Assembly: GCF_023276355.1 (NCBI RefSeq)
Contig: NZ_JALLPL010000002.1
Span: forward strand, 186,001 to 250,000
Length of the DNA: 64,000 bases
Source: Haloplanus sp. XH21
Lineage (GTDB): Archaea > Halobacteriota > Halobacteria > Halobacteriales > Haloferacaceae
Reading direction: 5' to 3'
How positions within the stretch are numbered: the first letter of the stretch is position 1; the number at the start of each line of letters is the position of its first letter. A program made the position numbers and the translations under genes. Positions 1 to 64,000 of the stretch are shown here, in pieces. Under the pieces are notes generated by a model. The model did not search any database. It was not told the DNA's origin and saw only the letters and a program-made list of their open reading frames with translations.

Positions 1-10
1 AGCCGACAGC

Positions 11-943
11 GTGGCGTTCCTTCATCGGGTACCATACGCTCTAGATGCCTACAGGCTCGGATACGTACCCGGGTTCCGAGAGGACTGTGGGTATCAACAG
101 ACCCAATTCAATCACCTCGACATCCCTGTCGGGATGTTGGATAACGACTTTCGGAACCCCGATCTGGACCGGTTCGTCGATCGGTTCTTCGAGCACGAAC
201 CACAGATCGGTGTCATCGGCGATGTCTACGAACGCGACGACGTGGACGCCCACGTCGCCGCTGCTCGCGAGATTCAAGCCAGCTACCCCGAGGCTGATCT
301 CATCATCGTCCCCAAGTGCCGCGAGGTGATCGACGCGATTCCGGACGACCTCGTCCTCGGCTACTCTCGAGGCTACGCCGACCGCCTGGCTCACGAGTTC
401 TCTGACCCGGCTGATTGGCGAGGGCGGCGCATCCATATCCTCGGCGGGAGTCCGCCGAAACAGCTCAACGTCATCGAGCAACTGACCCGACCGACGCTCA
501 CGGACGACCCACCGGCCGACATTGTCGGTCTCGACTGGAACGGACTCCATCGCGGCGCACAATTCGGCGAGTTCTGGACAGCTGACGGCTGGGACGACAG
601 TGGACGCGACGCCGACCACGTCACGGTTCGCAAGACGGTCCGCCACAGTCTCGCCCGTCTCAAGGAATTCTGGCAGGCCCAAGGTGTTTGGCCCGAATCG
701 ACACCACAGGACGACTCCTTCGAGATCGAGTATGAGGGTCCATCACCGAGCGATCTCGATGGTGCCGCTTGTACCGAATGCGGAGCGAACGTCTGGACGA
801 CTTGCCGCGGTCCCTTCGTCGCTGAATACGACACCGGCGCCGTCTGTGGCTACTGCAGTTACGACTGCTACCTCACCCATCGCCATCGAAACAACCTGGA
901 GGAGATCGCCGGCGAGCAGAGCGTCTACTTCCCACCCGCGTGA
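11..943 (+). CDS. DUF6610-like protein with C-terminal zinc cluster
   Basis: Resembles the haloarchaeal plasmid family I recall as DUF6610; its biochemical function is unknown to me. The central part (about residues 65-170) has the alternating hydrophobic and acidic pattern of an alpha/beta fold. The C-terminus holds a candidate zinc cluster with Cys near residues 254, 257, 265, 278, 281 and 285 and nearby His residues. The GTG at 11 is only the first start inside the window: the frame is open from base 2, so the true start may lie upstream and the gene may be partial. It is followed by the 1021 gene after a GC-rich leader motif. Confidence 0.7.
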   Translation: MAFLHRVPYALDAYRLGYVPGFREDCGYQQTQFNHLDIPVGMLDNDFRNPDLDRFVDRFFEHEPQIGVIGDVYERDDVDAHVAAAREIQASYPEADLIIVPKCREVIDAIPDDLVLGYSRGYADRLAHEFSDPADWRGRRIHILGGSPPKQLNVIEQLTRPTLTDDPPADIVGLDWNGLHRGAQFGEFWTADGWDDSGRDADHVTVRKTVRHSLARLKEFWQAQGVWPESTPQDDSFEIEYEGPSPSDLDGAACTECGANVWTTCRGPFVAEYDTGAVCGYCSYDCYLTHRHRNNLEEIAGEQSVYFPPA

Positions 944-963
944 CGCCACGGTCAGTTTGTCGT

Positions 964-985
964 GCCCTCCAGAGAGGGCGAGGGC
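964..985 (+). promoter_or_regulatory. GC-rich palindromic leader motif, copy 1
   Basis: GCCCTC followed shortly by GAGGGC forms a short hairpin 36 bases before the next start. A T-rich stretch (gtttgtcg) comes just before it. This is the weakest of seven similar leaders in the window (see the finding on the shared motif). Confidence 0.4.
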
Positions 986-1020
986 TCGATCCAAAAAGTC
1001 CTCGCAGAAGGTGATTTTCC

Positions 1021-1368
1021 GTGAGTCAACAACAGAGTGCTGACAACGTCTCCATCGACGACATCCCGATCGATATCGCCACTACGCAATCAGAACACGT
1101 CGAACCCGCCGACATCCCCGACGAAATCGAGTCCATCACCCGTGGGCTCGCCGGTGAGCACCCACCTACGAATCCGCTCATCGTGCTGAAAGCGGCGCGC
1201 TGGTGGTACCTTCACGGCAAGGGCGGAACGGATCCCGCCTTCCAGTGGGCTATCGAGTGGGCGCGACACCTGGCGACCGACACGCCCAGCGACATCGAAC
1301 GCTTCGACGATTTCCTCGAGTATCTCGTCACAGTCGGCTTCGCTGACGAACCCCACGAACTCCGGTAA
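1021..1368 (+). CDS. Small acidic haloarchaeal plasmid protein, unknown function
   Basis: I do not recognise a characterised family. The 115-residue product starts at GTG, has a disordered acidic N-terminus (to about residue 40) and then a predicted helical segment rich in Trp (KAARWWYLHGKG), followed by another amphipathic helix. There is no signal peptide or membrane segment. It lies between the DUF6610-like gene and the ArdC/ImmA-like gene on the same strand, each preceded by a GC-rich leader motif, which suggests separate promoters rather than one tight operon. Confidence 0.65.
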   Translation: MSQQQSADNVSIDDIPIDIATTQSEHVEPADIPDEIESITRGLAGEHPPTNPLIVLKAARWWYLHGKGGTDPAFQWAIEWARHLATDTPSDIERFDDFLEYLVTVGFADEPHELR

Positions 1369-1384
1369 CCGCGAGCGGTTTTTG

Positions 1385-1406
1385 TGCGCCCCGAGGGGTG
1401 CGGCGC
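1385..1406 (+). promoter_or_regulatory. GC-rich palindromic leader motif, copy 2
   Basis: CCCC-GA-GGGG followed by TGCGGCGC, preceded by a T-run (ggtttttgtg), 46 bases before the ATG at 1452. It fits the shared pattern CCCC(N2-4)GGGGTGCGG seen before several plasmid genes here. Confidence 0.5.
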
Positions 1407-1451
1407 GTTCTGAACAGTTGCAGTCGCGGACAACTCGATTTGGTGACTACA

Positions 1452-2381
1452 ATGGCTACAACGAGTAATGCGTCGGTGTCCTTCGAGGAGACCGACACAC
1501 GGTCCGACGAGATGAACAGTACCATCGAACAGTGGATCGACGAGCTCGTCGCCGGCGTCGACGACGCGCAGGCCAGCGAGGAGTTCCAAGAGTGGCTTGA
1601 TGTTCAGTCCCGGTTCCACGACTACTCGCATCGAAACACACTCCTCATCAAACTCCAGTGTCCCGAGGCGACGAAGGTCGCGGGGTACAACACCTGGCGG
1701 AACGACCTCGACCGGCACGTCCAGGAGGGCGAACAGGCGATCTGGATCTGGGCACCGATCATCGCCAAGCAGTGCCCGGCGTGCGAAAACTCACCGAGCT
1801 ACCACGAGCAGAGCGACTGTGACTACGACGAAACACCGTCCGAGGAGTGGTCCAAAGGCCTGGTTGGCTTCAAGCCTACATCTGTCTTCGACGTCTCTCA
1901 GACCGAGGGTGAGCCGCTTCCCGAGCTCGAAACCGAGGCCACTGGGGACGGCGAGGGGTTGGTGCCCGCACTCACGGCTGCCGCTAATGACCTCGGCGTG
2001 ACTGTGGAGATCGTCGACCCTGCCGAATGGGACCATGGCGACGCGAAGGGTATCTGTAAACATCGAAGGACAGACAATGACCGCCCTGTCGTCGAAGCGA
2101 AAGCCCGTGAGAATCAGGCCGACCTTGCGGTGACACTCGTTCATGAGTACGCTCACGCGCTGCTTCATGACGATGTCGACGACGCGACTGAGCGCGCGAA
2201 ACGGGAGGTGGAAGCCGAAGCTGTGGGATACATCGTTGGGCGGTATTTCGGCCTCGATACGAGCGGCTCAGCGTTCTACCTTGCCGCGTGGCAGGACGAC
2301 GACTCGGCGGTCCTCCAGGAGCGTCTCAGTCGAATCAGTTCGTCCGCACAGGAGATCATCGGCGTGGTTGCTGAGGACTGA
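1452..2381 (+). CDS. ArdC-like / ImmA-IrrE-type metalloprotease
   Basis: The first about 110 residues resemble the ArdC N-terminal ssDNA-binding domain (dry helix, then YNTWRNDLDRHVQEGEQAIW and a IWAPI strand). The C-terminal part is an ImmA/IrrE-type zinc metallopeptidase with HEYAH at residues 231-235 and a following acidic helix (EVEAEAVGYIVG) that would supply the third ligand. Proteins of this kind protect incoming plasmids from restriction or cut repressors of mobile elements. The ATG at 1452 is preferred over the GTG at 1398 because it begins the conserved region and lies at a normal distance after the leader motif. An insert with four Cys (residues about 115-130) may bind a second metal. 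Confidence 0.8.
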   Translation: MATTSNASVSFEETDTRSDEMNSTIEQWIDELVAGVDDAQASEEFQEWLDVQSRFHDYSHRNTLLIKLQCPEATKVAGYNTWRNDLDRHVQEGEQAIWIWAPIIAKQCPACENSPSYHEQSDCDYDETPSEEWSKGLVGFKPTSVFDVSQTEGEPLPELETEATGDGEGLVPALTAAANDLGVTVEIVDPAEWDHGDAKGICKHRRTDNDRPVVEAKARENQADLAVTLVHEYAHALLHDDVDDATERAKREVEAEAVGYIVGRYFGLDTSGSAFYLAAWQDDDSAVLQERLSRISSSAQEIIGVVAED

Positions 2382-2399
2382 CCCAACATCTCTTCCGTT

Positions 2400-2441
2400 T
2401 TAACCAACAAACGGAGGTAACTACTGTTCTTTGTTGGTTAA
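2400..2441. promoter_or_regulatory. Dispersed inverted repeat, copy A
   Basis: TTAACCAACA at 2400-2409 and TGTTGGTTAA at 2432-2441, perfect 10-bp arms with a 22-nt spacer that is not conserved. It begins 19 bases after the stop of the ArdC-like gene and ends 52 bases before the SWIM-protein start. Confidence 0.85.
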
Positions 2442-2449
2442 GTCTATCA

Positions 2450-2473
2450 GCGCCCGCCGAGGGGCGGAGGCGC
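2450..2473 (+). promoter_or_regulatory. GC-rich palindromic leader motif, copy 3
   Basis: GCGCCCGCC-GA-GGGGCGGAGGCGC forms a strong hairpin 20 bases before the ATG at 2493 and directly follows inverted repeat copy A. Confidence 0.5.
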
Positions 2474-2492
2474 AGTCCTGTCTCCACGGATT

Positions 2493-3314
2493 ATGAGTGA
2501 ACCGTATCTGTCCGCTGTCCTCGAGAAAGCGGAACGAGTTGCAGAACAGCACAGCCAAATCGCTCGCTCGACGGATCATCCAGCACACGAGTACCTGCGG
2601 TACGCCGTTCTGCGGCTGCTCGAAGGGGAGACTGACGAGACGGCTGCGGACATCCGCGAGATCGACGGCGTGACCGTTGGGTATGGAGAGGATGAATCGA
2701 TGTTCGACAGTTGGGGTGGCGACGTCGAGTGGTGGGAGACGGTGCCGCCCCGAGAGGAGTGTACCCGTTTCCGGATTTTCTACCCTGACGAGTACGAAAT
2801 CGTCCCGCGCGTAATCGTCGACGTGATGGCGGCGCTCGGCGCGTGGCGCGTGTGGGCTGGGAACGCCGCAGCCTGTGGCTCCTACGATCATCGCGAGCGT
2901 CACGAAGTCCATTATCTCTGGCCGAAAGACCATCCGGTGGAGGAACTGCTCCACGAGCGGCTCAGTGGCCCTGCGGAAGCCGTCGCTCCCGACGGTGGCC
3001 GAACGGGCGACGTTCGCGACCGACTGGTCGTCGACGAGAACACACAGTCGCAGGACGATCTCGAGCCCCGCACGAAGCGTGCCGTCGCCGAATCGATGGA
3101 CGTCTCGCTCCTTTCGAAAGGTGGCCGCTACGAGGTGCAATCCGCGTCCGGCAACAGGTACGAAGTCGACGTCGTCGACAAGTCGTGTACCTGTCCGGAC
3201 TGGCAGCAGCGCTCACCTGAAGGTGGCTGTAAGCACCTGCGTCGCGTCGATCACGAAATCAAACGGGGCCGCGTTCCTCGACCAGACGGCCGCCTCCCGG
3301 CTGATACGGACTGA
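2493..3314 (+). CDS. SWIM zinc-finger protein
   Basis: A 273-residue protein with a C-terminal SWIM zinc finger: Cys232, Cys234, then Cys246 and His248 in the CxCx(n)CxH arrangement. SWIM domains bind DNA or protein. The N-terminal 200 residues match no family I know. They are acidic and contain two Trp-rich stretches near residues 70-85 and 110-120. The gene is exactly enclosed by two copies of the TTAACCAACA inverted repeat (2400-2441 and 3321-3361), so it may be a discrete cassette or be controlled by both sites. Function in plasmid biology is unknown. Confidence 0.75.
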   Translation: MSEPYLSAVLEKAERVAEQHSQIARSTDHPAHEYLRYAVLRLLEGETDETAADIREIDGVTVGYGEDESMFDSWGGDVEWWETVPPREECTRFRIFYPDEYEIVPRVIVDVMAALGAWRVWAGNAAACGSYDHRERHEVHYLWPKDHPVEELLHERLSGPAEAVAPDGGRTGDVRDRLVVDENTQSQDDLEPRTKRAVAESMDVSLLSKGGRYEVQSASGNRYEVDVVDKSCTCPDWQQRSPEGGCKHLRRVDHEIKRGRVPRPDGRLPADTD

Positions 3315-3320
3315 ACCTGG

Positions 3321-3361
3321 TTAACCAACAAAACTATGGATTGAGAATCCGTGTTGGTTAA
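3321..3361. promoter_or_regulatory. Dispersed inverted repeat, copy B
   Basis: TTAACCAACA at 3321-3330 and TGTTGGTTAA at 3352-3361 with a 21-nt spacer. It starts 7 bases after one stop codon and ends 14 bases before the next ATG, so the right arm would overlap the core promoter of a leaderless transcript of the 3376 gene. Confidence 0.85.
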
Positions 3362-3375
3362 CACGGGAACAGCCG

Positions 3376-3699
3376 ATGTCCTACGAACCCCCGACCCCAC
3401 CGGCGAACCTCCCAACGGAGATCGTCAACACGCTCAACGAAGCCACATCGGATCATCTTCGGGACGCTGCCAGCTACGCCGAGGCGTTGGCCGAACACAA
3501 GGAGCGTGAAGCTCGTCTCAAGGAGGAAGCGGACGACGCCAACGTCGAGGAGCGTCCCGATAGCCTTCCGGACGACGTGCCGGCGAAGGCGACCATCACG
3601 ATCAAGGAAATCAACGACAATCGCTACTACTACTGGCAGTGGAGAGACGGAGATACGGTCCGTTCGAAGTACAAGGGGCCTGTCAACCCGGACGATTAG
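3376..3699 (+). CDS. DUF6788-like small protein
   Basis: A 107-residue protein. The N-terminal two thirds is helical and charged (residues 20-65, coiled-coil-like). The C-terminus carries a beta-rich YYYWQWR motif followed by a charged strand (VRSKYKG), as in proteins I recall as DUF6788; function unknown. It is the last gene before the replication origin and is directly preceded by inverted repeat copy B, so it is the best candidate for direct control by that site. Confidence 0.65.
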   Translation: MSYEPPTPPANLPTEIVNTLNEATSDHLRDAASYAEALAEHKEREARLKEEADDANVEERPDSLPDDVPAKATITIKEINDNRYYYWQWRDGDTVRSKYKGPVNPDD

Positions 3700-3728
3700 A
3701 AAGACTCCGTTAGAGTCTAGCTACGATC

Positions 3729-3992
3729 CACCCCCCGTATTCGAAGTGTAAACTAGTAACTGGATGATAAGGCGTAACAACCGAATGCCGTTTTTCACAT
3801 CGGTGGTGGGGGGTGAGGCCACCAGATTACACTTCGATGCCGGGGTGTCGTCCGTACCGCTTACACTTCGACAAAGGGGAGGGAAAATCGATAGTGTCGA
3901 CTACAGACATGAAAAATCACAGGAGAGCGTGGAAGTTCCCGTTACACATCGATAACGGGGGGCTCTCCGTTAGATATACTTCGGTGTCGGTT
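3729..3992. repeat. Left ORB-like repeat cluster
   Basis: Copies at 3729-3753 (G-run on the minus strand), 3793-3815, 3825-3847, 3859-3883 and 3941-3962 (G-run on the plus strand, pointing to the gene), and a degenerate copy at about 3973-3992. The core is TTACAC(T/A)TCGAT, two to four bases, then GGGG or longer. Confidence 0.75.
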
Positions 3993-4069
3993 ACAGCACA
4001 GAGGCCATAGATCAGCCGAATACGGTGGATAGATTGACCAGACGGAACAGATAAACATCGAAGGAGGTG

Positions 4070-4102
4070 AATCTTTTTAACGCCTCGGCGTACAGCAAGC
4101 GT
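4070..4102 (+). promoter_or_regulatory. TATA-like promoter of orc1
   Basis: The element ctttttaa at about 4073-4080 lies 23-30 bases before the ATG at 4103, the spacing expected for a leaderless haloarchaeal transcript. The nearby aaggaggtga at 4061-4070 is too far upstream of 4103 to act as its ribosome binding site. Confidence 0.55.
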
Positions 4103-5560
4103 ATGGCCGGTAGTGATCAGGATGGAGCGGACCAATCTACCCTCAAACAGGAATCTCATTCTGGAACTGACGCAGAACACGTAGAAGCCGGTGTAGAAAA
4201 TGATGCCGAAGACTTGGAGTCCGAGCAAGACCGAGCAGTGTCGGAAGGCAATACTCAGCGGTCGATCCGGGATATGCTGGATGACGAGGGAGAAACATCG
4301 GTTTTTGTCAATCGAGACCTCGTCGAGCCAGACACAATTATCGACGAGGAGCGAATTGTCGGCCGTGATGATCAACTCGAGGCTGTAGTCTCGTATCTGA
4401 AACCCACACTCCAGGGAAATCGTCCTCCGAATATGCTTCTCTACGGTCCTGCCGGGACAGGTAAATCCCTCATCATCGGCGCAGTCACGCAACAGATTGT
4501 CGATCTCTGCCAATCCAAGGGTGAACGTTTCGGCGTTGTCAATATTAACTGCCAACCGATCAACACCCTCGATCAAGCCGTCTTTGAGCTCGTCCAAACC
4601 GTCGCAAGCGATGTCGACGCAGAAGTCGGTGTCCCGGAAACCGGGGTGTCGACGAAGCGCAAGTATCGACGCTTGTACGAACTCATCAATGAGCACTACG
4701 ACTCAGTTATTTTCATCTTGGACGAGATCGACCTCCTAGTCGGTCGACGAACGAATGAAGAGCCTGCCTACTCGAAACTGCTCTATCAACTGTCGCGAGC
4801 GAGTAACACGAACGAAATTGAGGGTCAAGTATCGGTCGCGGCACTAACGAATGACCCCAAATTCATGGAAGATATCGATGGTCGTGCCGAGAGTTCGTTC
4901 AATCCTCGGGACGTCTACTTCCCTGATTATGACGCGAACCAACTCCGACAGATACTCGAGAACCGGCGCGATGCCTTCCGGCCCAACGCCTTAACCGACG
5001 ACGTGCTACCACTCGTATCGGCATTCGCAGCCCAAAGCCACGGAGACGCACGAAAGGCTATCGACCTATTCCGTGGTGCCGGTGATCTCGCGGACGAACG
5101 TGATGATGAGAAAGTCCGCGAAGAGCACGTTCGTGAATCCCAAGAAGAAATCGACAAGGATCGTTCGCTGAAGCTGATTGAGGGACTGACGACCCAGAAA
5201 AAGATCTCCCTGTACGCGACCGCCTCAGTTGCCTACCTTTCCAATTTGTCCGGAAGTTCGGTACCGAGTCCAGTCGGCTTTAAAGTCTATCAATGGGTTA
5301 CCGACGAGATTGATGCTGACCAGATGACACGGGAGACTTACGTCAAATACGTCAAAGAACTCTCCACTTATGGTCTCATCTCCACGGCTCGAAAAAGTCG
5401 AGGACGTGGTGGGGGGATGTATATGGAATTCACGTTCACGGGCGAACCGGAAGCAATGATGAATCGGATCGTCGACGACACTCGCTTGGGAGCGATTGCC
5501 GATCAAGAAGACATCCTTCAGTCGGTGGTCAACGCCCAGCTAAGAGAGTTCCACAAGTAG
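4103..5560 (+). CDS. orc1: Orc1/Cdc6 family replication initiator
   Basis: An AAA+ initiator of 485 residues. Walker A is GPAGTGKS at residues 115-122 and Walker B is FILDEID with Asp207/Glu208. A C-terminal winged-helix region (about 380-480) would bind the G-rich origin boxes. The N-terminal 60 residues are acidic and probably disordered. A GTG at 4067 is in frame, but the TATA-like box at 4073-4080 would lie inside that longer product, so the ATG at 4103 is preferred. The gene sits between two clusters of ORB-like repeats, so it very likely fires this origin. Orientation and spacing suggest it is transcribed alone and may be autoregulated by the boxes at 3793-3992. Confidence 0.93.
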   Translation: MAGSDQDGADQSTLKQESHSGTDAEHVEAGVENDAEDLESEQDRAVSEGNTQRSIRDMLDDEGETSVFVNRDLVEPDTIIDEERIVGRDDQLEAVVSYLKPTLQGNRPPNMLLYGPAGTGKSLIIGAVTQQIVDLCQSKGERFGVVNINCQPINTLDQAVFELVQTVASDVDAEVGVPETGVSTKRKYRRLYELINEHYDSVIFILDEIDLLVGRRTNEEPAYSKLLYQLSRASNTNEIEGQVSVAALTNDPKFMEDIDGRAESSFNPRDVYFPDYDANQLRQILENRRDAFRPNALTDDVLPLVSAFAAQSHGDARKAIDLFRGAGDLADERDDEKVREEHVRESQEEIDKDRSLKLIEGLTTQKKISLYATASVAYLSNLSGSSVPSPVGFKVYQWVTDEIDADQMTRETYVKYVKELSTYGLISTARKSRGRGGGMYMEFTFTGEPEAMMNRIVDDTRLGAIADQEDILQSVVNAQLREFHK

Positions 5561-5594
5561 GACTACATCTTCAGAGGAAGGCTCTCGAAACACA

Positions 5595-6093
5595 CCCCCC
5601 GTCTTCGATGTGTAAACCGAGTCTTGTCAGGAGTGGTATTGAGCTCAATGGGCCGGTAACGAATTAGGCGTCGGGTCAGTACAGAAGACTACCTCTGAAA
5701 CAGCTCGAATGCAGAACCCCCTCCCCCCGTCATCGAAGTGTAAGTGAGAGCCGTAAGGCTATAAGGAAAACACGTTTCGAAGTGTATACCAACGGTAGAG
5801 CAGCTTAAAGCTACATATTCACGGAGAACAGTACCTTAGAATCGGCTGGATCTATCACTCGGTTTGTCGAAGTGAACTTCTCTTTTCCTCGTGATTAGGT
5901 GTATTACGGCTATGGTTTCCACGCAGTGCATATAAAACTTTGCCAGACAATAGCTTATCTTGAGTTTAGACCTGATTAAGATGTTTGAGAACGTCTCCTA
6001 CGTATTGACGCCCATTCTTCCTGTTTCTACTGATTTCTTGTTCTAGCCCCCTCCCCTTCCGTAGAGTTTTACACATCGATGACGGGGGGAGGG
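5595..6093. repeat. Right ORB-like repeats and AT-rich spacer
   Basis: Copies at 5595-5617 and 5721-5744 (G-run on the minus strand), a partial copy at 5771-5790, a weak half at 5861-5880, and a strong copy at 6067-6093 with its G-run on the plus strand. The boxes at 5721 and 6067 point away from the central AT-rich tract. No gene was found between 5561 and 6119. Confidence 0.7.
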
Positions 6094-6119
6094 AGTGGAC
6101 TGTCCTCCCGCTATGTAGA

Positions 6120-7092
6120 TCACTCGTCACCGTGTGCAGCGAATGACATCACATTCATCTCCCGTGTCTTAGCGAGTTCACGTCGAATCACTGATCGGTC
6201 CCATCCGAGCGATGAAAGCACGCTCTCAACCGCTCTGACCAGCTGCGTTTCGTAGTACGAGGCGTCGTAGGTCTCGATCTCCTCGTGGGCGAGGGCGACC
6301 CCGTCTCGCGAGCTCTTCTCGTCGTCGACGACCACGTACTCGATATCCTGTCAAGATGGATGGCGAGGTCCTAGCCACGAGCTCGTTCGAGCGCCCCCAT
6401 ATTCTGGATATCCTACGTATAGCCTTCCAGCGGCTCGGAGACACGATTCCGCTCGACGAGCCCCTCCACTGCTACGTTTCCGGCTTCAACTCGTCGATTG
6501 CTCGTTCGAGACGTCCGAGCACCGGGTCCAGTGACCACGTGGCATCGAGCCTGTCGAGACAGTCCCGCTGGACATCCTCGATGAACGGCGGGGTTGAGCG
6601 CTGCTGGGCTTCGATACCTCTGATCTTGAACTCGTCGTCGCCGTTGAGTTTTTCCGAAGTACTTCGTCAGTGCGTCAACGTCGCTCTCGCGCTGCGGGAC
6701 GAACGCAACTCAGTCGTAGTGGGCTTCGTGTTCGAGTCGAATCTCGACGCGTTCCGTGATCCCGTCGCGAGCGTCTCGATGTCTTCGCGCTCATCGTCGT
6801 CGACGTCGGGGTCCGGGGTCACCCAGATGGAGTCGACGATGCCGTGGACGACGCGCCAGCCGCCGGCTTCCAGCCGTTGTTTCGCCGTCAGCAGAATTTC
6901 GTGAGCGAACGCATTGATTGCCTCGTGGCACTCGATGCGGCCGAACTTCGCGTTGCTGAATCCTTGATAGCCGAAGCAGGCGACGAGGATCCACTTCAGC
7001 GCTCCTGACCGTCCCTCGAGTTCAGCTAGGCGGTCCTCGTCGGGTCGTCCCGATCATCTCGGGACGGATGTCCTCGATGCTATCGTTTCCCG
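6120..7092 (-). pseudogene. polB: Decayed family B DNA polymerase (C-terminal part)
   Basis: On the minus strand, pieces in different frames line up as one PolB C-terminus. IRPEMIGTT and PDEDRLAELEGRSGALKW lie near 7040-7080, then WILVACFGYQGFSNAKFGR, then VVHGIVDSIWVTPDPDV (palm-like region). The last piece runs in one frame from about 6335 to 6120 and includes YDASYYETQLVRAVESVL. At least three frameshifts and in-frame stops separate the pieces, and the N-terminal exonuclease half is missing. It lies between the origin and the parA operon and is probably a relic of a plasmid-borne polB. Confidence 0.85.
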
Positions 7093-7095
7093 GTT

Positions 7096-7536
7096 CTAGT
7101 CCTGGTCTTGCTTTGCCAATTCACGGATCTTCTCTTTCGTTTCTTCCTGATGTTCACCGAACGCCACCTCGAAAATACCCCTATAGAAATGTTTGTTTTT
7201 CTCGAGCGTGATGTCTTCTCGCTTTAATTGCTTCTTTAATCGTGTGAATGTAATCTCAATGTTCTCACTCTGTTCCGGTTCAACATATATCGTGGCCGAA
7301 TCCCAATCCTCTCTGATGTTCAATGGTTCATCGTCTGATTTCTGGGTCGACGGTTTATTCTCCGCAGCGGGGGTGGCACTCTGTTGACCTGATTGCTCTT
7401 CGGTTGCTGTTGTCGGGTCACTGTCCCGGCTTTTTGCGTCCGGCATGGCCTCCGTCGGCTCGTCATCGACCGTGGCTTCCTTGTCTTCTGCTTCTTCTGA
7501 CGGATCCTCAAATCGCTCGTCCATTCCTCGGGGCAT
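7096..7536 (-). CDS. Small ParA-linked protein, possible ParB-like adaptor
   Basis: A 146-residue protein with a disordered, acidic, Ser/Thr-rich first half and a compact second half (about residues 75-145) with a beta strand (SATIYVEPEQ) and charged helices. It starts 2 bases after the parA stop. A good Shine-Dalgarno (GGAGGTG) overlaps the end of parA, so the two are translationally linked. Its position is that of the DNA-binding partner of plasmid ParA ATPases, but I see no ParB or ribbon-helix-helix signature, so the role is inferred from context. Confidence 0.7.
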   Translation of the reverse strand: MPRGMDERFEDPSEEAEDKEATVDDEPTEAMPDAKSRDSDPTTATEEQSGQQSATPAAENKPSTQKSDDEPLNIREDWDSATIYVEPEQSENIEITFTRLKKQLKREDITLEKNKHFYRGIFEVAFGEHQEETKEKIRELAKQDQD

Positions 7537-7538
7537 CC

Positions 7539-8450
7539 TTACACCTCCACCTGCGTCTTGTCGAACGCTCGTTCCATTGTCTCAGCAACCTCCAGGAAGA
7601 GCTCGCGCTCGACTTGCTGGTCGTTCGCGTCTTCCCACTCGAAAATATCGCAGCCGTTGTCCCACGCGCGCTGTATCGCCACCCGCATTGGGAGTTTGAA
7701 AATCGGGGCTAGTGACGCATATGACTCGTCGAATGCATCCAGGAACTTCTGTGATTGCCCATCGTCTCGGTACATGTTCGCCAGTAGCCCTACAATCGCG
7801 ATCTCGATCTGTTGGTTATCTTCGATAGATTCCAGCTGATCCCAGAGGTCATCCAGAGCATCCCGTGATGTCGCTTGGGTCTGGGCAGCCAGGAAAACGT
7901 TCTGTGCCGCGATAAACGCTGCATCCGTCAAAACCGAGAGATCAGGTGGGCAGTCTATCAAGATATAATCGTAGTCGTACCCGTCGTCAATCAGCTCTTC
8001 CAGAGCAACTTTTAACGAGAGACGAGCACCTGCATCGTCCATCCAATCTCGGGCAAGCCCCATGTCCTTGTGGCTCGGCACGAGATCGAAATTCAGGTGT
8101 TCGTAGTCGTCGCTGTGGATCACAATTTCTGAAAGCGTTGTGTTGTCCGTGCGCGGATTGTCAACGAGGACATCGAGGAGATTTGCGTCATCGGTCGCGA
8201 GCGTATTTGGAAGATCGTTCTTCGGGCTTGACGGATCGTTATCATCGCCTGGCCCCAATCCCAGCCCCTTCGTCATATCGGCCTGTGGATCCATATCGAT
8301 CGCGAGGACATCGTGGTCTCGAGAGGCCAGTGCCGCGGCGCTGTTTATCGTCGCCGTTGTCTTCCCAGTCCCGCCTTTCTGATTGCCGAAGGCGATCGTG
8401 GGGATACCAGTCGATGGTGTGACGCCCCAGCCACGAGGTGACTCGCTCAT
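7539..8450 (-). CDS. parA: ParA-type partition ATPase
   Basis: A 303-residue Walker-type ATPase. The deviant Walker A is KGGTGKTT at residues 25-32, followed by IDMDPQAD (about 51-58) and YILIDCPPD in the middle of the protein, the pattern of ParA/Soj proteins. These form ATP-dependent nucleoid-bound gradients that segregate plasmids. It is the first gene of a two-gene operon on the minus strand. Its upstream region (8451-8857) is packed with GATTCA repeats, a likely centromere and operator. Confidence 0.92.
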   Translation of the reverse strand: MSESPRGWGVTPSTGIPTIAFGNQKGGTGKTTATINSAAALASRDHDVLAIDMDPQADMTKGLGLGPGDDNDPSSPKNDLPNTLATDDANLLDVLVDNPRTDNTTLSEIVIHSDDYEHLNFDLVPSHKDMGLARDWMDDAGARLSLKVALEELIDDGYDYDYILIDCPPDLSVLTDAAFIAAQNVFLAAQTQATSRDALDDLWDQLESIEDNQQIEIAIVGLLANMYRDDGQSQKFLDAFDESYASLAPIFKLPMRVAIQRAWDNGCDIFEWEDANDQQVERELFLEVAETMERAFDKTQVEV

Positions 8451-8933
8451 AGTTCGATCATTGATTCACTGATTCATAAATCTACGCCAGACATCTAATC
8501 CCGCTCTGGCAATTCTAAAGTTCCGTATTCCGTGGTATAAACCGCTAACAGGCGATTTGGGTGTTGTATTTGATGGAAATCAAAGAATCACTGATTCATT
8601 GATTCAACACATCCTGGAACCCCGCTTTGCTGGTTCCTCGTGGAATGGTGGTTGCTACTGGCAGTTACTGAATTAGTGACTCTGTGCTTCTCGGAGTAGG
8701 TAATTCATTGAATCCCTATCTCTTGGATTCACTGATTCATTGATTCACTGACTCCATGACTCGCCACATCCTATTGGATTCCAAGAATCAAGTACTCCTT
8801 AACTCCCTGATTTATGACTTCACTGATTCACAGATTCTGTGAATCAGTGAATCAATGTCCGGGCCATCTCGAGCATTTACTGGGGTAATGGATGAAACTA
8901 ATCGAAGGTGTCACTGACGGTTGAGGGTCTCGA
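8451..8933. repeat. GATTCA-repeat region and palindrome: candidate parS and parA operator
   Basis: No gene here. Runs of the octamer TGATTCA(C/T), partly tandem, occur at 8458-8477, 8585-8607 and 8724-8758, with looser copies at 8702-8711 and 8776-8791. A perfect palindrome fills 8821-8849, with 14-base arms (CACTGATTCACAGA) around one central T, and is followed by further GAATCA copies. The repeats are directly upstream of parA, where partition complexes usually bind. Part of this block is copied at 13917-13976. Confidence 0.7.
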
Positions 8934-9464
8934 TCACGTGATCTCTGCAATCAGTTCAAAGCCATCTTTGAACGTGATTTGCCCGTCGAACCCATGAGCT
9001 TCGATTGCAGTGACAACGCCGTTCCCTGCATCGTCATCCGTCGTGAGGACACAGATAGACGCGGCCTTCCCGCTCTCTAAGAGGCGGGCTGCGACGCCAC
9101 CAAGCGCGGTATCCGCTTTCTCGATGTTGTCCTCCGGGCGATTCGACTCACGTGCAATGAAGCCACGCACACCGTCCATAACGCTAGATACCGTCGGATT
9201 CGTGTAATCTAACTCGTCAGCGACGGTTACCCATCCAGTATCAATCGCACTGTTAATCGGTGTCTGGCCGGGCGTACTGCGGTCTGGCGCACCGCCAAGT
9301 TCCTCATACACCCGCTGCGGAATCACAAATGTAATCTCGTTCCGCCGGGCGAACCGTTCCAGCGCTGTATACTTGTTCCGCTGTTGGCGGCCACAGGCAA
9401 TGAAAACGCCTGAATCAGCAATCCATACCGCGTTCTCAGGTATCGACTCGGTCGTCCCTTGCAT
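8934..9464 (-). CDS. PIN-like domain protein (toxin candidate)
   Basis: A 176-residue protein with PIN-like features: an N-terminal strand ending in an acidic residue (WIADSGVF, Asp17), then EKADTALGGVA and a late LTTDDDAGNG acidic cluster, which could form the metal site of an RNase. It is encoded 14 bases after the HTH gene at 9479 on the minus strand. A second HTH plus PIN-like pair sits divergently at 10700-11895, so this is one of two related modules. Most likely it is the nuclease half of a toxin-antitoxin system; target RNA unknown. Confidence 0.7.
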   Translation of the reverse strand: MQGTTESIPENAVWIADSGVFIACGRQQRNKYTALERFARRNEITFVIPQRVYEELGGAPDRSTPGQTPINSAIDTGWVTVADELDYTNPTVSSVMDGVRGFIARESNRPEDNIEKADTALGGVAARLLESGKAASICVLTTDDDAGNGVVTAIEAHGFDGQITFKDGFELIAEIT

Positions 9465-9478
9465 GTATGAGAGAATTC

Positions 9479-10072
9479 CTACGCTTCCTCGTCGACCGGC
9501 TTGTCACGCGCATTCCGAATTTGGTCGAAATATGGATCGTACTCCCGCATGTCGAGAATCACCTCGCGGAGTGCCTGGAGTACCGCAATCCCGAACGCAG
9601 GTTGAAGGTTGAGTTCGCGCGCTGCGAGGCGTTCGGTCATGCCGCCCTCCACGTACGGAATCGCGTACGTAAGCGCTGCAGCGAGCTTGCCCATGCCATG
9701 CTTCTCGATCAGCAGGTCGAGATCCTGATCCTGGGGCGACCGGCCGATTGCCTCGACGAGCGTGGGCGTGATCGTGTACGTGTCGCCATCGAGGTTTGCA
9801 GTGAGGGTGATCGGGATGGCCGTGTAGGTGTGCGTTTTTTGCGTTTCATCCCGCGTGAGTACCCCGAGATCAACGAGTGTCCCCGTATCCGCATACGCGG
9901 TCGTGCGGGGCGTGTCGATGTCGGCGACGATTTCATCAATCGTCACTTCGCCTTCACGGAGAATATACGTGTAGAGGCGAGCGAGCCGTGGCTCTTCGAG
10001 TAGCTGTGCCACTGACATGAGGCCATTAATGGCGCGTTCGGGGTCCCCCGTCGCTTTCGACATACAATACAT
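9479..10072 (-). CDS. HTH regulator of the DUF7437-like type (antitoxin candidate)
   Basis: About 194-197 residues, with two winged-helix-like blocks: LARLYTYILREGEVTIDEIV...TTAYADTGTLVDLGVL near the N-terminus and GGMTERLAARELNLQPAFG near the C-terminus. It belongs to a haloarchaeal family I recall as DUF7437 (number uncertain). The gene at 10700 is a paralogue. The frame is open far upstream to 10546, but residues coded there derive from a broken integrase, so starts at 10072 (MYCMSK) or 10063 (MSKATG) are preferred. It immediately precedes a PIN-like gene, so it is probably its regulator and antitoxin. Confidence 0.7.
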   Translation of the reverse strand: MYCMSKATGDPERAINGLMSVAQLLEEPRLARLYTYILREGEVTIDEIVADIDTPRTTAYADTGTLVDLGVLTRDETQKTHTYTAIPITLTANLDGDTYTITPTLVEAIGRSPQDQDLDLLIEKHGMGKLAAALTYAIPYVEGGMTERLAARELNLQPAFGIAVLQALREVILDMREYDPYFDQIRNARDKPVDEEA

Positions 10073-10099
10073 AATTCGTGTACTGAGTAATAACGCTTG

Positions 10100-10546
10100 G
10101 GTTGCGACCGAAGTCGGAGGCGTCCAAGTATCGCTTTTCGCTTGGTTCGAATGCAGCAGCCAGCTGCTCGCGCATATACTCCCGGCGGAGCGCCCGGGCC
10201 CGCGAATCCGAGAGATAGTCTGCAGGACGACGTCGGCGCTCGCGCTTCCCTGTTCGGCAGCGATCTCGTCGAGACTCCCGAGGACAACGTCGAGCGATGC
10301 AGAGTACGCATCGTACCAGTACCGCCGCCCCATCTTCGGCGCCGGTATCACTCCGCCGATCTCGTCGGGCAGCCCCGCACGGTTAGCGAGCTGTGAAAAT
10401 CGGTTCCAGATCGTCCACTGTGAAATTGACCCTCCCGAGGTATGAGGTGACGGAAACAGGTAGCCGTCCCAGTCGTTGTGGTCGGTGAACGTCGCGAGTC
10501 GGTCCTCGACGACATCCCGAGTACCGGCATCGTGATTAACCAACAC
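10100..10546 (-). pseudogene. Frameshifted tyrosine-recombinase remnant
   Basis: The minus strand codes WDGYLFPSPHTSGGSIS, then QLANRAGLPDE and KMGRRYWYDAYSASLD, which resemble the C-terminal catalytic half of haloarchaeal phage-type integrases. Near 10220 the frame slips by one base, after which DYLSDSRARALRREYMREQ continues in another frame. The N-terminal half is missing. The fragment begins inside inverted repeat copy C and runs in frame into the HTH gene, making a misleading long ORF. Confidence 0.65.
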
Positions 10547-10576
10547 TAACCTGGACTGAACGAATTTGTTGGTTAA
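10536..10576. promoter_or_regulatory. Dispersed inverted repeat, copy C
   Basis: TTAACCAACA at 10536-10545 and TGTTGGTTAA at 10567-10576, 21-nt spacer. It lies between the integrase remnant (minus strand) and the plus-strand HTH/PIN module. Confidence 0.85.
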
Positions 10577-10659
10577 TATGACGGTCTCCCGGGGCCGCGG
10601 CGAAGAGTCCCTACAAAATCAGTACCTCGTTTGTGAACACTACAACGCTCCATTCCGTG

Positions 10660-10699
10660 GCAAACGTTTATGGTTTCTAGTTTCGTAACTCTATACAAG
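10660..10699 (+). promoter_or_regulatory. TATA-like promoter of the plus-strand HTH/PIN module
   Basis: The sequence cgtttatgg at about 10664-10672 lies roughly 30 bases before the ATG at 10700, as expected for a leaderless transcript. Confidence 0.4.
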
Positions 10700-11323
10700 A
10701 TGAACTACGATACAGAACACGTGCGGAACGCGGGGGACACTCCGGGGATGATCACCGGAATCCCGACATTCGCAGAATTACTCGAGAACCCACCTCTCGC
10801 TAGCCTCTATACATCGATTCGGCGGTCAGCGACTGCCACGGGGCCTGAACTCGTCGAAACAACGACCGTCTCGAAAAAGACGGTGTACGACTATCTCCAT
10901 AAGCTGGAGGAAGCCGGCCTAATCAGCAAGGTTGGCGACGATGCCGGGACTGCTGTATACACCGCTGAAGAGTTTGAACTGACATTGACGGTTCGCGAGA
11001 CGGAAGTCTCGATCACTCCCGAACTTATCGAGGTGATCGCACAGAAGAACGAGTATCCCGCGATCAAACGGATTCTCGAAGATCACGGTATCGTCACGTT
11101 CGCGCTCGCATACGATCTCGTGAAAGCACACAGTGAGGGGGATGTCACAATCCGGCAGATCGCGAGCCTCACAGACCTTTCGCCTGGAACTGCGTATGAT
11201 CTCGTCGAAGCGCTCTATTCGATTCTCGGTCTCGGTGACGATGAGTCATCCCCGACGACGTATACTCCGGATGATTTCGACGAGGACGAAGGCAACCTCC
11301 TCGAGGAATTTGCCGACAAGTAG
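10700..11323 (+). CDS. HTH regulator of the DUF7437-like type, second copy
   Basis: A 207-residue paralogue of the 9479-10072 product, sharing the order FAELLENPPLASLYTSI, an HTH (TTVSKKTVYDYLHKLEEAGL), a beta-hairpin wing, and a second HTH (DVTIRQIASLTDLSPGTAYD). The ATG at 10700 is preferred over 10670 because a TATA-like box lies about 28 bases upstream of it. A PIN-like gene follows after 8 bases. Divergent placement against the first pair suggests an inverted duplication or two independent acquisitions. The expected role is DNA-binding antitoxin and autoregulator. Confidence 0.7.
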   Translation: MNYDTEHVRNAGDTPGMITGIPTFAELLENPPLASLYTSIRRSATATGPELVETTTVSKKTVYDYLHKLEEAGLISKVGDDAGTAVYTAEEFELTLTVRETEVSITPELIEVIAQKNEYPAIKRILEDHGIVTFALAYDLVKAHSEGDVTIRQIASLTDLSPGTAYDLVEALYSILGLGDDESSPTTYTPDDFDEDEGNLLEEFADK

Positions 11324-11331
11324 ACCGAATA

Positions 11332-11895
11332 ATGGGGATGTACACTGCGAATATTGCGGATACAGTGATGTTTCGGAATTTAGGGAAGCATCCCAGTCCG
11401 TGCTTACAGTCACTCAAGAGTGCCGTTGAGGAAGCCGGAACAGAGATTTGGGTGCCAGCCGCGGTCTACCACGAACTAGCGGACAGTGGGAGTGCCGACT
11501 CACCGACGAATCCGTACCTCGATGCGGCTGTCGAAGAGGGGTGGCTTCGGGTAGCCACACCGCTACCAGGTGATCGCACAAAGGGGTTCGATAGTAGTGC
11601 TGGGCCTGTTGAGAAAGCGCGGTTCGTTGCAGATGGGTTTCTTAATCAGCAGAGCAAGTATCCAGAGACCAACAACTGGCAGGATGCAGCGTTGGTCGCG
11701 TTGGCAGTTCGATTGTTCGATGCGAATGCTCGAATCCGTGTGATTACCCACACAGCGGACGAAAATCTGGCAAAGGCGTGCGCTCGTATCCCTCCCGAAT
11801 TCGGGTACTACGATATCAAGTCCCGATACTACAACCCGCCTCAGACAGCAAAATCTGAGTTTCCAACCGTTGACCAGCTCACGTGGAGTGGGTAG
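11332..11895 (+). CDS. PIN-like domain protein, second copy (toxin candidate)
   Basis: A 187-residue protein arranged like the 8934-9464 product: an early strand with Asp10 (ANIADTVMF), IWVPAAVYHELA, NNWQDAALVALAV with a conserved Asp, and a late THTADENLAK segment. These could be the acidic residues of a PIN nuclease, though the first strand is less canonical than in VapC. It starts 8 bases after the HTH gene. Overall similarity to the first PIN-like protein is low, so the two pairs, if homologous, are old paralogues. Confidence 0.65.
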   Translation: MGMYTANIADTVMFRNLGKHPSPCLQSLKSAVEEAGTEIWVPAAVYHELADSGSADSPTNPYLDAAVEEGWLRVATPLPGDRTKGFDSSAGPVEKARFVADGFLNQQSKYPETNNWQDAALVALAVRLFDANARIRVITHTADENLAKACARIPPEFGYYDIKSRYYNPPQTAKSEFPTVDQLTWSG

Positions 11896-11939
11896 AGAAA
11901 GTTGTGGTGACAGCTTCGGTGGCCAACCAACGAGAGGGG

Positions 11940-12094
11940 GTCCTCTCCGTCGAGATCATCAATCAGCGTGGGCGTCTTTGATGACTTCGAGCCAGTGGGT
12001 GCTGTCGAGACGAATGCAGTCGAGGTCGAGAGCGAGTTCGGAACGGAGTGATGCCGGTCACTCCCCTGGGCACAAAGTTCCTCTTTGCGTGCTA
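11940..12094 (+). pseudogene. Remnant of an AbrB/VapC pair
   Basis: Bases 11943-12058 are closely similar to 14291-14407 of the intact vapB gene (LSVEI.HQR, FDDFEPV and ESEFG parts are recognisable, with frame breaks). The next bases, 12050-12094, match the start of vapC (MPV, then a disrupted LLDTNVLFA) and end in a stop. Only the 3' end of the antitoxin and the first codons of the toxin remain. Confidence 0.65.
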
Positions 12095-12535
12095 CTAGGG
12101 ATAGAGACAGTCAGCGAGATCTTCATCTGGACGAATGAAGGCTACAATCTCTGCAGTGATATCAAACCGTGCCGGGAATGCGTCCGCTGCCGAGATCGGC
12201 TCGTCAATCTCGCTGATGTCCATAACCGGTTTTGACCGCTCGGTTTCGAACTCCATCTACTCGTACGGCAACAACAAGAAAACCGCGCTCTCGGCATCTA
12301 CACCACCCCCTATGAGCTTCTTCGCCGGACAGTTCCCAGCCTCACCGATAATGTGGAAGCCGTCATCGAAATACGCGACATCGGCACGACCGTTCGAGTA
12401 CCGCCGTTCGAAACACGTGTACGCTATCTCTCGGTCGATAACTCGCCACTCGTCCTGCTCCCACTCCTCAAGCGGACGGGCAACATCGTGCCCGAACTCG
12501 TAGAGAAAATCCGCAAGCACGACCTTCAAACTTGG
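12095..12535 (-). pseudogene. Truncated unknown gene with an in-frame stop
   Basis: The minus strand codes PSLKVVLADFLYEFGHDVA, then WRVIDREIAYTCFERRY, FDDGFHIIGEAGNCPAKKL and AVFLLLPYE. A TAG stop (12257-12259) is followed in the same frame by MEFETERSKPV, then EIVAFIRPDEDLADCLYP. The 5' end stops at the left edge of a TnpB element near 12541, so the insertion probably removed the start. I do not recognise the family. Either this is one broken gene, or the last 52 codons are a separate small ORF. Confidence 0.5.
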
Positions 12536-12637
12536 TAGTAAGGCGGATTCCCCGCCCCACCGTGGGCGGGGAGGAAGCCGACGCCCGCTGCCACAAACCC
12601 ACCAACTATTAAGTACCTTTACCATCTATTGAAACTC

Positions 12638-13855
12638 GTGGCGGACGACTATCTGAGACGCACCGCAATCACCCGCCCCATCCTCACCCACGAGCAGAAG
12701 CAACTGCTCGATGCCACCATCAGCGAATGGCAAACTGCCTGCAACACCAGCAGCCAGATCGGATGGGAACACGGTGAAACGCGGAAAACGTACCTCCAAG
12801 ACCTCGCCTACGACGCAGTACTGGAGGAGACGCGTCTCGGGAGTCAGCACGCAATCCTCGCCACCCACCAGGCCGCAGCCGCACTCTCCGGCGTCGAAGA
12901 AATCAACGAACTGGACGAGGAGTACAAGACATCACGTCCGGAGTTCACCGCCGAGACAGTGAAATACGACACCCGGACGATGACGATATTCGACGACGGA
13001 ACAGTCTCACTCGCAACGGTTGAGGACCGTATTCGGTGCGATCTCGCGTTGCCCGACGACGAAGATGGCTACCAACACCAGTACCTCAACGATGAGGACT
13101 GGGAGGTTACCGAATCCACGCTTTCTCGGCGTGATGGCGACTACTACCTGCATCTCGGCTTTCGCAAACCGAAGCCCGAGAAACAGGTCGAACAACAGGG
13201 CGACGACGAGGACAAGACAGTTCTCGGCGTTGACCTCGGTATCGTCAACATTGCCACCACCAGTACGGCGTACTTCGCGTCCGGCAGGGAACTTCGACAC
13301 CGCCATCGGGAATTCGAGCGGATACGTGGCAACCTCCAACAGACTGGTACACAATCCGCACATCGGACGATTCAGCAGATGAGCGGTAGGGAATCCCGAT
13401 ACGTTCGAGACGTCCTCCACCGCGTGGCCAACGACATCATCGAGGAAGCACTGGAGCATAACTGCGAGTACATCACCTTTGAGAACCTGAGACACATCAG
13501 GGAACGTGCGCCGCCGGTGAAAGAGTTCCACCAGTGGGCGCACCGCCAGCTCGTTGACCTCGTGGAGTACAAGGCTGACGCGGAAGGCATCAGTGTTGAG
13601 TACGTTGATCCGGAGAACACGAGTCGGCGGTGTCCCGAGTGTGGCCACACTAGCGAAGGCAATCGCGTCAGGCAGGCGGAGTTCGAGTGCGAGAAGTGTG
13701 GTGCGACAGCGAATGCGGACTATGTTGGAGCGAAAAATGTTGGATGGCGGTACGTCCGTCGCGGCCTACAGTCGTCGCGGCGGACGGGCGACAGTCAACT
13801 CGCCCTGAAGTCAGGAACAGTGACGCCGAACCGGGGATTCGTCCCGTCCGACTAA
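12638..13855 (+). CDS. tnpB: TnpB RNA-guided nuclease (405 aa)
   Basis: An IS605 OrfB family protein with RuvC-like residues: Asp in LGVDLGIVNIATTS, Glu in YITFENLRHIRERA, and Asp in ANADYVGAKN. A zinc ribbon (CPECG...CEKCG) sits between the last two. TnpB proteins cleave DNA guided by an RNA made from the element's right end. The start at 12638 (GTG) is chosen over the TTG at 12629. The C-terminal 45 residues after the RuvC core are basic and variable. The catalytic set looks intact. Confidence 0.88.
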   Translation: MADDYLRRTAITRPILTHEQKQLLDATISEWQTACNTSSQIGWEHGETRKTYLQDLAYDAVLEETRLGSQHAILATHQAAAALSGVEEINELDEEYKTSRPEFTAETVKYDTRTMTIFDDGTVSLATVEDRIRCDLALPDDEDGYQHQYLNDEDWEVTESTLSRRDGDYYLHLGFRKPKPEKQVEQQGDDEDKTVLGVDLGIVNIATTSTAYFASGRELRHRHREFERIRGNLQQTGTQSAHRTIQQMSGRESRYVRDVLHRVANDIIEEALEHNCEYITFENLRHIRERAPPVKEFHQWAHRQLVDLVEYKADAEGISVEYVDPENTSRRCPECGHTSEGNRVRQAEFECEKCGATANADYVGAKNVGWRYVRRGLQSSRRTGDSQLALKSGTVTPNRGFVPSD

Positions 13856-13918
13856 CCACAGTCGGGAGAGGCCGAGTTCACTGACAAGCCCCGCGCCACC
13901 GTGCGCGGGGCAGTTGAC
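13856..13918 (+). ncRNA. Predicted omegaRNA region of the first TnpB element
   Basis: The short noncoding right end after tnpB ends in a GC-rich hairpin (13889-13910). In studied TnpB elements the guide RNA scaffold overlaps the tnpB 3' end and reads into the flank, so the guide would begin at about 13917-13919. This is inferred from family behaviour, not shown by the sequence. Confidence 0.4.
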
Positions 13919-13976
13919 TGATTCACAGATTCATTGACTCACTGATTTGGACTATCTCGAGCATCTACTGGGGTCT
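13917..13976 (+). repeat. Displaced partial copy of the par repeat block
   Basis: ACTGATTCACAGATTC at 13917-13932 is identical to 8822-8837, and ATCTCGAGCAT(C/T)TACTGGGG at about 13954-13973 matches the stretch near 8867-8883. The block contains further TGACTCACTGATT repeats. Confidence 0.65.
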
Positions 13977-14159
13977 GTAACTGTTTTCGTCTGTCCACAA
14001 TCGTGATCTGTGTGTCGTCGGTCGATGCTGCCCAACACGCATCAACTCCTTTGTCGGCTGGGATATCGCCATCTCGAGCGATGGATGTCGAGGTCGCGGT
14101 CACATTCCCTTTCCACATGTAGAGAAACATGTATGGTGCGGGAGCCAGTACGCGTAGGT

Positions 14160-14405
14160 ATGGCAACTGAAGAAGGCCCTGAGGAAACGAAGGTGAGCGA
14201 CCGGGGAATGGTGACAATCCCTGCCGATCTCCGTCGGCGTCTCGACATCGAACCGGGGGACAAGCTTCGGTGGACCACCGACGAAGAAGGGAACCTCTCC
14301 GTCGAAATCGTCCATCAGCGTGAGGGGGTCTTCGACGACTTCGAGCCAGTGGATGTTGGTGAGACGAATGCAGTCGAAGTCGAGAGCGAGTTCGGGGCGG
14401 AGTGA
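14160..14405 (+). CDS. vapB: AbrB/SpoVT-type antitoxin
   Basis: An 81-residue swapped-hairpin DNA-binding protein: KVSDRGMVTIPADLRRRLDI, GDKLRWTTDEEGNLSVEI, then an acidic tail that would bind and inhibit the toxin. It overlaps the following PIN toxin gene by one base (TGATG), so the pair is translationally coupled. The start at 14160 follows a TATA-like stretch near 14130 and a pair of ACATGT palindromes (14115-14120 and 14127-14132), which may be the operator. Confidence 0.85.
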   Translation: MATEEGPEETKVSDRGMVTIPADLRRRLDIEPGDKLRWTTDEEGNLSVEIVHQREGVFDDFEPVDVGETNAVEVESEFGAE

Positions 14406-14833
14406 TGCCGGTTGCCCTCCTAGATACCAACGTCCTCTTCGCCAGTGCAAGCGCCCGCGACGACTACCATAACCGCGCTCAGGAGATTGTCCGAGGTATC
14501 GACCACGGCGACCTCCCGGATGTTATGGTGACGAACTACGTCGTCGCGGAAACGCTGAACCTTACTGGCGAGAAACTCGGACCAGACGCCGCGAACGAGA
14601 TGCTAAATCGGCTCATCGAGGGCGCTCACTTCGAGATTGACCACGCACCGAAAACGGATTTCAACGCTGCTCAGGCCCTCTTCCGCCGGTACTTGGAGCT
14701 CTCATTCGTCGATTCGACTATTGCAGCATATATGGAACGGGAAGGTATCGAGTACCTCTACTCGTTCGACGATGATTTCGACGCCCTTGACGGCGTCACG
14801 CGGCTGGACACTGCGGATAATCCATTCAACTGA
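14405..14833 (+). CDS. vapC: VapC-type PIN domain toxin
   Basis: A 142-residue PIN ribonuclease. LLDTNVLFASAS carries Asp7, YVVAETLNL the Glu, and ELSFVDSTIAAYMER plus YLYSFDDDFDAL the C-terminal acidic residues. All four expected acidic positions appear present, so it is probably active. It is coupled to the AbrB gene just upstream. A decayed sibling of this pair lies at 11940-12094, showing that the locus has been duplicated. Confidence 0.85.
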   Translation: MPVALLDTNVLFASASARDDYHNRAQEIVRGIDHGDLPDVMVTNYVVAETLNLTGEKLGPDAANEMLNRLIEGAHFEIDHAPKTDFNAAQALFRRYLELSFVDSTIAAYMEREGIEYLYSFDDDFDALDGVTRLDTADNPFN

Positions 14834-15185
14834 GGTGAATCGCCGGGGTCACCACCCGAGATGTTCGGTTTGTACCGTCTGTAGAGGCGTTATTCGCAGG
14901 TCGATCCAACCGAACAGCATTTGCCCAGCCTGATCGATCGACGGTGATCACGCCAAGTGCCTCGAGCGTATCGCCGGCGGCATTCACACTACTCAACCCT
15001 TTCCCCGTCACTCGGTGGAGTTCTCGATTCGTGAACCCTCGCTCTGGATTGTCGACGAGAAGATGCAGAATATCGGCGGTTGCCCCGTATCGGAATGCAT
15101 CCGTATCACCGAGTGGGACGGGGAGCCGAACGTACGAACCCTCTGTTGGCCCTTCTCACCGAACCGTCTCGCTGTTCATGACTGT
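14826..15185 (-). pseudogene. Frameshifted HTH gene of the HTH-nucleotidyltransferase type
   Basis: The minus strand reads MNSETVR, stop, then in another frame GSYVRLPVPLGDTDAFRYGA, ILHLLVDNPERGFTNRELHR and VTGKGLSSVNAAGDTLEALG, the N-terminal winged helix of a haloarchaeal HTH plus minimal-nucleotidyltransferase protein. The nucleotidyltransferase domain is absent: after VDRSGWANAVRLDR the sequence diverges and ends. One frameshift and a 3' truncation make it nonfunctional. Confidence 0.6.
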
Positions 15186-15212
15186 TCTAATGGTTCAAAG
15201 CAACAAACCGTT

Positions 15213-16970
15213 CTAATTTCCAGTAGTATTTGGTAGCATCCCGGCAGAACCGGTAGCACTGGCGAGGAGGTCCTTTGTGACACTACCGCTGGGCCGCCGC
15301 AAGCCCGTGTTACTACCGTGATTTTGGTGCAGTCCACCCGTGTCTCTCCCACCGCGCTTCGCGGTGAGCGGCGCGGCACGGAACTGAGAGAGGCGGGTCT
15401 GACGACCGCTCGCCTCGTCCTGTTGATCGGTCGCGGACTGAACGCCAGCAGAACGGGCACCTCGCGGTGATGGAAACCTGGCGTGGTTCCCCGCCTCCAT
15501 ATAGGCGGCAGGGTTCGCCTCCTCCATCTGTGTGTTTGAGAGGTACTTCCGCCCGACGTTGATCGCGCCGACCACGTCCCGATCACACTCGTAGCCACAC
15601 CCGGGGCAGTGGAAGTGCCCGCCGTGGCGACACTCGGTGTGATCGTCCGGCGCTTTCACCGTTCGTCCCTCCTCACCACAGCGGGGACAGTGCCGACTCG
15701 TCCCCCACGGATTGACCGTCTCAAAGTCGATACCGACCATCTTGGTCTTGTACTCAACGTAATCGAGTAGCTCGCCGCGTGCCCACGACGAGATTGACCA
15801 CGCGACCGCACCACTCGCATCCCCCGCGTCAAGCTGGCCAAGCGATTCGAACACGATGGTTTCACAGCCGTATTCCATCGCCAGCCACACCAGCTGGTTC
15901 GCCACGTCGTGCTGGATTTGCTCGCGGAGCCGACGCTCTTTCAGTCTTGTTTGACGATACTCGCTCAGTAAGTGGTTGAACCGTTCAGTGTGTGCTTTGG
16001 CCTGTCGCCGGAGTTCTGCAAGGCGGTCGTTGATGCCTTCAGCATCGGCTTTGATGCGGAACAGTTTGTCCTTGCTGGGGTGGTCGATGAACGTCGGCGG
16101 AGCGACCTGCTCGTGGTGACTGTCCTCACCAGCGTTGAGGACAACCGCAGTAGCCTGTTTTTTGACGCCGAGATCCACCGCTAACACACGGTCATCTACT
16201 GTCTCACCATCTTGTTCGGGCACGTCCACTGGCACGTCAAGCGTGTAACCGTGGTCGGATGCGTGAAGCGTGGGCGCTTTCACCTCCCCGGTTTCAACCA
16301 TCTCGGTGAAGCGTGCGTGGGTGTGGAACCGGATTTCGTGGTCTGTCCAACCGTGATGCGAGTCCGGGTCAAGCGTGTCCGGCGCGTTCACCGTCGCCAC
16401 CACGTCACCATCCTCGATGGTGAGGTCGTGGATGTGATAGTCGCCTTTATCCGGGGCGTACGGTAGTGTGCCGTTCGGCTCCGGTGTGGAGATGAGTTCC
16501 GTATAATGCTCGGGGAAGTGCCCGTGCTGGTCGTAGTACGTGTTAAGTTGTTCGACGACGGTTTTGAGAACGCGCCACTCGATGTACGGTGTGTCATCGT
16601 CGTTGAACAGTCGTGTACGGATGCGGTGCCAGCCGATCCGGCGGATTTTGCGCTCCTCGGCCGTTTTGAGGACGAAGTGGAACGCTTGATACTCGTCGCT
16701 GTGGGCGTCGAGGATGTGGGTGACGCGGTGGTAGACACACCGCTTGAACCGACTGTAGACGTATTCCTCAACGTCCTCAAAGGCGTCGTGGTCGTCGTCG
16801 CGGATGTACGTGTAGGATTGTCCGGCGTGGTTTTGAATTGCGTTGAGGTGGTCGCCCGTCCAGTATTCATCTTCGAGCAACCGTTGGGTATGTTTCTGGA
16901 CGAGCGTGGTGAGGCGGCTGCACGCCTCGTGGTACTCGTCCGGGACGTGGAACTGTTCAGTGAGTTGCAT
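15213..16970 (-). CDS. tnpB: TnpB-family nuclease, long form (585 aa)
   Basis: A long OrfB-type protein with a 280-residue N-terminal part before the RuvC core. Core motifs: LAVDLGVKKQATAVV (Asp), IVFESLGQLDAGDA (Glu), a zinc ribbon with CPRCG and CPGCGYECD, and CDRDVVGAINVG (Asp). After the core comes about 110 residues of low-complexity sequence rich in Arg, Gly and Ser. The last codons run through the terminal repeat of the element and stop in flanking DNA, so the native C-terminus may be shorter. The start overlaps the stop of the DUF2080-like gene (TGATG), coupling the two. Confidence 0.85.
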   Translation of the reverse strand: MQLTEQFHVPDEYHEACSRLTTLVQKHTQRLLEDEYWTGDHLNAIQNHAGQSYTYIRDDDHDAFEDVEEYVYSRFKRCVYHRVTHILDAHSDEYQAFHFVLKTAEERKIRRIGWHRIRTRLFNDDDTPYIEWRVLKTVVEQLNTYYDQHGHFPEHYTELISTPEPNGTLPYAPDKGDYHIHDLTIEDGDVVATVNAPDTLDPDSHHGWTDHEIRFHTHARFTEMVETGEVKAPTLHASDHGYTLDVPVDVPEQDGETVDDRVLAVDLGVKKQATAVVLNAGEDSHHEQVAPPTFIDHPSKDKLFRIKADAEGINDRLAELRRQAKAHTERFNHLLSEYRQTRLKERRLREQIQHDVANQLVWLAMEYGCETIVFESLGQLDAGDASGAVAWSISSWARGELLDYVEYKTKMVGIDFETVNPWGTSRHCPRCGEEGRTVKAPDDHTECRHGGHFHCPGCGYECDRDVVGAINVGRKYLSNTQMEEANPAAYMEAGNHARFPSPRGARSAGVQSATDQQDEASGRQTRLSQFRAAPLTAKRGGRDTGGLHQNHGSNTGLRRPSGSVTKDLLASATGSAGMLPNTTGN

Positions 16971-17204
16971 CAGTCAGTATTCGGGTCAGGATCGGTGGTG
17001 CGGACGATTTTCACGTCTGCACCCACCCACTCTTTCGGGACGTAGATGTGAGCCCCGTTCCCAGTTGGTTTCACAGTCCCTTCGATCACTTCGTGCCCTT
17101 CTATTTCATGCCTGTCCATCAGTAGTAGTAGTATCTACAATGTAGATACAATTAAATCCATCGAATCAGTAGAAATTACTCCCGAATCCTACCGAATACT
17201 ACTG
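15221..17204 (-). mobile_element. TnpB element with terminal inverted repeats and DUF2080 partner
   Basis: The ends carry a 16-bp inverted repeat with one mismatch: CAGTAGTATTTGGTAG at 15221-15236 and its reverse complement at 17189-17204. Inside are a small DUF2080-type gene and a large tnpB, both on the minus strand. No IS200-type tnpA was seen. Confidence 0.7.
16970..17119 (-). CDS. DUF2080 family transposase-associated protein
   Basis: A 49-residue protein starting MDRHEIEGHEVIEGTVKPTG and containing GAHIYVPKEWVG, the swapped-hairpin-like pattern of DUF2080 proteins that accompany archaeal TnpB genes. It overlaps the tnpB start by three bases. The upstream stretch 17120-17150 has repeated agtagt units and a small atctacaatgtagat palindrome that may be its operator. 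Its role, perhaps regulation of tnpB, is not established. Confidence 0.8.
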   Translation of the reverse strand: MDRHEIEGHEVIEGTVKPTGNGAHIYVPKEWVGADVKIVRTTDPDPNTD

Positions 17205-17380
17205 AATCTCGTAACAGTTACGTTACCCTCGGTGACAACGATACACGGAGTTCTCGAAGCCTTCTCAACTTACTGTATCGGGGAGCAGCTGCCGAATTAG
17301 TCCCGAAATCAGTCACCTCAGCGGTGGTGTATCCAGCCATTCCGGTGTCTGTGGGGCTTATTTCTGAGGAGACGTACTCC

Positions 17381-18580
17381 TCACTCTCCATTTAGGATTT
17401 CTTGGGCGCGCTCGCGAACGCGCTCACCGTCGCGGTCACGGTAGGACTTGTGTGTTGTCTCGATGCTCTGATGACGGAGCGCCTCCTGAGCGGCCTCCGC
17501 GTCGTGGGTATAGAGTTCGTCCCCGAGGCCACGTCGGGCGCCGTGTAGTTTCAGATGCTCGCCATCGGAGCCGACCAGCCCTGACGCGTCGGAGTGTTCG
17601 CGGAGGATGCGCCGTGCCCCGCCGATGGAGAGCGCCGGCGGCGTACCGCCGTGCTCGCGGTAGACATCCAACACCGTGTCAGGGGCGAGGCGGTCGTCGT
17701 CTTCGTCGACGCCGTCGAGTATGCGAGCTCCGGCGTAGAGTGACGGAGGGTGTCGCGTCACCCAGACAGGCCAGTCCTCATCCCCGGGGTTCTGACGCCG
17801 ATAGTGGTCCGCCAGCCGCGTCCTTCCGGCGTCAAGGAGCGGGGCTTCCTCGATTTCTTGGGACTTCCCGAGGACAGACAGTGTCCCCGCGTCGAGGTCA
17901 ACATCGCGCCACCGAAGACCGTTGCGCCGGTCGTTGTCCAGGTCACGGAAGAGTTCGGCGCCGCGGGCCCCAGAGTAAGCGACCGTGGCGATGAGGGCCC
18001 GCTCGCGGGCAGCATCCGCCGCCGTGACCCATCCCTGCTCGTCGTCGAGGGCGGCGTCGAAGTACCAGTCCGTCCAGCGGACGATCTGCTTGCGCGTCGC
18101 CGGACTCCAGAACTGCTGGCCGTCGTCGGTCGTGCCGAGTGACTCATCAGGGAGTTCGTCCTCGACGTGATGGCTCTTTGCAGGGTTTTCCGAGAGGAGG
18201 TCGCGTTTGACGAGGTACTCCAGCCACGCACGCACCCGAGCGAAGTACTGGTGGGCGGTGGCTCCGCTGATGCCGTGGGGTTTTCCCTGTTGCTCGCGCG
18301 TCTGGACGCGGCGGTCGAGGTGCTGGGCGTAGCCTTCGAGGAGTCGCGTCGAAATCGACTCGACGTCCTCGACGCCACGGTCGGCGGCGAATTCTTCGAA
18401 ACGCTCCAGCAGGCGTTTCGAGTCGGTGGCGTACCGTCCAGAGTCGCCGACCTTCCCCTTCGACTGGACGAACTGCTGTATTGCCGCCTCGAAGGTGGTT
18501 CTGTCGGCGTCTTCCCTGGGGGTAACGCCGTCCTGAGTGTCGTCCATTCCGTTGACTGACCCGACGGCGGCGACCTCCAT
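17381..18580 (-). CDS. Tyrosine recombinase / phage-type integrase
   Basis: A 399-residue protein with an N-terminal SAM-like core-binding domain (about 20-150) and a C-terminal catalytic domain. The first Arg is in AYSGARGAELF, the His-x-x-Arg box is LHGARRGLGDEL, the second His box is LRHQSIETTHKSY, and that Tyr is the likely nucleophile. The start at 18580 (MEVAAVG) is chosen over 18610 because a TATA-like cttaatcg lies about 25-30 bases before it. It could act in integration or resolution of the replicon. No att site was recognised. Confidence 0.85.
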   Translation of the reverse strand: MEVAAVGSVNGMDDTQDGVTPREDADRTTFEAAIQQFVQSKGKVGDSGRYATDSKRLLERFEEFAADRGVEDVESISTRLLEGYAQHLDRRVQTREQQGKPHGISGATAHQYFARVRAWLEYLVKRDLLSENPAKSHHVEDELPDESLGTTDDGQQFWSPATRKQIVRWTDWYFDAALDDEQGWVTAADAARERALIATVAYSGARGAELFRDLDNDRRNGLRWRDVDLDAGTLSVLGKSQEIEEAPLLDAGRTRLADHYRRQNPGDEDWPVWVTRHPPSLYAGARILDGVDEDDDRLAPDTVLDVYREHGGTPPALSIGGARRILREHSDASGLVGSDGEHLKLHGARRGLGDELYTHDAEAAQEALRHQSIETTHKSYRDRDGERVRERAQEILNGE

Positions 18581-18648
18581 AATTCTACCGTCGCTTATTC
18601 GATTAAGCACAAGTAGAGTCTTCGAGAATGCTAAACCTACGATATTGG

Positions 18649-18795
18649 ATGGTATCAGGCTTCTATACCCCGAATATGGTCGTACACGAAACTAGTAAAT
18701 CGTATACCACTATATATAAAATTCACATACTCTACGACGTGCGCACCGATCAGGAGAAGATGGAACAGCGACGGGGGTATCTGGAAGACGTGTAG
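18649..18795 (+). pseudogene. Short ORF, possible gene fragment
   Basis: A 48-codon frame ending IHILYDVRTDQEKMEQRRGYLEDV looks like real protein sequence, but the first half crosses a TATA-like tatatataaa stretch and reads as non-conserved. It may be the end of a broken gene. Low confidence. Confidence 0.25.
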
Positions 18796-18832
18796 GCAGT
18801 TCTCGCCAGCGTGAAGAACACCTGCGCCGTGT

Positions 18833-19282
18833 TCACGGCGCAGCTGTCGCCGTGTCGCCCCCCTCTGGGTCAAATGGGAGATTGATACGGAGTTCGTCGA
18901 ACCAGACGACTGGGCGCTTGCGCCGGTCGTCTTCCTCGAAGAAGAGGATACCTAGCTGGGCAAGCCGACTGAGTTCCTCGTGGACGTTCTTGACATCCCG
19001 GTCAACGAGCCGTGCGGTTTCGTTGATGCTTGCTGGCTCTTCACGCCGGATGGCTTCGATGAGCTCGAGCACGCGCGGCGTCAGCGTCTCCATCAGGTCG
19101 TCGTAGCTGGTGAACGAGAGCGTCGGCGTGGAATCTACCGCACTGTCTCCTTCGAGTGCCACAATGCTGTCGGTGACGTCGTCGTAGAACTCATCGGAGG
19201 ACTTCACGGTCACGACGAGGGTTGATTCGGCTTGGAGCTGTTCGCGCTCCATTGGGTGCAGCGGCGGTGTGGTGTCGTTCAT
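18833..19282 (-). CDS. HVO_A0114-like winged-helix DNA-binding protein
   Basis: A protein of about 149 residues whose C-terminal half is a winged helix: MARTP-type region PRVLELIEAIRREEPASINE, then TARLVDRDVKNVHEELSRL, GILFFEEDD, and a final strand with RPVVWFDELRI. It resembles the haloarchaeal family named after HVO_A0114, thought to be antitoxins or regulators. The frame is open 12 codons upstream to 19318 and there reads MIYAGTDF, the usual beginning of a VapC toxin coupled to the vapB just upstream. The native start is therefore probably the ATG at 19282, with a fused toxin relic before it. Confidence 0.7.
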   Translation of the reverse strand: MNDTTPPLHPMEREQLQAESTLVVTVKSSDEFYDDVTDSIVALEGDSAVDSTPTLSFTSYDDLMETLTPRVLELIEAIRREEPASINETARLVDRDVKNVHEELSRLAQLGILFFEEDDRRKRPVVWFDELRINLPFDPEGGDTATAAP

Positions 19283-19317
19283 GGGTATCACCGAAAAATC
19301 CGTGCCAGCGTAGATCA

Positions 19318-19578
19318 TCAGTTCTCCGGCTCAGTAACTCCCTGAATAGCGTCCTCATGCGCAGCGTCGCGTGCCTCCTGTTTGATTTCCGCAATCGATT
19401 TCCTGTCGAAGGCGTCGCCGACAGCATCGCGAAGCCCCTCGATCGGGTCTTTTTTGAGCGGGATTAGCTCAACCCGGTCGTCGAGTTCGATGATCCGATA
19501 TCGATCCCCGTACTTTTTACGAATTTCACGAGGAATGACGATTCGCCCTCGGTCGTCAGCCTCAGCTATTTTGCTCAT
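19318..19578 (-). CDS. vapB: AbrB-type antitoxin, orphan
   Basis: An 86-residue protein: MSKIAEADDRGRIVIPREIR, then YRIIELDDRVELIPLKKDPI and a helical tail. This is the swapped-hairpin AbrB fold with a toxin-binding C-terminus. Its stop overlaps the next ATG (TGATG), as in a vapBC operon, but the toxin that should follow has been lost; only about eight of its codons remain before an unrelated HTH gene. ORF codons upstream of 19578 are not typical of the family, so the ATG at 19578 is taken as the start. Confidence 0.8.
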   Translation of the reverse strand: MSKIAEADDRGRIVIPREIRKKYGDRYRIIELDDRVELIPLKKDPIEGLRDAVGDAFDRKSIAEIKQEARDAAHEDAIQGVTEPEN

Positions 19579-19716
19579 TCTACTATTTCCAAACAGGGAA
19601 AGACATGAAAATCCACCCACAAAATTCAGGTACTTCCCAAAGGCATTCTTAACCTCGATCCCGAACGTCAGCGTCAATCGCAGTATCATGAAACCAGGTT
19701 GAGTCTCCAGCTGGCG

Positions 19717-20958
19717 TTAGAGGTCCTCGACGTACTCCCGCCGCGCTTCGCGTCGGTCTGACTCGGTGCTCATATCGTACCAGCGCTCGATCGTGTCGGG
19801 ATTGGCGTCACACCGCTCCGAGATGACGTCTTCGGTGGGGACGCCGTTGGCCCGCAGATGGGTGATGTATCCTCGACGAACGGGATGGGGTGAGAGGGAT
19901 TCCGGACAGTCGTAGGCGGCGTTGTTCGTCTGGGCGGCGTCACACGTGTCGGGGTCCTCGCCGACCGGGCAATCCTTCCCGATGGCACACGGCCGGGTCC
20001 ACGCGTACACGTACTGTCGAATTGTGCTCTTCTGGAGGCGGCCATTCTGCGTGGTCAGCAGTGGCTCTCGCCCGTGGTCGTCGGTGACGGTGTCCCTGTT
20101 TGCCTCGATGTATCTATCGATGGCCTGTGCAGCATCCCCGGAAATACTGATTTCACGTTCCCCGTCGTAGCCGTTCTTCAGTCTCGTGCCGGTCTCCTCA
20201 CGATTGACAGCTGCGAGGTAGCGCTCGTCGGCGTCGTAATCGTCGAGGTCGAAGGCGTGGAGTGTCGACTGTCGAATCCCGGTCTCCGAGAGGATTGCCC
20301 AGACGACATGTGCCTTGGTGAACGGCCTGTACGTCTCCAGATAGTCAACAATCTCTTTGGCGGTCTCTCTGGCCAGCCACCGCTCGTCTTGCCCTTCGTG
20401 TTTGGAGATCGTCGGAAGGATGATGAGTTTATGGAAGCCGTGATCGAACACGCCCCTGCGTTCGCAGTACTGGAGAAATTTTCGGAGGGCAGTTAGACAG
20501 CTCTTGATTGATGATGTCGCTTCGAGTTGTGGATGTTCGCGGAGATACTTTTGGAACTCGTCCAACGTCTCCGGACGGACGTTCCTCAGGTCCTCGATGG
20601 CGTGCTTCGCGTAGAACTCTTGGAAGTGTTTGAGACGACCTCGATACGCTGTGATGGTGTTCGGTTGAACGTCCCAGGGATTGGTGTCGAGATAGAACTC
20701 AATGACGTCATCAAGCGAGACCACGCCGGAGAACAGGTCGTCGCTGTTGGCGGTACTGGGCGACTCCGAATTCGTGTCCTGCTTCGTGTTGTTGGGCGGT
20801 GAGTTGTCTCTCTGACTGTTGTCTGAATCGGTGGCTGGGTCTGTTTGAGTAGCTTCGACATCAGAACGTGACTGTTGCACATCGAATGACTCCGTTCGGA
20901 ATCGGGTGGTGTGGCGTCTGGCTTCCTTGGACCCGTTCTCGATGTCGGATTCTTCCAT
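19717..20958 (-). CDS. Tyrosine recombinase / site-specific integrase
   Basis: A 413-residue protein with a low-complexity acidic N-terminus (to about 90), a core-binding domain (VIEFYLDTNPWDVQPNTITA onward) and a catalytic domain. WAILSETGIRQSTLHAFDL carries the first Arg, SPHPVRRGYITHL the H-x-x-R box, and ERWYDMS the Tyr. A four-Cys insert (CAIGKDCPVGEDPDTCDAA) before the HxxR box is common in haloarchaeal XerC/D-like enzymes. The open frame continues upstream to 21216, but that part is antisense to a transposase relic, so the ATG at 20958 is used. Confidence 0.83.
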   Translation of the reverse strand: MEESDIENGSKEARRHTTRFRTESFDVQQSRSDVEATQTDPATDSDNSQRDNSPPNNTKQDTNSESPSTANSDDLFSGVVSLDDVIEFYLDTNPWDVQPNTITAYRGRLKHFQEFYAKHAIEDLRNVRPETLDEFQKYLREHPQLEATSSIKSCLTALRKFLQYCERRGVFDHGFHKLIILPTISKHEGQDERWLARETAKEIVDYLETYRPFTKAHVVWAILSETGIRQSTLHAFDLDDYDADERYLAAVNREETGTRLKNGYDGEREISISGDAAQAIDRYIEANRDTVTDDHGREPLLTTQNGRLQKSTIRQYVYAWTRPCAIGKDCPVGEDPDTCDAAQTNNAAYDCPESLSPHPVRRGYITHLRANGVPTEDVISERCDANPDTIERWYDMSTESDRREARREYVEDL

Positions 20959-21034
20959 TCTACTAGTCCCTTCGGGTATCGAGGTCTGTAACATTTCCTC
21001 GTCCAGAACCGCTGATCCGGCGTGGTGCCCATGA

Positions 21035-21230
21035 TGTCCCTGTCGGAATTGACGGTGACGTCGACGACACTGCCGAGTATCTCTACATTCCAGCCACCAG
21101 TGACGACGCTGATGGAGAGATAGAGAGTACGCCGTGTCCGTCGCGATCACGCCGTTCCCGACGAGCTTGTGTGTGTCACTAACAGTTACAGCCGTCGCTG
21201 GGACATCGAAAACCAATACAAGTCGGTAAA
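21035..21230 (+). pseudogene. Transposase relic (ISH/IS4-like)
   Basis: The plus strand reads AEYLYIPATSDDADGEIES near 21070-21130 and, after a frame change, DHAVPDELVCVTNSYSRRWD followed by IENQYKS up to about 21225. RRWxIENxYK is a hallmark near the C-terminus of haloarchaeal DDE transposases. Both ends of the gene are missing. Confidence 0.6.
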
Positions 21231-21554
21231 CTACCCTCTCCTACTTCGCTCGGGGTCTAAGCACCCGCTCGCTCGTTGAGGGAAGGGCTTTCGCGTGGAC
21301 CCACGTTCTACCCCTCAGCAGAGGCGGGAAGGTTATACTTTCCACTCACGTTCAGCGTCCACTCTACAAACAGAACCCACGGTGGATGCCCTTGTTGAGA
21401 TTTCGTATTGTTAGTACATTCATAGGTATTGGCTGCTGCCGGTCGTGGGGAGCGCTGTGGTTGCCAAGGTTTTCCCTCCGTCTCAGGCTTGCTGAATTAG
21501 CCACTGCCGTTAGATTTCACTATTACTATATGAAAGCGAGAGTAGTCACGGCAT
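21231..21554. other. Noncoding stretch with possible IS end
   Basis: No gene is supported. Bases 21231-21360 contain palindromic, GC-rich text (gctcgctcgttgaggg, gagggaagggctt, cctcagcagagg) like the ends of haloarchaeal TnpB elements. The boundary with the transposase relic at about 21228 is abrupt. The rest, up to the epimerase start, is AT-richer, with a possible promoter (attactatatg at about 21520-21531). Confidence 0.35.
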
Positions 21555-22481
21555 GTGCAAGACAATCGAATCTTAGTGACGGGTGGCGCGGGGTTCATCG
21601 GGTCGAACCTCGCGAACCATCTCGCCGCCGACAACGATGTGATTGCGCTGGACAATGGCTACCTCGGCACCCCGGAGAATCTCTCGGAGGCTGTCGAGTA
21701 CGTCGAAGCGGACGTGCTCGACGACGACCTCCCGACCAAGGGCGTCGACGTCGTCTTCCACCTCGCCGCGCTCTCCAGCCGGCAGATGCTCGAAGAGAAC
21801 CCACGCGAGGGCGCTCGCGTGAACATCGAGGGGTTCGTGAACGTCGTCGAACAGGCCCACGACGACGGCTGCGACACCGTCGTCTACGCGTCGACGTCGT
21901 CGGCGTACGGCAGCCGAACGGAGCCCAGTCCCGAGGATATGGACCTTGAAGCCGCGACGGGCTACGACGCGTCGATGCTCGGCCGGGAGCGCTACGCCGA
22001 GTACTACAACAGCTTCTACGACGACATCACGTGTGCGGGGATGCGATTCTTCTCGGTCTACCAAGGGTACGACGGCAACGAAGGCCACAAGGGCGAGTAC
22101 GCAAACACCGTCTCCCAGTTCGCGGACAAAATCGCGAACGACGAGTCGCCCGTGCTGTGGGGTGACGGCACGCAGACGCGGGACTTCACACACGTGGACG
22201 ACATCGTCCGTGGGCTGGTGACGACTGCCGAGCACGAACTCGCTGGCGTCTACAACCTCGGTACCGGCGATGCGTACTCGTTCAACGAGATGGTCGACCT
22301 CATCAACGACGCGCTCGGCACGGCCGTCGAACCCGAGTACGAGCCCATCCCGCTGGAGAACTACGTCCACAACACGTGCGCGGATATCTCCAAGATTTAC
22401 GAGGCGACCGGCTGGAAGCCCCAGATTAGCTTTGAGGAGGGCGTCCGCCGGGTTTGTGCGCCCTACATGGAGGATGACTGA
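21555..22481 (+). CDS. NAD-dependent nucleotide-sugar epimerase/dehydratase
   Basis: A short-chain dehydrogenase/reductase of 308 residues in the extended SDR group. The NAD-binding GGAGFIG is at 10-16, Asp33 follows as the adenine-ribose contact (VIALDNG), then FHLAALSS, and ASTSSAYGSRTEPSPE with the catalytic Ser/Thr region. The Y-x-x-x-K motif reads Y137-DAS-M141: the lysine codon has become ATG. The C-terminal half (VYNLGTGDAYSFNEMVDLIN) is the sugar-nucleotide part. It opens the glycan island and starts with GTG. Either it is impaired or another residue takes over the lysine role. Confidence 0.85.
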   Translation: MQDNRILVTGGAGFIGSNLANHLAADNDVIALDNGYLGTPENLSEAVEYVEADVLDDDLPTKGVDVVFHLAALSSRQMLEENPREGARVNIEGFVNVVEQAHDDGCDTVVYASTSSAYGSRTEPSPEDMDLEAATGYDASMLGRERYAEYYNSFYDDITCAGMRFFSVYQGYDGNEGHKGEYANTVSQFADKIANDESPVLWGDGTQTRDFTHVDDIVRGLVTTAEHELAGVYNLGTGDAYSFNEMVDLINDALGTAVEPEYEPIPLENYVHNTCADISKIYEATGWKPQISFEEGVRRVCAPYMEDD

Positions 22482-22890
22482 CGAGCCGCTTCGTGCCACT
22501 GTCACGCAGCGTGGCGTCGTGTTCGCCCCAGATGATGAGGTCATAATTGTGCGGCGCGCAACTGATGGTGGGTGGGAATTGCCAGGCGGCCGTGTCGATC
22601 GCAACGAAACCGCGACTGCGGGCCTCAGTCGCGAAATCACCGAAGAGACGACGCTCGACCCGACCGTTGTGACACCGGTACACACGCTCGTCTGGCAGAA
22701 CGAGGCAGGCAACGGCCGCTTTGCCGTCTACTACTACTGCCGAACCAGCCAGCGTTCCGTGTCGCTATCGTCTGAACACGATGCCTGCCGGTGGAATACG
22801 GTTGATGAAGTGCGGTCACAGCTAAGCGATCCACAGCAAACCGCCGTTGATGAAGCTCTCTCCCACCACCGAGAAGTGAACGCTGACTAA
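22474..22890 (+). CDS. Nudix hydrolase
   Basis: A 138-residue Nudix protein with the box GGRVDRNETATAGLSREITE followed by ET and hydrophobics (G-x5-E-x7-RE-x2-EE pattern). Such enzymes cut nucleoside diphosphates linked to other groups. The start overlaps the epimerase stop by 8 bases, so it is co-translated with it and may act on the same nucleotide-sugar pool. Specificity cannot be told. Confidence 0.85.
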   Translation: MTDEPLRATVTQRGVVFAPDDEVIIVRRATDGGWELPGGRVDRNETATAGLSREITEETTLDPTVVTPVHTLVWQNEAGNGRFAVYYYCRTSQRSVSLSSEHDACRWNTVDEVRSQLSDPQQTAVDEALSHHREVNAD

Positions 22891-22913
22891 TCACCGGGTA
22901 AATCGCCCACGAG

Positions 22914-23120
22914 ATGGATCGGTCGGAGGAGACGCGCCAGAACGAAGCTCGAACGTGGTACGTCGGCCTGAGCAGAGCATCAGAGCGACTGCACCTGATG
23001 TACGACGCCTTCCCTGGGACCATCGATCATCTGCCGGGGAACCTTGCGCCGCAGGCGGCGGCGTCCGCTCGGCGGCAGGCGAGCGAAGCGATGACTGACG
23101 GGTGTGCTGACGACCAATGA
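22914..23120 (+). pseudogene. C-terminal fragment of a UvrD/Rep-type helicase
   Basis: The short frame contains NEARTWYVGLSRASERLHLM, motif VI of superfamily 1 helicases, and then a typical C-terminal tail. All other helicase motifs are missing, so this is a 5'-truncated remnant. It ends at the ATG of the primase-like gene, with which it overlaps by four bases. Confidence 0.65.
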
Positions 23121-24472
23121 CAACGGAGAGGAGTGCGTCGACACGGCCTCCAGACGCGTCGGCGGTCACGGGGAGTCCGGTACGCGTTGACGAGGTGACT
23201 GATGAGCACGTCGTGTTGGAGCTCCCTGACTCGGTGCACGACGCTGACCGTGTGATTCCACAGGATCTGATCGAGTTCGGGCAGACAGCCCGGAACTGGT
23301 TCTGCTGGGATCTGGAACAGAAGCAACCGCGTGCCCCGTTCAACGACGGCTATGCAGGGACGGTGAAGTGGGGCCGGGATTCGGTTTCGTGGGACAACCG
23401 AGTCGGCGGACGGTTCGGCGACGTGATGGAGGCGCTGAACGGAACGGTGAACGGCCACGTCGATCCGGCGTTGTACTGGGGGACGACAGACCACGGCGAG
23501 GCCGTGGAGCCACGTCCGTTGTACCCGATGGTGATCGTGCCCCACGCAGACTACCAGCCGGACGACGGGCCGCTTATGCTCGTTGATTTGGACGACGTGA
23601 TCGACGTTCGGGACGACGGGACGGGTATGATGACCCGGGAGGCGTGGGACATCATTCAGTCACTCGGCGGGTACGCGGAGGTGTCACGGTCGATGACCGG
23701 TGCGCACGTCTTCGTGAAAGGACGGATTCCCCGCGACGTTGATGGGCGGGAAATTATGGAGGAATTGAATGAGAGTGGGCACATCGAGATCTACGGCTAC
23801 CCGGCCAACGGTCGGGTGATCGGGACGACGTGGCTACACATCGAGAGTACATTGAGGCACACTGTTCCCGAGGTGCAGGACGTGATTGGCGAGTTGGTCG
23901 ATGAGTACGGTGATGATGAGGATCAGCTGAGCGATCAGGAGCAGGCTGATGTCGTGATCGAACGGTACCAATCTCAGATTCAGGGCGACCAGAGTGGGGG
24001 TAGTCGGTCAAAGTACTACGACCTCGATCCGGTTCCGATAGCGAACACCGGATCGTTCCGGACGTACGGGAGGAACGGTCAGGGTCCGCATCCCGTCCAC
24101 GGGGCGACGACATCTCACGACAATCCCGGACCGGACGACAAGGACAGCACGAACTTCGGTGTCGATAGCCAGAACGGGTGGAAGTGCTGGCCCCACGACG
24201 ACGGCGGGGGTGCGCTCCAGCTGATTGCGGTCCTCGAAGGCATCAGGGACTGTGGGAATGCGGCTGGTGTGATGCAGGATCCGGAGGATGCGCTACGAGT
24301 CTGTTTGGCAGCGCGTGACGAGTACAGTTCTGACCTGGATGACGAAAATCCGCCTACGGTAGCATTGAAAGGGGTTTGTGAGGTTCAGAATCTGGATTAT
24401 CCCGCGGACGGGCCGCTCGATAGTGGAACCTACGAGATTGCTCGGGGGCTGTACGATGCGATGAGTTATTGA
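23117..24472 (+). CDS. Primase-polymerase-like (AEP) protein
   Basis: A 451-residue protein with signatures of archaeo-eukaryotic primases found in haloarchaeal viruses and plasmids: LMLVDLDDVIDV with catalytic Asp residues (about 155-165), GYAEVSRSMTGAHVFVKG (Ser/His strand, about 190-210), IEIYGYPANGRVIGTTW, and a C-terminal motif around WKCWPHDDGGGALQLIAVLE like the zinc or DNA-binding tail of phage primases. No helicase domain is fused. It follows a helicase fragment, so this stretch is probably debris of a phage or plasmid replication module inside the glycan island. Its stop abuts the stop of the convergent glycosyltransferase. Confidence 0.75.
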   Translation: MTTERSASTRPPDASAVTGSPVRVDEVTDEHVVLELPDSVHDADRVIPQDLIEFGQTARNWFCWDLEQKQPRAPFNDGYAGTVKWGRDSVSWDNRVGGRFGDVMEALNGTVNGHVDPALYWGTTDHGEAVEPRPLYPMVIVPHADYQPDDGPLMLVDLDDVIDVRDDGTGMMTREAWDIIQSLGGYAEVSRSMTGAHVFVKGRIPRDVDGREIMEELNESGHIEIYGYPANGRVIGTTWLHIESTLRHTVPEVQDVIGELVDEYGDDEDQLSDQEQADVVIERYQSQIQGDQSGGSRSKYYDLDPVPIANTGSFRTYGRNGQGPHPVHGATTSHDNPGPDDKDSTNFGVDSQNGWKCWPHDDGGGALQLIAVLEGIRDCGNAAGVMQDPEDALRVCLAARDEYSSDLDDENPPTVALKGVCEVQNLDYPADGPLDSGTYEIARGLYDAMSY

Positions 24473-25612
24473 TCACCACGAGCCGTCGATGGCACGCTGA
24501 TAGGCCGTTTCTGCTTGATCAGCTACTTCGTCCCAGTCATATCGTTGTGCCCGTTCAACGGGATTCGTCGGTGGTCGTTTGCCACCTAGTGCGACATCGA
24601 GTGTCTCCGTCAGAGACTTGACCGTGGGATCGACGAGGAAACCCGCGTCGTCGATGACTTCGTCCGCTGCCGAATCAGGATGGTCGGCGGCGATGACGGT
24701 ACAGTCGGCGGCCATCGCTTCGACGAACGTGATCCCGAACCCCTCCCGAGTGCTCGGAGACGCGAAGACGTCGGCAGCGCGCATATGACCGAGAACGTCA
24801 TCGTAGTCGTCGAGGAAGCCAAGGAATTCGACGCGGTCGGCGTGAGTCAATGCCTCCTGCTTTCTTTCGAGGCGTTCGCGTTCGGGTCCGTCGCCGACGA
24901 TACCCAGCGTGGCGTCGTGATCGTCGGCGACCTCGTCGAAGGCATCGAGAAGCACGTCCACGTTCTTGTGTTCGATGAGTCTGCCCGCGAAGAGCACGTC
25001 GTAGCCCTGTTCGGGGAGCGGGGCGTTTCTGACCTGCTCGACGTCGATGCCGTTCGGGACGATTTCGATGTTCTCACGGGCAGGGCCAATGGCGGCGAGA
25101 CGGTCAGCCGTGATCGATGATATCGCTATCGGATGTTGTGGTGTGCGTGCGGTGACGTGCTCGGTGAGCTTGCCGAACGGGGCGAGGTGACCGAGGTACT
25201 CCTCCCAGTAGTCGCCCCAGACCTCGTGCCACGTCGTCACGAGTGGTGTGTCCGTGCGGAGACTGGCGAGTTTCGTGGCGAGCACCGGGAAGTACGGAAA
25301 GACACTGGCGACGACGACATCGTGTTCGTCGCGGCGGAGGTGTCTGCGGAGTTCTGGGAGTGCGCGGGCCGCGAAGTCTATGGCTTCCGTGATGGAACGA
25401 CGATCTCCGTCGTAGAGGTCGGCTTCGGGGGCGACTGCGCGCAGCGTCATTCCCTCGTGGGTGGTCTGTTCGGGGCCGTCCCAGAAGTGACGGCCATAGA
25501 TGGTGACGTCGTGGCCCTCGTCGGCGAGTCGGGTGCCGATTTCGTGGATTCGCTTCTCGGCCCCGCCGGTGACGAACGGATAGACGACGTTCGACACGAA
25601 AGCCACGCGCAT
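24473..25612 (-). CDS. GT4-family glycosyltransferase
   Basis: A 379-residue GT-B enzyme. The N-terminal domain begins MRVAFVSNVVYPFVTGGAEK with the Gly-rich acceptor loop. The C-terminal domain has VLFAGRLIEHKNVDVLLDAF, then the donor-site motif SPSTREGFGITFVEAMAADC (E-x7-E). It would transfer a sugar from a nucleotide donor to a growing glycan on the cytoplasmic face of the membrane. It is the only minus-strand gene among 21.5-31.5 kb and is transcribed toward the primase. A TATA-like stretch is seen on the minus strand near 25640. Confidence 0.9.
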   Translation of the reverse strand: MRVAFVSNVVYPFVTGGAEKRIHEIGTRLADEGHDVTIYGRHFWDGPEQTTHEGMTLRAVAPEADLYDGDRRSITEAIDFAARALPELRRHLRRDEHDVVVASVFPYFPVLATKLASLRTDTPLVTTWHEVWGDYWEEYLGHLAPFGKLTEHVTARTPQHPIAISSITADRLAAIGPARENIEIVPNGIDVEQVRNAPLPEQGYDVLFAGRLIEHKNVDVLLDAFDEVADDHDATLGIVGDGPERERLERKQEALTHADRVEFLGFLDDYDDVLGHMRAADVFASPSTREGFGITFVEAMAADCTVIAADHPDSAADEVIDDAGFLVDPTVKSLTETLDVALGGKRPPTNPVERAQRYDWDEVADQAETAYQRAIDGSW

Positions 25613-25762
25613 TATCCGATATGCTGGGGGTATGGGATAATTTCTTTTCGATGTGCCGACAGGCCAACGAATGGATCGTAGCGACTAGTAACGCGGTTTG
25701 ATGGGTCTTGGAGGGAATTGTTCACGTAACACCTATGTCCCATCATGTTTTCCATCGATACA

Positions 25763-27022
25763 ATGAGTGAGGACTGGGAGAATGTTATCCTGCTTTCTGC
25801 GGACGCGCTCCGCGCAGACCACCTCTCCTGCTACGGGTACCACCGCGACACGTCGCCGGTACTGGACGAGCTCGCGGAGGAGAGTATTCGATTCACGAAC
25901 GCGTATAGCGCGAGTTCGCACACACGAGAGGCGGTTCCGGCGTTGCTGACCGGGAAGTACCCTGACGTCGCTATTGACTCAAAGTACCACCTCGCTTCTG
26001 ACACTATTGCGTCAACGCTCTCCGAAGAGGGGTTTGCGACAGCAGGGTTTCACTCGAACCCGTTTGTCTCACGGGCGTACGGTTTCGACCGGGGCTTCGA
26101 TGTCTTCGACGACGATCTCCATCTTGGCCAACACAAGCTGATCGCGCTCGCACAACGTGCGCTTGACAAGTTTCGGAACCGCCACTACGCGCGAGCCGAG
26201 GAAATCAACGAGCGCTCGCTAAACTGGATTGATTCACTCGACGACGGAGAGTCATTCTTCCTCTGGAACCACTATATGGACACGCACGGTCCGTACGAAC
26301 CACCTGGGGAGTACGCGACGCTATACTCCGACCAAGGCTTGTCAGGCCGGGACGCACAGTCGCTGTACCAACGTGCAATCGACGATCCCGAGTCAATTAC
26401 TGAGGAGGAACAGCAGTTGTTGATTGATCTGTACGACGCCGAAATCCGGTACAACGACAAGTACATCGGTGCGTTCCTAGAGGAACTTCGTGAGCGGGGA
26501 TTACTGGAACAGTCGCTACTGATCGTAACGGCCGACCACGGTGACGCGTTTGGAGAACACGGCTACTACGAACACCCACGGTATTTACACGACGAAATCA
26601 CCCACGTGCCACTGTTTATGCGACCTCCAAACGGCGATATCGAATCTATGGAAGCTCCTGTGAGTACTCTAGATGTCGTGGCAACTATCGAAGAAACAGT
26701 CGGACGCAACAGTACCGATGGTACATCGCTGTTCGACGCTTCAAATGACAGGCGGGTCTTCTCCCAGGCTCGTGGAGAGGACGATCACAGTCATCTCCGG
26801 CGATACGCTGTTCGTACCCGTGAGGACAAATGTTTCTGCGAACGAGATCGGGACAGTGGCGCAATAGAGTACACAGAGAGCTCTGACCGGTCGCTTCACT
26901 CCGAGCTTGAAGCGTATGTTGAACAGCGGGTTCGCGTCGAGAACGGCGACGAGATCGGCGAGGATGAGGACGTTGACGAAGAGATCGAGCAACGGTTGAG
27001 CGCTCTGGGGTACAAAGAGTAG
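25763..27022 (+). CDS. Sulfatase / alkaline-phosphatase superfamily enzyme
   Basis: A 419-residue protein: VILLSADALRADHLSCYGYH (metal-binding Asp), then SASSHTREAVPALLTGKYPD, where sulfatases carry the nucleophile in C/S-x-P/T-x-R, here a Ser. Later, FFLWNHYMDTHGPYEPP and LLIVTADHGDAFGEHGYYEH supply the Asp-His metal ligands. With Ser instead of Cys it would need a Ser-type maturase or be a phosphotransferase-like member. There is no signal peptide, so it acts in the cytoplasm. It lies one base before the next glycosyltransferase gene. It may remove or transfer sulfate or phosphoglycerol groups on glycans. Confidence 0.85.
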   Translation: MSEDWENVILLSADALRADHLSCYGYHRDTSPVLDELAEESIRFTNAYSASSHTREAVPALLTGKYPDVAIDSKYHLASDTIASTLSEEGFATAGFHSNPFVSRAYGFDRGFDVFDDDLHLGQHKLIALAQRALDKFRNRHYARAEEINERSLNWIDSLDDGESFFLWNHYMDTHGPYEPPGEYATLYSDQGLSGRDAQSLYQRAIDDPESITEEEQQLLIDLYDAEIRYNDKYIGAFLEELRERGLLEQSLLIVTADHGDAFGEHGYYEHPRYLHDEITHVPLFMRPPNGDIESMEAPVSTLDVVATIEETVGRNSTDGTSLFDASNDRRVFSQARGEDDHSHLRRYAVRTREDKCFCERDRDSGAIEYTESSDRSLHSELEAYVEQRVRVENGDEIGEDEDVDEEIEQRLSALGYKE

Positions 27023-27023
27023 T

Positions 27024-28208
27024 ATGGAGGATACTCTACGCGTCTGCCTCATCTCGAAGCAGTTTCCTCCAGGTGTCGGGGGTGCGGAGACGTACGCACA
27101 CGAACTCGCTAACGGGCTTGCCGAGCGGGGCCATGACGTGGACGTGTTTACGCAGTGGATTGACAGTCCGGACGAGAAGGCAGACGTTCACGAGAATGTT
27201 TCCGTTCATCGGATCTGTAAGGCACGACGGAAGCTCGTCACGTTCGAGACGCTGTGGTTCAGCTTCACAGCACGGCGAGAGATCGATTTCGAGGCATACG
27301 ATATCGTTCACGGTACGATGATGCCTGCCTCGACGGTCGCAGTGACAGCGTTCAATGATATTGAGACGCCCGTAGTATTGACAAGTCACGGGACGTCAAT
27401 CGGGGAAGCAAAGGCGGTCGCGCTAGAGACGCCCGCGGACTACCTGTTGAAGTACTTCTTCCATCCGATGAACGCCGTAATGGACTACGTGGCGAGTCGT
27501 GACGCTGACAAAGTGATTGCGATCAGCAATCACGCTTACGACCAGTTGACGACGAGCTACCGACTTAGTGAGGGCGATGTTGAGATGATTCCCCACGGCG
27601 TGGACACGGAGTGGTTCTATCCACGCGAAGAGCGGCATCCAGCTGTTGATTCAGAGAAGATGTCGTTACTCTACGTTGGACGACTCGGCGCTCGGAAAGG
27701 ACTTGGCCTGGCGTTGCGGTCGCTCGCGCGAGTAGAATCCGACGACGTGGAGTTTCTCATCGCCGGTACCGGTCGGCATGAAAAGCGACTCCGTAAGTTG
27801 GCACAGGAGTTAGGAATTCAAGAGCAGGTACGTTTCCTCGGGTACGTTGACGATGGTGATCTCCCAGAGTTGTACTCTTCTGCCGACGTATTCATCCTCC
27901 CGTCCAAATATGAGGGGTTCGGACTTGTGTTGCTTGAAGCGATAGCCTGTGGGACGCCGGTGATCGGCGCGGATGCTGGTGGAATTCCTACGGCGGTTGA
28001 TGACGGCGTAGATGGCTGCGTGGTAGAGAGAAACGAGGGTTCGTTAGCGGGGGCAATCAAAGAGATGATACAGGACGATCAGATGCGAGAGGAAATGGAA
28101 AAAGCATCAATTCAGGACAGGGAGTCACGTTCGTGGGATCGAGCGATTCAGCAGACTGAGAACGTGTACTCTGCGTTCACACGGGCGAGAACGCAGGAGG
28201 AGGCTTAA
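27024..28208 (+). CDS. GT4-family glycosyltransferase
   Basis: A 394-residue GT-B protein: LRVCLISKQFPPGVGGAETY at the N-terminus, KVIAISNHAYDQL in the middle, YVGRLGARKGLGLALRSLA opening the donor domain, then PSKYEGFGLVLLEAIACGTP (E-x7-E). It follows the sulfatase by one base and precedes another glycosyltransferase by four, so the four genes 25763-31563 look like one operon. Confidence 0.92.
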   Translation: MEDTLRVCLISKQFPPGVGGAETYAHELANGLAERGHDVDVFTQWIDSPDEKADVHENVSVHRICKARRKLVTFETLWFSFTARREIDFEAYDIVHGTMMPASTVAVTAFNDIETPVVLTSHGTSIGEAKAVALETPADYLLKYFFHPMNAVMDYVASRDADKVIAISNHAYDQLTTSYRLSEGDVEMIPHGVDTEWFYPREERHPAVDSEKMSLLYVGRLGARKGLGLALRSLARVESDDVEFLIAGTGRHEKRLRKLAQELGIQEQVRFLGYVDDGDLPELYSSADVFILPSKYEGFGLVLLEAIACGTPVIGADAGGIPTAVDDGVDGCVVERNEGSLAGAIKEMIQDDQMREEMEKASIQDRESRSWDRAIQQTENVYSAFTRARTQEEA

Positions 28209-28212
28209 TAAA

Positions 28213-29316
28213 ATGACTACTACACGTGACTCTATTACTGACTTCGTCGGATCCCTTGAGGATGATATATCTCGAATCGCCATCTGCGGGACATCGTATA
28301 GCGATATTGGTGGCGTCGCACGGGTGATTGAACAACAAGCCGTCGAGTTACGTGATGAGGGGTACGACATCGAGATATTCACGCTAGAAGGGACGAGAAA
28401 GCCGCCAGAAGATGTCTCCCTCCACGCCCTCGGTCATTTCGAGACAAGCCCGTACAAAGAGGTCGATAAGCTACTTACGCTCGCCAGTCCCAGTGCTCTC
28501 AACTTCGTCCGGTCAGCAAATCGTTTCGATTTGATCATCGCACATCGATTTCCGTTCTCGACGCTCGGGCATGCGGCCAAGGTGGTTCACGACGTTCCTT
28601 ACGTGTACTGGTCGCATCCGTCAGGATCGTCGGACGAGCTCTTCGAAGGACTGGCCCACATCTGGGCGCGAGTCCAACATCACCTCGAAACCAAGAACTA
28701 TGCCGTCCGAAAGGCCGATTATCTTTGTGCGGTGAGCGAGGAATCAGGGGAGTATATTGAAGCGAAGACTGGACGTGAGGCAATCGTCGTTCCGAACACG
28801 ATTACTGAGTCGAGATTTGAGGACGTTGCGGATGAGGAGACGATTAACGAACGATTCGACCTCACACCCGAAGATACCGTCGTACTTCACGTTGGACGGA
28901 TTTCTCCCCGCAAGAACATCCATAAACTGATAGAAGTATTCCAAGCGGCCAGGCAAGAGGAGGCCGATTGTAAACTCCTCCTCGTCGGTGAAGAGAGTAT
29001 GCCTGAGTACTCCGAGTGTGTCCGAGAACAGGCGGGCGATGATGTCGTCTTGACGGGGTTTGTTGATGATGAGACACTCGCGGGAGTTTATAACAGGAGC
29101 GACGTCTACGCGACGTGTTCACTTTCGGAGGGTTGGGGTCTTCCGCTCTCTGAGGCGAGCTACTTCGATTTAGAGATCGTTGCCTTCGAGTCGATCCCTG
29201 CCGTTAAATCACTGAGTAACGCCCATCAAGTCGCCGAAGAGAACTATGACGAGTTCAGCGAAAAGCTAAATGCCGTACTTGACGCAGGAACTATGACTAC
29301 CGAGGAAGATGATTGA
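28213..29316 (+). CDS. GT4-family glycosyltransferase
   Basis: A 367-residue GT-B protein: IAICGTSYSDIGGVARVIEQ at the N-terminus, LCAVSEESGEYIEAKTGRE linking the domains, VLHVGRISPRKNIHKLIEVF, and SLSEGWGLPLSEASYFDLEI (E-x7-E) in the donor domain. The acceptor is unknown. The 5' end follows the previous gene closely and the 3' end lies 39 bases before the polytopic membrane gene, consistent with one transcript. Confidence 0.9.
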   Translation: MTTTRDSITDFVGSLEDDISRIAICGTSYSDIGGVARVIEQQAVELRDEGYDIEIFTLEGTRKPPEDVSLHALGHFETSPYKEVDKLLTLASPSALNFVRSANRFDLIIAHRFPFSTLGHAAKVVHDVPYVYWSHPSGSSDELFEGLAHIWARVQHHLETKNYAVRKADYLCAVSEESGEYIEAKTGREAIVVPNTITESRFEDVADEETINERFDLTPEDTVVLHVGRISPRKNIHKLIEVFQAARQEEADCKLLLVGEESMPEYSECVREQAGDDVVLTGFVDDETLAGVYNRSDVYATCSLSEGWGLPLSEASYFDLEIVAFESIPAVKSLSNAHQVAEENYDEFSEKLNAVLDAGTMTTEEDD

Positions 29317-29355
29317 ACAGCGGGCGTGCCTGCTCTCCGACAGAGGATCACAGTA

Positions 29356-31563
29356 ATGGCAACCACCCAAGTAACTCGAACAGAGCTGTTCCGAAATGCC
29401 GTAATATCAGCCATTGCTCCGAACACTCATCAATCAATTCGTTTCTCTGGGTTTCTAACGATACTCTACGCGGTGAGCGTTTTCCTTCCGGAACCGCTGC
29501 CGGGGACGACAGCTATCCAAGCGGCTCTTGGATTTGTCCTACTGACGTTCGTACCGGGATTGCTGATCTTGCGCATCATACGAGATCGATTCCGGCCGAT
29601 TGATATGTTGTATGCGGTGGCGCTGAGCCTCGCCTTTTCGATGTTCGTCGCCTGGCTGGCGAACGCGGTGTATATGCAGTTTCAGATCATTCCGAAACCG
29701 TTCAACGGGACTACTCTCGTCTGGATCTACGTCGGTGTAATCAGCGTACTTACTGCCTCAGCGTGGTATCTGACCCGGGACCAGACCCCCGTTGATGAGA
29801 TATATTGCGTCTTTAGTTATATCTGCGAATACAATACCAAAATAATCTTGTTATTGCTCACACTTCCGGTTTTCGGTGTCTCTGGTGCGTTATTCATCAA
29901 TCGCGTCGGCGAGAACACCATAGCGCTCTCAGTCCTTGCTGCGTGTGCCGTTCTCCCTCTACTTGTCCTCCAATTCGACCGGAAGCGACGATATCTAGGA
30001 CTATCGATACTGGCGATCTCGTTTGCTCTCGTGTTACAGCGTGCCCTCCTTGCGACGCATCTCGCTTTCGGAGATGGAATGGCTGAATATAGTATCGCTC
30101 AGAATGTTCTCAGTACTGGCTACTGGATCCCGACGGGAACGAAAGGAGCGATGGTTCGGATCGGACCGATGCAGGCCGCCTACAAGCTCGTGATGGACAT
30201 CCCTCTCCTGTGGGTATTCAAAATCGCCCATCCAGTCGTGTTCGCATTTACACCTGTGATTGGGTACCTGCTCTCAACGCGGTACTTTTCGAAAGAAGTC
30301 GCATTTCTTGGGAGCGCACTGTACGTCTTCCTGCCCGAGACATATCGGCTGCTCCCGCGGAACACGCGAACCGGCGCTGCTATCTTCTTTACCGCGGTTC
30401 TCGTCGCCGTCATACTTGATAGTGATATCAAGAAGCGACATCGGAAATTTCTAGCCCTCACGTTCTTCTGGGCGTTGATTACTTCCCACTACGGTGTTGG
30501 CCCCCTCGTGTTGCTGTTGATTATTCCGGCATACGTTTGCTATCGCGTTCTCAGGTATCTCGGGGGTGAATCACAGCCGATGGCTGAATTCACGGGTCTC
30601 ACACTCTACGTTGTGTTGACGTTCGGTTGGTACGCCTACATCACGAGAGACACCTTCGATTTCGTCGGTAGCGTCCTTATCGGTCGTGCACTGAACTTCC
30701 TCACACCAACAACGAACACTGCAGCAACGAACGCCATCTCCTTTGAGATGCCTTCGCTCTCCTTCAAGGTGTTTTTCTACTCTCATTTGATCATCGCTGC
30801 CCTCACGTGTCTCACAATCGGTATCATTGCGCTCATCTACCTGCTACGGCTACTCTCAGTAGAACACCGAGCAATCACTCAATTTGAGAACGTCATCCAG
30901 GAGGACGCACCTGGTGCCCTGCGAAACGGGGCGTATCTAAGTGTGGTACTCGGTTTAGCAGTACTGTTTCCACTATCGTTTGGTCCAAATGTCTTGAGTT
31001 CAGCGCGTACGTTTGGGCTTCTGATGGTGATTCTCGGGCCGTTTGCGATTCTTGCAGTGCGCCTCCCGAAGTTCAGTCGGAGTCAATTTGTTCCGGCAAG
31101 CGTCTTACTCATAGTCCTCATGTTACTTTCGTCAGGGTTCATCGCTGCAACGGTGACTCACGACGCTTCACGGGCACCGAACTTCGATAGAGATCGAATT
31201 ATGCAATCTGGCGATCCAATAGAGCAATTCGCGCTATATCGGGTGTACACACCTGAAAGTGGCCTTTTCGCGTCTTCGTTCATCGCCGAATACATCCCGG
31301 ACGAGAGTACAGTATACAAAAGTAAGCTTGGGACGTATCAAACTGAGCTTACAGTTCCTGATGAAACCGATCCCAATATCCAGAGTATAGAGAATCCGGA
31401 TGATCTCAATGAGGGATATACGTACATTGCTCAGGCAGATACGACGAGTGGAACGATAACGACTGGATTCAACGGATTTGTCTACTACGATTTCTTTGAT
31501 TTGCCTCAGTTCATCTCTAAAAATAAGGTGTACACGAACGGGCCGGCAAAGGTATACAAATAA
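29356..31563 (+). CDS. Polytopic membrane protein, DUF2206 / GT-C-like
   Basis: A 735-residue protein with many hydrophobic segments across residues 25-610, followed by a soluble, probably external, C-terminal domain of about 130 residues. Loops after early membrane segments contain acidic pairs, as in GT-C enzymes, which use lipid-linked sugars, and the overall layout recalls archaeal DUF2206 proteins. It may be a polymerase, a ligase or a lipid-linked-sugar transferase for the glycan built by the neighbouring enzymes. The ATG at 29356 is preferred; the GTG at 29326 would add ten residues in the spacer. It ends the sulfatase-glycosyltransferase operon. Confidence 0.75.
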   Translation: MATTQVTRTELFRNAVISAIAPNTHQSIRFSGFLTILYAVSVFLPEPLPGTTAIQAALGFVLLTFVPGLLILRIIRDRFRPIDMLYAVALSLAFSMFVAWLANAVYMQFQIIPKPFNGTTLVWIYVGVISVLTASAWYLTRDQTPVDEIYCVFSYICEYNTKIILLLLTLPVFGVSGALFINRVGENTIALSVLAACAVLPLLVLQFDRKRRYLGLSILAISFALVLQRALLATHLAFGDGMAEYSIAQNVLSTGYWIPTGTKGAMVRIGPMQAAYKLVMDIPLLWVFKIAHPVVFAFTPVIGYLLSTRYFSKEVAFLGSALYVFLPETYRLLPRNTRTGAAIFFTAVLVAVILDSDIKKRHRKFLALTFFWALITSHYGVGPLVLLLIIPAYVCYRVLRYLGGESQPMAEFTGLTLYVVLTFGWYAYITRDTFDFVGSVLIGRALNFLTPTTNTAATNAISFEMPSLSFKVFFYSHLIIAALTCLTIGIIALIYLLRLLSVEHRAITQFENVIQEDAPGALRNGAYLSVVLGLAVLFPLSFGPNVLSSARTFGLLMVILGPFAILAVRLPKFSRSQFVPASVLLIVLMLLSSGFIAATVTHDASRAPNFDRDRIMQSGDPIEQFALYRVYTPESGLFASSFIAEYIPDESTVYKSKLGTYQTELTVPDETDPNIQSIENPDDLNEGYTYIAQADTTSGTITTGFNGFVYYDFFDLPQFISKNKVYTNGPAKVYK

Positions 31564-31582
31564 TATTTAATCACAAAATATG

Positions 31583-32128
31583 TCACTTAACAGCCTTTAA
31601 TCGGAAGTACATATGTTGGGCGGGGAACAATCGTGATAAGAAGGTTACTTCAAAGAAGTTCATCCCTCTTTCGCTTTTATTCATAACGGGTTGAATTATG
31701 TAGTTCCATGGGAGAACCAGCCTCTGTTGGAATATTAGCTTTTTCTCGATAACGTCAAAATCAGCATCAGAATAGAACCCGTACGTCCCATCAGCAGTAA
31801 AATAGTTATCCATCGTGTCTACTCCTACGAGGCGTTCATGAGTGGGGTCCGTCCAATTTTGTGAGCTTCGATGTGGCGCTCGTACCTCAATGACTGCGCC
31901 GTTTTCCGCGATCCGATGGACTTCTTCGATGAAGGTCATCGGGTTCTCCAAATGCTCGAACAGGTCTATGGCACGAATATGGGTGAAATGATTACTAGGC
32001 AGATCCCAATTAGGTTGGTCCAAGTCGATTACCTTATCCGTCTGATTTGTCTCAACGATGTCTACACCTAGATATCCTTCTGGCTTCTTCTCGCCGCAGC
32101 CCAGTTCGACCTTTTTAGGCATCTCCAT
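31583..32128 (-). CDS. SAM-dependent methyltransferase (class I)
   Basis: A 181-residue methyltransferase: KKVELGCGEKKPEGYLGVDI carries the Gly-rich SAM-binding motif I and the acidic residue at its end, then IRAIDLFEHLENPMTFIEEV (motif II and post II) and GAVIEVRAPH. It probably methylates a sugar, lipid carrier or small glycan precursor. It is convergent with the GT-C-like gene (20-base gap) and follows the glycosyltransferase at 32219-33262 on the same strand. Confidence 0.85.
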   Translation of the reverse strand: MEMPKKVELGCGEKKPEGYLGVDIVETNQTDKVIDLDQPNWDLPSNHFTHIRAIDLFEHLENPMTFIEEVHRIAENGAVIEVRAPHRSSQNWTDPTHERLVGVDTMDNYFTADGTYGFYSDADFDVIEKKLIFQQRLVLPWNYIIQPVMNKSERGMNFFEVTFLSRLFPAQHMYFRLKAVK

Positions 32129-32218
32129 TTAGAGAATTCTTTCGCCAGACGTGACTTATTATTGCCTATCTAGAAGAGAGATGTTGACTTAACCGAGGGG
32201 GTGCTGACAGTCTTGAGA

Positions 32219-33262
32219 CTACTCTATTTCCGACATTAATCTTTGAAACTCTTGACTAAACGCCTTTTTCTGGAACTGCGGTCCAAACTTCTCTCCTCGT
32301 ATTTTGCTATCCGAAGATAATTCCTCTTTTTCTACCTGTGGAAGCCCCATATACCAATTAACCACCTCACCTAGCCCATTAGCAGATGTAGAGGCGATTA
32401 ATCGTTCGTCGATCTCTTTGATCTCAGAGCGCGAGCCTGTTGATTCAGTCACAACTGTAGGAACGCCGGCCCTGAGCGCTTCAAGTACCGTTACCGGAAA
32501 GGGGTCAATACGAGATGGCTGAACATACAACCCCGCGTTCGTGTATACATCTGCGATATCTTCGACGAAGCCGTGTACAGTCACACCGTCAGTGTCCTCG
32601 AACGATTCGGGATGCCCTTTCCCGACAACGTGTAGTTCCGCACCTGGATGTCGTTCTCGAACTGCTGGCCACGCGTCCACGAGGAGATCCACACCTTTAT
32701 ACCGAGTTGCTCTTCCAATAGTTACAGCTATCTTCTCATTAAGATTGGGTTCAACACTACCGAGACTATCGTACAGGTCTGGCTGGATATATGGATGAGC
32801 AACTCGAATTGGAACAGTATCTCCGAAGATGGGACGCAGATACTCTTTGACAAAGTCAGAGACGGCAATAATTCCGTCAACACCACGCTGAGCGATTGTA
32901 CGAACCACCGGCTTCCCATATGTCCCGAGTATATGTTTGAAGAACGAATACGCCGACGTGACCGGAACGGATCTATTCCAGAGGTTGTATAGTCGATGAT
33001 CGGCACAAAGATACACAAGGTTTGATCCATAAATCATTTTGTGGATCAATCCCGTATACAGGGGTCGAGAACCTTCCGCGATAACTGTATCGTACTTGCC
33101 AATCGAGTATCCCCGTGCAATTTCCTGATAGAACGATTTCACATTGTGGGGGCTTGTATTAGAGATACTCCGAATATCCGCATTAATAGCTTCAGCAAAA
33201 CCTCGATGTGCGGGGTGTAACTCCTCATTATGGCCATGATACAGCATAGCAATATTTGACAT
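32219..33262 (-). CDS. GT4-family glycosyltransferase
   Basis: A 347-residue GT-B enzyme: MSNIAMLYHGHNEELHPAHR, ISNTSPHNVKSF, VDGIIAVSDFVKEYLRPIFG, IAVTIGRATRYKGVDLLVDA, and PSRIDPFPVTVLEALRAGVP (the donor-site Glu is present; the first acidic position is Asp). The frame is open to 33391, but MSNIAM at 33262 begins the conserved part. Base composition is lower in GC than in the genes before 31.5 kb, which suggests a separate origin. Confidence 0.88.
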   Translation of the reverse strand: MSNIAMLYHGHNEELHPAHRGFAEAINADIRSISNTSPHNVKSFYQEIARGYSIGKYDTVIAEGSRPLYTGLIHKMIYGSNLVYLCADHRLYNLWNRSVPVTSAYSFFKHILGTYGKPVVRTIAQRGVDGIIAVSDFVKEYLRPIFGDTVPIRVAHPYIQPDLYDSLGSVEPNLNEKIAVTIGRATRYKGVDLLVDAWPAVRERHPGAELHVVGKGHPESFEDTDGVTVHGFVEDIADVYTNAGLYVQPSRIDPFPVTVLEALRAGVPTVVTESTGSRSEIKEIDERLIASTSANGLGEVVNWYMGLPQVEKEELSSDSKIRGEKFGPQFQKKAFSQEFQRLMSEIE

Positions 33263-33375
33263 TATATTTATGTAAGTTTGGTGGGGGTCTCTTAGTTTAA
33301 TCGTTTCGCAAAGCCGCCTGGGCTCGTTTCTGGTTGGTTTAAGAGGTTCTATGTTATTGCCCTTTTGATTAATTG

Positions 33376-33678
33376 GGCTTTGGTGAATCACTAGACAGCG
33401 TCGGTTTCGACCGGTAGAATTTGGAAGATAAAGCGGGAAACCGCCGATGATCTATGTCGAAAATTTCCCGCTTCACGGCTTTGGTGAATCACTAGACAGC
33501 GTCGGTTTCGACCGGTAGAATTTGGAAGATAAAGCGGGAAACCGCCGATGATCTATGTCGAAAATTTCCCGCTTCACGGCTTTGGTGAATCACTAGACAG
33601 CGTCGGTTTCGACCGGTAGAATTTGGAAGATAAAGCGGGAAACCGCCGATGATCTATGTCGAAAATTTCCCGCTTCAC
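33376..33678 (+). repeat. 101-bp tandem triplication of the IS left end
   Basis: Identical units at 33376-33476, 33477-33577 and 33578-33678. Each holds the terminal repeat, the promoter region and the first codons of the transposase (MSKISRF). Only the third unit continues into the full gene. Confidence 0.95.
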
Positions 33679-34480
33679 GAAGAAGGCAGTCACGTTGGCT
33701 AAAAATGTTGTTGGTGACCGAGGCGAAGTCGCCGCCCCCGAAGGGGGTGGCGGCTTCGCCGACTACGCCCTCGTATCGCTGCACTGTCTGCGGATTTACC
33801 TTGATGAGTCGTACCGCAACGCATTGGATCTGCTGAGCGAAATGCCGCATATTTGTGGGGAGATCGGCCTCGAAGAGGGCGATCTCCCTGATCACTCGAC
33901 GCTCGTTAAGGCGTTTGATAGGTTTCAGATGAAGGTCTGGCGAGTGCTGCTGCGCCTGTCGGCGCAGCTGCACGACCCCTCGGGTCACGCCGCCATTGAT
34001 GCCACGTTTTTTGACCGCGAAAACGCTAGCAAGCACTACTGTCGCCGCACGAATTACCGCGTTCAGACACTCAAGGCGACGGCTCTCGTCGATACTCAAA
34101 CTCAAGCTGTTCTAGACGTTCATTGTACGACCGAGAAAACCCACGACACACAACTCGGCTGGCAGGTCGCCTCCCGCAACGCAGGCGACCTGCACAGCCT
34201 CGCCGCTGACAAAGGCTACGACTGGATGCGATTACGCGAAAAACTACGAGAAGAAGGCGTAAGGCCGTTGATTAAACATCGCATCTTCCGGCCCATCGAC
34301 CACGCGCATAACGCGCGGGTCGATGGGCCTCGATACCGTCAAAGATCGATGTGTGAGACCGTCTTCTCGTCGATCAAGCGCACGCACGGCGACGCCGTGC
34401 GTGCGCGAACGTGGTACCGAGAATTTCGTGAACTCGTCTTGAAATGTGTCGTTCATAACATCAAGCGTGCCGCAACATAG
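33656..34480 (+). CDS. IS5-family DDE transposase
   Basis: A 274-residue transposase. HAAIDATFFDRENASKHYCR gives the first Asp, TALVDTQTQAVLDVHCTTEK the IS5-type strand, LHSLAADKGYDWMRLREKL the second Asp, and QRSMCETVFSSIKRTHGDAV the Glu in the Y/R-x-x-x-E region. The gene is intact, so the element may be active. It shares its plan with the partial transposase at 63438-64000, but the two differ clearly in sequence. Confidence 0.92.
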   Translation: MSKISRFTKKAVTLAKNVVGDRGEVAAPEGGGGFADYALVSLHCLRIYLDESYRNALDLLSEMPHICGEIGLEEGDLPDHSTLVKAFDRFQMKVWRVLLRLSAQLHDPSGHAAIDATFFDRENASKHYCRRTNYRVQTLKATALVDTQTQAVLDVHCTTEKTHDTQLGWQVASRNAGDLHSLAADKGYDWMRLREKLREEGVRPLIKHRIFRPIDHAHNARVDGPRYRQRSMCETVFSSIKRTHGDAVRARTWYREFRELVLKCVVHNIKRAAT

Positions 34481-34510
34481 CCAAATCAACCGCTGTATGG
34501 CGATTCACCA

Positions 34511-34668
34511 GAGCCCCTCAAATGGAAAGCATCGCCGTTAATCGTGGAGATTGCGGCAGAATACCACGCTCCCCTCACGGAGCTCTTTGAGCAACTTACG
34601 AATCGGCTGAGTTTCGCAGCCTCATGGATTGACGAACACCTTGGTGGATACCTTCTGAAGTTACGCTA
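34511..34668 (+). pseudogene. C-terminal fragment of an unknown gene
   Basis: A plus-strand frame reads LKWKASPLIVEIAAEYHAPL, then TELFEQLTNRLSFAASWIDE and GGYLLKLR before a stop. It looks like genuine coding sequence cut by the IS5 element on its left. The family is not recognised. Confidence 0.35.
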
Positions 34669-34672
34669 GGCA

Positions 34673-34996
34673 CTGTCGTCCCCGGCTTTCTCGGTGATCA
34701 TATCGTCGAGAATGATGTAGCCATCCTGTGACCAGCGTGTTTTACCGTGTTTTTGGAGTTCCTCAGCCGTTCATGGTTGAATTGCTGTTCGTCCCAGTCG
34801 TATTCGGTGAGGAACTTGTTGAGGGCGCGTTTGCCCTTACTGGAAGGACTTCGCGTACGATGCCTGCCACGGTCTTATTGCTGGCCGCAACCAGACCTGT
34901 GGCATAGGTTTTGGTATGATGACGCTGTGCTGGTGACAGCGACTCAACCTCATCGAACACGTGCATGTATGACAAGAAGTCCGTAATCGGCATCAT
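34673..34996 (-). pseudogene. N-terminal remnant of another ISH transposase
   Basis: The minus strand codes MPITDFLSYMHVFDEVESLS, then HHTKTYATGLVAASNKTVAG. After two frameshifts come KGKRALNKFLTEYDWDEQQF and WSQDGYIILDDMITEKAGDD, the beginning of a haloarchaeal DDE transposase with its first Asp pair. The rest is missing. From 34997 to 35214 I see no secure gene. A short frame (35061-35154) ending in RPGSNIH may be another fragment. Confidence 0.65.
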
Positions 34997-35214
34997 CTGT
35001 TCCTGCTATCGCCTACGTTCTACTCCTACTACAACGTGTAAATATAAGTCTTTAGTAAGAAGGAAGATCGGCGTAGAATCATACAGAAAATGCCTATGGC
35101 AGGGTTTTCAGAGACCGCTGTATGGACCCGTCCGGGAAGTAATATTCATTGAGTGTTGACAATAACCTACGCAAAAGCGACGAGAACAAGTAGCTAGAAA
35201 ATTGAATCACGGAT

Positions 35215-36303
35215 ATGCCAAGTTATGACTTTTATGACGAGTTCTCCGTGAATGCATCCGACTCGGAGAATATTCTTTCCGTGCTCAATAACCACCACGA
35301 TTATTTCAAAACATCCTCTAAAGCCTCTGGTACTAATTCTGACTTAAATATATTATCTGATATCGACTCGGTTAAAACACTGAACAACGTTTTGGGTGGG
35401 CCTAGAGAGCGTTATGGGCGGGTCAGGAATGAATTCGCAATTGTAGATAGAAATCAACAAGTCATATTTGATGAAGATTGGAGTACAATCCATTCCACAA
35501 AAAACCCCCTAGGGCGTATCAGAACTATAATTGAAGGGGAGCTCAGGAAGAAATTAGCCGAGAATGGAATGGCTATGGTCCACGGATCAGCAGTAAATTA
35601 TGAAGGTAACACGTATTTATTCCCTGCTTGGCGCCATACAGGGAAAACAAATGTTATGCTAACGCTAATGCAAAACGGCGCAGATTATCTGGGTGACGAT
35701 AGAGTATTTATATCTGAAGGAGGTGAAATCTATGCTTTCCCAACCAACATCCATCTATTTTCCTATAATTACAATTCATTTGATGATATAAGGAAGAAAA
35801 ATTCTGTAAGTAAGTCAAGAGTTAAACTCAAAATGTGGATTGGAAGTATAACAAGTAAATATTCAAACAAAGTTTCTAAGGGGATTGACATTTTTAATAA
35901 TGTGATGATCGGTGAGGAGGATTGGGTTGACCCACTCTCACTATTCCCTGATTCATATTTAGTCGAAAAGGATAGTGTTGATGAAGTGATTATGCTTCAG
36001 AGTTCTGAAAACACAGATGTTCCGTCGAAGACACCAATTGAATCAGGAGAATTGATTAGGGCACTTACTGGGATCAATCATGTGGAATGGAACTCATACT
36101 TACAAGAAGTTGGATTAGCGCACGACATTCTTTTCCCAAATAGAGCTTCTAAAGAGAAAGAATTAGAACTATTAAAAGAAAAAGAAGAAAACATATTTTC
36201 AAATTTCTCAAAGAAGGCTAAAATAAGAAAGTTATTGATAAAGCCAGAGGAATATTGGGGTGAAGAATTCAAAAAAGATATCGTCAGTGAAATTGAATAT
36301 TAA
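35215..36303 (+). CDS. HprK-like P-loop protein of a polysaccharide locus
   Basis: A 362-residue protein with an HPr-kinase-like core: MVHGSAVNYEGNTYLFPAWR, where the P-loop-like HTGKTN follows directly, and GADYLGDDRVFISEGGEIYA with the acidic DD pair after the loop. Such HprK-like proteins are common in exopolysaccharide and sugar-island contexts, where their substrate is unknown. Its Lys, Asn and Ile content and AT-rich codons differ sharply from the haloarchaeal genes around it, a sign of transfer from a lower-GC source. It lies one base before the flippase gene. Confidence 0.65.
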   Translation: MPSYDFYDEFSVNASDSENILSVLNNHHDYFKTSSKASGTNSDLNILSDIDSVKTLNNVLGGPRERYGRVRNEFAIVDRNQQVIFDEDWSTIHSTKNPLGRIRTIIEGELRKKLAENGMAMVHGSAVNYEGNTYLFPAWRHTGKTNVMLTLMQNGADYLGDDRVFISEGGEIYAFPTNIHLFSYNYNSFDDIRKKNSVSKSRVKLKMWIGSITSKYSNKVSKGIDIFNNVMIGEEDWVDPLSLFPDSYLVEKDSVDEVIMLQSSENTDVPSKTPIESGELIRALTGINHVEWNSYLQEVGLAHDILFPNRASKEKELELLKEKEENIFSNFSKKAKIRKLLIKPEEYWGEEFKKDIVSEIEY

Positions 36304-36304
36304 G

Positions 36305-37714
36305 ATGGGGACTCAGAAATCCATATTTAAATTATTTTTGTCAAATGGTGGGAAATCAATCTTAGTTTTTCTTGGGACAGCCATATTTGCGAGAGAACTA
36401 GGCCCCAATAACTTAGGGAAATATTTTCTATATATGGCTTTCATCGGAATCGTATCTGTGATTAGTGATTTAGGCGTTCGGGGAGCACTTGAAAAACGAA
36501 TTAGTGAGAGTAGTAATGGGGAAGGTTATCTTATATTAGGAATATTACTAAAGATTTTGATTATTCTGCCGGTGATTATAACCTTATATGGCTTCAAATC
36601 CGAGATAGAAGGTTATCTGGATGCAAATATATTCTATCTGGTTATTATAGGTGTATTTTTACTTGAGTTTGCTCATCTACCTGAAGCGATACTTAGAGGA
36701 CAGGGGAGGGTGGGTGATACAGCGACTCCACAATTTTTCCGCTATGCGATCTGGGTAGTTGTAGGATATATACTAATAAATATGGGATTCAATTATCGAG
36801 GATTGGTCTATTCTGCACTCTTAGGTTTATTTGCAATGGGGATCTGGAACGGGTATAGGATTGAGATAAACCCATCACTTCCAAATATGGGTCAAATATA
36901 TTCTATCATAGATTACTCAAAATTTAATTTTATATCTGATTTAAATTGGTACCTACATAATTGGACTGATGTATTGATAATAGGTGTTTTTCTCACCTCG
37001 TTGGAAGTTGGTGGTTACGAAGTTGCTTGGAGAGCAAGTATGATTCTTACATTATTGTCGGGTGCTGTTGGTACTGCTATATTCCCCCGTGTCAGCTATC
37101 TTGATTCTAAAAATCAATATGAGAAAATCACTCAGCTTCTTAAGGATAGTCATGTACAATCACTTTTACTTACTGTTCCTGGGTTCGCCGGTGTTTTTTT
37201 ACTATCTGAAGATATTCTCAAATTTCTTTTTGGTGAAGAATACACTTTCGCTAGTCTGGTATTAGTAATTCTCTGTTGTCAGAAAGTTCTTTATAGTTTT
37301 TATATCGTATATTCGAGAGCATTACATGGGCTAGATCGCCCAGATCTAGCCGCGAGGGCTAAAATAACCAGTGTTATATCAAATATTATTTTGAATATAA
37401 TATTCGTATATTATATAGGAATAATTGGTGCAGCATTCGCAACGCTAATATCCTTTACAATAAACACTTTACTTGTACATAAATATTTAACTTCAATTAT
37501 TAACATTGAATATCCTATTGTAGACATCCTTTGGATTGCATTAGCAACTTCTGGAATGGGGGTGTGCGTTTATGTATCCACAATTGTTCTGCCAATCAAG
37601 GGCATCCTCTCACTAGTAGTGGTGGTATTTATTGGGTCAGCTACATATATGCTTATAATCCTTCTGAGGGAGAGCACAAGAGAGGTAGTCCTCAGATTTA
37701 TTGCCGAGCTTTGA
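36305..37714 (+). CDS. Polysaccharide flippase (Wzx/MATE-like)
   Basis: A 469-residue integral membrane protein with about a dozen hydrophobic segments, beginning SIFKLFLSNGGKSILVFLGT and AIFARELGPNNLGKYFLY, the usual opening of Wzx-type flippases, and continuing SDLGVRGALEKRISE. These proteins move lipid-linked oligosaccharides across the membrane. The ATG at 36305 follows the HprK-like stop by one base; the in-frame start at 36260 would lie inside that gene. Strongly AT-rich like its neighbour, it completes the export side of the glycan island. Confidence 0.85.
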   Translation: MGTQKSIFKLFLSNGGKSILVFLGTAIFARELGPNNLGKYFLYMAFIGIVSVISDLGVRGALEKRISESSNGEGYLILGILLKILIILPVIITLYGFKSEIEGYLDANIFYLVIIGVFLLEFAHLPEAILRGQGRVGDTATPQFFRYAIWVVVGYILINMGFNYRGLVYSALLGLFAMGIWNGYRIEINPSLPNMGQIYSIIDYSKFNFISDLNWYLHNWTDVLIIGVFLTSLEVGGYEVAWRASMILTLLSGAVGTAIFPRVSYLDSKNQYEKITQLLKDSHVQSLLLTVPGFAGVFLLSEDILKFLFGEEYTFASLVLVILCCQKVLYSFYIVYSRALHGLDRPDLAARAKITSVISNIILNIIFVYYIGIIGAAFATLISFTINTLLVHKYLTSIINIEYPIVDILWIALATSGMGVCVYVSTIVLPIKGILSLVVVVFIGSATYMLIILLRESTREVVLRFIAEL

Positions 37715-38111
37715 TTACGGCCAGGTTGACATTAACTAGTTGGGTTTTCTGGCTGGGGATGTCGGGATCTAATTCTTCTCGAAAACCGATTCGTAGTTGT
37801 GCGTTCTCGACAGATTACTGGACGATGTGCGTCAGTGAATTCTACCGGCCGGTTTCCTCGTCGGCCAGCATCGAAAGTCCCTCCTGCAAATTGGACTACC
37901 CGATGGGTACCCCGTACTTCTGATGTCGCGCTAGATGTTCGGCAGCGAGTAGCTGTCGACCGGTGTTCGCCGGTTTCGGTTTTTTGTTTGGTGGTACTAA
38001 TTGCTGTCGAAGGAGAATGGTTCGTATCCGGTGGAACGATACTGAATAGCGAAGCTCGGACTGAAGCTATCCACCGCGTCACCGAGGAGGAACTTGGAGT
38101 ATCCGTTATCA
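37715..38111 (+). pseudogene. Spacer with a decayed Nudix fragment
   Basis: Bases 37992-38110 read VEGEWFVSGGTILNSEARTE followed by AIHRVTEEELGV, a Nudix box as in GDP-mannose hydrolases. The start and the 3' half are missing and the homology ends at inverted repeat copy D. In 37715-37990 I see no supported gene; composition returns to high GC here. Confidence 0.5.
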
Positions 38112-38153
38112 TTAACCAACAAGACTTCAATCTCATCCCGATATGTTGGTTAA
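38112..38153. promoter_or_regulatory. Dispersed inverted repeat, copy D
   Basis: TTAACCAACA at 38112-38121 and TGTTGGTTAA at 38144-38153, 22-nt spacer. It lies about 140 bases before the first gene of the conjugation-like operon and marks the edge of the glycan island. Confidence 0.85.
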
Positions 38154-38295
38154 TATCTCTGTATGAAGACCAAGGAATTCAGTTGATTCAATCACATTAT
38201 TTTGATGATTGGTAGCCAGAAGACATATACCACTCATCGCGCTATCGCGCCGATATGCACCGGGACTCAGCCGGTGTATGCCCATCCCCGCATGT

Positions 38296-38574
38296 ATGAT
38301 TACGAGGTCAGTCACCATCGAAGAGATCGATGAGTTATACCTGATGTGGAACGACCACATCAATGCTTCCGCCCTCTATCGCCGTGCCCTGCGCGAGGAA
38401 ATGAATGTCCGGGATGTCGACCCTGACGAACTCCGGGACCTCCTCGAACGGGCCCGCGAGCAGGGCTATACACTCGACGAAATCGCAGAGAACACGAACC
38501 GTTTCGGCGATCTCCAAGCACTCGTCGAAGACCAGCAAAATCAGTCAGTCCCCGAAGATGCCGCCCAAGAGTAA
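38296..38574 (+). CDS. Small first gene of the conjugation-like operon
   Basis: A 92-residue soluble, mostly helical, acidic protein (ITRSVTIEEIDELYLMWNDH onward). I do not recognise the family. The ATG at 38296 is chosen because the conserved-looking part starts there; an earlier in-frame ATG at 38278 is possible. A TATA-like acatatacc lies near 38225-38233. It sits 6 bases before the pilin-like gene, and eight genes on this strand follow without gaps over 30 bases up to 50370. Confidence 0.6.
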   Translation: MITRSVTIEEIDELYLMWNDHINASALYRRALREEMNVRDVDPDELRDLLERAREQGYTLDEIAENTNRFGDLQALVEDQQNQSVPEDAAQE

Positions 38575-38580
38575 CCCGCT

Positions 38581-39000
38581 ATGGCACAGGACCAGACTCC
38601 CTCCGACCCTGAGCGTAGCGTCGAAAACCAGTCACCGCTGACCGGGAAGATCACTCGGCAGGCAGCGCTCACCGTCGTCCTCCTGAGCCTGTTCGCTGTC
38701 CAGCCGGTCGCCGCCCAGAGTAACGCGGTCTGTAGCGCAGACAACCTCCCGAGCATGATTGAGGGGTTCTTCCAGCTGACAACGGCGCTGGGGATCGTCG
38801 GCCTCGCCATCGTCTGGCAGGCTGACTCCCTCATCGAGATGTTCACCCTCAATCCCGAGCAGAAGAAGGGCCTCAAGCGCCACAAGCGGTCGGCGATGAA
38901 GTCCGCGGTCGTCCTCGTCGTGCTCGGCCCGCTCTATACGGTTGCCGGGTCGATGATGGGTCTCCCGCTGGCGCAGTGCGTCGACCTCGTCCCCTGGTAA
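38581..39000 (+). CDS. VirB2/TrbC pilin-like membrane protein
   Basis: A 139-residue protein with a signal-like hydrophobic stretch (QAALTVVLLSLFAVQPVAAQ, cleavage likely after AQ), then a short loop with one Cys, a hydrophobic segment (TTALGIVGLAIVWQ), a basic loop (KKGLKRHKRSAMK) and a final hydrophobic segment with another Cys. Size and two-helix hairpin design match VirB2/TrbC-type conjugative pilins. Its place directly before the secretion genes supports that role, but similarity is structural rather than sequence-based. Confidence 0.6.
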   Translation: MAQDQTPSDPERSVENQSPLTGKITRQAALTVVLLSLFAVQPVAAQSNAVCSADNLPSMIEGFFQLTTALGIVGLAIVWQADSLIEMFTLNPEQKKGLKRHKRSAMKSAVVLVVLGPLYTVAGSMMGLPLAQCVDLVPW

Positions 39001-39028
39001 CTACCCTACAGTCCCCGTTGCGAGCCCT

Positions 39029-40762
39029 ATGAACCATCGAGAGCTCTCCGTGCTCATGGCCGGCTTGCTCGCGACGAGCCTAGTCACGGGTATCGTCGCC
39101 GCTGACCCACCGCGACCAGGCACGGAGGGGAACGGGCTCACAGAGAACGAGTCGGCAACGCTGTGGTCACGTGATGCGGACAACTACATCAGCCAGGAGG
39201 AGTACCGCCAGCGCTACGGCGAGGACCGCTCCGCTGTCCACCAAGTAGCAAACGGGACGGATATCACGTTCAAACGACCGCCGGCGACTGCGGCGACGTG
39301 GACGCGGAACGACTTTGAGGACCTTGACGCCGGCGGCCCAGATACGTCCGTACATCCACCGTACGCGGACCTCGAGGACGGCGTCTTCATCGAGGATGCT
39401 CACGCGACGATCTTCGCGGTCCAGCCCTCTACTCGTGGCCACCTCGAGTCCGGTGAAACCCCACTCTACATCGCGCCGAATGGGTCGATGCGCGGGTTCG
39501 TTGATTACCGCGTTCGCGTGCCCAACGGGAGTTCCTCCGGCAACACGACGATCTCGTGGTCGCTCACGGAGCACGAGATCGAAGAAGTCCGGTTGAAGAA
39601 GGACGGTGAGACCATCGTCGAGAGTGGTGGATCACATACGCCAGCCCTCGACTACCAGATCGAGGACGACTGGAGTGCGAATCTCACGCTTCAAGCGGAG
39701 ATTAGCGTCCGGCTGAAGAAGACCGTCAGGACCGACCTGGGTGACCGGACGGACGTCGACGTCACCTATCGGACGGAAACACGGAACGTCTCCGATTCGA
39801 TCGCCGTCGAGATCTACGACCTCTCGGCGTCCCCCTACTACGCCGAGTATCCAAACGGCGATGCCGGCGTGGCCATCTTCCAGTCGCGGCCGTGGCAGGG
39901 GTACACGCTCACGGAGGACGGTGAGACACGAGTCCGTGGCATCTGGCGATTCTACACGGCTCGGAACACCAACTGGGACACGCTCGTCCGGTCGAATCGC
40001 ACAGATAGTGCTACCGTCCAGTCAGACGCGATTCCGGTGTACGTCCACGCCTATCCCTCGCGGATCGGGCCGCGTGCCGAGCCGGTTCGAGACGGGCCGG
40101 AACTCATCGAGACCTGGGGGACTGACCGTCAGTCTCCGGTCGGGACCATTGGTGAGAACATCAACATCGACATCGTCAACCAGTCGTACACGACGACGTA
40201 CGGCGTCGCCGTTCGAGCCGAGAACGTCGACCGAGAGGCGCTGCACGTTGCGGGCATCGTCCGGGGCGTGAATGCGTCAATCGTCGAGCCGGCCGCCGGC
40301 TCCGAGCGGCAGCTCCGCCGCAGCAATCTCACTGTCGAAGTTCTCCAGCAGAATCAGTCGCAAGCGACGCTCAGGGTCGAACTGCGGGACAATCAAACTG
40401 GTGCGCCGATCGCGCTCGACGATAGCCGGCAATACCCAATCAGCGGCACCACCCGAAACGGGTACATCACGGTCGCGGATCAGCGCGTCGAGACCAACGC
40501 CTCCGGGGTGGCGATCGTGACCATCGACGAACCGGGCATCTACACGGCTCGGTACCACCCTGGCTCGTGGCTCGGTCACGACCCGGCGTACGTGAGTGAT
40601 ACCGCGACGGCCCGGTGGCATCCACTCGGGACGATCGACGGCTGGTTTGCACTGGTGTTCGAGGTCGGCTGGCAGCTCCTGCCGTTCTTCGTGATGTTCT
40701 ACGCTGGCAAGCGCCTCCTGCGGATGCTCGGCCCAGAAGACATCTTCAAACAGAAACCATGA
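39029..40762 (+). CDS. Large surface protein of the secretion operon
   Basis: A 577-residue protein with an N-terminal signal segment (LSVLMAGLLATSLVTGIVAA), a large extracellular part rich in beta strands and N-x-S/T glycosylation sites, and one C-terminal membrane helix (FALVFEVGWQLLPFFVMFYA) with a short basic tail. About residues 420-530 look Ig-like (EVLQQNQSQATLRVELRDNQ, then ETNASGVAIVTIDEPGIYTA). It may form the outer part of the transfer channel or mediate mating contact. No known family recognised. It overlaps the next gene by 4 bases (ATGA). Confidence 0.65.
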   Translation: MNHRELSVLMAGLLATSLVTGIVAADPPRPGTEGNGLTENESATLWSRDADNYISQEEYRQRYGEDRSAVHQVANGTDITFKRPPATAATWTRNDFEDLDAGGPDTSVHPPYADLEDGVFIEDAHATIFAVQPSTRGHLESGETPLYIAPNGSMRGFVDYRVRVPNGSSSGNTTISWSLTEHEIEEVRLKKDGETIVESGGSHTPALDYQIEDDWSANLTLQAEISVRLKKTVRTDLGDRTDVDVTYRTETRNVSDSIAVEIYDLSASPYYAEYPNGDAGVAIFQSRPWQGYTLTEDGETRVRGIWRFYTARNTNWDTLVRSNRTDSATVQSDAIPVYVHAYPSRIGPRAEPVRDGPELIETWGTDRQSPVGTIGENINIDIVNQSYTTTYGVAVRAENVDREALHVAGIVRGVNASIVEPAAGSERQLRRSNLTVEVLQQNQSQATLRVELRDNQTGAPIALDDSRQYPISGTTRNGYITVADQRVETNASGVAIVTIDEPGIYTARYHPGSWLGHDPAYVSDTATARWHPLGTIDGWFALVFEVGWQLLPFFVMFYAGKRLLRMLGPEDIFKQKP

Positions 40763-41616
40763 CTCAGGACAATCCCCACCTCAGTAGACGGACCGCCCTC
40801 CGAACAATCGCCAGCGCCGCCCTCGTGAGCGTGGCCGGTTGTATGGATAGCAACGGAAGCACCGGCCCTAACGGTAGTTCAAGTCCAGAAGGCGGATCTG
40901 GCATGTTCCGGCAGGTGACTGTCGAAGGAACAGAACTCATCGTCCAGTTCGATTCGGACTCGGAGTTCGATCAGATCAACCTCATCCAACCGGACGGCGA
41001 ACTGTTCGGACAGCGGGAGGTCGCTGCAGGTTCCCAACAAGTCTCATTTGACCTCGGCACAGCGTACGCTCCTGGCGAGTACGAAATAGTAGCCCTCAGC
41101 GGTGAGGAAACAGTCGGTGAAAGCTCGCATTCTGTCCAGCCAAACCTCGGGATCATCGAGATGGGCATCGGTAGAAACCAGCCTGAAGAGATGTGGGATG
41201 GACCAGAAAGCGAAACCGAAGAGGAGGCCTTCGTCACCCTCGAAAACCAGGGAACTGGCCCCGATGCAGTTACAAAATTGCTCTTCATCGGTGATGTCCC
41301 CTATCCGTCCGACGATGAGGGGACGAACTATGTCGATGATGAAGACGTAAGCGGGATTTACGACCCGGAATCCGACTCCGAGGTCGAGCAGGTCATTATC
41401 GCGCCCGGGGAACAAATTACGCTCTATAGTTCACGCTCGCCGTTCGCCTTCGTTCCTGGGGCAGGCACGTCCTGTTCGGAGGAATCGAAGACCGGTGAGT
41501 TTGAACTAATACTCGAGACGCGAGTTGGCGGGGACCGAGTCACCAAAACGTACCGTATCCAATATTCAGCGTCCCAAGAACCCGATAACTGCGAAATTTC
41601 CATCAGTGAGGCTTAA
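40759..41616 (+). CDS. Tat lipoprotein of the secretion operon
   Basis: A 285-residue protein with a twin-arginine signal and lipobox (SRRTALRTIASAALVSVAGC), so it is likely a Tat-exported lipoprotein anchored at the cell surface through Cys. After a Ser/Gly-rich linker come beta-sandwich-like repeats. Function unknown. Codon use and translational overlap show it belongs to the operon, where it may assist channel assembly. Confidence 0.7.
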   Translation: MTQDNPHLSRRTALRTIASAALVSVAGCMDSNGSTGPNGSSSPEGGSGMFRQVTVEGTELIVQFDSDSEFDQINLIQPDGELFGQREVAAGSQQVSFDLGTAYAPGEYEIVALSGEETVGESSHSVQPNLGIIEMGIGRNQPEEMWDGPESETEEEAFVTLENQGTGPDAVTKLLFIGDVPYPSDDEGTNYVDDEDVSGIYDPESDSEVEQVIIAPGEQITLYSSRSPFAFVPGAGTSCSEESKTGEFELILETRVGGDRVTKTYRIQYSASQEPDNCEISISEA

Positions 41617-41618
41617 CC

Positions 41619-42734
41619 ATGGTTGATCTAATCGACGTCGTCCTTGAGGGATTCAAAGAGGTCGTCGATTGGATTGTCGGCCTCTTCATGGATGGCCTGC
41701 GTTCCGGCTATGAGACCCTCACCGAGGAGATGTTCGGGACACCAACGCCGGAGACGGATGGTGCATTCGTCTTCGGAGAGCCCAGCAATGCTCCTTGGCC
41801 GTCAATTCAGGACGCGCTTGTCGGTGGAGAGATCATGTTGATCTCGCTGCTTCTCCTCGTGATGTGCGTTCAGGGGCGTCACACGATCCGTATATTCAAT
41901 ATTGGAAGTGCATACGAGGCCAGGCGCACCAAGAAAACAGCTTGGGTCGGCGCGTTTCTGATTATCAGCTGGTACTGGGTCAGTATTCTTGGACTCTACA
42001 TAGTGGACGGGTTCACTATCGCCCTGATGCCGAGTCTGGGTTCGTTGGGCGATGCGATGCTCAACTTGCTCGAAGTCTCAATCACAAACCCTGGGCTTTC
42101 ACTCGTATTCGCACTGATTGGAGGACTCTCAATGTGGGCTTTGGAGGCACTCTACTACATTCGCGAAGTCTTGCTCTACGTCTACGTGTATGGAATGCCG
42201 ATTGCGTTCGCGCTGGCCTACGGAAACATTCCCGTGCTCTCGGATATCGCGATGGGGTTCAGTAAGAAATTCGTCCCGTTAGCGGTCCTGCCTCTGCCTG
42301 CAGCGGTGGTGTTCAAAGGATACGACTTGCTGTACTCTCAGAACGCCATTGCTCCGAGTAGTCCGTTTTTGCGGTATCTAGTCGCGGCTTCGCTTCCGCT
42401 GATCGCACTCTACCTAACCTGGAAGACGTTCAAGTACGCGACCCCGCTGACGGCGAAGGTTCTTGGCGGTGCGACGAAAGGCGCAGCACTCGTTGGCGGT
42501 GTCGCCGCCGGTGGGTACCTTGCCGGATCCGGCGTCGCGACGACTGCCGCTCGGTGGGGGCCGAAGGCCGCCGCTGGCCACGCCGTCGCGCAAAAGGCGG
42601 CTGCCCGCGGTGGGCATGGCGGAAACGATGGCGGGACGCCATCGTACCGTCGAACAGAGAATGACCCTGGTGGAGCGACAGCGGAATCGGAGAGTGACGA
42701 CCACGGTATGGACTTTGACCGCGGTATCCACTAA
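41619..42734 (+). CDS. VirB6/TrbL-like polytopic membrane protein
   Basis: A 371-residue protein with an amphipathic N-terminus, about six hydrophobic segments between residues 70 and 275, then a Gly/Ala-rich stretch (VLGGATKGAALVGGVAAGGY) and a hydrophilic, acidic tail. This is the layout of VirB6/TrbL inner-membrane channel proteins. It precedes the VirB3/VirB4 genes in the same order as in bacterial T4SS operons. Sequence identity to bacterial VirB6 cannot be judged by eye. Confidence 0.65.
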   Translation: MVDLIDVVLEGFKEVVDWIVGLFMDGLRSGYETLTEEMFGTPTPETDGAFVFGEPSNAPWPSIQDALVGGEIMLISLLLLVMCVQGRHTIRIFNIGSAYEARRTKKTAWVGAFLIISWYWVSILGLYIVDGFTIALMPSLGSLGDAMLNLLEVSITNPGLSLVFALIGGLSMWALEALYYIREVLLYVYVYGMPIAFALAYGNIPVLSDIAMGFSKKFVPLAVLPLPAAVVFKGYDLLYSQNAIAPSSPFLRYLVAASLPLIALYLTWKTFKYATPLTAKVLGGATKGAALVGGVAAGGYLAGSGVATTAARWGPKAAAGHAVAQKAAARGGHGGNDGGTPSYRRTENDPGGATAESESDDHGMDFDRGIH

Positions 42735-42736
42735 CA

Positions 42737-43858
42737 ATGTCAACAGACGAAGACGCGGCCGCACGGCGCATCATGGATCAGTTCGGCGAGGAGAGTCGCA
42801 TCCCGTATCTCAATATTGAGGAAGGAGACGTCGGTATGCTCATCGCCTTCCCCATTATTGGGCTGTTTATCGCGGGCCTCACCGGGATCGAATCACTGGC
42901 CCTCCCGTTCGTTGCTGGCGGGCTTGGCTTTGGCGTCGCCGTCATTTACGTCTCACCAACCCACCTGAACGCTTGGACGTGGACGAAAGATGTCTATCGG
43001 TATCTCAAGCGACCTCAGGTCACGTTCAGTGCGCCCGCCGACGCCAACACGAGTACCAACGAATCAGAGCGCAACGAGGGGGGACTCGCGAACTACACGC
43101 CGTTCAAGCCGGACGAGCGAACGCAGGATCTCACCAACATCAAGCGAGCGTGGCCGGGCGCTGGTGCTATCCAGCGTGAAGACGGCGCGATGGAGGCGTT
43201 CATCGAGATCGATCCGGCCAACATGGATTTCGCGATGTCCGACGACTGGGCACAGCTCCAGGACGCTGGCGAAGAGTTCGCCAACAAAGAGCTGGACTCG
43301 AAGCTCAAACTCCACGCCACAACCCGTTCATTTCCAGTGGAGCAGATCACTGAGACCATTGAGGATCGACTCACTGACGAAGACGTCACGGAGAACCCGA
43401 TTTTCCGGGAACTCCTCGAAGAGTACCGAGAGACACGGCCGAAGGAGATGCGTGACCGGGGTATTCAGCAGGTCCGGTACTACATCGGCGTTGAAGTCAG
43501 TCCGATAGAAGTGTACGACCGCTTCCGTGACGAGGGCACCCCCGCCGAGAAGCTGACACAGTTCCCGGTCATCGGGTTCCTGTTCAACCCGTTTGTCACC
43601 CGCCGCGAGGACCTCACCGACGTCGAGCGCCGCGCACAGATGTTCGAGAAACTGGATAGCCGAGTCAACGACGTACGGTCGGAGTTCATCCAGCAGGCGT
43701 CTGGCTGGTCCGCACGCCGGCTCAGCACGGTCGAGCTGTTCGTCCTGAATATGGACTTCTGGAACGGCCGCGAACACGACTACGACGAGGCGGAGCGTAC
43801 CGTTCGCGACCAATCGATCATCGGCCACTCGCGCCGGGAGGACCCACACGATGCGTAA
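42737..43858 (+). CDS. VirB3-like / PrgI-type membrane protein with soluble domain
   Basis: A 373-residue protein. Residues about 30-80 hold two hydrophobic helices (GMLIAFPIIGLFIAGLTGIE and PFVAGGLGFGVAVIYV) followed by a Trp-rich amphipathic stretch, as in VirB3/PrgI proteins. The rest (about 120-370) resembles the N-terminal, non-ATPase domain of VirB4 (IQREDGAMEAFIEIDPANMD and VRYYIGVEVSPIEVYD). It overlaps the VirB4 start by 8 bases. The split of a VirB4 N-domain onto a VirB3-like anchor is typical of archaeal systems and here appears real, not an artefact. Confidence 0.65.
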   Translation: MSTDEDAAARRIMDQFGEESRIPYLNIEEGDVGMLIAFPIIGLFIAGLTGIESLALPFVAGGLGFGVAVIYVSPTHLNAWTWTKDVYRYLKRPQVTFSAPADANTSTNESERNEGGLANYTPFKPDERTQDLTNIKRAWPGAGAIQREDGAMEAFIEIDPANMDFAMSDDWAQLQDAGEEFANKELDSKLKLHATTRSFPVEQITETIEDRLTDEDVTENPIFRELLEEYRETRPKEMRDRGIQQVRYYIGVEVSPIEVYDRFRDEGTPAEKLTQFPVIGFLFNPFVTRREDLTDVERRAQMFEKLDSRVNDVRSEFIQQASGWSARRLSTVELFVLNMDFWNGREHDYDEAERTVRDQSIIGHSRREDPHDA

Positions 43859-46058
43859 CGTGATCCTCCAGACTGGTGGTGGCGCGCTTGGCTCCGTCGC
43901 CGGGTGGCTCCAGAATCTGACGCCAGCAGAGAGTGCAGTACCTGCCCTTGTAGTGGGTCTCGGCCTTGGCGCCGGCAGTAAGTACCTCTGGGACCGCTTC
44001 ACTGCGGATGATGAACCAGACGTGGACTTCACCGATGTCCTCGACGAGGAGACACTCGAAGAAGGCGAGGCCGAACGCAAGCTCCTCGACGACATCTCCG
44101 AGTCGCACAAAACCGTCACCGCGCCCGGAGCTGTCGAGTGGGAAACGCGAGCCGCACGGGTCGGCGAGCAGTGGACGACGACGCTGTACATCGCTAACTA
44201 TGCCGACTATCCCAACGACGGGTATCTGAGCGACCTCTTCGAGATGACCGACGTCCAGTTCGATCTGACGGCCCACATCACGCCGAAAAATCAGGAGCGA
44301 GCCCGGAACGAACTACAGGACATCGCTGACGACCTCCAGGTCGATGCTGACCTCGAACAGAGTATCCGGAGCGCCTATCTCCAAGAGCGCGCCAACGAGG
44401 CCGCAGCGACGTACAAGGCCGTCGAGAACGGCGCGAACGTCTTCGACCAGGGGATGTTCATCACCGTCCGGGCCGACGAGAAAGACGGGCTCAGAGACGC
44501 TGTCCAGACGGTCAAGAGTGCGCTCCGCGACGACCCGGCGAACCTCACGCCGAAGACTGCCATCTGCCGGCAGGACCTCGCCCTCCAGTCCGCCGCACCC
44601 ATCGGCGACAACGAGTTCGGCCGGACATCGATCGCCTTGGGCGGGGCTGTCGGCGCGTTACTCTCCTCGCCGCACAACGCGACGATCCTTGAGGAGGGCG
44701 GCGTCGAGTTCGGGATCCACAAGGACAACCAGAGCCCGGTGGTCATCGATCCGTTTGCCCGAGATAACGGGTACGCGATGTTCACCGTCGGCGACACGGG
44801 CTCGGGGAAGTCGTTCAGTTCCAAGCAGAACTTCATCCGCTCTATCGAGCAGAGCAAGGACCGAATCGGTATCATCCTTGAGCCATTGAACAACTGGGCC
44901 GGCGTCGCCGAAGCCCTCGATGCCAAACGGATCACGGTCGGCGGGACGCTCGGCCTCAATCCCCTGGAGATTCGAGAGACGCCCGAGCACGTCCAGCGAG
45001 CGATGGGCGAGGACGCCAGCCCGTTCAACGAGAAGCTCGACGACGCGATGAGCTTCCTCACGAACTTCTTCGCCCTTCGTGGTATCTCACTGGGCGACCG
45101 GCGGACGACGCTCGAACTCGCCCTCAAACGTGCCTACAAGCGTCAGGGCATCACCGACGACATCTCGACGCACGACAATCCGAGTCCGACCATCCGTGAC
45201 ATGATGGACGTATTCGAGGATATGGTCGACGACCCCGAGGAGTTCGTCGTCCGGTCCGACGAAGAGGCAGGGAAGATCAAGGAGGATGCGACGTGGTTGC
45301 TCGATCAGCTGCGCCCCTTCGAGGACGACGGACGCCACGCGAACCTCGGCCAGGAGTCAGACTTCGACATTCGGGACGAGAAGGTCATCTACCTCGACCT
45401 CGCCCAGCAGGAGGGCAGCGTCGACAGCAGCACGGCGCTGACGATGCAGCTGCTCATCTCGCTGGTCTACGAGCGAGCGAAAGTCTCGGAGAAGGAGGTC
45501 GTGTTCTACATCGACGAGGCGCGCTACATCATGCAGGACGCCGCGAGCCTAGCGTTCCTCGAGACGGTGTTCCGCCACCACCGTCACCACGACCTCTCGA
45601 TCCGGCTGGTCACGCAGACCGTCGACGAGTTCTTCGAGCACGCCGAATCCGAGGCGATCTTGGACCAGTGTGCAGTCAAGCAGTTCCACCGCCTCGATGG
45701 GATGGACAAGGAGTGGGCCGACGAGTTCGGGCTGAACTACGCGCAGATGCGGTTCGTTCAGGACGCCGTTCCTGGCAACGAGGACGCCGGCTTCTCCGAG
45801 GCCCTAGTGGGCGTCGACGGCGAGTGGCGTGGGATCCAGGTCAAAGCGATGCCCAAGGAGAAGCAGGTCATCGACTTCGAGCCAACCGAGCAACGGCGAG
45901 ATTCACTCCCGGGTACTGGCGAGAATGCTGTGGACGCGGAGGTGCAGGCGTTCCAAGACGATATTGAAAGCCGAGCGACCGACAACGGACAACACACACC
46001 TGAGCGGACGCCAACAGAGACTGATGGCGGTGAAACGGGAGGTGACGACGATGCGTGA
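43851..46058 (+). CDS. virB4: VirB4-type conjugation ATPase
   Basis: A 735-residue ATPase with a membrane-proximal N-terminus, a coiled region (about 60-200), then a RecA-like domain: Walker A GDTGSGKSFSSKQ (about 313-325), Walker B VVFYIDEARYIM (about 548-559), and RLVTQTVDEFFEHAESE with the sensor Gln. VirB4 powers pilus assembly and substrate transfer from the cytoplasmic side. The C-terminus is acidic and disordered. It overlaps both neighbours, giving strong translational coupling. Confidence 0.9.
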   Translation: MRNVILQTGGGALGSVAGWLQNLTPAESAVPALVVGLGLGAGSKYLWDRFTADDEPDVDFTDVLDEETLEEGEAERKLLDDISESHKTVTAPGAVEWETRAARVGEQWTTTLYIANYADYPNDGYLSDLFEMTDVQFDLTAHITPKNQERARNELQDIADDLQVDADLEQSIRSAYLQERANEAAATYKAVENGANVFDQGMFITVRADEKDGLRDAVQTVKSALRDDPANLTPKTAICRQDLALQSAAPIGDNEFGRTSIALGGAVGALLSSPHNATILEEGGVEFGIHKDNQSPVVIDPFARDNGYAMFTVGDTGSGKSFSSKQNFIRSIEQSKDRIGIILEPLNNWAGVAEALDAKRITVGGTLGLNPLEIRETPEHVQRAMGEDASPFNEKLDDAMSFLTNFFALRGISLGDRRTTLELALKRAYKRQGITDDISTHDNPSPTIRDMMDVFEDMVDDPEEFVVRSDEEAGKIKEDATWLLDQLRPFEDDGRHANLGQESDFDIRDEKVIYLDLAQQEGSVDSSTALTMQLLISLVYERAKVSEKEVVFYIDEARYIMQDAASLAFLETVFRHHRHHDLSIRLVTQTVDEFFEHAESEAILDQCAVKQFHRLDGMDKEWADEFGLNYAQMRFVQDAVPGNEDAGFSEALVGVDGEWRGIQVKAMPKEKQVIDFEPTEQRRDSLPGTGENAVDAEVQAFQDDIESRATDNGQHTPERTPTETDGGETGGDDDA

Positions 46059-49000
46059 GTACCTTCGCGTGACGCCAACCTCCGAACGGCTCAATCCGGA
46101 GCGTCTGCCGCAGGCACTGGAGAGCCTCCACAAACTGACCTCAACGGACTCGACAGGGCTAGCTGACAAACTCAATCCGCTACATAGCGACACACCGCTA
46201 CGCTTCGAATTCCTCGCGCTGAGCGAGGGGAAAGATGACCCCGTCGAATTCTACTACGGTGCCGACGACCATCTGGATACCCTGGAGAAACGGCTCCGGT
46301 CGATCTATCCCGAGACGTTCGACATCGAGCGTACCGAGGTCGACATCGCATCCCGACTCGTACAGCCTGTCGAATTCGACCGCGAGACATTCGTCGAGCA
46401 CTATGAGGCGGGCGACCTCCAGTACGAATTCGACCCTGACGAGCAATACGAACGTGGCACTGACGACAACAAACAATCGGGGCCAGGGGACGCCGAATCA
46501 GTCGCGGATGGAGGAACGGTCGGTGACCAGTCTGCCGACCACATCATCGAGATCGGCGATACTGCCCTCGAACTCGCCCCACCAGATGCGATTCCCGAGG
46601 ATGAGCCACTCACGACGCTTGCCAAACCAACGGTAACATCGGAGGGGACGATACTCGCCCGGCCAGCGACCGAATCCGTCTCCCCCCTCGGCGTGCGGTG
46701 GCAAGGGTCGGCGACTCGGAAGCAGGACTGGATGACCTCACTCTCACCATTTACTGCCGACGACGAAGCGGAACTCCCAGCCGTCGATCAGCCAGGAGGT
46801 GCGCTCGCGTCGCTCGTCGACCACCTAATGGAGGCGACAGCACCAGTAGCGTTCCAAGTCGTCTTCCAGCGACGCGAGAGCTGGCAGTCCGATGCCGACC
46901 TTCGCAAGGAGGACGTCATCGACGGCCGAGACACACTCGCTCAGGAGATTATTGGCTCCCTCTTCGAACTTGACGATCAGCCGGAGAACCGGGACAGAAA
47001 CCAGCTGAGCGACGCGGTTGCAAAACGTGTCGCGGCAATCGAGGCGAAAAATCCGAAGCGGTCGTTCACCGCGAACATCCGAGCAGTCGGGATTCCATCC
47101 GGTGGTAACGGTCGCGATGATCTCGATGAGCGGATACAGTCACTTGTCCCGGTATTCGACCCGCTTGACGGGCCGTACTACCAGGTTGCGGCCGAACGGG
47201 TACGCGACAGCGGCTTGCGGGCAGCCACGAAAGAACGAAACGCCCGAGCGGCGCTGCAGCGGCTCTTGGATCGTGAGATCACGACCGGCCGTGGGAAGAC
47301 CCGACCCGAGTTCGTGCTGAGTGGCCGAGAGCTCGCGCACTTCGTACTCGTCCCCTCCTCGGAACAGCTTACTGTCGAGGGGACACGTGGGACGCGTGCG
47401 GAACAGCAGAGTCGGAATCCGCTGCCCCGTCCGCACCAGGACCTCATGCGTGAGTTCCGAGACGGGATGGCAATCGGGTATGCCCTCGACGACACCGGCG
47501 AGGCCGAAGACGTGCCGACACACATTCCACCCGGACTGCTGCCCACTCATTACGGCCGGTTCGGAACAACCGGCTCTGGGAAGTCGAAAGCCATCATCAA
47601 CGATATGCTGTCGCTGTACGACAACACCGAGGGGCCGACGATCCTCATCATCCCGAAAAACGACGATATGGCCCAGAATTATATGCGAGCTCACGCGCGT
47701 CGGTTCGGAATGACCGACCTCGAAGAGAACGTCGTCCACTTCCCGATTCCGGACGTCCTCCCCGGGTTCTCGTTTTTTGATCTCGAACCGTCGATGGAGA
47801 GCGGACGACGCCGCGAAGACGCCGTCCAACGGAAGGCCGACCACTACGAAGAGATTTTGAAGCTCGTGATGGGAACCGACCGCTACGAGCGGGCGACTGT
47901 AGCCCCGAATCTCATCAAGACACTCATCAAGGCACTGTTCGACGAGGAATACGGCCGTGAGAACGGGCTATACCGAGCGTCGACGGACTACTTCGCCCAC
48001 CGACAGCTCGAACACGTCGTCGACCAACTCTGGGAGGCCGGGCCACCGAACGAGAACATCGGCGACGCCCCACGGTCGAGCGACGAGGAAGTCACTCGAA
48101 CGATTCGACGGCAGCTCCAATTAGATTCGAACACATTCGCGAACGTGATGGGTGGTGTCGGAAATCGCCTTGCGTATATTTCACAGGATACGCACCTGCG
48201 GCAGATTTTCAACAATACCGAGAACCAGTTCGACTTTCGGGATGTCCTCGATGAGGATACGGTCATCCTCTTCGACCTCGGCGACCTCCGCGACGACGCC
48301 GCCCGGATTATGACCGGTGTGATCCTGACGAATCTCGATGCAGCTCTCAAAGATCGCAAACAGGCGCTCTCCCAGCACCCGGACGACTACGTCGTGAACT
48401 TGCTCGTCGACGAGGCAGCGTCGGTCGTGGTCTCCGACATCATGAACGATCTCCTCGAGAAGGGGCGGGGCTTTCGCCTCTCTGTTGGTCTGTCGATGCA
48501 GTTCCCCGAACAGATGGAGGCCGAAGGTGGGCGGAAAATCTACCTGAACGCTCTGAACAACATCGGCAGTTCGCTCATCGGGAAAATCAACGTCGACCGA
48601 GAACTGGCGCGGGCAATGGCCCACGAAGAGATGGACCCCGCGGATTTCGCCAATCGGATTCGTTCGTTGCCGCGCGGAGAGTGGATCGCCAGCCTGCCGA
48701 GCCCGACGTTCGGTGAAACGGGGCCGTATCCGTTCAGTCTCGAACCACTCCCGATCCCACCGGGCCACCCCGAGAGCGAATCCCCGCTCACTGAGCGTGA
48801 AGAGGAGCAGTTCACTGAAACGCTCTCCTCGATGCACGGGCACATCAGCGACGAACACGGCGTGCCGGCCGCAACAGACACCTCAACAACGAGCACACCT
48901 GCCGACGGACACGAGGTCCTCGATATCGCGAGCGACGACCTGGACGTCGCGATTGCGAAAGTGGTTCGGAGTCTGCAGCTTCGAGAGGGCTGCCATGAGG

Positions 49001-50370
49001 AGAACGGCTGGGTGGCTGTCGAAGCAGTTGACGACAAACTCAGACGGCTCTTCGACGACGTCGACGCCGAGCCGCCATCGTATGATGCACTCGCGGACAT
49101 TCGAGAACGATCACGATATCTCGATACGACCGTCGATATCGACGCCGACGAGCTCCGCATCCGGCTCACTGAAGCCGGAGAAGAGGTCTCGACACCCGAT
49201 ACTGGTAGCGTGCAGGCCGCCGGTGGGAGTGCCCACGACGCAGCACTCCTCCAGATCGAAGAAGAGCTCACCGCACTCGGCTTCACCGTCTCGATTCTCG
49301 CACAGGATGGCAGCGAGAAACCGGACGCGAGGGCGAGCCACCCCGACGTTGACGACCGATTCGCCATCGAAGTCGAAACGACGACACCCGAGAATCCCGC
49401 AAAGGTACTCACGAATCTCCGGAAAGCCCAAGAAGCAGGGGATATCCCACTGTTTGTCGTTCGACCAGGAAACGACGAAACTGAGTGGGCCAAGCGCGTT
49501 GACGGCATTCTCACACCACCGGTTCGAGAGCTACAGAGCGGTGAGACACGGTTCTACACGACTGACTCGAATCTCACGTTCAACGGCGGCGCAACCGAAG
49601 AGGGTGGAGTGACAGCCGTACGACCGGCGACCGACGACGAGAACGGGACCCAGAACATCTGGGAGCGTGATGGCGACGAAATCGTCCTTCGTGATGCCAG
49701 CGGGACGGAACACATCCGCCTCCCGTCGCTTGAAAAACTCTCGAAAGATCGTGTTCCAGCTATCTACAGCTACGATCACGCTGCCGACGAGTACGTCGTT
49801 TATGAGCCCGGTGAGCAGCACATCTACGAGACGAAATCGGCGTTCGAGGACGATTGGGTGCGTGTCAAGAAGCCATTCGTTCCCGAAGCCGAACTCCCCG
49901 TACCAGACTACACACGTTCGACGTACGGCATCGTTATCCTTCACGATGAGGCGGAATCGGTCGTGTATGAAGATGGTGAGAAGCGGCCACTCTCGGCAAT
50001 CACCGACGGGGCACTCCGTCCCGCACCGCCCGAATCGGCCGCCGCTGACGAACCACGTAGTCAGACCGACCAGGCAGATGAGCCGGTCGAAGAGAAGCAG
50101 AAAGACCCATCACCACCGTCGTTCAAAGCGTTCGTCGACGAATATCTCGTCCAAGACCCGGATGAAGCCGTGCCGAAAGACGATGTATTCAGTCTCTATA
50201 CCGACTGGGCAGAGGCACACGGCATCGACGACCCGCTGAATAAGAGCTGGTTCACACGGAAGCTCAACTCCCACATCGAGGTGGACTCCACGAAGAAGCG
50301 AATCGACGGGGAACCCGTCCGGCATTACACTGGTGTCCGCATCCGGTCTGAAGAAGAATCTGAGTCATGA
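46051..50370 (+). CDS. VirD4/HerA-like ATPase with PD-(D/E)XK-like and winged-helix domains
   Basis: A 1439-residue protein. The N-terminal 430 residues are unfamiliar and acidic. A RecA-like motor follows: FGTTGSGKSKAIINDML (Walker A, about 503-519), ILIIPKNDDMAQNYMRA, and VNLLVDEAASVVVSDIMNDL (Walker B, about 781). Then FRLSVGLSMQFPEQM continues as in coupling proteins. Residues about 1060-1170 resemble a restriction-endonuclease fold: KPDARAS, then FAIEVETTTPENPAKVLTNL. The last 85 residues (SWFTRKLNSHIEV, DGEPVRHYTGVRI) look like the winged helix at the end of D5-type primase-helicases. No transmembrane helix was noted. It may recognise, process and pump DNA. The start at 46051 overlaps virB4. 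Confidence 0.82.
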   Translation: MREYLRVTPTSERLNPERLPQALESLHKLTSTDSTGLADKLNPLHSDTPLRFEFLALSEGKDDPVEFYYGADDHLDTLEKRLRSIYPETFDIERTEVDIASRLVQPVEFDRETFVEHYEAGDLQYEFDPDEQYERGTDDNKQSGPGDAESVADGGTVGDQSADHIIEIGDTALELAPPDAIPEDEPLTTLAKPTVTSEGTILARPATESVSPLGVRWQGSATRKQDWMTSLSPFTADDEAELPAVDQPGGALASLVDHLMEATAPVAFQVVFQRRESWQSDADLRKEDVIDGRDTLAQEIIGSLFELDDQPENRDRNQLSDAVAKRVAAIEAKNPKRSFTANIRAVGIPSGGNGRDDLDERIQSLVPVFDPLDGPYYQVAAERVRDSGLRAATKERNARAALQRLLDREITTGRGKTRPEFVLSGRELAHFVLVPSSEQLTVEGTRGTRAEQQSRNPLPRPHQDLMREFRDGMAIGYALDDTGEAEDVPTHIPPGLLPTHYGRFGTTGSGKSKAIINDMLSLYDNTEGPTILIIPKNDDMAQNYMRAHARRFGMTDLEENVVHFPIPDVLPGFSFFDLEPSMESGRRREDAVQRKADHYEEILKLVMGTDRYERATVAPNLIKTLIKALFDEEYGRENGLYRASTDYFAHRQLEHVVDQLWEAGPPNENIGDAPRSSDEEVTRTIRRQLQLDSNTFANVMGGVGNRLAYISQDTHLRQIFNNTENQFDFRDVLDEDTVILFDLGDLRDDAARIMTGVILTNLDAALKDRKQALSQHPDDYVVNLLVDEAASVVVSDIMNDLLEKGRGFRLSVGLSMQFPEQMEAEGGRKIYLNALNNIGSSLIGKINVDRELARAMAHEEMDPADFANRIRSLPRGEWIASLPSPTFGETGPYPFSLEPLPIPPGHPESESPLTEREEEQFTETLSSMHGHISDEHGVPAATDTSTTSTPADGHEVLDIASDDLDVAIAKVVRSLQLREGCHEENGWVAVEAVDDKLRRLFDDVDAEPPSYDALADIRERSRYLDTTVDIDADELRIRLTEAGEEVSTPDTGSVQAAGGSAHDAALLQIEEELTALGFTVSILAQDGSEKPDARASHPDVDDRFAIEVETTTPENPAKVLTNLRKAQEAGDIPLFVVRPGNDETEWAKRVDGILTPPVRELQSGETRFYTTDSNLTFNGGATEEGGVTAVRPATDDENGTQNIWERDGDEIVLRDASGTEHIRLPSLEKLSKDRVPAIYSYDHAADEYVVYEPGEQHIYETKSAFEDDWVRVKKPFVPEAELPVPDYTRSTYGIVILHDEAESVVYEDGEKRPLSAITDGALRPAPPESAAADEPRSQTDQADEPVEEKQKDPSPPSFKAFVDEYLVQDPDEAVPKDDVFSLYTDWAEAHGIDDPLNKSWFTRKLNSHIEVDSTKKRIDGEPVRHYTGVRIRSEEESES

Positions 50371-50421
50371 AATGGACGTACACGATCCAATGCCCGATAC
50401 CCCTCGCGACTTCTTGGAGGC

Positions 50422-50599
50422 TGTTCCACCCACACTGAATCATGATTCCAGCCCACCAGACTCGCAAGTCGGGAATCACCCGACTGCGGCATGTTCCACC
50501 CAAATCTTCAATGGGTGGAACAGCTACGAAACGGCCGAAATGGGTGGAACACGCTCACGTCCAGCGATTTTTAACCTGCTATGGCGGGTGTTCCACCCA
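50422..50599. repeat. Cluster of five TGTTCCACCCA repeats after the conjugation operon
   Basis: TGTTCCACCCA at 50422-50432, 50492-50502 and 50589-50599 on the plus strand; its complement TGGGTGGAACA at 50512-50522 and 50541-50551. The pair 50492/50512 forms a perfect 11-bp inverted repeat with a 9-nt gap. No convincing gene covers 50371-50758. A small GGTCCC/GGGACC hairpin follows at about 50624-50639. Confidence 0.85.
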
Positions 50600-50758
50600 A
50601 CAACCAACTAGGATAGAACGGGGGGTCCCCGTTGGGACCAAGGGATTGGATCGCGACGTACAGCAGCGTGAATTCTGTGCTGGCTCAGAGTCAATTTTCC
50701 GAACAAGAAATTCGGTCGTTCACGGGGGGAAGGATTGCGATATGATGCTGACCAACCT

Positions 50759-50899
50759 CTACTCGGTGTCCGGGGCAGAATCTAACTGCTTCTGAGCTTG
50801 GAGTAGCATTCCTTTCCATGTTAGACCGTGGTGTTTCTTTGTCTTTTTCAAACTCTCGTACTGCGATTCGTCCTCAAACTCTATCTTGACGTACTTCAT
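50759..50899 (-). CDS. Small TnpB-associated protein
   Basis: A 46-residue protein, MKYVKIEFEDESQYESLKKT, then KKHHGLTWKGMLLQAQKQL. Small proteins of this pattern are, as I recall, repeatedly found divergent from haloarchaeal tnpB. The strand-helix-helix pattern would suit a ribbon-helix-helix-like regulator. It is separated from tnpB by 54 bases, so both promoters lie in that gap (a TATA-like stretch ttaacgttacattta is at about 50911-50926). Confidence 0.7.
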   Translation of the reverse strand: MKYVKIEFEDESQYESLKKTKKHHGLTWKGMLLQAQKQLDSAPDTE

Positions 50900-50953
50900 A
50901 CAGAGAGTTACATTAACGTTACATTTATGTGTGTCGATTGACTATCGAACACT

Positions 50954-52189
50954 GTGTCCAAGACGGTGACAAAAACGCTACAGGCCACGCTCGCCACACC
51001 TACAACGGGTAAAGAGCAACGCCTACAGCGTCTCTTGGACACCTACCGCGACGCACTCCAAGACGCCTTCGACGCCGGGGCAAGCACGATGTCCGCCGTC
51101 AACGACATCGTGACACCCTACGACCTGCCGTACCAAGCCAAAGACGCGCTCAAATCCTACGTTCCGAAACTTCGCGATACGTACAACGCCGAGGAGTTGG
51201 ACGACGAACACCCGGTTCGGCTGGTGAACCGAGCGGCCAAGTTCGACTACTCGGAGGAGCGCGAATACGGATTCGTGTGGCAGGTTCCGCAATCCGGACG
51301 CGGGACGAACTTCTGGATTCCACTTCGGATTAATCCCGAGCAGGAATCCCTGTGGTTCGACCTACTCGATGGAGACGCGACGGCGGGCGAACTTCGGTTA
51401 CAGAAATATCGCACGTCGTGGGAATTACACGTCACCGTCAACTATTCGGTCGAAGAATCGACCGAATCGAACGATTCGACGTACATCGGTTTCGACGTCG
51501 GTGAGAGTGCGTTGATTACGGGCTGTGCCCTCAAACGCGACGTACCACGGGAACCGATACTCGTCAACGGCAGTCAAGCGCGACACCTCTGCAAAGAGAT
51601 GTTCACCACACTACGGCGGCTACAGTCGAGAGACGCCGCCGAGTGGCGCGTGGACGAACGCTTCCACCACTACCAGAACGCCCTCACCGATATTGTCGAG
51701 AAAGCGTCTCGGCAAGCCGTCGAATACGCCGGGTCCTTCGAGAATCCCGTTATCGTTCTCGAAGACCTGTCGTATATCCGCGAGCATCTCGACTACAGTA
51801 AGTGGATGAACCGCCGGCTCCACAACTGGGCGTTCGCTCGGTTGCAGGGTCGCATCGAAGACAAAGCGACGGAAGAAGGCATTCCAGTCAAGTACGTCAA
51901 CGCAGCGTACACCTCGCAAACGTGCCACGCTTGTGGTCGTCTCGGTCGGCGGAGTCAACAAGCGGAGTTTGTGTGTCCGCACGACGACTGCCATATCTCG
52001 GAGTTCCAAGCAGATATCAACGCAGCGGCGAACATCGCCGGTCGCGTAGACCCGTGGGGAGAGAGCGTCCGTTGGGAACCCGGACGCGATGACTCGCCAC
52101 AGGATGGGAGCGCCTGTGACAGCGCCACAGTCCACCGAGAGACGAGTCCGAGAACCGGACAGATGACGCTCTCGGCGTACTCGGACTGA
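50954..52189 (+). CDS. tnpB: TnpB RNA-guided nuclease (411 aa)
   Basis: An OrfB family protein of a subgroup different from the other two here. RuvC residues: YIGFDVGESALITGCAL (Asp), VIVLEDLSYIREHLDYSKW (Glu), and SEFQADINAAANIAG (Asp); zinc ribbon CHACGRLGRRSQQAEFVCPH. All three acidic residues are present. It starts with GTG at 50954. The element sits 90 bases before the primase gene at 52281 and may have separated that gene from the conjugation operon. Confidence 0.88.
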   Translation: MSKTVTKTLQATLATPTTGKEQRLQRLLDTYRDALQDAFDAGASTMSAVNDIVTPYDLPYQAKDALKSYVPKLRDTYNAEELDDEHPVRLVNRAAKFDYSEEREYGFVWQVPQSGRGTNFWIPLRINPEQESLWFDLLDGDATAGELRLQKYRTSWELHVTVNYSVEESTESNDSTYIGFDVGESALITGCALKRDVPREPILVNGSQARHLCKEMFTTLRRLQSRDAAEWRVDERFHHYQNALTDIVEKASRQAVEYAGSFENPVIVLEDLSYIREHLDYSKWMNRRLHNWAFARLQGRIEDKATEEGIPVKYVNAAYTSQTCHACGRLGRRSQQAEFVCPHDDCHISEFQADINAAANIAGRVDPWGESVRWEPGRDDSPQDGSACDSATVHRETSPRTGQMTLSAYSD

Positions 52190-52245
52190 AACCTGTTAGC
52201 CCGGATTCCCCTCGTAGGGGAACCCCGGCGTTGCGCCGGGGAGGA
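52190..52245 (+). ncRNA. Predicted omegaRNA region of the third TnpB element
   Basis: Two successive GC hairpins (52208-52220, 52223-52241) at the right end, the position of the guide-RNA scaffold in studied TnpB elements. The guide would begin near 52245. Inferred from family behaviour. Confidence 0.4.
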
Positions 52246-52280
52246 TGTCACGCGAGGTGCTATGTGAGGATGAGTGAACT

Positions 52281-53528
52281 ATGATCGATTCGCCCGAGGC
52301 GATTCCGGAGACGTTACGCGAACGCGACCAGTGGGTGTGCTGGCGAGAAGAGGAGCGAGACGGCAAACCGACAAAGATTCCGGTGACGCCAGGGGCTGGG
52401 GGGTTCGCGTCAGCAACAGAGTCGGAGACTTGGTCAAGTTTCGAGGCAGCACTCGACTACAGCGAGACAGAGCACGCCGATGGTATTGGGTTCGTGTTTA
52501 CTGACGACGACTCCATCGTCGGCATCGATCTGGACGACTGCCGCGATCCCGAGACAGACGACGTCGACGACGCGGCACTAGACATCATCGAGCGCCTCGA
52601 CTCCTATACGGAGGTGTCACCGTCCGGCACCGGCTATCACGTCCTCATCAGGGGCGAACTTCCCGACGGGCGGAACCGTCGCGGGAGCATCGAACTGTAC
52701 GACACGGCACGCTTTTTCACCGTCACTGGCGATCACGTCGAGCGGACACCAACGTGCGTCGCACGTCGACAGGACGCGCTCAGAGCGATTCACCGTGAGT
52801 ACGTTCAGGAGACAGAGCGTGACACGGCAGCAGAGTCCGAACAGCGTGGTAGCGCTGACGACGAGTCACCGACGACCGGTGCAGCCGGCGTTGACGTCGA
52901 CCTCGAAGACGAGGACCTCCTCGAGAAAGCGCGGAATGCATCGAACGGCGAGAAGTTCGAGCGGCTCTGGAACGGGAACACAGCCGGCTACGACAGCCAC
53001 TCCGAGGCCGACATGGCGCTGTGCTGTTTGCTGGCGTTCTGGACCGGTGGTGACCGGACCCAAATGGAGCAGCTGTTTCGCCAGTCGGGATTGATGCGGG
53101 AGAAGTGGGACGAGGTCCACTACGCTGATGGGTCGACGTATGGGGAGAAGACCATCGAGCGAGCAATTGCGACTACTTCGGAGTTCTACGACCCGGACGC
53201 CGGCGACGATACCGCGGACGAGATCCCCGCCACATCGTCGCCAGACGTCGGCGCTGCTGACTCGGAGCGGAGTCGCGCGTATCTCGCCGAGAAGAACCAG
53301 ATCTTGAGCAATCGCGTCGACGAGCTCGAGGCGACACTCACGGAGAAAACCGAGCGCATCGACGCTCTCGAAGCGGAGGTCAAGCGACTCACTGACGAAC
53401 TCGGCACCCGTGGCCAGGAGGAGGAGGAGGAGTGCCAGGGCGAGCACGCCGCTACTACGAGTGAGAACAGTAGTGAGTCAGAGTCATCCTCACTGTTGGG
53501 TCGGTTATTCGACGGTCGGTCCAAGTAA
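52281..53528 (+). CDS. Primase-polymerase of the phage NrS-1 type
   Basis: A 415-residue protein. Residues 1-170 form an AEP-like catalytic part: RDQWVCWREEERDGKPTKIP, FTDDDSIVGIDLDDCRDPET (metal Asp residues), SPSGTGYHVLIRGELPDG and IELYDTARFFTVTGDHV. Residues about 225-300 match the small domain that follows the polymerase in NrS-1 enzymes (DMALCCLLAFWTGGDRTQME, FRQSGLMREKWDEVHYADGS). A coiled coil (about 330-375) and an acidic tail end the protein. It could prime plasmid or transferred-strand synthesis. It comes after the TnpB insertion. Confidence 0.82.
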   Translation: MIDSPEAIPETLRERDQWVCWREEERDGKPTKIPVTPGAGGFASATESETWSSFEAALDYSETEHADGIGFVFTDDDSIVGIDLDDCRDPETDDVDDAALDIIERLDSYTEVSPSGTGYHVLIRGELPDGRNRRGSIELYDTARFFTVTGDHVERTPTCVARRQDALRAIHREYVQETERDTAAESEQRGSADDESPTTGAAGVDVDLEDEDLLEKARNASNGEKFERLWNGNTAGYDSHSEADMALCCLLAFWTGGDRTQMEQLFRQSGLMREKWDEVHYADGSTYGEKTIERAIATTSEFYDPDAGDDTADEIPATSSPDVGAADSERSRAYLAEKNQILSNRVDELEATLTEKTERIDALEAEVKRLTDELGTRGQEEEEECQGEHAATTSENSSESESSSLLGRLFDGRSK

Positions 53529-53554
53529 CGTTGCGACCGCAGCGGCACGTCTGT

Positions 53555-53578
53555 CACCCCCGCCAGGGGGCGGCGGGG
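53555..53578 (+). promoter_or_regulatory. GC-rich palindromic leader motif, copy 4
   Basis: CACCCCCGCC-A-GGGGGCGGCGGGG, 24 bases before the ATG at 53603. Confidence 0.5.
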
Positions 53579-53602
53579 TACATCACGTGCCCCCGATAGA
53601 CG

Positions 53603-54043
53603 ATGGCTTCGGAACGTACGACCCAAACGCAGACGGTACAGCAAGCAGCAACCAACTCCGACGGGGAGGCTCCGTGGGCAGACCTCGAGGTGGCGATCCC
53701 GAACGACCGCGATCACGCGTCGCTCGTCGCGCTCGTGGAGTGTGCCCTAATCGAGCTGACGCACGAGCACGTGGGAGCAGTTGTCGTCACCCACCAGGTG
53801 CGGGGGACGAACCGCACGCAGTACGTCGCCGTCGACGACGTCGGCAAGCAGTTCCAGAAGCGGCACTTCGACGTCCGGTTGGGCTGGCACGAGACCACCG
53901 TTCCTCGAGAGACCGTTCGCGACGAACTCGTCACCCAGCTCACCTGGTCGGCAGCCCCACAAGCGGAACGCACACGAGAAGCAGCAGCCAGCGAGCCGGA
54001 CACGTTCACCGTGAAGCCAGTCCAGGAACTCCGGACTCCATAG
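53603..54043 (+). CDS. Plasmid hypothetical protein
   Basis: A 146-residue soluble protein. An N-terminal disordered stretch rich in Thr and Gln is followed by an alpha/beta part (HASLVALVECALIELTHEHV, GAVVVTHQVRGTNRTQYVAV). No family is recognised. It is preceded by a leader motif and followed within 10 bases by inverted repeat copy E, the same surroundings as the genes at 1452-3314. Confidence 0.65.
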   Translation: MASERTTQTQTVQQAATNSDGEAPWADLEVAIPNDRDHASLVALVECALIELTHEHVGAVVVTHQVRGTNRTQYVAVDDVGKQFQKRHFDVRLGWHETTVPRETVRDELVTQLTWSAAPQAERTREAAASEPDTFTVKPVQELRTP

Positions 54044-54052
54044 CCCACACTC

Positions 54053-54094
54053 TTAACCAACACTCGGGACCAGTTCTGTCGAAGTGTTGGTTAA
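54053..54094. promoter_or_regulatory. Dispersed inverted repeat, copy E
   Basis: TTAACCAACA at 54053-54062 and TGTTGGTTAA at 54085-54094, 22-nt spacer. It begins 10 bases after one gene and lies upstream of the 54264-54877 pair. Confidence 0.85.
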
Positions 54095-54263
54095 CGACGT
54101 TGCCAGAATTCATGCCCTCAACCCCCGCCCACCGCCCTGTCCCTCCGCGACGTTGCCGTTTTCGAGTATCGCGACCCAGGGTCGGACTGACACCCTCCGA
54201 CTGGGCTGTTTATCGGCGCCGGGAGGCGTGCAGCGCGCGAGAGCGTGCGCGGCGTGATTCACC

Positions 54264-54554
54264 ATGGCTGGTCCCGATCCTCACGACGACACGAGTGCCG
54301 ACCACGAACAGTTCGAAACCGAACTCCTCGCACAGGACCGTGACGCCGCGAGCGTCGCGACCGCGGACGTCGACGACGCAACGGCCCGCAGCCTAGTCGA
54401 CGACCTCATCGACGCGGACGTCGTCACACCCGTTCCCGAGGATCGCGTTCTCGTTCACGAGCCGAGTGTTACTACCTTCGACTCGACGACGCAATTGGCC
54501 GTCTTCCACCGTGGCTGGACGGCCGGCCGCGACGCCGACGCAGAGGCGGAGTAA
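54264..54554 (+). CDS. Small acidic protein
   Basis: A 96-residue acidic protein with one clear strand-helix part (VDDATARSLVDDLIDADVVT, then PVPEDRVLVHEPSVTTF). Family not recognised. It overlaps the next gene by one base (TAATG), so the two are expressed together. Confidence 0.6.
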   Translation: MAGPDPHDDTSADHEQFETELLAQDRDAASVATADVDDATARSLVDDLIDADVVTPVPEDRVLVHEPSVTTFDSTTQLAVFHRGWTAGRDADAEAE

Positions 54555-54877
54555 TGCAGCAGACGCTTACAGGGTGTGCGTTCTGCGACGCTCCGCCCAG
54601 CACCGAGACTGGCGAGGCCCACACCTGGGGGGAAGATGAGCGGGTCACCCACCCTATCTGCGTCGACTGCGCGATCCAGATGGAGCCGGATCCCGACGAG
54701 CGCGATCGCTACGCCTGCGATGGCTGTGGGCTCGTCGTCGACGCCCTCGCGGCGCTCACGCGCTTCCGTGTGGAACTCGGCCATCTCGAGGGGCCGCTGC
54801 AGCTGTGTGCGCGATGTAGTCCTGGCGGGCCCGCGACGTACTGGACGCACGACCTCGATGAGCATCTCGTTGAGTGA
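54554..54877 (+). CDS. DUF7558-like zinc-binding protein
   Basis: A 107-residue protein with three Cys pairs: CAFCD near the N-terminus, CVDC, then CDGCG and a last CARC. This spacing could hold two zinc ions in a treble-clef or ribbon fold. I recall the family as DUF7558, common on haloarchaeal plasmids; function unknown. A short stretch after it (about 54894-54954, VADAYTVSMEDLVDEVDVAL) looks like the end of a broken gene. Confidence 0.65.
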   Translation: MQQTLTGCAFCDAPPSTETGEAHTWGEDERVTHPICVDCAIQMEPDPDERDRYACDGCGLVVDALAALTRFRVELGHLEGPLQLCARCSPGGPATYWTHDLDEHLVE

Positions 54878-55041
54878 GACATGTTGCCGACGCTTACACC
54901 GTTTCCATGGAGGACCTCGTTGACGAAGTCGACGTCGCGCTTGACCGCGACTAATGGGGGGTCTCCTATCCAGGGATAGGGAAAGTATGCAATAAGCCGC
55001 ACCGCTTGGCATTACGCCACAGATTCCGGTATCCCTCGCCG

Positions 55042-55854
55042 TCAGATCGTCGTCGAAAGACGCTCGATGCGATCAGCGGTTCCCTTGACTGCGTCTTTCT
55101 CCTCGAGACGACTCACGATATCCTGTAGTTCAACCGTGGTGTAATCGAGTTCCTGCTGGAGGGCAGGCATAGATTTCGGTTCGTCGAGGGCGTGAAGCAC
55201 TTCGAGTTCCTCGTATACGCGCTCTGTAATCTCCGCGACCGGCTCATGCAGGGGTGTCCTCACGTTGTGTTGCTCGGTGAGATCGGCCAACGCCTCGTTC
55301 ACGTACGTCACGAATAGCTCTTGGTCCAAGAGGTCGATCTGCGCGGCGAGTTCTGCTTCGACGACGTCGAAATCGAGGTCAGTCTGCAGCAGCGAAAACA
55401 TATCTTCGATATCGTCCACCCGTCCGGCGACCGCCTTGAATAGGAAGATGTCCTCTGGGCTCACGAGTTCGACCACCAAGTTGCTGGGGTTGAGGTACCG
55501 CTCGCTGCGCTTCCGAATCCCGTCAGAAAGAACCAGTTTATCGATAACCTGCTGGTGAAAGATGTCGATTCGACACCCATCATCGTTCTCGAGGATTCGC
55601 TGAGCACCGAGCGCTTCGTATTCTTCGTCCGGTTCCCGAACGATATCGTAACCAAGTTCGAGCAGTACTGCTTGGAGTTGCCCGAGATCATCACCGGATG
55701 CGACGATGAGATCGATATCCTTGGTAGTGGTCTTGAGATCCTGGAACGCCATTGCCCCACCGCCGATCAAGAAGACAGTGAGCGGGTCGTCTAGCTGCTC
55801 GCCGATGCGCTCGAGTTCCGACCGAATGTACGAACTGTCGAATCGCGCCCTCAT
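55042..55854 (-). CDS. DUF6036-like nucleotidyltransferase (AbiEii-type toxin candidate)
   Basis: A 270-residue protein with the nucleotidyltransferase signature: LIGGGAMAFQDLKTTTKDID (GG at 31-33 and D46-x-D48), then LVSPEDIFLFKAVAGRVDDI, as in AbiEii-like and DUF6036 families. These enzymes add nucleotides to RNA and act as toxins or in phage defence. The C-terminal third is a helical, HTH-like tail (ALQQELDYTTVELQDIVSRL). The start at 55854 overlaps the stop of the upstream regulator by 4 bases, so the two form a coupled toxin-antitoxin-like operon. Confidence 0.78.
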   Translation of the reverse strand: MRARFDSSYIRSELERIGEQLDDPLTVFLIGGGAMAFQDLKTTTKDIDLIVASGDDLGQLQAVLLELGYDIVREPDEEYEALGAQRILENDDGCRIDIFHQQVIDKLVLSDGIRKRSERYLNPSNLVVELVSPEDIFLFKAVAGRVDDIEDMFSLLQTDLDFDVVEAELAAQIDLLDQELFVTYVNEALADLTEQHNVRTPLHEPVAEITERVYEELEVLHALDEPKSMPALQQELDYTTVELQDIVSRLEEKDAVKGTADRIERLSTTI

Positions 55855-56774
55855 GCTGACACCCCGTAGTCCGCAGCCAATTCTTGGAACTCCTCCCACT
55901 CGGGAAGTCGAGATGCCCGCTCCTCGCCACTCGTGTCGAGATACGTGAGCAAGTCCTCGACGAGATCGTCGACGCCGTACTTTGTGGCTTGGTCACGCAG
56001 TTCGTCACGGTCGACGTCAACGTGGCTGAGCAGGAGCAGACAGTATGACTGGGTACGTGCGCCCGAATCGATCACGAGCATATGACAGCACAGCATCGCC
56101 GGCGAGAGATCATTCATCGTCTCTGAATGGAAATAGTACCGACGGTCGCGGGCCAGAAGGGGCAGGTCGTAGGTCTGGAAACGCTCTGGCCCCGTCGAAA
56201 GGAAGTCCTCGGCGGTAATCTCATCTGCGGTCTGGACGAGGAACTCGTCGAGTGACTCCCAGAGAATGGTGTAGGTGTCGGTGTGTTGTTCGACGGTCTG
56301 GCGATGGTCGTGGTGAACGAGTTCCCGAGCAAGCGTACTCAGTTGTTCGAATCCCTCGTTCAGCACATATGCATCCTCGTCAGTTTCGTAGATGATCCCT
56401 CGATGCTGAAGTGGATCGAGGGCGCGATGGACGGTACTCCTGTGAATGTTGGCCCGGCGTGCGAGCTCCATTGCGACCCGCGGTGTTTCAAGATAGTAGA
56501 GAACGCGGAGCGTCGCGCCCGACAACAGTTCAGGCCATTCGATGTGCGAATACTCTTGGGTGATGTCTGCGAGGAGTTCGAGTGCTTTCGCGTCCGATGG
56601 CCGGATCTGCTTTGTTTTCCCTTGTCGACGCGTCTCGATGAGTCCGGTCGCTTCGAGACGATCGACAAGTTCAGACGTGTAGCTGAGACTGCGGTCCAGC
56701 TGGGTCGCAAATTCGGAGACTGTCTGCTCACCGTGAAGGACGGTGAGCGCGCGAACCTCGGCTTCGGTAAGCAT
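55851..56774 (-). CDS. HTH regulator coupled to the nucleotidyltransferase (antitoxin candidate)
   Basis: A 307-residue protein with two winged helices. The first covers about 1-60 (VRALTVLHGEQTVSEFATQL, SLSYTSELVDRLEATGLIET), and the second about 85-140 (LSGATLRVLYYLETPRVAME, RANIHRSTVHRALDPLQHRG). The C-terminal half has no known match. Gene order (regulator first, nucleotidyltransferase second, overlapping ATGA) is the AbiEi/AbiEii plan. A TATA-like run (atatttaaataac) lies at 56791-56806 on the plus strand, reading as a promoter for this gene in reverse. Confidence 0.75.
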   Translation of the reverse strand: MLTEAEVRALTVLHGEQTVSEFATQLDRSLSYTSELVDRLEATGLIETRRQGKTKQIRPSDAKALELLADITQEYSHIEWPELLSGATLRVLYYLETPRVAMELARRANIHRSTVHRALDPLQHRGIIYETDEDAYVLNEGFEQLSTLARELVHHDHRQTVEQHTDTYTILWESLDEFLVQTADEITAEDFLSTGPERFQTYDLPLLARDRRYYFHSETMNDLSPAMLCCHMLVIDSGARTQSYCLLLLSHVDVDRDELRDQATKYGVDDLVEDLLTYLDTSGEERASRLPEWEEFQELAADYGVSA

Positions 56775-56844
56775 CTGTTGCGTAGATACGAACCGATATT
56801 TAAATAACTTCGCTATCTCGCAACGAACATGACTGAGTCAGCTG

Positions 56845-57500
56845 AGGTTGCTGGGTGAGAAACACGATGAAGGCCCTCGGCCGTTCACGGGCGGCGCGCC
56901 GCCCGTTAGCTCGGGAGAGCCTGCTCTCCCGGTGACCGAGACGGCCTCGCCCTTTCTGAGTTCACCAGGACGTCAGCTGGGTCACCAAGCGACGCGGCCG
57001 GCTGGCCAGATGGTATGTAACGGCCCGCCCCGCTCGCCGCTGCCGCCCTCCGCGTCGCTCGCGACCGACCATTCCGGGCATGCGGGCGCTCTCCACACCG
57101 CCCGCGCCCGTTCCGGGCTAAAATGCATGTGCCCTCGGCGCCAGCGGGTATCCCCGTCGGTTGCGCCCCTTGCGGGCTTTCGCGTTCCAGCGCTTGGTGC
57201 CGCCTGCGCTGTCGCGCGCCACACCGCGGCGCGCGTTCTCGGCGACAGTCGCCCTGGACACGGATCCGCCCATCGGGCCGGACACGAACGGGCATATCCC
57301 GCTGGCCGCTCGCTCCGGGCGGGTCGGCGCGCGGGGCTGGATGGTCGTCCGCCTCGGGCGCGCTCTCGCTCGCGCCCAGAGGGCGCTCGCGAAGGCGCGA
57401 GCGAGAGCGCGCAGACGAGTCTGTCGGTCGTTGTCGTCGAGGAAATCGCGATGTTGGAGCATCGCGGTGTCGGGCGCGTGAGCGCCTTCAGGTCTAAGTG
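56845..57500. other. Very GC-rich noncoding region with strong palindromes
   Basis: No gene is supported, although several frames are open because the sequence is extremely GC-rich. A perfect 20-bp palindrome (arms ACGGGCGGCG) is at 56887-56906 and a nine-base stem (CGGGAGAGC) with a 2-nt loop at 56912-56931. The unit TTCCGGGC occurs near 57073 and 57112, and clustered gcgctcgcg/cgcgagcg tracts lie at 57355-57415. It could encode a structured RNA, act as a protein-binding site, or be a long leader of the RPA-like gene. Confidence 0.55.
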
Positions 57501-57506
57501 AGACCA

Positions 57507-58403
57507 ATGTCAAGTAACAACGCCACCAGTAATGTAGTTTCGGTCGATGAACAGGCATTCGAGCAAGCAGACGAGCAGACGGTCGACGAGGAAGACTTCC
57601 CGGTCGTCGACGAGACGCCGGAGTTCCGGGCGACGGTCGACATGGAAGTGCAGGCGAAAGTCGATTCCAACCACCCAGATGCGCGGATCAACGAAGGCCC
57701 GGATCACCTGTTCGGGAAGACCCTCGAACAGGAAGAGCGCATCAAGGCACGAGAGGCCGAGTTGGAACACATCAGTGCCCAGGCGGGACTCAGTCAGCAG
57801 GAGGGGCGTGCGAAGCGGACGCGAGACATCGCAGCGAAGCGAAGCGCTGAGCGGCGTGTGAAGTTCCAGAAGCGGGCAGCGAGCGTGAATCCGATGGCTG
57901 ACCCGGAGCGAGACGATCCTCGTGCAGAGCTCACGCAGGAGCAGTTGGCGGCGGTGAACAAGCAGTCGATGCGGCTGGCGGAGAAGCTGGATGGCTGGTC
58001 GCGAGCAGCGATTGGCCGGCGGCTGGGTGAAGCCGTCGTCGGTGGGAAAGACCTAACGAGTGCAGTCGTCGGGGTGTTCGAGGAGTTGCAGACGGCCCCT
58101 GGGACGGTGATCCCCATTGGGAAGCTCGAGGACGTCAATCGCAAAGAGGTGAGCATCGAGGGTCGAGTCGAAGTACTCTGGGATGCGGACTCGCCGGCCA
58201 TCGCTCAAGTCGGGCTGATCGCAGACGACAGTGGAAAAACGAAGGTGACGATCTGGGAGAAATCAGATGCGCCGTGGATTGAAGAGGGCGAGCAGGTGCG
58301 TATTCACAAGGTAGCCCGGAACTGGTACGAGGGACGCGTCTCACTGGCTGTCACTGGGTGGAGCACCATTATGTTCCCTGAGCGCGGTCGGTGGTGGGAA
58401 TAG
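57507..58403 (+). CDS. RPA-like OB-fold ssDNA-binding protein
   Basis: A 298-residue protein with a charged helical middle (about 75-190) and a single OB fold at about 205-290: VNRKEVSIEGRVEVLWDADS, QVGLIADDSGKTKVTIWEKS, and GEQVRIHKVARNWYEGRVSL. This matches the haloarchaeal RPA/SSB-like proteins found on plasmids. It would coat single-stranded DNA in replication or transfer. The ATG at 57507 is preferred over the GTG at 57498. The long GC-rich region lies directly upstream. Confidence 0.8.
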   Translation: MSSNNATSNVVSVDEQAFEQADEQTVDEEDFPVVDETPEFRATVDMEVQAKVDSNHPDARINEGPDHLFGKTLEQEERIKAREAELEHISAQAGLSQQEGRAKRTRDIAAKRSAERRVKFQKRAASVNPMADPERDDPRAELTQEQLAAVNKQSMRLAEKLDGWSRAAIGRRLGEAVVGGKDLTSAVVGVFEELQTAPGTVIPIGKLEDVNRKEVSIEGRVEVLWDADSPAIAQVGLIADDSGKTKVTIWEKSDAPWIEEGEQVRIHKVARNWYEGRVSLAVTGWSTIMFPERGRWWE

Positions 58404-58563
58404 CCGGTCGACGCACCCCTTTTTTGCTGGTGTGTACGCGGTCACCGCCACCTCCCACCACCTCCACGGTCCGGGCTGCTCACGGCGCACAGCGCCGTTG
58501 CGCGGCCGGGCTTTCGCCACTGCAGTCATCGGTATCAGCGCCGTCCTCCGTGGTGTGTATTTG

Positions 58564-58583
58564 CCCCCTAATGGGTGAGGGGC
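58564..58583 (+). promoter_or_regulatory. GC-rich palindromic leader motif, copy 5
   Basis: CCCCC-TAAT-GGGTGAGGGGC, 43 bases before the tfb start. It shares the CCCCC...GGGTG(C/A)GGGG pattern with the copies before 61151 and 61600. Confidence 0.45.
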
Positions 58584-58626
58584 ATTCCGAGAGGCGCGAT
58601 TTGCGTGTATCCCCTCGTGTGTATTC

Positions 58627-59550
58627 ATGGCAACCAGAGACATCTACGAGACGGCGTTCGACGAAGACGTCCAGACGGAATCGAGTGCGAACCAGTGTCC
58701 CGAGTGCGACGGCCGGGTCACCACCAATGCGATTGAAACCGTCTGCGAGGAGTGTGGGCTCGTCATCGACGAGCAGCGGATCGACCACGGGCCTGAGTGG
58801 CGAGGGTTCGACGACGAACGGGAGCGCACGGGCGCTCCGTTGACGGCGGCACGACACGATCGAGGGTTGTCGACGGAAATCGGCCGCAGAACCGATGCGA
58901 ACGGGAACGAACTCTCAGGACAGAAGCGACGCCGGCTGTCCCGGATGCGGCGTGAACAGACGCGTGGGCGGTTTCAGTCGAAAGCCGAGCGCAACCTCGC
59001 CCACGGGCTCAGTGAAGTCCGTCGGATCAGTAGTACGCTCGAACTATCCGAGACGATCCGTGACCAGGCCTGCCAGCTCTTCCGCAGCGCTCAGAACGAG
59101 GACCTCCTGCAGGGCCGCTCAATCGAGGCGATGGCCGCCGCGAGTGTCTACGGAGCGTGTCGGTGCAACGGGCGGCCGCGAACCCTCGACGACATCACCG
59201 AGTCGGCGCGCGTCGAGCAATCGCGGGTGACGAACGCATACACGACGCTGAATACGGAACTTGGCCTGCCAGCCCAACCCGTGACGCCGAGTGCGTTCGT
59301 TCCGCGGTTGGCCTCGGAGCTCGACGTCTCCGATCAAATCCGGCATCGGGCTCGGCAGTTGGCGGAAGCATCCGAATCGACCGGAGCAACCACGGGGGTT
59401 CGACCATCTGGGTTCGCCGCAGCCTGTCTGTACAAGGCCGGACGCGAAGACGGACGGTGGCTCACCCAGTCGGACGTCGCTGAAGTAGCGAACGTCTCAG
59501 TGGTCACCGTGCGAACCCACCGCGACGCGTTAGACGAACTGGCTGTGTAA
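58627..59550 (+). CDS. tfb: Transcription initiation factor TFB
   Basis: A 307-residue TFIIB homologue. The zinc ribbon has Cys24, Cys27, Cys40 and Cys43; the B-reader region follows (HGPEWRGFDDERERTGAPLT), and two cyclin repeats fill 110-305 (LSEVRRISSTLELSETIRDQ; SAFVPRLASELDVSDQIRHR). The last HTH is DVAEVANVSVVTVRTHRDAL. It pairs with TBP to recruit RNA polymerase. Haloarchaea keep several TFBs; a plasmid-borne one could retune promoters or serve the plasmid. Upstream is a copy of the GC-rich leader motif. Confidence 0.93.
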   Translation: MATRDIYETAFDEDVQTESSANQCPECDGRVTTNAIETVCEECGLVIDEQRIDHGPEWRGFDDERERTGAPLTAARHDRGLSTEIGRRTDANGNELSGQKRRRLSRMRREQTRGRFQSKAERNLAHGLSEVRRISSTLELSETIRDQACQLFRSAQNEDLLQGRSIEAMAAASVYGACRCNGRPRTLDDITESARVEQSRVTNAYTTLNTELGLPAQPVTPSAFVPRLASELDVSDQIRHRARQLAEASESTGATTGVRPSGFAAACLYKAGREDGRWLTQSDVAEVANVSVVTVRTHRDALDELAV

Positions 59551-59644
59551 CGCCCATACCGTTGGGTTGTATTCCTGTTGGATGAGCGATTTGAGGACCA
59601 TCGTTTAAACCTAAAGACGTAGCATGATACGATCAGACGACTCT

Positions 59645-60529
59645 ATGACCGGGCGTTACTCTGACTATGAAGCCCTCCGGCCGAACGGCGAAGCCACCCA
59701 CGTTCCCGACGACCAGCTCACCGGTGGTGGCGAGCCACGGCGGCAGCGATCTGGGAGCATCGACGCGGGCTATCCAGACGACCCGACAGCAGTTGCGACC
59801 GAGTGTGAGTCCTGTGGCGCGTCAATCCCCGCCGGCCAGGCAAAGTGCCGGTTCTGCCTGACAAATCATCTCGGAAACGAAGCCATCGGGATGGACGAGA
59901 CGGCAGATCCGACGCTCTTCGGCATCATCCATCTGGTCGTCGAGTCGACCACGTTCTACGGCGCCGTCGCGAAGGGCGGGGCCGCCGCAAACCTCCTGAC
60001 CTCAAACGACGCGGAGCCCGCCGTCGACGACTATACGCTGCTCTACGATCTCGACGAACCGCCTGCGCCCCAACTGGCCGACCGATGGCCTCCGCTCCCC
60101 GCTGCGGTACAACTTGACTCAGGAGAGGGTGAGCAGCTTCTCAGAGCCGCCCGTGACCGGACAGGGTGGCACGGGCAGGAAGCGTCGGAGCGCCAGGAGC
60201 AGGCCCCGACGCGGCTCTACGACCAGCGTGGGGACGGCATCCGCGACACGTCACGGCTCACTGAAGTCCTCGACGACACCGACGACGCGGTGTGGCTGGT
60301 TCCAGCGATTGCCCTCCAACAATCCGGTGCAGAGAATAGTACTGGACACTCACGACACGAGCGGCCGAACAGAACTCATCTCGAGTGCCAGGAGTGCGGT
60401 CGAGAGACCGAACATCGGTTTCGTGAGTTCGAGACCGTCCCTGACGACGAGTGGACTGGGCAGCCGATGTGGGGCTGTCAGCGGTGCGGGACGCCCCGCT
60501 ACGGGCCCGAACCCGAAGCCGGTCAGTGA
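59645..60529 (+). CDS. Plasmid protein with two zinc-ribbon motifs
   Basis: A 294-residue protein I recall in haloarchaeal plasmids under the doubtful label biosurfactant protein 1. It has one zinc ribbon near residue 60 (CESCGASIPAGQAKCRFC) and another at the C-terminus (CQECGRETEH...CQRCGTPR). The middle has an alpha/beta stretch (ADPTLFGIIHLVVESTTFYG) without known motifs. The ATG at 59645 (MTGRYSDY) is preferred over 59624. The real role is unknown; the two ribbons suggest nucleic-acid or protein binding. Confidence 0.65.
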   Translation: MTGRYSDYEALRPNGEATHVPDDQLTGGGEPRRQRSGSIDAGYPDDPTAVATECESCGASIPAGQAKCRFCLTNHLGNEAIGMDETADPTLFGIIHLVVESTTFYGAVAKGGAAANLLTSNDAEPAVDDYTLLYDLDEPPAPQLADRWPPLPAAVQLDSGEGEQLLRAARDRTGWHGQEASERQEQAPTRLYDQRGDGIRDTSRLTEVLDDTDDAVWLVPAIALQQSGAENSTGHSRHERPNRTHLECQECGRETEHRFREFETVPDDEWTGQPMWGCQRCGTPRYGPEPEAGQ

Positions 60530-60738
60530 ACTATCTCGACCTACTCAGCGGCTACCGCCGCTTCCTTGAGGTCGGGGCTCCCTTGCTCTCGCGTTGGACT
60601 TCCTGTTTCAACGACGGTGCTTGCAGATACCGACCGGGAATGGTCGTCACCCACAGAGGCTCCAGTCTCCAGCAGGCGTTGTACTTCGGGCTGTCCCAGC
60701 CCTAGCTTTCCCAATCCGCGCTCAAAGACGGCGGCGGA

Positions 60739-60779
60739 TTAACCAACATCTCTGGTCTCGACTCGGTTTTGTTGGTTAA
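60739..60779. promoter_or_regulatory. Dispersed inverted repeat, copy F
   Basis: TTAACCAACA at 60739-60748 and TGTTGGTTAA at 60770-60779, 21-nt spacer. It lies about 75 bases before the small gene at 60855. The preceding 60530-60738 holds no recognised gene. Confidence 0.85.
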
Positions 60780-60854
60780 CAGAAGCCAGCTTGCGACCAA
60801 CCTCAGACTGCCCACCAGTGTTTTTCGACGCCGAGAATCGGCGGAGGCGCGCAT

Positions 60855-61043
60855 ATGGACCCACGAGACACACCCGGCTACCGGCTGCACCGCGCGCTCA
60901 GCAATCTCACCAGTATCGACTGCGAGCAATTGGAGCCCGCCGACCGAGAGCGGATCAGCACAGCAACGACGCTTCTGAAGCAGGCAGAACTCCTCACCCG
61001 ACCGGATACGGCAGCGGACAGCGACATCAACGGAGAGTCCTGA
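60855..61043 (+). CDS. Small helical protein
   Basis: A 62-residue protein (MDPRDTPGYRLHRALSNLTS, then LEPADRERISTATTLLKQAE). No family recognised. It is plausible as a gene because of its codon pattern and its place between inverted repeat copy F and the next leader motif; short length keeps confidence moderate. Confidence 0.5.
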   Translation: MDPRDTPGYRLHRALSNLTSIDCEQLEPADRERISTATTLLKQAELLTRPDTAADSDINGES

Positions 61044-61102
61044 CCGCACGACGCGTCGACAATGCGGGCGTCCTGTGGCCGCCACAGCCTGAGCAGTTGT
61101 TT

Positions 61103-61127
61103 ACCCCCTGAAGGGGTGCGGGGGCGC
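61103..61127 (+). promoter_or_regulatory. GC-rich palindromic leader motif, copy 6
   Basis: ACCCCCTGAAGGGGTGCGGGG, preceded by a T-run (gttgttta), 23 bases before the ATG at 61151. Confidence 0.55.
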
Positions 61128-61150
61128 GAGAACGCTCCCGAGAACAATCT

Positions 61151-61531
61151 ATGGCAACACTCCAAGCCGCAACGGCATCGACCGGCGCGCTCGTAACAGA
61201 CCCACAGGCAGTCCGCGAACTCTGTGAGAACCACCGCTTCGGGACACTCAACTGGGAGGTGGACGACGACGGCGAACTGATCATCTGGGGCTACGACAGC
61301 TTCGAAGTGTACGAGGCTCGTGAGAACGGGCTTCCTGACTACGACGGTGGCATCGTCACCCACGAGTTCCTCCGGTCGCTCGCGGAGTATCTCGAACCGA
61401 ACGAAGAATTCGACATCCAGACAGCCGGATTTACCAAGTGTCGATTTCCCGTGCTGACGAAACGGTACGTCGTCCGCGACGGTGAGGTCCTGTACGCGGA
61501 CCTCAGTTCCCCCGACCCGATCGACGAGTAG
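61151..61531 (+). CDS. Plasmid hypothetical protein
   Basis: A 126-residue acidic alpha/beta protein (NHRFGTLNWEVDDDGELIIW, GYDSFEVYEARENGLPDYDG, KRYVVRDGEVLYADLS). Its family is common on haloarchaeal plasmids as far as I recall, but I know no function. There is no membrane or export signal. It is preceded and followed by copies of the leader motif. Confidence 0.65.
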   Translation: MATLQAATASTGALVTDPQAVRELCENHRFGTLNWEVDDDGELIIWGYDSFEVYEARENGLPDYDGGIVTHEFLRSLAEYLEPNEEFDIQTAGFTKCRFPVLTKRYVVRDGEVLYADLSSPDPIDE

Positions 61532-61541
61532 CGTTGTTCGT

Positions 61542-61563
61542 CCCCCGGGAGGGGTGCGGGGCG
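61542..61563 (+). promoter_or_regulatory. GC-rich palindromic leader motif, copy 7
   Basis: CCCCCGGGAGGGGTGCGGGG, preceded by gttgttcgt, 36 bases before the ATG at 61600. It is nearly the same as copy 6. Confidence 0.55.
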
Positions 61564-61599
61564 ATCCAGTCGTGGGTCGTCCTACGAGGTGATTGTTCA

Positions 61600-62262
61600 A
61601 TGGGCCACCGCGCACTCGTTGCGTACGAACGAACTGACGGACAGTACACGCTCCACTACACTCACTGGGGTGCTGCAGACCTGAAAATGAAGTACCGCAT
61701 CACGGCCGAAACACCGTTCGGTGGCGACGACACCGACTCCAAGTGGGCGAAACAGCTCTTCACGGAGTTGGCCGATGGCCTCGAGGCAGAAGCCGTCGAC
61801 GGCTACCTCGCCGACAAGGATCGACCATCGACGGTCGTCGAGCCGAAGCCCCGCGCCACCGGACTCACCCTCGACGAGATCGTCGCTGACCATCTCGACT
61901 ACCTCCACCACGAGGCGTTCTTCGTGGTGTCGACGACGTTCGAGGTGACCGCCTATCGGACGCTGTGGTTCGGGCTCCAGTACGACTCGGAGACAGTCGA
62001 ACAGGGAGAGACGGTCGGGAACGGCGCGCTCGCGACGGTGCGCTGGTACGACGGCGAGCCGGTCGGCGACGGCCACCTACAGGGACAGTTCGCGGCCCTC
62101 AAAGACGTCGTCGGCGATATGCTCGACAAGGGCGTCTTCACACCGTCGACGGCAAGACAGTACCTGAAACGGAAGCTCGCTGAGCGAGTCGGAGACCGAC
62201 AGGAGCTGCTCATTCCGACCGGAGAATCGCCCTTCGAAAAAGCGAGTGGCGGTCAGTCCTAG
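61600..62262 (+). CDS. DUF6735-like protein
   Basis: A 220-residue protein starting MGHRALVAYERTDGQYTLHY, then THWGAADLKMKYRITAETPF. The family, which I recall as DUF6735, is haloarchaeal and uncharacterised. The middle (YLHHEAFFVVSTTFEVTAYR, TLWFGLQYD) is beta-rich. The C-terminus ends in a basic helix. It is the last gene with a leader motif before the composition changes at about 62.4 kb. A short frame at 62327-62398 is too small to support. Confidence 0.68.
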   Translation: MGHRALVAYERTDGQYTLHYTHWGAADLKMKYRITAETPFGGDDTDSKWAKQLFTELADGLEAEAVDGYLADKDRPSTVVEPKPRATGLTLDEIVADHLDYLHHEAFFVVSTTFEVTAYRTLWFGLQYDSETVEQGETVGNGALATVRWYDGEPVGDGHLQGQFAALKDVVGDMLDKGVFTPSTARQYLKRKLAERVGDRQELLIPTGESPFEKASGGQS

Positions 62263-62509
62263 TGGATCTGGTACGAGCCAGAGTAGGTCTCATTTTCGGT
62301 CATAGCTGAATGGGAGAGGTTCTAACATGTCTGTGAACGTCACACGGGTTTGGCTCCTGATCGGTCTAAACCAAGTTATCCTTGCCCACGTTCAGTAAGG
62401 GGGGGACCGTGTCACCTATGTCTCCGTTGCCATTGAGAGAATGGTTCAGTCCCTATATGTTCCATGGAACACGATAATTATTTTCCACAACCGTTCATTC
62501 AATCCGAAT

Positions 62510-63370
62510 ATGGCTCCATCTTTCTCCAGTATAGCTGTTCAGGGAAGGCTCGGTAGGATTTATCTGCCCCCAATAGCAGTCTTATATCTATATTCGATAA
62601 CAGCTAATCCCCTATATGGATACTTGAGTTTTGGTGGCGTGATCGCAGCAGTGTCCCTTCATGCCCAGAATTACGCGGTCTTTGGACCCAAAGGAATGCT
62701 TGGCAATCCGCAAGCTCAAGATGAGAAGTTTGCCCGTCGGCTAGCAACTATACTCAAAAGAGGAAGATTAGAAGATTATCCACAATCCGTCACAGAACTC
62801 CTAAAAAATCCTTTTGACCTCCCTCTCGATGCAAAGCGGCTACCGGTGGTCTGTCTATCGTTCTTTTCAGGTTGGATGATAATGGCTAATATTCTCGGTG
62901 CAGCGTGGGGGTTCTGGAACCACTACTCTTCGCTGGAGTTTGTGGGATTGACAATCCTGTTCGCGATGGCAGTTTTTCTTCTTCAGCCCGTTCTGTGGCC
63001 GATGTATTGGTCGGTTAGCAACCAACGAGATAATAGACACCCTGCTGTCGACACTCCAGATCACCGCAGAATTGAGGATTTGTCGGATATCTTGGAAGCA
63101 AAGGGAGATGTCAGAGTGAAGAAGAACGAGTATGCTATCGAGGAAGGAGGGAAGCTCACGCTTGTATGTGAAGCCCAATATACTGAATCAGATACTATTC
63201 AGGTATTGGTTCAAGGAATATCCTTTGCGTACGCTGGATTGTTCGAAAGTACGTCACTCCCACATTCGGAACTATATGCAAAAATTATTGACGCTAATGA
63301 GAATACAATTACATTCACTGGGCCTTGTTTAGACGGGGAGACTCGGTCAGTCTGGAGGCTGTATTACTAG
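62510..63370 (+). CDS. Membrane protein of unknown function
   Basis: A 286-residue protein with hydrophobic segments near residues 15-30, 35-55, 110-130 and 140-165, then a soluble C-terminal domain (about 170-286) rich in beta strands. I know no family. The ATG at 62510 is favoured because an AT-rich TATA-like box (ataattatttt) lies about 30 bases upstream; the ORF could start earlier at 62441. GC content is lower than in the plasmid genes before it, so it may be part of another mobile insertion. Confidence 0.6.
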   Translation: MAPSFSSIAVQGRLGRIYLPPIAVLYLYSITANPLYGYLSFGGVIAAVSLHAQNYAVFGPKGMLGNPQAQDEKFARRLATILKRGRLEDYPQSVTELLKNPFDLPLDAKRLPVVCLSFFSGWMIMANILGAAWGFWNHYSSLEFVGLTILFAMAVFLLQPVLWPMYWSVSNQRDNRHPAVDTPDHRRIEDLSDILEAKGDVRVKKNEYAIEEGGKLTLVCEAQYTESDTIQVLVQGISFAYAGLFESTSLPHSELYAKIIDANENTITFTGPCLDGETRSVWRLYY

Positions 63371-63384
63371 TATCGCTTTGCTAG

Positions 63385-64000
63385 TAGCTTCGGAGAAGTA
63401 CCAAATCTACTAGGAACTGAAGCGGGACGGATTGGGTGTGCAAACCAAGACCTCCCGCTTCGCAAAGACGGTTGTATCGCTCGCCAAAAAAGCCGTCGCT
63501 GGCGAGCCAGCTCCGGCATACCGACCCGGAAAAGACGGGTATGCCGACTGGGTGATTCTCGCTGTTCAGGCCTTCAAAGAGTACCTCAATCACGATTACC
63601 GGAAACTAATGGACGTTCTGCGAGAAATGCCGAGAGTTGCAGAAACACTCGATTTGACGGTTGAGACGCTTCCTCACTTCTCCACGATCTGTGCGCGGAA
63701 GCAGGAGATCCCGATGAAGCGGTGGCGAGCGATTCTCGACGCGTCGGCTGAACTGTACGAACTCGGAGATATCCAAGCAATCGACGCAACCGGCGTGGAT
63801 CGTGTCCAAGCTAGCCAGCACTACGCGAAACGGACAGACTACACGTTTGAGGCGGTGAAGACCACGCTGCTCATCGATTGCGAAACAAGTGCGATCCTAG
63901 ATATACACTGTTCGACGAAACAACCGCACGATACACAGGTCGGCTGGCAAGTGCTGGTGCGGAATCTCGACGACTTGACGGCTGTGGCGGCTGATAAGGG
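63385..64000 (+). mobile_element. IS5-family element, left part (cut by window end)
   Basis: A second ISH-type element begins shortly after the membrane gene; its exact left end is not determined. The transposase runs to the window edge. Confidence 0.7.
63438..64000 (+). CDS. IS5-family transposase, partial
   Basis: Starts with GTG at 63438 (VQTKTSRFAKTVVSLAKKAV) and stays open to the last base. DIQAIDATGVDRVQASQHYA gives the first Asp, TLLIDCETSAILDIHCSTKQ the next strand, and the window ends just after TAVAADKG, which holds the second Asp. The Glu part is outside. Design and spacing match the transposase at 33656-34480, but sequence differs, so it is a distinct IS of the same group. The 187 complete codons seen show no break. 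Confidence 0.88.
   Translation, partial: MQTKTSRFAKTVVSLAKKAVAGEPAPAYRPGKDGYADWVILAVQAFKEYLNHDYRKLMDVLREMPRVAETLDLTVETLPHFSTICARKQEIPMKRWRAILDASAELYELGDIQAIDATGVDRVQASQHYAKRTDYTFEAVKTTLLIDCETSAILDIHCSTKQPHDTQVGWQVLVRNLDDLTAVAADK

Follow-up and report, generated by a model that had tools for sequence, protein, structure and literature searches.

A bipartite site, TTAACCAACA, about 21 bp, TGTTGGTTAA, often lies at the borders of exchangeable gene blocks in haloarchaeal plasmids and viruses and is enriched at the joints between these blocks. A putative protein that marks or makes the block swaps probably docks there. The site was recognised in a 64,000-nucleotide stretch of the genome of Haloplanus sp. 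XH21 (the window), whose contig is called C2 in the coordinates given below, so that site 2 at window position 3321 is C2:189321. The earlier note on this DNA had read the repeats as operators of a plasmid-wide regulon and did not anticipate a connection to block exchange.

The window contains the six copies with perfect 10-bp arms first noticed there (Table 1), and none appeared in 100 dinucleotide-preserving shuffles of it. The spacer of 21 or 22 nt originally described holds for all six copies but not for the class, where it ranges from 18 to 24 nt: among 205 non-redundant sites it measures 21 nt in 97, 22 in 77, 20 in 15, 23 in 11, 24 in 2, 19 in 2 and 18 in 1. Likewise, arms of 10 bp are found in the window, whereas the class-wide core is 9 bp per arm, since the tenth arm base is A in only ~91–92% of both main spacer classes of the same set. 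The centre of the spacer is mildly AT-rich in these sites; its sequence, reported as unconserved, is so across the class but is common to orthologous copies. Single arms with at most one mismatch give 14 matches in the window, 12 of them being the arms of the six sites; the remaining two, at 135 and 7810, have one mismatch each and are consistent with the shuffle mean of 1.26. The entire 305-kb contig has 41 perfect arms, every one of them in a pair with a spacer of 20–22 nt; the pairs comprise 17 perfect ones and 7 with one mismatch. Because the loop length is nearly fixed and the loop sequence unconserved, protein spacing on double-stranded DNA fits better than an RNA or single-strand hairpin.

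Table 1. Sites and neighbouring genes in the window (window positions).
Feature	Position	Strand	Spacer (nt)	Context
Site 1	2400..2441		22	between ArdC-like gene (end 2381) and SWIM gene (start 2493)
Site 2 (copy B)	3321..3361		21	between SWIM gene (end 3314) and f5 (ATG 3376)
Site 3	10536..10576		21	17 bp from tblastn match to a broken tyrosine-recombinase gene
Site 4	38112..38153		22	~142 bp upstream of conjugation block (f30, called start 38296)
Site 5	54053..54094		22	between conjugation-block end (53603-54043) and next block (54264)
Site 6	60739..60779		21	after gene 59645-60529, the last of its block, and before the block from 60855/61151
ArdC-like N-terminal and IrrE-like peptidase domains	1443..2381	+		Pfam ArdcN, Peptidase_M78
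SWIM gene	2493..3314	+		lies between sites 1 and 2; weak SWIM zinc-finger match just below Pfam cut-off
f5	3376..3699	+		107-aa protein without family match; the site's most faithful neighbour

At least one site was found in 199 of 292 Halobacteria genomes and none with the reversed control, and an estimate from uniform bases gives ~2.6 matches by chance over the whole genome collection; a chance origin of the repeat is ruled out by the shuffles, the genomic enrichment and the zero reversed control. The enrichment on plasmids that the earlier note asked for is evident in the window's own genome, with 17 copies on the 305-kb replicon and 3 on a 104-kb one against 1 on the 2.5-Mb contig. The motif is not confined to one plasmid, as might have been supposed, and occurs throughout haloarchaeal mobile DNA: ten related plasmids from many genera carry 7–22 copies each, and virus contigs, tailed viruses included, supply 50 site-bearing stretches, two of which have no match among named phages. 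Bacterial contigs account for 2 of 80 among the matches listed, and the bacterial loci L046 and L084 were excluded from the placement, flank, rearrangement and viral-locus analyses and from those derived from them. A query around site 2 found 186 plasmid records; among 60 of these 186, many stop at or shortly before the site, which is no more than a hint.

This distribution bears on a role in replication or partition, with the site as an origin recognition box (ORB) for a mobile-element Orc1/Cdc6 or as a dispersed centromere. Phage N15 has a dispersed centromere. An Orc1/Cdc6-like family lies at most 300 bp from a site in 9 of the 11 viral loci that have that family, and ParA genes are found near some viral sites. 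The orc1/cdc6 gene of the window, however, is flanked by separate G-string repeats, TTACAC(A/T)TCGAT..CGGGG (6 copies with at most 3 mismatches around the gene; shuffle mean 0.02), and an 8-bp-period iteron array lies upstream of ParA (8455-8854). The G-string is given as a criterion for haloarchaeal ORBs in PMC3528665, and the arms contain none, so that an ORB is disfavoured. A parS centromere is disfavoured as well, since C2 and C3, which reside in one cell, have the same site, as do plasmids of many genera, and since iterons precede ParA. Together with up to 24 sites per plasmid, these observations make a role in replication or partition very improbable.

The arms are perfect in 387 of 396 orthologous comparisons, while the spacer drifts, and on this sequence comparison they are under strong purifying selection. 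In a convergent gap (C2:172704), where no gene lies downstream of the site, the 18 arm bases are intact in all 8 copies compared, which come from 7 plasmids and have flanks 91–94% identical. The suggestion that one sequence-specific protein contacts both arms thus remains the natural reading of the selection on the arms, the spacer of constrained length and free sequence, and its mildly AT-rich centre.

The sites are nearly always intergenic, without preference for promoters, in an annotation for which genes were called by a custom script and not by a standard gene caller. Counted by distinct gene pairs, tandem, divergent and convergent gaps are used much like control gaps, and convergent ones make up 7 of 45 gaps with a site and 101 of 490 controls (p = 0.56). 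Five distinct viral copies sit in frame within coding sequence, and the conserved distances from site to start codon vary from 13 to 263 bp. The claim that the sites are operators of a plasmid-wide regulon is not borne out by this lack of avoidance of convergent gaps, by the conserved convergent site, by the variable distances or by the in-frame viral copies. Neither promoter placement nor convergent avoidance was found; yet in the family of f5, the gene that copy B had been said to precede and from which it is indeed 14 bp away, a site accompanies the 5' side of all 16 called members, in 11 plasmids, either at a distance of 13–16 bp or with an 11-bp overlap with the called start.

A regulon of mobile elements, in which one regulator common to plasmids and viruses would bind in front of most backbone operons (conjugation, the DUF6610/ArdC block, SWIM, f5, orc) and coordinate them, and in which f5 could be the autoregulated binder, draws on such fixed upstream distances. 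A site lies 142–148 bp upstream in 11 of 11 f30 members, upstream in 11 of 16 f6 members (mostly at 50–52 bp), 87–92 bp upstream in 7 of 9 f43 members and 103–104 bp upstream in 4 of 4 f93 members. In addition, f5 and its site occur together in two virus contigs, L146 and L175, and where DNA is inserted between SWIM and f5, it is often only f5 that keeps the site. Such a regulon would not account for the undepleted convergent gaps, the site upstream of nothing or the in-frame copies, nor for the 3' flanks of ArdC and f54, which retain the site whatever comes next (190/205 one-flank comparisons in 11 plasmids and 25/25, respectively). The predicted fold of f5, which combines a helical hairpin with three strands at a mean pLDDT of 76, has no match in the PDB at E 0.001 or better, and no DNA-binding fold is recognisable in the model. 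We regard this regulon as possible but unlikely.

Placement at the starts and ends of blocks irrespective of orientation would also suit an architectural role, in which a nucleoid, insulator or road-block protein common to haloarchaeal mobile elements would sit at transcription-unit borders, organising or separating the units, and block exchange would be a by-product. The strongly selected arms and free spacer agree with it, and the AT-rich centre is compatible with bending. On the other hand, long accessory stretches of site-bearing plasmids are free of sites, such as the first 98 kb of W10, and the in-frame viral sites would fall inside a transcript. This explanation is rather unlikely.

The association of the sites with block exchange comes from the comparison of related plasmids. 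Across 11 plasmids (identity at least 75%), homology ends 12.1 times per kb at sites, 2.1 times in other intergenic DNA and 0.94 times in genic DNA; breaks are thus 5.8 times commoner at sites than in the remaining intergenic DNA, and 93 of 2398 distinct joints are at sites. An insertion in at least one relative was found at 49 of 131 sites, compared with 83 of the 705 gaps that lack a site (p = 2e-11, the events being not fully independent). Where homology ends at a site in one plasmid, it does so at a site in the partner too in 120 of 143 cases, and with homology on a single flank, 638 of 804 comparisons still retain the site. Nine flank families join at least two different partners via the site, which is retained in 554 of 626 comparisons, with complete retention at the 5' flanks of f5 (157/157), f9 (41/41) and f30 (47/47).

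Individual loci show different contents at one place and one block recurring in different contexts. A 1.6-kb nucleotidyltransferase/HTH pair and mercury-type cassettes of 1.5–8.7 kb lie between two sites in some plasmids, and a single site is found in others. At the place of site 1, relatives have a 1.6-kb cassette between two sites where the window has one site only; the single site 2 has a paralogous counterpart at C2:141507-143669, where a 2.16-kb insert lies between two sites (flanks 88 and 92% identical). Two plasmids share 12.2 kb at 98.3% identity until ~14 bp before a site, after which they diverge. In the site-centred loci (230 sites), 132 site pairs had both flanks in common and 678 had one; the impression from these loci that breaks fall exactly at the arms was overturned by less biased insertion and break-position tests.

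Several results stand against exchange by the site itself. Among 36 distinct joints whose flanks are at least 88% identical, breaks are scattered around the site, some lying before -60 and others past +40 bp, and 11 of them fall at an arm end or within the spacer. Gain or loss of modules leaving a site, as at pdif, is seen at several loci. A site stands at each end, however, in only 41 of the 123 insertions at sites, and among 131 recent joints, at an identity of at least 95%, not one is at a site, where 4.8 were expected from the rate at 90% identity. The 3' flank of the SWIM gene retains the site in only 13 of 60 comparisons. Finally, no inversion was found among 298 rearranged comparisons, which counts against a recombination site because a palindromic one should allow inversion.

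Insertions and deletions without inversions would be expected of passive microhomology, with another role for the site and two-site cassettes lost by microhomology-mediated repair over the 9–10-bp arms. Joints with a spacer resembling that of the left or the right parent site also speak for it. However, the varied contents at one place and the recurrence of the same block elsewhere need gains besides losses, and the selection on the arms would be left unexplained, which makes this process improbable.

The candidates for the acting protein are the universal chromosomal tyrosine recombinase (C1:1618913-1619926; 59 of 59 genomes), the plasmid tyrosine recombinases (11 of 11 plasmids) or a repair-guiding protein that is not a recombinase. 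Tyrosine recombinases normally require identity in the overlap, which is lacking in the spacer, a point against such an enzyme. A 336-aa tyrosine recombinase (C1:477948-478949) was rejected as the common enzyme, being present in only 9 of 59 genomes, as were serine recombinase sites, with no PF00239 match at E 0.01 in the own genome (95.8% complete). Recombinase genes are not enriched within 300 bp of sites (21% against 18% of all genes). A few lie strikingly close, at 1 bp (C2:166391 and L039), 4 bp (L171) and 11 bp (L145), and the broken gene at site 3 is a tblastn match of 101 aa, 81% identical to the recombinase at C2:272912-274219.

We tentatively favour a protein-bound module-exchange site, pdif-like in function and different in build, with a confidence somewhat short of an even chance. 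As conservation suggests, a double-stranded site of ~41 bp would be bound by one dimeric or tetrameric protein, which would contact both 9–10-bp arms, about three helical turns apart, and ignore the DNA between them. For its carrier elements the site would act as a sign marking the border between exchangeable blocks, which would join, come and go there, one site staying at the joint. The most likely mechanism would be site-directed recombination or guided repair between two sites, with the protein supplied in trans, on the model of host XerC/XerD acting on the pdif sites of Acinetobacter plasmids. We infer that the site itself takes part in the exchange, beyond merely sitting at block borders. 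A class-wide system, in which an in-trans enzyme recombines the arms of one common site without central identity, plasmids and viruses are assembled from operon-sized blocks, and viral protein parts are joined in frame, is conceivable and on balance unlikely.

Fast exchange of genes and large plasmids of mosaic structure are well known in haloarchaea. In the topic literature, and among part of the results of a full-text match to both arms, no description was found of a shared cis-acting site that could steer this exchange. Whatever its role, a 20-bp signal kept class-wide in both plasmids and viruses offers a direct handle on its protein. Should it prove to be an exchange site, haloarchaea would have their own counterpart of dif modules, of a new architecture, and plasmid mosaicism would become testable. 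In mycobacteriophages, stoperators likewise repeat one protein-binding sequence at many dispersed intergenic places (binding being putative here), but they are short, asymmetric and oriented, whereas the haloarchaeal site is a wide, orientation-free palindrome that spans the plasmids and viruses of an entire archaeal class. Integron attC sites resemble it as recombination-site-like elements at gene ends with exchangeable cassettes; attC, however, is long, acts as folded single-stranded DNA with a variable loop and works with a nearby intI, in contrast to the nearly fixed spacing, the blocks that include whole operons and the lack of recombinase enrichment found here. Haloarchaeal ORBs share the inverted pairs and, in viral contigs, the position beside orc1/cdc6-like genes, but the site is not bound to one Orc family and reaches 7–24 copies per plasmid. 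A further close parallel is Acinetobacter pdif, with several to many sites per plasmid, inverted arms, and toxin-antitoxin-like or metal-resistance modules between them, shared by unrelated plasmids (PMC6449649); the haloarchaeal site has the same multiple two-armed copies, TA-like pairs or metal resistance between them and occurrence on unrelated plasmids. It differs in its putative recombinase, the absence of inversions and its presence in tailed viruses, and also in build: archaeal and bacterial dif, as described in PMC8371274, is 11-6-11 (two 11-bp arms and a 6-bp spacer, 28 bp), an architecture not found here, where arms of 9–10 bp enclose an unconserved spacer of mostly 20–23 bp.

The six copies of TTAACCAACA-N21/22-TGTTGGTTAA that the earlier note had reported in the window (2400-60779) were all recovered, and none arose in 100 shuffles of the window. 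Single-arm matches with at most one mismatch numbered 14, comprising the 12 arms of the sites and two extra ones, about as many as a shuffle yields on average (1.26). The whole genome (three contigs, 2.94 Mb) contains 21 perfect copies and none of the reversed pattern. The enrichment on plasmids for which that note had proposed a search was also observed, with 17 copies on C2, the 305-kb contig of the window, three on C3 (104 kb) and one on C1 (2.53 Mb). All 41 perfect arms on C2 are paired across a spacer of 20-22 nt, in 17 perfect pairs and seven with one mismatch. The DNA around the sole C1 copy may be plasmid-derived, because the adjoining TFB gene is 88% identical to one on the related plasmid W01 and other nearby genes have plasmid homologues. 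C2 itself appears to have arisen by fusion of several related plasmids, and it carries an internal duplication (Table).

Spacer lengths among 205 non-redundant sites are 21 (97), 22 (77), 20 (15), 23 (11), 24 (2), 19 (2) and 18 (1) nt. Nine bases per arm were set by the search itself; at the tenth, which was free to vary, about 91-92% of sites in the two main spacer classes have A. G at -2 and T at -1 are weakly favoured outside the arms, and the spacer is not conserved save for a mild central AT preference (0.64-0.68 versus 0.44). At orthologous places, where both flanks are homologous, 387 of 396 comparisons have all 18 arm bases intact, four have one mismatch and five have two or more; once the flanks are less than 95% identical, the identity of the spacer drops to 0.53-0.78. 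The spacer evolves at about the pace of neighbouring intergenic DNA. The arms are thus under selection and the spacer is selected for length only, as would be expected if a protein contacted both arms at a distance of three turns. An architectural role of the sites, which this geometry would suit, is unlikely.

The sites avoid genes, as called with our own gene caller: more than half of the site lies inside a gene for three of 177 cellular sites (63% of random positions) and six of 55 viral sites (80%). Distinct gene pairs at sites in 11 plasmids are tandem (26), divergent (12) or convergent (7), against 287, 102 and 101 in control gaps, with no significant difference for convergent gaps (p 0.56). 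In tandem gaps the site lies at a median of 48 bp after the stop and 142 bp ahead of the next start. A convergent site, between the ArdC and nucleotidyltransferase genes, keeps all 18 arm bases in eight copies from seven plasmids, with flanks 91-94% and spacer 74% identical. The earlier note had taken the copies for binding sites of one regulator across a plasmid-wide regulon; weighed against both the lack of a shift away from convergent gaps and the conserved convergent site, this is rather unlikely. Five distinct viral sites are in frame inside genes (L143, L151, L156, L158 and L164, of which L173 is a copy); all have a 23-nt spacer, a frame-keeping length, and translate as (L/V)NQQ...(V/L)LVN, an acidic linker between protein parts, which in L156 belong to an HTH-exonuclease protein.

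The sites mark the borders of blocks, and blocks change there more than elsewhere. At identities of at least 75%, homology ends 12.1 times per kb at sites, 2.1 in other intergenic DNA and 0.94 in genes, and 93 of 2398 joints are at sites. A relative has an insertion at 49 of 131 sites versus 83 of 705 matched site-free gaps (p 2e-11, indicative only, as the comparisons share ancestry). Where one flank alone is homologous, 638 of 804 comparisons contain the site, versus 741 of 774 where both are. Nine flank families are joined through it to two or more partners, the site being kept in 554 of 626 comparisons: with the 5' flanks of families f5 (157/157), f9 (41/41) and f30, the start of the conjugation block (47/47), and with the 3' flanks of ArdC (190/205) and f54 (25/25); the 3' flank of the SWIM gene retains it in no more than 13 of 60. 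Several results speak against the sites as joints of exchange. Breaks are scattered around the site, some lying before -60 and some beyond +40 bp (36 distinct joints, flank identity at least 88%), none of the 131 joints with identity of at least 95% is at a site, only 41 of 123 insertions are bounded by two sites, and no inversion was found among 298 rearranged comparisons. That the joints are a by-product of microhomology is very unlikely and would leave the selection on the arms unexplained. The favoured reading, though at less than even odds, is a module-exchange site bordering exchangeable blocks; that it also performs the exchange would go beyond the border role that the comparisons show.

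The window belongs to a large family of haloarchaeal plasmids that carry conjugation genes; searches with parts of the window matched 163 and 167 PLSDB records. The backbone of the family, conserved in nine relatives and C2/C3, is interrupted by sites at recurring places, some plasmids being without some sites, in the order site, conjugation block, site, f20-f19, site, f36-f54, site, DUF6610-115aa-ArdC, site, SWIM, site, f5-orc1, site. Optional cassettes, whose content was taken partly from the annotation of plasmid W03, are flanked by two sites in several plasmids (Table), and a single site is left where the piece is absent. W03 (Salarchaeum japonicum) and W09 (Haloprofundus sp. MHR1) have 12.2 kb in common at 98.3%, ending about 14 bp before a site; beyond it one runs straight into SWIM and the other first has the two-gene cassette and a second site.

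Features with coordinates or lengths
Feature	Position	Length	Remarks
Gene of family f5	window 3376-3699	107 aa	common to plasmids and at least two virus contigs (L146, L175), site 5' in both
G-string repeats	window 3733-3960 and 5597-6087		six TTACAC(A/T)TCGAT..CGGGG, both orientations
orc1/cdc6 gene	window 4433-5560 (as called)		flanked by the six G-string repeats
Repeat array	window 8455-8854		overlapping 8-bp-period repeats (TGATTCACTGATTCAT...), just 5' of ParA gene
Tyrosine-recombinase gene	C1:1618913-1619926		
Tyrosine-recombinase genes ending 1 bp before a site	C2:166391-167515; L039:2683		two genomes, nearly same spacer, with inner inverted repeat TTCCA-N6-TGGAG
Duplication within C2	C2:174307-178691 and C2:263686-268070 (outside window)		near-identical, same three sites and spacers
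Short variant	W01 (NZ_CP054589.1) near 88850		TTAACCAACA-N9-TGTTGGTTAA where relatives have a normal site
Nucleotidyltransferase/HTH pair		1.6 kb	optional cassette
386-aa gene, alone or with mercury-type genes		1.5 to 8.7 kb	optional cassette
HTH cassette		2.2 kb	optional cassette

Eleven tyrosine-recombinase matches and no serine-recombinase match were found in the genome. The C1 enzyme in the Table, encoded by all 59 haloarchaeal genomes examined and single-copy in 57, is probably the class's chromosomal Xer enzyme and the natural host-supplied candidate for acting on the site; another is present in nine of the 59. All 11 plasmids encode a tyrosine recombinase belonging to one of two families (f13 in nine; f103 in C2, W04 and W08), and 21 of 42 site-bearing virus contigs, which may be fragments, have a match (E 0.01) that exceeds the family cut-off in 19. 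No enrichment of recombinase genes was seen next to sites. The gene that accompanies the site most faithfully is f5: of 30 site-centred loci with f5, 27 have it adjacent to the site, which lies 5' of f5 in 24 of these. The f5 protein has no family match; it is predicted to form three strands and a helical hairpin (mean pLDDT 76, pTM 0.42), and the best PDB match to this model (E 0.39) is not significant.

In the species genome collection at least 119 stretches with the site were found. Among 80 matches listed, 78 are haloarchaea (one, labelled uncultured archaeon A07HR67, by our interpretation) and two are bacterial contigs, near the chance expectation of 2.6 (uniform-base estimate); where the titles of listed matches state the replicon, six are plasmids and one a chromosome. 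The 9-bp-arm form occurs in 199 of 292 Halobacteria genomes, at most 30 times in one genome; the reversed control occurs in none. Ten plasmids selected for their relatedness to the window have 7-22 copies each, and 11 virus records have 1-4 each. IMG/VR contigs contain 50 stretches with the site, and some are genuine tailed viruses, such as L135, where terminase and portal genes adjoin it. In several tailed-virus contigs (L140, L147, L166, L178 and others) a small PHROG 17157-type gene, the site and an Orc1/Cdc6-like gene recur in this order.

This site family of haloarchaeal mobile DNA is real and strongly selected and, as far as could be searched, undescribed: neither a full-text search for either arm (no haloarchaeal paper) nor topic searches of titles and abstract starts (no description of the site) found it among the matches listed. 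Haloarchaeal vesicle plasmids and recombination are treated in PMC10818511, with no such site in the part available, and the hairpin origin in the accessible part of PMC13107129 is of another kind. In the window, the G-string repeats around the orc1/cdc6 gene are an ORB-like set and therefore likely the origin of the replicon, and the array beside ParA is likely the partition site. The site has neither ORB nor centromere features, and that it serves as an origin or centromere is most improbable. Nor is it classed as a dif site, since it lacks the 11-6-11 architecture given for dif in the consulted part of PMC8371274. In behaviour, the nearest known system to the proposed module-exchange site is that of the dif modules of Acinetobacter, as presented in the portion of PMC6449649 consulted.
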